Shown here in pieces: positions 1-22,815 of a stretch of DNA of 22,815 nucleotides. The stretch is from an uncultured Actinomycetes bacterium (GTDB taxonomy: Bacteria; Actinomycetota; Thermoleophilia; Solirubrobacterales; 70-9). The stretch spans positions 1 through 22,815 of the forward strand of contig CAMLHB010000019.1 in the NCBI GenBank assembly GCA_946479725.1, given 5' to 3'. The notes below the pieces were generated by a model. It saw only the letters and a program-made list of their open reading frames with translations. It was not told the origin of the DNA and made no database searches. Each line of letters begins with the position of its first letter. The stretch's first letter is position 1. The position numbers and the translations under genes were made by a program.

Positions 1-2
1 GG

Positions 3-2231
3 CCGGTCGGCGTTGGTCCTTTGGCGCCCTGGGGGATACAAAGGACGCACGCCGGTGCCGTTTGGCGGGAAGGGCTGCCGGTGGCGCTCGTCGTCCTCGT
101 CGTGCTGGCGATCCCGTTCGCGGTCAGCGGCCGCTGGGGACTCCTCGGCGTCGGCTTCAACAACGACCTGGGGTTGCATCTCGCCTGGGCCGAGTGGCTG
201 CGCAGCGGCTTCGGCCCCCAACCGGACCCGGGATACCCATTGGGACCGCACGGTCTCGCGGTGGCGACCGCGGTCGTCCCGGGGATCGGCCTCGGCCAGG
301 CGTTCCTCGGCGAGATCGTCGCGATCGGGGTGATGACCGGGCTCACTGCCCTAGGAGCCCTACGCACCCTCACCCCCACCCGCCGCACCATCGCCGCGGC
401 CCTCGTAGCCCTCCCTTACCTAGCCGCCTCCTACTACGCCCAGGCAGCCTTCAAGGAGCTAGCCGAGGCGTTGCTCGTCCTCGCCTTCGCCATCTGGCTC
501 ACAAACGTGAAGAAAGTGCGGAGCGATTTGTCCCCGGATACCGGGGACAAAGGCCTATGGTCGGACTGGAGCGGCCTGGTGCTCTTCGCGCTGCCGCCGC
601 TGGCCCTCGCCGGCGGCATCTTCTTCTCCTACTCGTTCGCCGGTATCGCCTGGCCGGTGGCGATCCTCGCCCTCTGGAGCCTGACCCTGCCGGAGGTGCG
701 CCGGGCGCTGCGGCCGCACTCGCTGCTGCGCTTCCTGCTGCGGCCGACGACCGTGCTGGCGATCGCCGTCCTCGCCGGCCTCGCGGTCCTGGTCACCGTC
801 GTCGGGCCCTTCGGCTTCGCCAGCTCCTTCAACAAAGTCGCCGGCAGCAACACCTACGGCCCCGTCTCCCCGTTGGAGGCCCTCGGCATCTGGCCCGCCT
901 CCAACTACCGCCTCGACGCCGCCGGCGGCGCCCGCCTCCCGGGCCTAGCCGGCGCGATCGCGATCCTCGCCCTCCTCGCCGGCGTCGCCTGGTGGGTCCG
1001 CCGCCGCGAGCTCACGATCCCCATAGCCCTCGGCGCCGCCTGGCTCCTCTACCTCCTCTCCCTCCCCTCCGCCGGCGACTACTCCCAAGCCAAGGCCCTA
1101 ATGATCATCTCCCCCCTCGCGATGCTCGTCATCGTCCGCCCCCTCTCAGAAGAATTCCCGCGTCCGGCGAGGCGAGGGAGGGGGTCCGCCGGGCCCTGCC
1201 CCCCGGTGCCCCCCCGACCCCCCACCGCGCCACCCCCCCAGCGCCAGGCGGGGCCCGGTATTGGAGTAACCGTCATAGCCGGTGCCGTCTACTCCAGCTT
1301 CCTCGCCCTGCGGGACGCCCCCGTTGGCCCCGCAGGCCACGGCTCCGAGCTGCAGGCCTTCCTGCCGATCCTGCACGGCCAACCGGTCCTCTTCGCGGGC
1401 CAGGACCGCTACGCCGCCTACGAGCTGCTCGGCGTCGACACCCACGTGCCGCTGGTCGAGTTCCCCGACGACACCGTCTCTCCCAACCCGGAGAAGCCGT
1501 TCGACACCGGTGACGCCTACAGCCCGATCGACTTCGACTCCTTCTCCCGCGGCACGCTCGACCGCTTCCCCTACGTGATCACCAGCCGCGCCGCCTGGGA
1601 CAGCCAGGCGCCGCCGAACTTCAAGCGCGTCGCCGCCACCCCCTCCTTCGTGCTCTGGAAGCGGACCGGGCCGACCCCGGAGGACCGCCACGTCCTGCTT
1701 GAGGGAACCCAGGCCGGCGCCCTCGCCGGCTGCGCCGCGCCCGAGGTGCGGATCCTGCTCTCGAATCAGGGCCGGGCGGGCCTCTTCCCCGGTGCGGTGA
1801 TCGGCCCGAAAGACGCCTGGGACGAAGGCAGCATCCTCGGCACCGGCGCCGAAACCTCGCAGACGCTGCGGCTGCCCGCCGGGAGCTGGAACCTCTCGCT
1901 GCAGTACTTCTCCCCCTTCGGCCTCACCCTCTCCGCCCCCGGCTTCAGCGAAGTGCTGAAGGCGGCCCTGGACGGCCAGCGCCCGAACACGATCAGCCTC
2001 GGCAACAACGGCCAGTTCTGGCCCGCCGGCCGCTACGAGAGCGGCGGCGGCGAGGTCCGCTTCAGCGTCGGCACCGAGGACGCCTCGACCATCCAGAGCC
2101 TGACCGGCTACACCGGCAAGGCCTACCTCGGCGAACTGGTCGCGGTCCCGGCCGAACCGCACCGCACGGTGCCGCTATCGCAGGCCTGCAACCACTGGAT
2201 CGACTGGTACGAAGCCGAAGAAGCGCCCTAG
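3..2231 (+). CDS. Polytopic membrane protein, possible GT-C-type glycosyltransferase (5' partial)
   Basis: The frame is open from the left edge; the first possible start in the window is TTG at 21, but the true start probably lies outside because the first in-window sequence is already a membrane helix. About eight to ten hydrophobic segments fill roughly the first 430 residues. A soluble, probably extracytoplasmic C-terminal part of about 300 residues follows. The early NNDLGLHLAWAEWL loop, with an acidic residue just after a helix, resembles GT-C sugar transferases, but I recognise no diagnostic motif, so the function is a guess. Three segments look inserted in frame: a palindrome at 16-46, a perfect palindrome at 527-551 (residues around SDLSPDTGDKG), and a proline-rich C-tract region at 1146-1262 that separates two helices. 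The gene ends convergently, overlapping the downstream desaturase by 4 bp. Confidence 0.75.
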   Translation, partial: PVGVGPLAPWGIQRTHAGAVWREGLPVALVVLVVLAIPFAVSGRWGLLGVGFNNDLGLHLAWAEWLRSGFGPQPDPGYPLGPHGLAVATAVVPGIGLGQAFLGEIVAIGVMTGLTALGALRTLTPTRRTIAAALVALPYLAASYYAQAAFKELAEALLVLAFAIWLTNVKKVRSDLSPDTGDKGLWSDWSGLVLFALPPLALAGGIFFSYSFAGIAWPVAILALWSLTLPEVRRALRPHSLLRFLLRPTTVLAIAVLAGLAVLVTVVGPFGFASSFNKVAGSNTYGPVSPLEALGIWPASNYRLDAAGGARLPGLAGAIAILALLAGVAWWVRRRELTIPIALGAAWLLYLLSLPSAGDYSQAKALMIISPLAMLVIVRPLSEEFPRPARRGRGSAGPCPPVPPRPPTAPPPQRQAGPGIGVTVIAGAVYSSFLALRDAPVGPAGHGSELQAFLPILHGQPVLFAGQDRYAAYELLGVDTHVPLVEFPDDTVSPNPEKPFDTGDAYSPIDFDSFSRGTLDRFPYVITSRAAWDSQAPPNFKRVAATPSFVLWKRTGPTPEDRHVLLEGTQAGALAGCAAPEVRILLSNQGRAGLFPGAVIGPKDAWDEGSILGTGAETSQTLRLPAGSWNLSLQYFSPFGLTLSAPGFSEVLKAALDGQRPNTISLGNNGQFWPAGRYESGGGEVRFSVGTEDASTIQSLTGYTGKAYLGELVAVPAEPHRTVPLSQACNHWIDWYEAEEAP
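16..46. repeat. Palindrome inside the first CDS
   Basis: Perfect 8-bp arms GTCCTTTG and CAAAGGAC enclose a possible 3x3 internal loop and a CCC/GGG inner stem. It sits in the open frame of the membrane-protein gene. The nested layout resembles the other palindromes in this window, but the sequence is different. Confidence 0.45.
527..551. repeat. Perfect palindrome with ATA loop, in frame in CDS
   Basis: Two exact 11-bp arms, TTTGTCCCCGG and CCGGGGACAAA, surround the loop ATA. It lies in the coding frame of the membrane protein between two hydrophobic segments, at a polar stretch (SDLSPDTGDK) that looks unlike its surroundings. It may be an inserted palindromic unit. Confidence 0.6.
1146..1262. 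repeat. C-rich, proline-coding insert-like segment with G-quadruplex potential on the minus strand
   Basis: The segment holds four C runs of 6, 7, 6 and 7 bases (1199-1204, 1209-1215, 1218-1223, 1233-1239), giving four long G runs on the template strand. These are flanked by 12-bp inverted arms at 1189-1200 and 1247-1258 with one mismatch. It codes for a Pro/Arg/Gly-rich linker between two hydrophobic helices, unlike the rest of the protein. Confidence 0.5.
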
Positions 2232-3154
2232 GCGGCCTTGGAGGCCATGCGGTCCGGAGAAACTCGGACCACGTCCCAGGCCAACCCGACTTTCTCCAGC
2301 CCGTCGATGACCAGCGCGGAGACGTCGACCTGGTACCAGCGGAGGCCGTGGGTGGCCGAGGTCGGGAAGGCGTGGTGGCTGTTGTGGAAGGCCTCGCCGA
2401 GAGTCGGGATCGCGATCAGCGCCAGGTTGCGCGAGTGGTCGGTGGTGTCGAATTCGCGTTTGCCGAAGGTGTGGCAGAGCGAGTTGATGCTGTAGGTGAA
2501 GTGGTGGAGGACGAAAACCCGGACGAGGCCGCCCCAGAGGAGGCCGGTGAGGCCGGCGGCGGCGGAGCCACCAATTGCCCAGCCTAGGAAGAAGGGCAGC
2601 AGCAGGCCGAGGATCGCCCAGTAGATGAAGGTGCGGTCGACCCAGTTGATCACCGGGTCCTTGATCAGGTCCGGCGCGAAGCGTTCCTTGTTGCCGCGCT
2701 GGGTGTGGATGAAGATCCAGCCGACGTGGGCGTGGAAGAGGCCCTTCATCGCCCCCTTCCAGCCGCCGCCGTGGTCGACGTGGGGGCTGTGGGGGTCGCC
2801 GTGTTCGTCGGAGAAAGTGTGGTGCTTGCGGTGGTCGGCGACCCAGGAGATCACCGGCCCCTCGATCGCCGCCGAGCCGAGGATCCCGAAGAGACCGCGC
2901 AGCCACGGGTACGTCTTGAAGGAGCGGTGGGTGAGGAGGCGGTGGAAACCGACGGTGATCCCGAGCCCGGTGAGGAAGTACATGCCGAGGAAGAGGAAGA
3001 CGTCGCTCCAGTTCAGGGCGCTCCCCCAGACCTGCCAGCCGGCGATGCCGACGGCGATGAAGGGAACGATCGTGACCAGGCCGGTGATGATCCGGTCCCG
3101 GGTCTCGTTCTCGACGGGCTGGATGTCTGAGGGCAGCGGTCCGACGGTCGTCAT
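2228..3154 (-). CDS. Acyl-CoA (delta-9 type) fatty acid desaturase
   Basis: This 308-residue integral membrane di-iron desaturase introduces a double bond into saturated acyl chains. All three histidine boxes are present: HRLLTH at 71-76, HRKHH at 108-112 and HNSHH at 257-261. Hydrophobic segments lie near 22-45, 50-70 and 175-215. Length and motif spacing match the stearoyl-CoA desaturase family. A much longer open frame continues upstream, but it is only antisense to the neighbouring cyclopropane synthase. The ATG at 3154 starts the conserved region and has a TATCAT box 8 nt upstream with no SD site, suggesting a leaderless mRNA. The gene is divergent from the cyclopropane synthase with a 66-bp shared promoter region, so two membrane-lipid modifying enzymes face each other. 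Confidence 0.93.
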   Translation of the reverse strand: MTTVGPLPSDIQPVENETRDRIITGLVTIVPFIAVGIAGWQVWGSALNWSDVFLFLGMYFLTGLGITVGFHRLLTHRSFKTYPWLRGLFGILGSAAIEGPVISWVADHRKHHTFSDEHGDPHSPHVDHGGGWKGAMKGLFHAHVGWIFIHTQRGNKERFAPDLIKDPVINWVDRTFIYWAILGLLLPFFLGWAIGGSAAAGLTGLLWGGLVRVFVLHHFTYSINSLCHTFGKREFDTTDHSRNLALIAIPTLGEAFHNSHHAFPTSATHGLRWYQVDVSALVIDGLEKVGLAWDVVRVSPDRMASKAA

Positions 3155-3162
3155 GGCGGCCG

Positions 3163-3168
3163 ATGATA
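3163..3168 (-). promoter_or_regulatory. -10-like box TATCAT for the acyl-CoA desaturase (leaderless start)
   Basis: TATCAT on the minus strand lies 8 nt before the ATG, with no SD sequence. No convincing -35 is seen. Confidence 0.4.
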
Positions 3169-3207
3169 GGGGGCGCGGTCCTGGCCTCGCGGCCAATCGC
3201 TTCTGGG

Positions 3208-3213
3208 TAGGCT
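3208..3213 (+). promoter_or_regulatory. -10-like box TAGGCT for the cyclopropane synthase (leaderless start)
   Basis: TAGGCT lies 7 nt before the ATG at 3221, with no SD sequence. A small hairpin, TGGCC-TCGC-GGCCA, lies just upstream near 3182-3195. Confidence 0.4.
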
Positions 3214-3220
3214 CCCCGCG

Positions 3221-4438
3221 ATGCCGTTCGCCAACACCGCGTCGCTGCGGCGGGAGATCGCGACCCGACTCCCCGAGCGCCCCTTCACGATCGAGTTCTG
3301 GGACGGCTCCAGCGTTCCCTCGACCTCGGAAAACGGCGGCCCGACCTTCAGCGTCCGCTCGCCGCGGGCGATCGCCCACGCCCTGCGGGCGCCCGGGCAA
3401 CTCGGCCTCGGCCGCGCCTACGTCAGCGGCGAGCTCGAGGTCGACGACATCGACAAGGTGATCCGGGTCCTCGACGACTGGGAGCCGCCCTCGCTCGACG
3501 GCGCCGACCAGCGGGCGCTGATGCTGGCCGCGGTGCGGGCGATGGGGATCGTCAAGCCGCCGCCGCGCCCGGCCTCGGAGCTGCGCCCGAGCGGCAAGCG
3601 CCACAGCAAGGAGCGCGACGCCCGCGCCGTCCGCCACCACTACGACGTCTCCAACGAGTTCTTCGAGCTCTTCCTCGGGCCGACGATGGTCTACAGCTGC
3701 GCGATCTGGCGCGGCGGCGAGATGAAGACCCTGGAGGAGGCGCAGGAGGAGAAGCTCGACACCGTTGCCCGCAAGCTGCAGATCAAGGAGGGCGAGCGCA
3801 TCCTCGACGTCGGCTGCGGCTGGGGCGGCTTCCCGCTCCATGCGGCGACCAAGTACGGAGCCAACGTGGTCGGCATCACCCTCTCCCCCCCGCAGGCCGA
3901 AAAAGCGCGGCAGCGGGCCGAGGAGGCCGGGGTCGCCGACCGCGTCGACATCCGGGTCATGGACTACCGCGACCTGCCCTCGCTGGGCGAGAAGTTCGAC
4001 GCGATCGCCTCGATCGGCATGGTCGAGCACGTCGGCTCGGCCAACATCGACCTCTACGCCGAGACCCTGGCGAGCCTGCTCGACTCCGGCGGCCGCCTGC
4101 TCAACCACGGGATCACCCGCCTCCGCCACACCGACCCCGAGGCCGGCGACTTCTCCGAGCGCTACGTCTTCCCCGACGCCGCCCCCCTTCACCTCTCGCG
4201 CAACCTGCTGGCGCTGGAACGGGCCGGCTTCATCGTCCACCACGTCGAGGACTTCGGCCCCGACTACGCGGAGACGCTGAAGCACTGGGCACAGAACCTC
4301 GACGCCAACCGCGCCGAGGGCGAGCGCCTCGCCGGTGCCGAACGGATGCGCGTCTGGCGCCTCTACCTGCGGATGGCGAGGAACGGCTTCGAAAACGGCT
4401 TCCTCAACATCTACCAAGCCCGCTGCAGCAAGCCTTAG
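3221..4438 (+). CDS. cfa: Cyclopropane-fatty-acyl-phospholipid synthase family methyltransferase
   Basis: This 405-residue SAM-dependent enzyme of the CFA/CmaS family adds a methylene group across the double bond of unsaturated phospholipid acyl chains. An N-terminal lipid-binding region covers about residues 1-130. It is followed by the family signature HHYDVSNEFFELFLG and VYSCAIW, then the SAM-binding loop ILDVGCGWGG at about 194-203. GMVEHVG and the C-terminal HWAQNLDANR region also fit the family, and the length is normal. It is divergent from the desaturase that would make its unsaturated substrate. The last 4 bp overlap the convergent HAD gene. It could act on free mycolate-like chains in some actinobacteria, but nothing here indicates mycolic acids. 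Confidence 0.93.
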   Translation: MPFANTASLRREIATRLPERPFTIEFWDGSSVPSTSENGGPTFSVRSPRAIAHALRAPGQLGLGRAYVSGELEVDDIDKVIRVLDDWEPPSLDGADQRALMLAAVRAMGIVKPPPRPASELRPSGKRHSKERDARAVRHHYDVSNEFFELFLGPTMVYSCAIWRGGEMKTLEEAQEEKLDTVARKLQIKEGERILDVGCGWGGFPLHAATKYGANVVGITLSPPQAEKARQRAEEAGVADRVDIRVMDYRDLPSLGEKFDAIASIGMVEHVGSANIDLYAETLASLLDSGGRLLNHGITRLRHTDPEAGDFSERYVFPDAAPLHLSRNLLALERAGFIVHHVEDFGPDYAETLKHWAQNLDANRAEGERLAGAERMRVWRLYLRMARNGFENGFLNIYQARCSKP

Positions 4439-5100
4439 ACCGGGAAACCCTCCGTCACGCTCTCGAGCGCCCAGTCGGCGCCGGCGTCGGTGAGTTCATC
4501 GACGGCGTAGGAGCCGGTGGCGACGCCGACGACCTTGATGCCGGCGCCGTGGCCGGCGCGGACGTCGCGGGGGGTGTCGCCGACGGCGATCGTCTCGGCG
4601 TGATCAAGCGGGTGGCCGGAGACCTGCTCCCCGCGCTCCAGCGCCTTCTTGGTCAGCTCGGTGCGGTCGCGTGAGTCGGACCCGTAGCCGCCGAAGGCGA
4701 AGTAGCGGTTGAGGTCGCCGCGGGAGAGCTTGATGTGGGCGGCGGCCTCGATGTTGCCGGTGACGACGCCGAGCAGAATGCCATCTTCGACCAGGCGCGG
4801 GAGCAGCTCCTCGATCCCCTCGATCACGAAGTAACCCTCCGATTCGGCCACGGCGTCGGCAAGGTGGCCGAGGTAGCAGCCGATCGCCTCCGCCCGCTCC
4901 TCCGGCGATCCCTCCCGGTGCATCACCTCGCGGAAGACGATCTGGGCGATTTCGGGATCGGTCATCCCGGCGTGGGTGTGTTCGGCGATGTTCGCTTCCA
5001 CCTCGTAAAGCTCCAGAAACGCCCGCTGCCAGGCGACGGCGCCGGCGCCCCCGGTGTGGAGCAGCGTCCCGTCGATGTCGAAGAGAACGGCCTTGATCAC
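4435..5100 (-). CDS. HAD-superfamily phosphatase (phosphoglycolate phosphatase-like)
   Basis: This 221-residue cytoplasmic hydrolase of the HAD family has a C1 alpha-helical cap. The motif I nucleophile is in DIDGT (D8/D10), motif II is VVTGN, a lysine lies in the LTKKAL region, and motif IV is GDTPRD. This fits small-molecule phosphatases such as Gph or PhnX-like enzymes; the substrate cannot be read from sequence. The start is GTG at 5098-5100 with a TACGCT box 7 nt upstream and no SD site, so a leaderless transcript is likely. It lies alone between the convergent cfa gene and the upstream MerR regulator on the same strand (26 bp gap). Confidence 0.88.
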   Translation of the reverse strand: MIKAVLFDIDGTLLHTGGAGAVAWQRAFLELYEVEANIAEHTHAGMTDPEIAQIVFREVMHREGSPEERAEAIGCYLGHLADAVAESEGYFVIEGIEELLPRLVEDGILLGVVTGNIEAAAHIKLSRGDLNRYFAFGGYGSDSRDRTELTKKALERGEQVSGHPLDHAETIAVGDTPRDVRAGHGAGIKVVGVATGSYAVDELTDAGADWALESVTEGFPV

Positions 5101-5107
5101 GGCGCGC

Positions 5108-5113
5108 AGCGTA
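5108..5113 (-). promoter_or_regulatory. -10-like box TACGCT for the HAD phosphatase
   Basis: TACGCT on the minus strand is 7 nt from the GTG start; no SD sequence intervenes. It lies in the 26-bp gap after the MerR gene. Confidence 0.3.
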
Positions 5114-5126
5114 TCGGCGCCGGGAG

Positions 5127-5864
5127 TCAGCTCTTGCGGTTCGCCATCCGCTCGAGCTGCTTGCCGAGAGCCCGCTCGGTCTCCTCGTTCAGCGTCATCC
5201 GATGGAGCGCGGCGAGCGCCTGCAGCGAGAGCGGCCGCATCCGGTCCAGCGCCGCGCGCACCTCGGGCCAGCGCTCGTCGGGATAGCCCTCCTGTTCGAA
5301 GGGCTTCCAGATGTCCTCGAGGAAGAGGCGGACGAACTCGTGCGAGATCGACTTGCAGCGGCTGCGCACCTTCTCGAGCACGGTCAGCGCGTGCTCGATG
5401 GAGACGCCGGTGGCGATCAGCTCCTCGGCTGCCTCCAGCAGCGAGGGATAGGGCGCCTCGTAGCGGTCTTCCTCGACCGCGACCAGCGCCCCGACGGCGG
5501 CGGCGCGCTTCAGCGCCTCGTCGATGCCGTCGCCGAACCGCTCGGCGAGCTCCTCGCGGGTGAAGGTGCTCGGCTGCTCGCCTTCGAAGCCGTCGAGCGT
5601 ACGGCGGAAGGAGAGGAACTGCTCGGCGGCGCCAAGGTTCTGGTTGAGCAGGCGCTCGATCCCCTTGAGGTTGAAACCGTCGGCCTGCAGCTCCTGGATC
5701 ATCCGCAGCCGCGCCAGGTGCTCGGGGCCGTAGTAGCCGACCCGGTCGCGGACCTCGGGCGGCTGCAGCAGGCCCCGGGCGCGATGGGAGCGGATGTTGC
5801 GGACCGTCATCCCGGTCTCGGCGGCCAGCTCTTCGATCGTCAGGTCGTTCTCGGGCTCGGACAC
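5127..5864 (-). CDS. MerR-family transcriptional regulator
   Basis: This 245-residue protein has an N-terminal MerR winged-helix domain at about residues 8-75: LTIEELAAETGMTVRNIRSH, then a YYGPEHLARLRMIQEL wing/helix region. A long helical C-terminal part (about 80-245) has no cysteine-rich metal site, so it is not a metal-sensing MerR by sequence. The start is GTG at 5862-5864; the longer open frame upstream is antisense to the ferredoxin reductase. TAGCTT lies 7 nt before the start. It is divergent from the reductase-desaturase operon across a 72-bp gap, so control of those lipid genes and of itself is the obvious inference. The ligand is unknown. Confidence 0.87.
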   Translation of the reverse strand: MSEPENDLTIEELAAETGMTVRNIRSHRARGLLQPPEVRDRVGYYGPEHLARLRMIQELQADGFNLKGIERLLNQNLGAAEQFLSFRRTLDGFEGEQPSTFTREELAERFGDGIDEALKRAAAVGALVAVEEDRYEAPYPSLLEAAEELIATGVSIEHALTVLEKVRSRCKSISHEFVRLFLEDIWKPFEQEGYPDERWPEVRAALDRMRPLSLQALAALHRMTLNEETERALGKQLERMANRKS

Positions 5865-5871
5865 GGCGGCA

Positions 5872-5877
5872 AAGCTA
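5872..5877 (-). promoter_or_regulatory. -10-like box TAGCTT for the MerR regulator
   Basis: TAGCTT on the minus strand is 7 nt from the GTG start with no SD sequence. Confidence 0.4.
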
Positions 5878-5885
5878 CCACTGTG

Positions 5886-5922
5886 TGATGTTTCGCCGGT
5901 TGACGTGACGGCATTTGATGTT
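5886..5922. promoter_or_regulatory. Paired TGATGTT direct repeats, candidate regulator site
   Basis: TGATGTT occurs at 5886-5892 and again at 5916-5922, 30 bp (about three helical turns) apart. Both lie in the 72-bp region between the divergent MerR and reductase genes. The second copy runs up to the reductase -10 box. This is an inferred operator only. Confidence 0.3.
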
Positions 5923-5927
5923 ACCTT
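5900..5927 (+). promoter_or_regulatory. Promoter of the reductase-desaturase operon (TTGACG-N16-TACCTT)
   Basis: A good -35 (TTGACG, 5900-5905) and -10 (TACCTT, 5922-5927) are separated by 16 bp. The ATG follows 9 nt later with no SD site, so the transcript should be leaderless. Confidence 0.5.
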
Positions 5928-5936
5928 GCTTAGGGC

Positions 5937-7070
5937 ATGCCGCCACAACTCCTGCCCCGCCGCAGCCTTCGCTTCCTCGAGGCGGTCGCGACCCCGCACG
6001 GCGTCGACTCCTACCTCGAACAGCTCGATCCGCTGCTGGTCGCCGGCGAGTGCCGGGCCGAGGTGGTCGGGGTCGAGCGCGGGACCGAAGAGAGCGTGAC
6101 GTTGACGCTGCGGCCGAACCGGGCATGGCAGGGCTTCCGCGCCGGCCAGTTCGTCAACGTCGCGGTCGAGATCGACGGCGTACGGCACCAGCGCTGCTAC
6201 TCGCCCGCCTGCGTCGAGGGCCGCCGACGGGACGATTTCGGTCCTATACGGACCGTTTTCGGCCCGTCGGCGCGTAAGACGCTGGAGATCACGGTCAAGC
6301 GCCACCCCGAGGGGCTCGTCTCCAACTATCTGGTCGACCGCGCAGAGCCGGGGATGGTCGTCGGGCTCTCCGCCGGCGAAGGCGACTTCCAACTGCCGGA
6401 GCAGCGCCCCGAGTCGGTCCTGCTGATCGGCGGGGGCAGCGGCATCACGCCGCTGATGGCGATTCTCCGCACCCTCTTCGCCGAGAACTACGAGCGCCCG
6501 GTCGCCCTCCTCTACTACGCCCCCGACGCCGAGCGCTGCATCTACCGCGAGGAGCTGGAGCGCCTTGCCGCCGCCAAGCCGAACTTCCAACTGCTGCGCT
6601 CCTACACCCGCGCCCCCGGCACGGGCGAGCACGACGGGCACTTCAGCCCGACCCACCTTCCCGAGGCGGACCCCTGCTTCGCCGAGGCCGAGACCTTCGC
6701 CTGCGGCCCACCGGCTCTGCTCGACGCCGTCCGCGGCACTTGGGCCAATGGCCTCGAGCACCGGCTCCACGTCGAGAGCTTCGTCCCGCCCACCTTCGTC
6801 CCCGTCGGCGATTCCGGCGAGGGACAGGTCCGCTTCGCCGACTCCGAGGTAGAGGTCGCCAACAGCGGCGCCTCCCTGCTCGAGCAGGCGGAAGCCGCCG
6901 GTCTCAGCCCCGCCTACGGCTGCCGGATGGGCATCTGCCACACCTGCACCTGCCGCAAGCGGGCCGGCACCCACAAGAACCTCGTCACCGGAGAGGTCTC
7001 CTCTGCACCCGAAGAGGAGATCCAGCTTTGCGTCTCCGCCGCCCTCGGCGACCTCGTCGTCGAGCTCTGA
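5937..7070 (+). CDS. Ferredoxin reductase-type flavoprotein with C-terminal 2Fe-2S domain (desaturase electron donor)
   Basis: This 377-residue electron-transfer protein probably passes electrons from NAD(P)H through FAD and a 2Fe-2S cluster to the desaturase encoded 19 bp downstream. The arrangement recalls mycobacterial Rv3230c-DesA3. The FAD motif RCYSP is at 86-90, the nucleotide-binding GGGSGITPLM begins near 165, and CGPPALLDAV follows. The plant-type ferredoxin cysteines are C329, C334, C337 and C365. Residues about 96-112 (RRRDDFGPIRTVFGPSA) are encoded by a 51-bp palindromic element (6222-6272) between the FAD motif and LEITVKRHPEG. It looks like an in-frame insertion, with conserved sequence resuming on both sides. 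The frame is intact, so the protein is probably made; whether the loop is tolerated is unknown. Confidence 0.9.
   Translation: MPPQLLPRRSLRFLEAVATPHGVDSYLEQLDPLLVAGECRAEVVGVERGTEESVTLTLRPNRAWQGFRAGQFVNVAVEIDGVRHQRCYSPACVEGRRRDDFGPIRTVFGPSARKTLEITVKRHPEGLVSNYLVDRAEPGMVVGLSAGEGDFQLPEQRPESVLLIGGGSGITPLMAILRTLFAENYERPVALLYYAPDAERCIYREELERLAAAKPNFQLLRSYTRAPGTGEHDGHFSPTHLPEADPCFAEAETFACGPPALLDAVRGTWANGLEHRLHVESFVPPTFVPVGDSGEGQVRFADSEVEVANSGASLLEQAEAAGLSPAYGCRMGICHTCTCRKRAGTHKNLVTGEVSSAPEEEIQLCVSAALGDLVVEL
6222..6272 (+). repeat. Palindromic element A, copy 1 (inside ferredoxin reductase CDS)
   Basis: The outer arms are 14 bp (6222-6235 and 6259-6272) with one mismatch. A TTT/TTT internal loop follows, then inner arms CGGTCC and GGACCG around the loop TATAC (6245-6249). 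It is 51 bp, equal to 17 codons. No stop codon occurs in any of the three sense frames. Near-identical copies lie at 10649-10697 and 22281-22323. Confidence 0.85.
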
Positions 7071-7078
7071 CCTTCACG

Positions 7079-7084
7079 AAAGGA
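7079..7084 (+). promoter_or_regulatory. Shine-Dalgarno site of the second desaturase
   Basis: AAAGGA lies 5 nt before the ATG at 7090. The 19-bp gap after the reductase and the presence of an SD site fit an internal operon gene. Confidence 0.6.
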
Positions 7085-7089
7085 ACCAG

Positions 7090-8328
7090 ATGACCACCGC
7101 AGCTCCAACCGCACCTCCACCCGCGCCCACCGCCGTCGCGGGCCTCACCACCAACCCCTACGGCCTCACCGCCGAGCAGTTCGAGCAGCTCGGCGAGGAG
7201 ATGAATGTCATCCGCCAGCGCGTCCTCGCCGACCGGGGCCAGCGCGACGCCGACTACATCCGCGGAATCGTCCGCGCCCAGCGCGGGCTCGAGGTCGCCG
7301 GCCGCGGCCTGCTCTGGGCCGGCGTCGTCCCGCCCTTCTGGCTCGCCGGGACCGCTGCCCTCTCGCTCTCCAAGATCCTCGACAACATGGAGATCGGCCA
7401 CAACGTGATGCACGGCCAGTACGAGTGGATGAACGACCCGAAGCTCTCGGGCAAGCAATTCGAGTGGGACACCGTCTGCCCCGCCGACCAGTGGCGCCAC
7501 TCCCACAACTACATGCACCACACCCACACCAACATCGTCGGCAAGGACCGCGACATCGGCTACGGGGTCCTGCGCATGTCCGAGGAGCAGGAGTGGAAGC
7601 CCTACTACCTCGGCAACCCGCTCTGGGCGGCGCTGCTGGCGACCTTCTTCGAGTACGGGGTGGCGCTGCACGACCTCGAAGTCGAGCGGATCGCCGAAGG
7701 CGAGATCAGCCTGACGGACAAGCGCGAGCTGCTGAAGGGGATCGGGACCAAGGTCCGCGCCCAGGCGCTGAAGGACTACGTCTTCTTCCCCGCCCTCTCC
7801 GGCCCGCTCTTCGCCTTCCCGCTTGCCGGCAACGCGACCGCCAACATCATCCGCAACCTCTGGTCGTTCACGATCATCTTCTGCGGCCACTTCCCGCAAG
7901 GGACGCACGAGTTCGACGAGGCGGAGACCGAGAACGAGACCCGCGGCCAGTGGTACCACCGCCAGCTGCTCGGTTCGGCCAACCTCAGCGGCAGCCCGCT
8001 CTTCCACATCCTCGCCGGCAACCTCAGCTTCCAGATCGAGCATCACCTCTTCCCCGACCTGCCGGCCAACCGCTACGCCGAGATATCGGTCCAGGTGCGA
8101 GAGATCTGCGAACGCTACGGCCTCCCCTACAACGTCGGCCCGCTGCACCGGCAGTTCGGCAGCGTCGTCAAGAAGATCGGCCGCCTGGCCCTGCCGGACT
8201 CGGCGGGGACGTTCGCCCGCGGGATCGGCGGCGCCGTCGGCGGCACGCTCGGCAGGGCGGGCAGGCTGCTGCGGCCGCGCGGGATAAACCACCTCGGGCG
8301 CGCGGTTTTTTCCCGATGGCGCGGCTAG
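7090..8328 (+). CDS. Membrane fatty acid desaturase (DesA3/linoleoyl-CoA desaturase-like)
   Basis: This 412-residue member of the membrane di-iron desaturase family has histidine boxes HNVMH at 104-108, HSHNYMHH at 137-144 and QIEHH at 315-319. The QIEHH form is typical of the front-end/linoleoyl type, distinct from the HNSHH form of the desaturase at 2228-3154. Hydrophobic segments lie near 75-100 and 225-265. It follows the reductase in one operon with its own SD site and is probably its electron acceptor. The last 18 or so codons contain a hairpin followed by six T's (8275-8311), so the coding end overlaps a terminator-like structure. Substrate position specificity cannot be read from sequence. 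Confidence 0.92.
   Translation: MTTAAPTAPPPAPTAVAGLTTNPYGLTAEQFEQLGEEMNVIRQRVLADRGQRDADYIRGIVRAQRGLEVAGRGLLWAGVVPPFWLAGTAALSLSKILDNMEIGHNVMHGQYEWMNDPKLSGKQFEWDTVCPADQWRHSHNYMHHTHTNIVGKDRDIGYGVLRMSEEQEWKPYYLGNPLWAALLATFFEYGVALHDLEVERIAEGEISLTDKRELLKGIGTKVRAQALKDYVFFPALSGPLFAFPLAGNATANIIRNLWSFTIIFCGHFPQGTHEFDEAETENETRGQWYHRQLLGSANLSGSPLFHILAGNLSFQIEHHLFPDLPANRYAEISVQVREICERYGLPYNVGPLHRQFGSVVKKIGRLALPDSAGTFARGIGGAVGGTLGRAGRLLRPRGINHLGRAVFSRWRG
8275..8311 (+). terminator. Terminator-like hairpin overlapping the end of the desaturase CDS
   Basis: The 7-bp stem CCGCGCG/CGCGCGG (8275-8281 and 8299-8305) has a 17-nt loop and six T's at 8306-8311. It lies before the stop codon at 8326-8328. The long loop weakens the call. 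Confidence 0.45.
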
Positions 8329-8370
8329 TACCTCGACATAACTTGGTGACACATCAGGTCATCAACTAAC

Positions 8371-8376
8371 GGGAGG
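8371..8376 (+). promoter_or_regulatory. Shine-Dalgarno site of the phasin-like gene
   Basis: GGGAGG lies 7 nt before the ATG at 8383. The 54-bp gap also holds AT-richer sequence (TAACTT near 8338-8343) that could be a promoter giving a leadered mRNA. Confidence 0.55.
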
Positions 8377-8382
8377 CAAGAA

Positions 8383-8682
8383 ATGGCAACCGCAACCGAG
8401 CCGCAGCCAACCGGTGCCGGCACGATCGAGAAGGGCGCCGAGCTCTCCGAGCAGGTGCTGCAGCAGGTGAAGGAGAGCCAGCGCAGCGCGATCGAGGCCG
8501 TCCGCGGCTTCATGGAGTCGGTCGACGAGGCGCTGCCGGACCACGAAGGCGGCCCATCGAAACGCCAGGAGATCATCGACTCGGCCCTGCAGATGTCGCA
8601 GAAGCTGGTCAAGACCGAGTACGACTTCCTCACCAGCGTCGTCCACAGCGCCGGCGAGGCCGTGTCCGGAGGGCGGAAATAG
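8383..8682 (+). CDS. Small phasin-like helical protein
   Basis: This 99-residue protein has no signal peptide or membrane segment. After a short Ala/Thr/Pro-rich N-terminus, it is predicted by eye to be amphipathic helix: SEQVLQQVKESQRSAIEAVRGFMESVDEALP, then EIIDSALQMSQKLVKTEYDFLTSVVHSAGEAV. That layout resembles phasins, which coat polyhydroxyalkanoate or lipid granules. No PHA synthase is present in the window, so the granule role is an inference. It has a good SD site and is followed 2 bp later by an alpha/beta hydrolase, so the two are likely co-translated. Confidence 0.75.
   Translation: MATATEPQPTGAGTIEKGAELSEQVLQQVKESQRSAIEAVRGFMESVDEALPDHEGGPSKRQEIIDSALQMSQKLVKTEYDFLTSVVHSAGEAVSGGRK
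8668..8673 (+). promoter_or_regulatory. Shine-Dalgarno-like site of the alpha/beta hydrolase
   Basis: GGAGGG lies 11 nt before the ATG at 8685, inside the end of the phasin-like gene. Confidence 0.4.
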
Positions 8683-8684
8683 CG

Positions 8685-9593
8685 ATGGGCCTGTGGGAGG
8701 TCAAGTCGGAGGTGCTGCACGGCCGCTCGGTCAGCTATGCCGAGGCCGGCGAAGGTCCCGTCCTACTGCTGATCCACGGCATGGCCGGGACCTTCGAGAA
8801 CTGGCAGGAGGTGGCGGAACCGCTGGCGCGCAACCACACGGTGATCGCCCCGGACCTGCCGGGCCACGGCGCCTCGGGCCCCGGCGGCGGCGACTACTCG
8901 ATCGGCGCCTTCGCCGCCGGCCTCCGCGACCTCCTCTTCGCACTCGACCACAAACGAGCCACGGTGGTCGGCCACTCTCTGGGGGGCGGTATTGCGATGC
9001 AGTTCGCCTACCAGTTCCCGGAGATGGTCGAACGCCTGGTCCTCGTCTCCAGCGGCGGCCTCGGGCCCGAGGTGAGCCCGCTACTGCGCGCCGCGTCTCT
9101 GCCCGGCGCCGACCTCTTCATCAACGCGACCGCGACGATCGGGCAGAAGGTCGTGCCGCCGCTGGCGCGCGGCCTGGCGGCGTTGGGGCTGCGCCCGAGC
9201 GCCGACCTGGCCGAGGTGCTCCGCGGCTACGGCAGCCTCACCGACCCGGTGCGGCGCAGCGCTTTCCTCTGCACGGTCCGCGCCGTGATCGGCGCCGGTG
9301 GGCAGCGCGTCGACGCCAGCGACCGGCTTTACCTCGCCGAGGCGATGCCGGTGCTGATCGTCTGGGGCGCCGACGACCCGATCATCCCGGTCCACCACGG
9401 CGAAGAAGCGCACGAGCGCATCCCCGGCAGCCGCCTGGAGATCTTCGACGGTGTCGGCCATATGCCGCAGATCGAGACGCCGCACCGCTTCGCCGAGACG
9501 GTGTCGAGCTTCCTCGAAGAGACCGAGCCGGCGCAGTTCAGCCTCGAGGAGTGGCTGGAGATCTTCAAGCAGGCCCGCGACGCGGCGGCGTAG
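8685..9593 (+). CDS. Alpha/beta hydrolase
   Basis: This 302-residue serine hydrolase has LLIHGMAG near 28-35 as the oxyanion region, nucleophile S98 in GHSLGG, an acid in WGADDPIIP (D230/D231), and the catalytic H259 in GVGHMPQ. The length and a cap region between about 120 and 200 fit the family of lipases, esterases and haloalkane dehalogenase-like enzymes. The substrate is unknown. Its pairing with a phasin-like protein and lipid genes makes an ester or lipid substrate (even a PHA-related one) reasonable, but the sequence does not prove it. It is convergent with cydB across 39 bp. Confidence 0.88.
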   Translation: MGLWEVKSEVLHGRSVSYAEAGEGPVLLLIHGMAGTFENWQEVAEPLARNHTVIAPDLPGHGASGPGGGDYSIGAFAAGLRDLLFALDHKRATVVGHSLGGGIAMQFAYQFPEMVERLVLVSSGGLGPEVSPLLRAASLPGADLFINATATIGQKVVPPLARGLAALGLRPSADLAEVLRGYGSLTDPVRRSAFLCTVRAVIGAGGQRVDASDRLYLAEAMPVLIVWGADDPIIPVHHGEEAHERIPGSRLEIFDGVGHMPQIETPHRFAETVSSFLEETEPAQFSLEEWLEIFKQARDAAA

Positions 9594-9632
9594 CGCCAAG
9601 ACGCTGCGGCGGCCCCAGTACCGGCTGGCAGC

Positions 9633-10637
9633 TCAATGCTCACTCTCCAGCAGGTCCCGCTGGCTGAGCGTGTAGAGAAGCCCGAGCGAGGGCAGGACGA
9701 GGACCGCGGCGGCGGCGAAGACGATGAAGATGATCGTCATCGTCGGGTCGGGGGCGGCGGCCTGGTCGATGCGAAGGCTGGTCGGCAGCAGGTAAGGGAA
9801 CTGGGCGACGCCCCAGCCCCAGATCACCGCGACGACGGCGCCGGCGGCGAGCGGACGCAGGGGCCGGCGGCCGCCGCGGCGCAGGACGGCGAGCAGGGCG
9901 ATGCCGCAGAGCAGCGAGAGGACGACCAGGGGCAGGCCCTCGGCGGTGAGGCGGTCGAAGACGTAGCGGGCTTCGGAGTGCAGGGCGAAGAGACCGGCGA
10001 CCGCGAAAGCCCCGGCGACGACGGCCGCGCCCAGCGCCCGCCGTTCGAACCAGCCCTCCATCTCCGCGTCGTCGGCGCGGCGGGCGTCGCCGACGAGGAA
10101 GACCGCAGCGAGGTAGGCGCCGGTGGCGACGAACATCGCCCCGATCAGCAGCGGCAGCGGCGCCAGCCAGCTGGAGAAGGCGTCGCCGTTGCCGGCGGCG
10201 GGGACGTTGCCGGCGGCGATCGCCCCGACCACGGTGCCCATGAAGAAGGGGGTGAGGACGGAGGAGATCGCAAACGTCGCGCCCATCGCCCGCCGCTCGC
10301 GCAGCCTCACGATCGACTTGCGGAAGGCGAAGCCGGCGCCGCGGAGGACGATCCCCAGGGCCGCCAGGGCGATCGGCACGTAGAGGGTCGTGAAGATCGC
10401 GCTGAAAGCGATCGGGAAGGCGGTCCAGAGGACGACGAGGACGAAGATCAACCAGACGTGGTTGGCCTCCCAGACCGGCGTCAGCGAGCGCTGGATCACG
10501 TCGCGCGGCCGCTGCCCGCGCTCGTCCCAGCCGGCAACCAGGTCCCAGAAGCCGCCGCCGAAGTCGGCGCCGCCGAAGAGCGCGTAGAAGGTCGCCCCGA
10601 CCCAGAGGATCGCCGCCGCGGCATCGGCCTTGCTCAC
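9633..10637 (-). CDS. cydB: Cytochrome bd ubiquinol oxidase subunit II
   Basis: This 334-residue polytopic membrane protein is the second core subunit of the bd-type quinol oxidase, which reduces oxygen to water without pumping protons. It has the family N-terminus AILWVGATFYALFGGADFGGGFWDL, then PVWEANHVWLIF and several further helices, with a short cytoplasmic C-terminus. The start is GTG at 10635-10637, overlapping the cydA stop in a GTGA arrangement, so it is translationally coupled to cydA. The longer frame upstream is antisense or out of frame with cydA and is not coding. No cydC/cydD assembly transporter genes follow in the window. Confidence 0.95.
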   Translation of the reverse strand: MSKADAAAAILWVGATFYALFGGADFGGGFWDLVAGWDERGQRPRDVIQRSLTPVWEANHVWLIFVLVVLWTAFPIAFSAIFTTLYVPIALAALGIVLRGAGFAFRKSIVRLRERRAMGATFAISSVLTPFFMGTVVGAIAAGNVPAAGNGDAFSSWLAPLPLLIGAMFVATGAYLAAVFLVGDARRADDAEMEGWFERRALGAAVVAGAFAVAGLFALHSEARYVFDRLTAEGLPLVVLSLLCGIALLAVLRRGGRRPLRPLAAGAVVAVIWGWGVAQFPYLLPTSLRIDQAAAPDPTMTIIFIVFAAAAVLVLPSLGLLYTLSQRDLLESEH

Positions 10638-12070
10638 GACCCACCCCCGCCGACGGGACGATTTCGGTCCGTATAGGACCGTTTTCGTCCCGTCGGCAAT
10701 GGTGGTGCGTACGGAGTGTCTCCTTCGAGGTCGGCGCCGGCCTCGCGCCAGCGGCGGGACATCGAGCGCAGGACGAGGATCGCGCCGGTGCCGAGGCCGG
10801 CGTAGAGGAGCAGCACCAGGGCGAAGCTGAACCAGATCCCCTGCGCCTCGGTCACCGCTTCGGAGGTGCGCATGTAGCCCTGGACGATCCAGGGCTGGCG
10901 CCCGACCTCGGTGACGATCCAGCCGCACCACAGCGCCAGCACCGCCCCCGCCCCGGAGATCGCGACCGCGCGCAGGAACCAGGGCGTCCGCGGCAGCTCC
11001 CGCCGCCGCCACCAGACGAAGGCGAACCAGGCGCAGAGGCCGAGCAGCGCGCTGCCGATCCCGACCATCGTGTCGAAGGCGAGGTGGAGCATCGTGTGGG
11101 CCGGCGGCTCTTCGTCGTCGGGGATGCTGTTCAGGCCGGTGACTTCGGTGCCGGTGCTGAAGCCGACCAGGAAGGAGTCGAGGCCGGGGATCCCGATCGC
11201 CCCCTTGACCCCGTTCTCGGTGCAGACGCCGCCGAGGTACTCGGTCTGGTCGGGGCCGGTCTTTTCGATGCACTCCATCGCCGCGAACTTGGCCGGCTGG
11301 TGGTCGGCGACTTCGCGCGCGGCGGTGTCACCGACGAAGAGCTGGATCGGGGTTGCGATCGCGGCGATCGTCAGCGGGATCACCAGGCCCAGCCGGTGCA
11401 GCCTGTCGCGCCGTCCCTTCAGCATCCCGACCGCGTAGACCGAGGCGACGAGGAAGCCGACCACCATGTAGGCGGCGAGGATCATGTGCATGACCTCGTA
11501 GCCGGTCGCCGGGTTGAAGAGGACCTTCAGCGGCTCGACGTCGGTCACCCTGCCGGCGGCGTCGAGGGTGAAGCCCTGCGGCTGGTTCATCCAGGCGTTG
11601 GCGGCGACGACCGAGAAGGCGCCGCCGATCCCGGTCACGACCATCGGCACCCCCGACCAGAAATGCGCCCAGGGGCTGAGCCGTTTCCAGCCGTAGATGT
11701 AGATCGCGAGGAAGATCGCCTCGACGAAGAAGAAGATCCCCTCGATCGCGAAGGCGACGCCGAAGGCCGCTCCGAAGCGGTCCATGAACTCGGGCCAGAG
11801 CAGGCCGAACTCGAAGGAGAGGACGGTGCCGGTGACGGCACCGACGGCGAAGGTGACCGCCATCGCCTTCGACCAGCGCCGGGCCAGCTCCAGCGCCCGC
11901 TCGTCGCCCTTCTTCAGGCCGTAGTAGTTGGCGACCAGCATCGTCGCCGGCAGCGCCACCCCGATGCAGGAGAGGACGATGTGGAAGCCGAGGGTGAAGG
12001 CCATCTGCTCGCGGGCGGCAAGCAGGTTCGACTCCGACGCTGCGAGCGGCAGCAGGTCGAGCGGCGGCAT
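10634..12070 (-). CDS. cydA: Cytochrome bd ubiquinol oxidase subunit I
   Basis: This 478-residue haem-binding subunit holds the quinol and oxygen sites of cytochrome bd. H30 in GFHIVLS is the N-terminal haem ligand, acidic residues lie in the EGIFFFVEAIF helix, a further histidine lies in GYEVMHMILA, and GRQPW is conserved near the C-terminus. The length and quinol loop suggest the short Q-loop type. The C-terminal tail (about the last 19 residues, PTGRKRSYTDRNRPVGGGGS) is encoded by palindromic element A copy 2, so the natural end was probably near YAPP. A TAGCCT box lies 6 nt before the ATG and overlaps the pgi stop. The gene follows pgi by 9 bp and overlaps cydB by 4 bp. Confidence 0.95.
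   Translation of the reverse strand: MPPLDLLPLAASESNLLAAREQMAFTLGFHIVLSCIGVALPATMLVANYYGLKKGDERALELARRWSKAMAVTFAVGAVTGTVLSFEFGLLWPEFMDRFGAAFGVAFAIEGIFFFVEAIFLAIYIYGWKRLSPWAHFWSGVPMVVTGIGGAFSVVAANAWMNQPQGFTLDAAGRVTDVEPLKVLFNPATGYEVMHMILAAYMVVGFLVASVYAVGMLKGRRDRLHRLGLVIPLTIAAIATPIQLFVGDTAAREVADHQPAKFAAMECIEKTGPDQTEYLGGVCTENGVKGAIGIPGLDSFLVGFSTGTEVTGLNSIPDDEEPPAHTMLHLAFDTMVGIGSALLGLCAWFAFVWWRRRELPRTPWFLRAVAISGAGAVLALWCGWIVTEVGRQPWIVQGYMRTSEAVTEAQGIWFSFALVLLLYAGLGTGAILVLRSMSRRWREAGADLEGDTPYAPPLPTGRKRSYTDRNRPVGGGGS
10649..10697 (-). repeat. Palindromic element A, copy 2 (forms the C-terminal tail of CydA)
   Basis: Perfect 13-bp outer arms (10649-10661, 10685-10697) are followed by a TTT/TTT internal loop and inner arms CGGTCC and GGACCG. 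The loop is GTATA on the plus strand, that is TATAC on the cydA sense strand. All three sense frames are open. It ends 12 bp before the cydA stop. Confidence 0.85.
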
Positions 12071-12076
12071 GCGAGA

Positions 12077-12082
12077 AGGCTA
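12077..12082 (-). promoter_or_regulatory. -10-like box TAGCCT before cydA
   Basis: TAGCCT on the minus strand is 6 nt from the cydA ATG. Its TAG is also the pgi stop codon. No SD site is present, so cydA may have its own leaderless transcript in addition to read-through. Confidence 0.3.
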
Positions 12083-13714
12083 GCGCCGCTGCGAGCGGTA
12101 GCGGCGGATCAGCGCGTTGGTCGAGCTGTCGTGCTTCAGCACCGGTTCGGCGTCCGACTCGAGCTCGGGGATGATCGCCTTGGCGAGGACCTTGCCCAAC
12201 TCCACCCCCCACTGGTCGAAGGAGTCGATTCCCCAGATCGCCCCCTGGGTGAAGACACTGTGCTCGTAGAGGGCGACGAGGCTGCCGAGCGTCGCCGGCG
12301 TCAGCCGCTCGGCGAGGATCGTGTTCGAGGGCCGGTTCCCCTCCATCACCCGGTGCGGGACGATCGCCTCCGGCGTCCCCTCCGCCCGCACCTCCTCGGG
12401 CGTTTTGCCGAAGGCGAGCGCTTCGCCCTGGGCGAAGACGTTCGACATGAGGATGTCGTGATGGTTGCCGAGCGGGTTGAGCGAGCTGGCGAAGCCGATG
12501 AAGTCGCAGGGGATGACCCGCGTCCCCTGGTGGATCAGCTGGTAGAAGCTGTGCTGGCCGTTGGTCCCCGGCTCCCCCCAGTAGACCTGGCCGGTCTCGT
12601 AGTCGACGTGGCAGCCGTCCAGGGTGACGTGCTTGCCGTTCGACTCCATCGTCAGCTGCTGCAGGTAGGCCGGGAAGCGGTGCAGGTACTGGTCGTAGGG
12701 CAGCACCGCCTGGGTTTCGAGGCCGAAGAAGTCGGCGTACCAAACCGCGAGCAGGCCCATGATCACCGGCAGGTTGGCTGCGATCGGCGCTTCGCGGAAG
12801 TGCTCGTCCATCGCGTGGAAGCCGGCCAGCATCTCCTCGAAGCGCGCCGGCCCGATCGCCAGCATCGTCGAGAGCCCGATCGCCGAATCCATCGAGTAGC
12901 GGCCCCCGACCCACTCCCAGAAACCGAACATGTTCCCGGTGTCGATCCCGAACCTCGAGACCTCCTCGGCGTTGGTCGAGACGGCGACGAAGTGCTTGGC
13001 GACGGCGTCCTCATCGCCGCCGAGACCGGCCAGCGACCACTCCCGCGCCGTATGCGCGTTGGTCATCGTCTCCAGGGTCGTGAAGGTCTTCGAGGAGATC
13101 ACGAAGAGGGTCTCCTCGGGGTCGAGGTCGCGGGTCTTCTCGGCGAAGTCGGTGCCGTCGACGTTGGAGACGAAGCGGAAAGCGATCTCTCGCTGCGAAT
13201 AGTGCTTGAGCGCCTCGTAGGCCATCACCGGGCCGAGGTCGGAGCCGCCGATGCCGATGTTGACGACGGCGCGGATGTTCTTCCCGGTGTGGCCGCGCCA
13301 CTGGCCCGAGCGCACCCGCTCGCAGAAGGCGGCCATCCGGTCGAGCGTCTCGTGGACCTGCTTGACGACGTCGACCCCGTCGACGACGAGCGAGCGCTCG
13401 CGCGGCATCCGCAGGGCGACGTGGAGGACGGCGCGGTCCTCGGAGACGTTGATGTGCTCGCCGGCGAACATCGCCTCGCGGCGGTCGAAGACGCCCCGCT
13501 GCTGCGCCAGCCCGCCGAGCAGCATCAGGGTCTCGTCGGTGATCCGGTTCTTCGAGAAGTCGAGGTAGAGGCCGGCCCCCTCGGCGACCAGCCGCTCGCC
13601 CCGCTTGGAATCGGCGGCGAAGAGATCGCGCAGGTGCTTGCCGCGGATCTGCTCGTAGTGCTTCTGGAGCTCGCCCCAGGCCGGCGCCTGGCGCAGCGCC
13701 GAGGGCTCGGTCAC
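12080..13714 (-). CDS. pgi: Glucose-6-phosphate isomerase
   Basis: This 544-residue cytoplasmic enzyme interconverts glucose-6-phosphate and fructose-6-phosphate. Visible signatures are [60 protein letters not shown] with the catalytic Glu/His region, and [12 protein letters not shown] with the catalytic lysine near the C-terminus. Length is close to that of the E. coli enzyme. The start is GTG at 13712-13714, overlapping the tal stop (GTGA), so it is coupled to transaldolase. Natural Tal-Pgi fusions are known in other bacteria; here the two remain separate but abut. Confidence 0.96.
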
Positions 13715-14814
13715 CCGGCCTTGACCCCGCTCTTGGAGCTGATCGTCTCCAGCATCTCTTCCCAGGACTTGTTGAAGCTTCCTTTGCCCTCCTCCTGGAG
13801 GCGGGCGGCGAGGGCGGCGACGTCGATCCCGGCCTCGGCGAACTCGGCCAGCACCTGCTCGGCGTTACCCCCGTCCTTGGGGAAGAGGTCGGCGACCTGG
13901 CCGTGGTCGGCGAATGCGTGCAGGGTCGGCTCCGGCATCGTGTTGACCGTCAGCGGCGAGGCGAAAGCCTCGATATAGAGGGTGTCGGAGGCGTCGGGGT
14001 CCTTGGTCCCGGTGCTGGCCCAGAGCAGTCGCTGCGGACGCGCGCCCTCGTTCATCAGCCGCCGCATCCGGTCGGATTCGAGCAGCTCGTTGTAAGCGCG
14101 GTAGGCGCGGCCGCCGATCGCGATCCCGAGCCGGTTGACCAGCTGCTCGGGCACGTCCTTGCCGACGGCAACGTCCCAGCGGCTCATGAAGATCGAGGCG
14201 ACCGAGGGCACATGGGGGTCGAGTCCGGCCTCGATCCGCCGCTCGATCCCGCGCATGTAGGCGTCGGCGGCGCCGAGGTACTGCTTGTCGTCGAAGAGCA
14301 GGGTGACGTTGATCGGGATACCGGCGAAGATCGACTCCTCGATCGCCTCGCGGCCGGCCTCGGTGCCGGGGATCTTGATGTAGAGGTTGTCGCGCTCGCC
14401 CTTGGCATGGAGCGCCTTCGCCTCCTCGATCGTCGCCGCGGCGTCGTCGGCGATCAGCGGCGAGACCTCGAGCGAGCAGAAACCATCGACCCCGGCGGTG
14501 CGGCGGGGGACGTCGGCGAAGAGGTCGCAGGCGTCGCGCAGGTCGGCCAGCGCCAGCTCGAAGAAGATCTTCTCGTTCTCGTTGGCGCCGACGCCCTCGC
14601 CGGCGGCCGCCTGCGGCGCCACCTCGGCGATCTGCTCGTCGTAGGCCTCGCCACCCGAAATCGCCTTGTCGAAGATCGTCGGGTTGGAGGTGAGGCCGGT
14701 GACCGAGAGGTCGCGGATGTAGCCCTCCAGCACCCCGTCGCGCAGCATCGGCCGGGTGATGTTGTCGAGCCAGAGGCTCTGGCCCAGTTCGTGCAGGCGC
14801 TGCGTCGGCTTCAT
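13711..14814 (-). CDS. tal: Transaldolase
   Basis: This 367-residue enzyme of the non-oxidative pentose phosphate pathway transfers a dihydroxyacetone unit between sugar phosphates. The Schiff-base lysine is K147 in [17 protein letters not shown] near 41-48, CSLEVSP near 113-119 and INVTLLF complete the barrel signatures. The ATG at 14812-14814 is chosen because an AGGAGG site lies 6 nt upstream; the longer frame is antisense or out of frame with tkt. The gene follows tkt by 10 bp and overlaps pgi by 4 bp. Confidence 0.96.
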
Positions 14815-14820
14815 CTGGAG

Positions 14821-14824
14821 CCTC

Positions 14825-14826
<2 letters not shown>
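14821..14826 (-). promoter_or_regulatory. Shine-Dalgarno site of tal
   Basis: AGGAGG on the minus strand lies 6 nt before the tal ATG and overlaps the tkt stop codon. Confidence 0.75.
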
Positions 14827-16882
<2,056 letters not shown>

Positions 16883-16890
16883 GAGGGCCG

Positions 16891-16896
16891 ATCCTA
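16891..16896 (-). promoter_or_regulatory. -10-like box TAGGAT for tkt and the operon
   Basis: TAGGAT on the minus strand is 8 nt from the tkt ATG, with no SD site. The -35 region is weak. Confidence 0.4.
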
Positions 16897-16964
16897 GCCG
16901 CAACTGGCGGTCACAAGACATCGGGATGGCGCCCACCCCTGTTCTCTATCCTCTTCTAGACCAT

Positions 16965-17017
16965 AATCGATGTTTAAAGATCGGTATAAGTACAATATCG
17001 ATGGTAAAGTATCGATA
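16965..17017 (+). promoter_or_regulatory. Two HipB-type operator palindromes over the hipBA promoter
   Basis: Site 2 (16996-17017) is TATCGAT-N8-ATCGATA, a perfect 7-bp inverted repeat that ends on the A of the start codon. Site 1 (16965-16986) is AATCGAT-N8-ATCGGTA, the same layout with mismatches, 31 bp upstream (about three turns). The N8 spacing matches that known for E. coli HipB operators. TACAAT (16991-16996) or TAAAGT (17005-17010, 6 nt before ATG) could be the -10. The region is far more AT-rich than its surroundings. Confidence 0.65.
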
Positions 17018-17346
17018 TGAAGAGGAGCCACAATTATTCGCCGCGGACGCTGGAGGCAGCTGAGCTGCTCGGCGCTCGCATTCGATTGGCCAGGCGGGAA
17101 CGGCGCTGGACCCTGGAGGAGCTCGCGGAGCGGGTGGGAATCGGGGTGGTGACGATGCGGAAGATCGAGCAAGGCGACCCAAGCGTCGGCCTCGGCTTCG
17201 CCTTCGAGGCCGCGAGCCTGACGGGTGTCGCCCTCTTCCACGAAGAGCCCTCGCGCCTCTCCCTGGAAGCCGCCCGCGTAGACGACCGTCTCGCTGTCCT
17301 CCCGCGCCTGGTGCGCAAGCCCACCCGGATCGACAATGACTTCTGA
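17017..17346 (+). CDS. HipB-like antitoxin, XRE-family DNA-binding protein
   Basis: This 109-residue protein has a helix-turn-helix of the XRE/Cro type at about residues 18-60: LLGARIRLARRERRWTLEELAERVGIGVVTMRKIEQG. HipB proteins neutralise the HipA kinase and repress their own operon. The start overlaps the second operator, which fits autoregulation. The end overlaps the hipA-like gene by 11 bp, so the two are coupled. A GAGGAG stretch just after the ATG looks like an SD site but no in-frame start follows it closely. The tail is basic and not recognised. Confidence 0.85.
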   Translation: MKRSHNYSPRTLEAAELLGARIRLARRERRWTLEELAERVGIGVVTMRKIEQGDPSVGLGFAFEAASLTGVALFHEEPSRLSLEAARVDDRLAVLPRLVRKPTRIDNDF

Positions 17347-18580
17347 GCCACAGCAAGTCTTCGTGTGGATCTGGCTGCCTGAAGCCACCGAGCCGGTTGT
17401 CGCCGGCCGTCTCGACTCAATTGGGACGAGGGTCGACTTCACCTACGGGCGAACTTACCTGGAACGGAGAGACGCAATCCCCCTGTTCCTGCCGGAGCTT
17501 CCGCTCAGGCCAGAGCCCATTCCACCACCCGTGGGGGAGATGGCGGGCTGCATCGCCGATGCCGGACCAGACGCCTGGGGGCAGCGGGTCATCCTCAACC
17601 GTCTGACCGGTCGGGCAGATGCAGACCCAGCGGAGCTGGGACCGCTCACCTATTTGATCGATTCGGGCTCGGACAGAATCGGCGCCCTCGACTTCCAGAC
17701 CTCCCCGAGCGAGTACGTCCCCCGGGGAATGAAGCACGTCTCGATCGAGGAGCTGGCGGAGTCCGCAGAACGCGTCGAGAAGGAAATTCCGCTCTCGCCC
17801 GAATTGGACCATGCCCTCCTACACGGCAGCTCCATCGGCGGGGCGCGCCCGAAGGCGCTCCTCGACGACGAAGAGGCGAAGCTGATCGCGAAGTTCAGCT
17901 CGACCACCGACACCTATCCCGTAGTTAAAGGTGAGTTCGTCGCGATGGAGCTGGCGCGGCGAGCGGGGCTCGAGGTGGCGCCGGTGCGACTGACCACCGC
18001 TCATGGGCGGGACACCCTTCTGGTCGAGCGCTTCGATCGGCCTGGTGACGGTAAGCGCCGCATGCTGATCTCGGCATTGACGATGCTGGGCCTGGACGAG
18101 GCGGGCGCACGTTACGGCAGCTACGCGGACTTAGCCGACCTGATCCGGGGCCGCTTCACCGATCCCAAGGCCACCCTCCGGGAGCTCTTCTCCAGGATCG
18201 TCTTCAACATCCTGTGCAGCAATACGGATGACCACCCCCGTAATCACGCCGCCTTCTGGGATGGGGAGGCGCTGACCCTCACTCCCGCATATGACCTCTG
18301 CCCTCAGCCGCGCAGCGGTGGCGAGGCGGCTCAGCTGATGGCGATCGGCAGGGACGGCTGGCGGATGAGCCAGGTTGCCGGGTGCATCGCCCGGGCCGGG
18401 ATCTACCTACTGACGAACGCAGAAGCGAAGGAAATTGTCGACCGCCAGCTCGAGACGATCGAAGGGCAATGGGACGAGGTCTGCGATCTGGCTCGACTGG
18501 GCGAAGCCGGCCGAGCGTTCCTCCGAGGGCGTCAGTTCCTCAATCCGTACGCGCTGGAGGGCTACGACCGCAAGGGCTGA
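17336..18580 (+). CDS. HipA-like serine/threonine kinase toxin
   Basis: This 414-residue HipA-family kinase belongs to a type II toxin-antitoxin pair. In E. coli, HipA inactivates glutamyl-tRNA synthetase; the target here is unknown. It has an N-terminal subdomain (about 1-110), the SSIGGARPK loop at 165-173 where the family carries its autophosphorylated serine and ATP loop, LIAKFSS with K186, the catalytic NTDDHPRN at 296-303, and the metal-binding D320 in PAYDLCP. All key residues are present, so it should be active. The ATG lies inside the hipB-like gene. It ends abutting the convergent kinase gene with no spacer. GC and codon use look a little lower than neighbours, which could mean lateral transfer. 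Confidence 0.9.
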   Translation: MTSEPQQVFVWIWLPEATEPVVAGRLDSIGTRVDFTYGRTYLERRDAIPLFLPELPLRPEPIPPPVGEMAGCIADAGPDAWGQRVILNRLTGRADADPAELGPLTYLIDSGSDRIGALDFQTSPSEYVPRGMKHVSIEELAESAERVEKEIPLSPELDHALLHGSSIGGARPKALLDDEEAKLIAKFSSTTDTYPVVKGEFVAMELARRAGLEVAPVRLTTAHGRDTLLVERFDRPGDGKRRMLISALTMLGLDEAGARYGSYADLADLIRGRFTDPKATLRELFSRIVFNILCSNTDDHPRNHAAFWDGEALTLTPAYDLCPQPRSGGEAAQLMAIGRDGWRMSQVAGCIARAGIYLLTNAEAKEIVDRQLETIEGQWDEVCDLARLGEAGRAFLRGRQFLNPYALEGYDRKG

Positions 18581-20389
18581 CTAGGGCTCGATGCGGCTGA
18601 CCGTGCCGTCCCCGTTATTTGCGACCCAAACCGCGTCGCCGCCGACCGCGACGGCGCCCGGTTCGCGGCCGACCTGGATCGGGGCGCCGTCGACCCTGCC
18701 GGTGTCGAGGTCGATCTTGCGGACCGAGTCGTCGGAGCGGTCGGCGACCCAGACGGCGCTGGTGCCGCCATCGATTCCGCCCGGGTGGCCGCCGACCTCG
18801 ATCTGTTCGACGACCCGCAGCGTCAGGGGGTCGATCTTGGAGACGACGCCGGCGCGGCTGCTTGCCACCCAGACGAAGCCACCGGCGACGGTGATCCCGG
18901 CGGGACCGCCGCCGACCCGGATCGGCTCGCCGGCGGCAAGCGTGGTCGGGGCGAGGCGGCGGACGACGTTGGCGCCCGAGATCGCCACCCAGAGGGCTTC
19001 GGTCCCCCAGGCGAGCCGCAGCCCAGGCGCCTGCGGCGGCAGGCCGCGGCCGCCGGGAGCGACCGCGCCGGCTTCGGCGTTGACCGCGGTGAGTCCCCTG
19101 CCGCCCTCTTCGGCGACCCAGACCCGTTGGCCGCCGAGCGCGAGCGGCCCCGGCTCGCCGGCGAGCGGAATCCGTTTCAGGACCTTGCCGCTGAAGGGGT
19201 CGAGGCGCAGCAGCTGCCCCCGCTTCGGGTTCGTCGCCCAGGTCCATTTACTGCCGACAGCGACGCCGGCGACGCCCTCCCCCACTTTGTGCGGGCTGCC
19301 GACCACTTCCCCGGTTTCCGGGTCGAGCCGGGTCACGGTCCCGTCCTTTTCGCTCGTCACCCAGACCGCCTTCGGCCCCGCGTCGAGGCGCAGCGGCGGC
19401 GTCCCGATCGCGACCGGCGCTGAGACCCGCGGCCCGTCGCCGCCGAGCAGAAGGAAGAGGGCGGCGGCGGCCATCGCCAGGACGAAGACGAGGACTCCGG
19501 CGGCGATCCAGGCGGTCGCCCGGCCGCCGATCCGGCCGAAGAAGCCCTGCGAACGGTTGGGGACGGTGCTGCGCTCGCTGCGGTCCTCGGAGAGGACGGC
19601 GGTCGGCCGCACCTCCGAGCCCTCGGCGGCACGGGCGGCGGCGATCAGGACGCCGGCGGTCGCGTAGCGCTCGCCCGGCTCTTTGGCGACCGCGCGCCGG
19701 ATTACCGCCTCCACCCCGTGCGGCATCTGCGGCGGCGTCTCGGCTTCCTCGCGCTGGAAGGGCGGGATCCCGGTCAGCGCCTCGTAGAGGACGCAGCCGA
19801 GCGAGTAGACGTCGGCGGCGGGGCCGATCGAGTCGCCGCGCCACTGCTCCGGTGACATGTACTGGGCGGTGCCGACGACGGAGGTGCCGGAGGCGGCGCC
19901 GCTCTCGTCGACGGCTTTGGCGAGGCCGAAGTCCGAGAGATAGGCGCGGTCGCCTTCGATGAGGATGTTGTGCGGCTTGACATCGCGGTGGACGATCCCG
20001 GCGGCGTGGGCGGCGTCGAGCGCGTCGGCGATCTGGGCCAGGTAGTTGAGGGCCCGGTGCGGCGGCAGCGGTCCCTCGCGGTCGATCAGCCGCCGCAGGT
20101 CGCCCCCCTTGACCAGCCGCATCGCCACGATCAGTTCGCCGTCGACCTCGCGCGAGTCGTAGACCGGCACCACCGAGGGATGCTCGAGCCGGGCGGCGAG
20201 GCGGGACTCGCGCAGGAAGCGCTCGCGGAAGCCGGGGCGGTCGACCAGCTCGCGGGCGATCACCTTCAGGGCGACCGGTCGATCGAGCCCGAGGTGGGTG
20301 GCGCGGTAGACGACGCCCATCCCGCCGCGGGCGATCTGCTCCTCGATCCGGTAGCCGGCGACTTCAGCGCCTACGAAAAAGTCCCCCAC
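18581..20389 (-). CDS. Transmembrane Ser/Thr protein kinase with extracytoplasmic beta-propeller
   Basis: This 602-residue Hanks-type kinase has the glycine loop ARGGMGVVY at 20-28, ATP lysine K42, catalytic HRDVKPHN at 134-141, DFGLA at 153-157 and GTAQYMSPEQ in the activation region. A linker is followed by one membrane helix at about 292-316. The outer part (about 320-602) contains repeated VWV.....G.V.RIDP-type units typical of YVTN/NHL-like beta-propellers, in place of the PASTA repeats of PknB. The start GTG (20387-20389) lies within the terminator stem of the upstream gene, and TATAAC in the hairpin loop is 6 nt upstream. The next genes upstream encode a secreted TolB-like protein and an FHA protein, suggesting a signalling group. 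Confidence 0.93.
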   Translation of the reverse strand: MGDFFVGAEVAGYRIEEQIARGGMGVVYRATHLGLDRPVALKVIARELVDRPGFRERFLRESRLAARLEHPSVVPVYDSREVDGELIVAMRLVKGGDLRRLIDREGPLPPHRALNYLAQIADALDAAHAAGIVHRDVKPHNILIEGDRAYLSDFGLAKAVDESGAASGTSVVGTAQYMSPEQWRGDSIGPAADVYSLGCVLYEALTGIPPFQREEAETPPQMPHGVEAVIRRAVAKEPGERYATAGVLIAAARAAEGSEVRPTAVLSEDRSERSTVPNRSQGFFGRIGGRATAWIAAGVLVFVLAMAAAALFLLLGGDGPRVSAPVAIGTPPLRLDAGPKAVWVTSEKDGTVTRLDPETGEVVGSPHKVGEGVAGVAVGSKWTWATNPKRGQLLRLDPFSGKVLKRIPLAGEPGPLALGGQRVWVAEEGGRGLTAVNAEAGAVAPGGRGLPPQAPGLRLAWGTEALWVAISGANVVRRLAPTTLAAGEPIRVGGGPAGITVAGGFVWVASSRAGVVSKIDPLTLRVVEQIEVGGHPGGIDGGTSAVWVADRSDDSVRKIDLDTGRVDGAPIQVGREPGAVAVGGDAVWVANNGDGTVSRIEP

Positions 20390-20415
20390 CCGGCCGTTAT
20401 AGCCGGATGGGGGAC
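20376..20415 (-). terminator. Strong intrinsic terminator after the TolB-like gene, also a TATAA-loop palindrome
   Basis: Read on the minus strand, 14-bp arms (20402-20415 and 20381-20394, one mismatch) with a 7-nt loop TATAACG are followed at once by five T's (20376-20380). It lies 36 nt after the TolB-like stop. The 3' arm contains the GTG start of the kinase gene. Confidence 0.85.
20396..20401 (-). promoter_or_regulatory. -10-like box TATAAC for the kinase gene, in the terminator loop
   Basis: TATAAC is 6 nt from the kinase GTG and occupies the loop of the upstream terminator hairpin. No -35 is recognised. Confidence 0.4.
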
Positions 20416-20451
20416 GGGAACGCCGACTGGCCCTGCGCCGCAGGCGCGCTT

Positions 20452-21501
20452 TTACCGGTGCTGCGGGACCGGCTGCCAGTCGATCACCGGGCCGAGGATC
20501 GTGCCTTCGCCTTCGTCGAAGTTGTAGCCCGAGGCGAGCTGACTGTCGCGGCGGGTTTCGACGTTGATCGAGACCAGCTGCTGTTCGTCTTCGGCCTGGA
20601 CGAAGGCGGCGACCCGCTTGCCGTCGGAGGAGAAGACGGAACTCGTCTGCGACTGGTCCGGCAGGGTGCTGAGCTTGCGGGCTTTGGCCGGGCCGATCTT
20701 CTTCACCCAGAGGCCCTGGGCGCGGCGGAAGATCAGCAGCTTGCCGTTCGGCGAGACGTCTTCGACGTAAGCGGAGCCGACCCCGCGCACCTGCGGCCGG
20801 GCCTTGGTGCCGTTGCTGCGCATCGTGTAGATGTCGGCGTAGGCGGCCGGGCCTTCGCTGCTCTCGCCGCGGCTGTAGATGACGCCGCCGGCGAAGAAGC
20901 GCGGTGCGAACTCGTCGACGCCCTCGGTCTTGGTCAGCCGCGCCAGGCCCGAGCCGTTGGGGTGGATCGAGTAGACGTCGTCGTTGCCGCCTTCGGCCCC
21001 GGGCGTCGAGCGGACGAAGACGATCGACTTCCCATCGGGCGAGAAGGCCGCGTCATGGTTGTCGCCGCTCGAGGTCAGCGCCCGCAGGCCGCCGCCGGTG
21101 GCGCCAACGGTGTAGAGGCTCGCCGGGCCGCCGAGGGCGCCGCGCCGCTCGAAGACGACGTAGCGACCGCTGGGGGCGATCTTCGGCAGCGAGTCGACTT
21201 CCGGGCCGCTGGTCAACTGCCGCTGGCCGGAGCCGTCGGGCCGGACCGAGTAGATGTCGCCGCCGCGGGCGAAGGCGATCGTCCGCCCGTCCGGGGAGAA
21301 GTTCGGTTCGGTGTCGGTCGGGTCTTCGGTCAGCTGGTTCAGCCGCCCTTCCTTCACCGCGAAGAGACCGCCTTTGGCGACGCCTTCGACGGTCGAGACT
21401 TTCGAGAAGACGACCGCGCCCGTGTTGGACGCCGCCGAGGCCGCTGCGGGCAGTACGAGGGCCAGCAGCGCGGTGAGTGCGATCAGGGTCTTCTTGAACA
21501 T
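20452..21501 (-). CDS. Secreted TolB-like beta-propeller protein
   Basis: This 349-residue protein starts MFKKTLIALTALLALVLPAAASAAS, a classic Sec signal peptide with cleavage likely after ASA. The rest is a run of about five or six PD40/WD40-like TolB repeats (EPNFSPDGRTIAFARGGDIYSV, HDAAFSPDGKSIVFVRS, VEDVSPNGKLLIFRRA, SSVFSSDGKRVAAFV). It should act outside the membrane. The ATG at 21499-21501 is preferred over an upstream in-frame ATG at 21540 because AAGGAG lies 7 nt before it and the signal peptide then starts correctly. It is not the Tol-Pal TolB itself; no tolA or pal is present. The ligand or partner is unknown; the adjacent receptor kinase, which also has a propeller, is a candidate. 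Confidence 0.88.
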   Translation of the reverse strand: MFKKTLIALTALLALVLPAAASAASNTGAVVFSKVSTVEGVAKGGLFAVKEGRLNQLTEDPTDTEPNFSPDGRTIAFARGGDIYSVRPDGSGQRQLTSGPEVDSLPKIAPSGRYVVFERRGALGGPASLYTVGATGGGLRALTSSGDNHDAAFSPDGKSIVFVRSTPGAEGGNDDVYSIHPNGSGLARLTKTEGVDEFAPRFFAGGVIYSRGESSEGPAAYADIYTMRSNGTKARPQVRGVGSAYVEDVSPNGKLLIFRRAQGLWVKKIGPAKARKLSTLPDQSQTSSVFSSDGKRVAAFVQAEDEQQLVSINVETRRDSQLASGYNFDEGEGTILGPVIDWQPVPQHR

Positions 21502-21508
21502 CGGATTG

Positions 21509-21551
21509 CTCCTTTCCGAGCAGTGAGTGAGTCGATACACCCATGCTCGGA
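21509..21551 (-). promoter_or_regulatory. SD site and abutting inverted repeat in the TolB-like gene leader
   Basis: AAGGAG (21509-21514) lies 7 nt before the ATG. Directly next to it are 8-bp arms TCCGAGCA and TGCTCGGA (21515-21522 and 21544-21551) around a loop holding a repeated TGAG/CTCA stretch. A leader hairpin or operator is possible. Confidence 0.5.
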
Positions 21552-21585
21552 TTTGGAGCCGTGCCGGCCAATGACAGCCGCGCCA

Positions 21586-21613
21586 CCCACCGGGCCATGC
21601 CTGGCCCGGTGGG
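21586..21613. repeat. Perfect 12-bp hairpin with TGCC loop
   Basis: CCCACCGGGCCA and TGGCCCGGTGGG flank a 4-nt loop. It lies in the 171-bp gap between the FHA gene end and the TolB-like gene start. No T run follows on either strand, so it is not a classic terminator. Confidence 0.7.
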
Positions 21614-21624
21614 GGTCACTTCGC

Positions 21625-21669
21625 CGAGTCCGCGAAAACCGTCGTTATACGACGCCTTTCGCGGACTCG
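21625..21669 (-). repeat. Nested palindrome with TATAA loop after the FHA gene
   Basis: Perfect 13-bp outer arms CGAGTCCGCGAAA and TTTCGCGGACTCG enclose a 2x2 mismatch and inner arms CGTCG and CGACG. The loop is TATAA on the minus strand. It begins 3 bp after the FHA stop. The outer arm/mismatch/inner arm/TATA loop layout matches element A although the arms differ. Confidence 0.8.
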
Positions 21670-21672
21670 CGT

Positions 21673-22260
21673 TCAGCGCGGCCGATCGAGCCCCAGCTCG
21701 ATGACCCGCGCCGCAATCTGGCGGGGGCGGTCGCGACCGGCGTCGCCGGGGACGTCGAGCTTGGCGGCGAGGGCGTCGAGGCGGCGCTGGGCGGTGCGCT
21801 CGGAGACGTGCAACTCGGCGGCGATCTCGGCGCGGGCGGCGGGGCGGCCGGCGAAGGCGCCCTCGCTGCGGTAGGGGGCGACGAGGGCGGCGGCGGTCGC
21901 TCGCTCCTCCTCGTTGAGAGCGACGGAGGGCTCGCCGGCGGCGACGGTGGCGCCGACCGGGGTCACCGACCCCGTCTTCACTTCCAGCCGGTGACCGCCG
22001 ACGATCAGGGTGTCGCCGTCGCGCAACCGGCGCGGCTTGTCCAGCGGCTCGCCGTTCAGCGCCGTGCCGTTGCGGCTGTCGAGGTCGGTCGCCATCAGCA
22101 CGTCGCCGCGGAGCTCGATCTCCAGGTGGTTCCAGGAGACCGCCTCGTCGTCGAGCACCACGTCGGCCTCGGGCGAACGCCCGACCACGGTCCGCTCCCC
22201 CGTCAGCGCAACGGAGTGCGGCGCCTCACCGCCGGAGGAGATCCAGAGTCGCGGGTCCAT
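21673..22260 (-). CDS. FHA-domain protein with C-terminal HTH-like region
   Basis: This 195-residue cytoplasmic protein has a forkhead-associated domain at about residues 20-95. The phosphothreonine-binding pattern is visible as VVGRSPEADVVLDD, the serine/histidine region SWNHLEIEL, and DLDSRNGTALNG. A linker is followed by a helix-turn-helix-like stretch, ARAEIAAELHVSERTAQRRLDALAAKL, at about 143-170. FHA domains bind proteins phosphorylated on threonine, so it may read out the Ser/Thr kinase two genes downstream; this is inference. TAATCT lies 7 nt before the ATG with no SD site. Palindromic element A copy 3 lies just upstream. Confidence 0.88.
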   Translation of the reverse strand: MDPRLWISSGGEAPHSVALTGERTVVGRSPEADVVLDDEAVSWNHLEIELRGDVLMATDLDSRNGTALNGEPLDKPRRLRDGDTLIVGGHRLEVKTGSVTPVGATVAAGEPSVALNEEERATAAALVAPYRSEGAFAGRPAARAEIAAELHVSERTAQRRLDALAAKLDVPGDAGRDRPRQIAARVIELGLDRPR

Positions 22261-22267
22261 TCCGCCG

Positions 22268-22273
22268 AGATTA
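22268..22273 (-). promoter_or_regulatory. -10-like box TAATCT for the FHA gene
   Basis: TAATCT on the minus strand is 7 nt from the ATG, with no SD site. Its upstream side borders palindromic element A copy 3. Confidence 0.4.
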
Positions 22274-22280
22274 GATCGGT

Positions 22281-22323
22281 GACGGGACGATTCCGGTCCG
22301 TATAGGACCGTTTTCGGCCCGTC
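22281..22323 (-). repeat. Palindromic element A, copy 3 (intergenic)
   Basis: The 8-bp outer arms GACGGGAC and GGCCCGTC (one mismatch) and inner arms CGGTCC and GGACCG surround the loop GTATA on plus (TATAC on minus). It lies 5 bp after the adenosylhomocysteinase stop and 20 bp before the FHA start. Confidence 0.85.
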
Positions 22324-22328
22324 GGCGG

Positions 22329-22815
<487 letters not shown>

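Follow-up and report, generated by a model that had tools for sequence, protein, structure and literature searches.

How can one and the same 49-bp palindrome come to lie in frame within a reductase gene, again at the end of cydA and once more between genes, all within a single stretch of 22,815 nucleotides (hereafter the window, that is, the whole of the DNA analysed; Table 1)? A sequence-only reading had described three copies of a nested palindrome here, and our searches recover them, with the 49-bp cores within 3 bases of the coordinates first given and copy 3 indeed falling between genes.

Structure of the element and its host genes in the window

The unit is built from an outer arm of 13 nt, a spacer of 3 nt, an inner arm of 6 nt and a loop of 5 nt, which reads TATAC in copy 1 and GTATA in copies 2 and 3; one mismatch is found within the outer arm of copies 1 and 3, and the outermost pairs of copy 3 are partly broken. 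A repeat search of the window groups the three copies as units of 51 nt with 100, 88 and 82% identity to the reference copy, while a 29-nt core pattern, with as many as 3 mismatches allowed, hits these three places and no others in the window, and nothing in 100 shuffles, which rules out a chance origin of the window copies. The RNA folds predicted for copies 1, 2 and 3 amount to −38.5, −42.3 and −32.7 kcal/mol (z of −6.1, −7.9 and −4.4). A known Rfam RNA was also discarded, the search having returned only two weak, unrelated matches to viral families, below the gathering score.

Table 1. Palindrome copies and neighbouring genes in the window.
Feature	Position	Strand	Remarks
Reductase gene	5937..7070	+	377 aa; hosts copy 1; homologues named ferredoxin-NADP reductase or stearoyl-CoA 9-desaturase NADPH oxidoreductase
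Copy 1 of the 49-bp palindrome	6223..6271	+	read in frame as part of the reductase; yields RRRDDFGPIRTVFGPSA when flanking bases are included
cydA, cytochrome bd ubiquinol oxidase subunit I	10634..12070	-	478 aa; hosts copy 2
Copy 2 of the 49-bp palindrome	10649..10697	n/a	outer arms fully paired; accounts for most of the CydA C-terminal tail when read on the minus strand
Copy 3 of the 49-bp palindrome	22278..22326	n/a	intergenic; the stop codon of the minus-strand gene at 22329 precedes it by 2 bp
Gene next to copy 3, 3' part	22329..22815	-	C-terminus PDHYRY (from sequence and gene call); presumably adenosylhomocysteinase

The claim that copy 1 adds about 17 residues to the reductase agrees with the comparison of homologues, as among the best 120 of 5524 the segment is present in 12 and absent in 108. 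All 12 carriers are 83–90% identical to the reductase of the window at the protein level, and neither these proteins nor the tblastn matches examined suggested the same segment in unrelated genera, encoded by unrelated DNA. For CydA, whose C-terminal tail had been attributed to copy 2, the claim stands for most of the tail, the motif being matched in 9 homologues (best 120 of 7997), with a tenth, P0125, similar by eye. The reductase segment was absent from every tblastn match examined except the window itself; a reductase search of genome contigs gave, among the matches listed, mostly Mycobacteriaceae, and none of the 22 stretches obtained from viral contigs was a relative. The AlphaFold prediction for the reductase, with a mean pLDDT of 39, was left out of the analysis, and covariation in the reductase peptides taken alone is not significant (p about 0.10).

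A multicopy family in related genomes

The palindrome family is multicopy in relatives. A scan of 232 genomes of the order with a strict pattern evidenced 1 to 99 copies in 13 related genomes, with high counts in G040 (99), G035 (82), G044 (63), G038 (46), G046 (43), G042 (40) and G041 (33), and low counts in G049 (9), G051 (3), G050 and G037 (2 each) and G039 and G043 (1 each). Single matches were obtained in four further genomes of the order (G017, G133, G152 and G182), and the backward control of the pattern matched in 1 of the 232. In a sample of the phylum, 10 of 396 genomes had strict matches, two in G050 and one in each of the other nine, compared with 6 genomes for the control pattern (n = 396). 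An outer-arm pattern was found in 2 of the 232 genomes and in 3 stretches of viral contigs, and an exact pattern that allowed for the GTATA loop (copies 2 and 3) but not for that of copy 1 gave 0 matches in genome contigs. The idea that an actinobacterial lineage carries a dispersed palindromic family, with some copies coding in frame, is upheld by strict counts that reach 99 per genome in relatives.

Length is nearly constant within the family and both arms change in pairs. All 66 copies analysed align without gaps to 56 model positions, so that the unit length is 49 bp, a constancy which derives from the model alignment, as variants of 50 bp and shorter ones do occur. Paired changes were noted in 13 of 19 pairs (score 0.306 versus 0.121 in shuffles), counted on an alignment fitted to the model and including both strands of each palindrome. 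The arms of these 66 copies end in sequences of the GCCGAC, GTTGAT or GTCGAC type, and the 12-bp flanks read on either side are variable. In the DNA fetched, 18 of 261 arm matches have no partner at 49 bp; 15 of these are distinct, 7 resembling 50-bp copies and 8 being lone. The idea that the element is generally selected to keep its reading frames open was rejected, the values being above shuffles in G038 only.

Genomic placement and possible origins

We have placed 86 copies in their genomic context: 25 are in genes (20 of them internal) and 59 between genes. One search contributed 27 distinct places, 19 of which entered this set, and L250:7866 was added from a separate search; L253:4996 and L253:5563 were left out as repeats of L201, and L239:13565 (which is nevertheless site S2 below), L241:5230, L245:13790, L251:3780, L252:8397 and L255:6825 were left out as weak. 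The gene finder was home-made and initially missed the reductase, which was then entered by hand together with a shortened upstream gene; the true start of the gene carrying the internal copy in L174 may be downstream of that copy.

The palindromes sit mostly past stop codons or in frame within genes. A 3' end is found within −6 to +20 bp of 39 of the 59 intergenic copies, convergent gene pairs prevail over divergent ones by 26 to 5 (p 0.0002), and 23 of 28 copies between co-directional genes are nearer to the upstream 3' end (p 0.0009). Together with the strong folds, this would fit palindromes that act mainly as bidirectional transcription terminators or stabilisers of mRNA 3' ends, gene-end copies being selected and coding copies accidental. 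However, the outward flanks of the 66 copies have no T-run (T fraction of 0.08–0.33 over the first 8 positions), the 25 copies within predicted coding sequence do not suit this role, and a gene-end bias, also reported for REPs (PMC3733652, in the available part), is equally expected from selection against harmful insertions; we judge such a function quite unlikely as the main explanation. The 20 internal copies lie in frame in genes of unrelated proteins, the hosts identified through Pfam including PheT, PriA, a UvrD-type helicase, BioD and FolC. Comparison with the PheT of 2rhs reveals a clean gap at the position of the insert, and in BioD the gap is partial. That the extra segments are ordinary variable loops or tails, with the palindromes arising by chance or codon bias, could be argued from their location in length-variable stretches: PheT relatives without the insert differ by about 11 residues, not 17, and in a YfiH-type protein the segment is aligned against other residues with no gap. 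This view is contradicted by the intergenic copies, by the shuffles and by the fact that the same 49 bp are found between genes and, in unrelated proteins, in several reading frames, and it is hardly credible.

The sequence-only reading had suggested a transposase elsewhere, RAYT-like or other, as a possible mover. Another transposase may be involved, but a RAYT finds no support: Y1_Tnp (PF01797; RAYT/IS200) is present in 0 of the 13 strict-pattern genomes versus 29 of 232 in the order, a figure in which draft genomes may miss genes, and RAYT was discarded as the mover. Three genomes that do have Y1_Tnp (G065, G077 and G193) contain only 1–2 weak model matches each. Transposase_20, of the IS110 type, was looked for in 10 bearing genomes; 4 have it and the two richest, G040 and G035, do not, so that IS110 was rejected as a common mover; the searches for Y1_Tnp and Transposase_20 thus yielded no mover. 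An element of the MITE or REP kind whose transposase, a former RAYT or one of another IS family, has been lost or was not captured in the assembly would accord with the many contigs into which numerous bearing genomes are fragmented, with the similar distribution of REP families in genomes (PMC3733652, in part), with the four genomes having Transposase_20 and with the eight lone 13-nt arm matches. The absence of Y1_Tnp, otherwise present in the order, and of Transposase_20 in the richest genomes speaks against it, and we hold it to be unlikely.

We consider it probable that the three palindromes are members of a 49-bp repeat family, non-autonomous, of the REP/RPE kind and specific to this lineage, with spread, survival and rewriting of the core as follows. 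An enzyme acting in trans, for which a RAYT looks unlikely, would recognise the conserved outer arms and spread the copies; insertions would survive where they do little harm, as in gene ends, variable loops and tails; and the cores at old sites might be rewritten from copies of the same genome, either through a fresh insertion into a site already occupied or through template switching or conversion over short homologies.

Shared sites and possible exchange of cores

Some insertion sites are common to species with about 85–88% DNA identity, and some copies have decayed or collapsed; at one site G041 has a collapsed copy and G046 has none. Comparison of the empty site in G046 with G040 indicates no clear target duplication, the left flank having diverged. 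Same-site copies in sister species can differ in the core: G035 and G041 cluster together (support 1.000), yet their cores differ at S1, S4 and S5. In 13 of 16 same-site copies the 17-nt core is closer to the other copies of its own genome than to its orthologues, while the outer arms persist; the three closer to orthologues are those of G046 at S1 and S4 and of G041 at S2. In 5 of the 16, similarity within the genome is not above that to copies of other genomes (four from G041 or G046 lower, one from G046 tied). This comparison covers four aligned shared sites plus one look-alike pair, S5 not being aligned as DNA, and with few copies per genome.

It is conceivable that, within a genome, cores are copied from locus to locus and the outer arms remain in place. 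Each genome would then rewrite, in a manner of its own, the protein-coding inserts at fixed sites, a form of concerted evolution. We put this forward as a tentative reading, somewhat against the balance of probability, because three genomes, G040, G035 and G044, supply most of the signal and the DNA alignments cover the four shared sites and not the fifth pair. Ordinary homologous conversion would seem to require repeats longer than 49 bp. A literature search on REPs with gene conversion and concerted evolution found no paper.

Relation to known palindromic repeats

The present family adds to the known palindromic repeats a tag-less one, apparently without a RAYT, from this little-studied actinobacterial lineage, on which our literature search found no relevant paper. 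It bears on how elements of this sort are spread and how genes can take them up without being disrupted, and the swapped cores at the same sites make it testable whether movement occurs by insertion only or also by rewriting in place.

Coding palindromes had been noted as known in Rickettsia and Wolbachia, but they are not confined to these, as intragenic REPs are described in several other bacteria, with genes for UvrD/REP helicases and tRNA synthetases among their hosts (PMC3733652, available part). Rickettsia palindromic elements, of about 150 bp, are palindromic repeats in frame within many unrelated genes (PMC10969869, in part), a likeness shared by our in-frame copies; judged by the descriptions of RPEs, the present unit differs in its 49 bp, its other arms, its high-GC actinobacterial hosts and the prevalence of intergenic copies (59 of 86). 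Intrinsic terminators are set apart by the T-run after the hairpin, which the 66 copies lack.

According to the available part of PMC3733652, GTAG-tagged REPs are dispersed, past 3' ends, between convergent genes and sometimes intragenic, which is the placement of the present family; their ends may supply a stop codon, and their sequence types expand differently between strains. Unlike these, the present family has no unpaired GTAG tag at either end (66 copies, 12-bp flanks), its arms are longer than the stems of 5–13 bp reported there, and its 13 strict-pattern genomes lack Y1_Tnp. RPE-4 and RPE-6 are equated in the same source with CGTC-tagged REPs, which resemble the present family in their intragenic copies, their short loop and, as far as the two transposase types searched here show, the absence of a dedicated transposase (PMC3733652, in part). 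Here a conserved unpaired CGTC is missing, the matching bases being paired and reading CATC in several genomes, and the stem of 19–22 bp exceeds the 8–9 bp of CGTC-tagged REPs, whereas the loop length fits their 4–5 nt.

Three copies of a nested palindrome

A repeat search reveals one nested palindrome of 49 bp (family A), which in agreement with the sequence-only reading occurs in three copies; its pattern, with up to 3 mismatches, is found at exactly three places in the window versus none in 100 shuffles. The RNA folds of the copies have energies far below those of shuffled sequences. The placement proposed in that reading also stands, with two copies in frame inside genes and the third intergenic (table).

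Family A copies and other features in the window and in loci (L) fetched from related genomes (G)
Feature	Coordinates	Observation
Copy 1	6223-6271	In frame, inside the reductase gene
Copy 2	10649-10697	In frame; most of the CydA C-terminal tail
Copy 3	22278-22326	Intergenic, 2 bp past a stop codon
Other nested hairpin	21622-21671	Arms of GAGTCCGCGAAA, loop region containing TATA, z -7.4; the gene at 21673 has its stop at most 5 bp away
Perfect palindrome	527-551	TTTGTCCCCGGATACCGGGGACAAA, within ORF 81-2231
Proline-coding stretch	~1150-1260	GC-rich, ORF 81-2231; near the point at which the 49-bp element occurs in look-alike proteins from G041 and G035 (L196, L204)
Small ORF, then larger ORF	17017-18580	Presumably helix-turn-helix-like and resembling HipA-type kinases, respectively
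~116-bp repeat	L246:9092-9207	Behind a gene, flanked by longer inverted arms; dozens among the matches listed, in six genomes including G043; other insert types at this spot in other genomes
Dispersed repeats, ~100-150 bp	L239:2060-2700; L238:13640-13810	Adjoin palindromes of other families; more than 30 rows listed in G044

Spread of the family

A covariance model built from the three window copies (E up to 0.1, scoring limited to 24 candidates per genome) matches in 31 of 232 genomes of the order, a sample including loci titled Solirubrobacterales, Solirubrobacteraceae and Conexibacter. Beyond the main clade, one or two weak matches turn up in each of several genomes, and nine matches in G197. 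The further copies sought among relatives exist: the 129 matches obtained from 61 sources represent 66 distinct copies, which come from the window and ten genomes. All of these align to the model without gaps and are hence 49 bp long; variants of other lengths also occur. Copy numbers by a strict sequence pattern are 99, 82, 63, 46, 43, 40, 33, 9, 3, 2, 2, 1 and 1 in 13 genomes, with a single match in each of four further genomes of the 232; the backward control of the pattern matches in one of 232; G033 and G045 have model matches and no strict match. In a phylum sample the strict pattern matched 10 of 396 genomes (two matches in G050, one in each of the nine others) and the control six. The outer arms vary between genomes, being of the GCCGACGGGCCGA type in G038 and of the GTTGATGGGCCGAAAA type in G035, G041, G042 and G044, and their changes are matched on both arms.

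Besides family A, L237-L256 (from G040, G044, G035 and G046) contain many further families of palindromes, about 46-52 bp long. These regions, picked for family A presence, hold 67 strong palindromes in 349 kb (family A counted), against 0 in one shuffle; Mycobacteriaceae loci hold 2 in 358 kb, and other loci from the order 0 in 99 kb.

Genomic position and host proteins

We placed 86 copies. In predicted genes, 20 are internal, 3 C-terminal and 2 N-terminal; between genes, the neighbours are co-directional for 28 copies, convergent for 26 and divergent for 5; the remaining 2 sit where the fetched stretch ends. For 39 of the 59 intergenic copies a gene 3' end lies between -6 and +20 bp, and in 10 it overlaps the element, an arm of which can supply the TGA.

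In the list of the best 120 homologues of the reductase, a 17-residue segment stands at the position of copy 1 in 12, its ends (RRD, PSA) conserved and its middle varying, and the other 108 are without it; the closest relatives by reductase among the genomes searched, G050 (72% identical) and G038 (71%), both lack it. The CydA tail motif is matched in nine of the best 120 homologues listed.

The internal or linker hosts recognised through Pfam include PheT, an anthranilate synthase fusion, PriA, a UvrD-type helicase, BioD, a YfiH-type protein and FolC in G038, and a biotin carboxylase in G042; a Pfam search with four other host proteins gave no match. Against solved homologues, the segment corresponds to a clean gap in PheT, a partial gap in BioD and no gap in the YfiH-type protein, and the FolC alignments stop short of it. 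Across 15 genomes, the PheT segment occupies one site, intact in G038, decayed in G037 and also present in G050, where the model missed it; ten genomes are without it, and G035 and G033 give split matches.

Copies at shared sites

Syntenic DNA of G040 was compared with that of G035, G041, G042, G043, G044 and G046. Site S1 lies within a 780-aa gene and holds a copy in G040, G035, G044, G041 and G046; none was seen in G043, and G042 yielded no sequence there. At S2 the copy can be recognised in G040, G041 and G044, and in G046 and G035 it has decayed. S3 holds a copy in G040 and G035, the other five being unoccupied; S4 holds one in G040, G041, G035 and G046, with none seen in G042, G043 and G044. 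S5 is the L196/L204 pair in look-alike genes, not DNA-aligned. A further site of G040 lacks the element in G046; its counterpart in G041 reads GTTGATGG joined to CCCATCAAC, a junction suggestive of loss of the hairpin centre.

In the 17-nt core, same-site copies (S1-S5) share on average 10.75 positions with the other copies of their own genome, against 6.82 for orthologues and 7.41 for copies of other genomes, in sets of only 5-13 copies per genome. Own-genome likeness exceeds that to the orthologue in 13 of 16 copies and that to other genomes' copies in 11 of 16; G040, G035 and G044 show the signal strongly, and most G041 and G046 copies lack it. Overall, core identity is 12.4/17 within versus 8.3/17 between genomes, the pairs being non-independent. 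Although G035 and G041 form one group in an unrooted tree of the region and have nearly identical right flanks at S1, their cores there agree at 2 of 17 positions; the core in G035 recurs unchanged at other places in that genome.

Search for a mover and comparison with known elements

A mover of RAYT type, one form of the suggested transposase elsewhere, found no support: the Y1_Tnp domain is absent from all 13 strict-pattern genomes, though present in 29 of 232 of the order. Transposase_20 (IS110 type) occurs in four of ten genomes tested and was not found in the two richest. Among 261 arm matches in fetched DNA, 18 have no partner at 49 bp; several of these are 50-bp copies and eight stand alone.

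The literature searches listed no article about elements of this sort from the lineage. In one account (PMC3733652), REPs show the same gene-end distribution and strain-specific expansion of sequence types. Intragenic REPs are described there, with repair and tRNA synthetase genes among the hosts, so in-frame palindromes outside Rickettsia were already known; the same-site difference likewise has a precedent, since recB of two Xanthomonas species carries different REPs at about the same site. Unlike the REPs of that account, the 49-bp element is tag-less in architecture, belongs to a different lineage, apparently lacks a RAYT and shows core turnover at shared sites.
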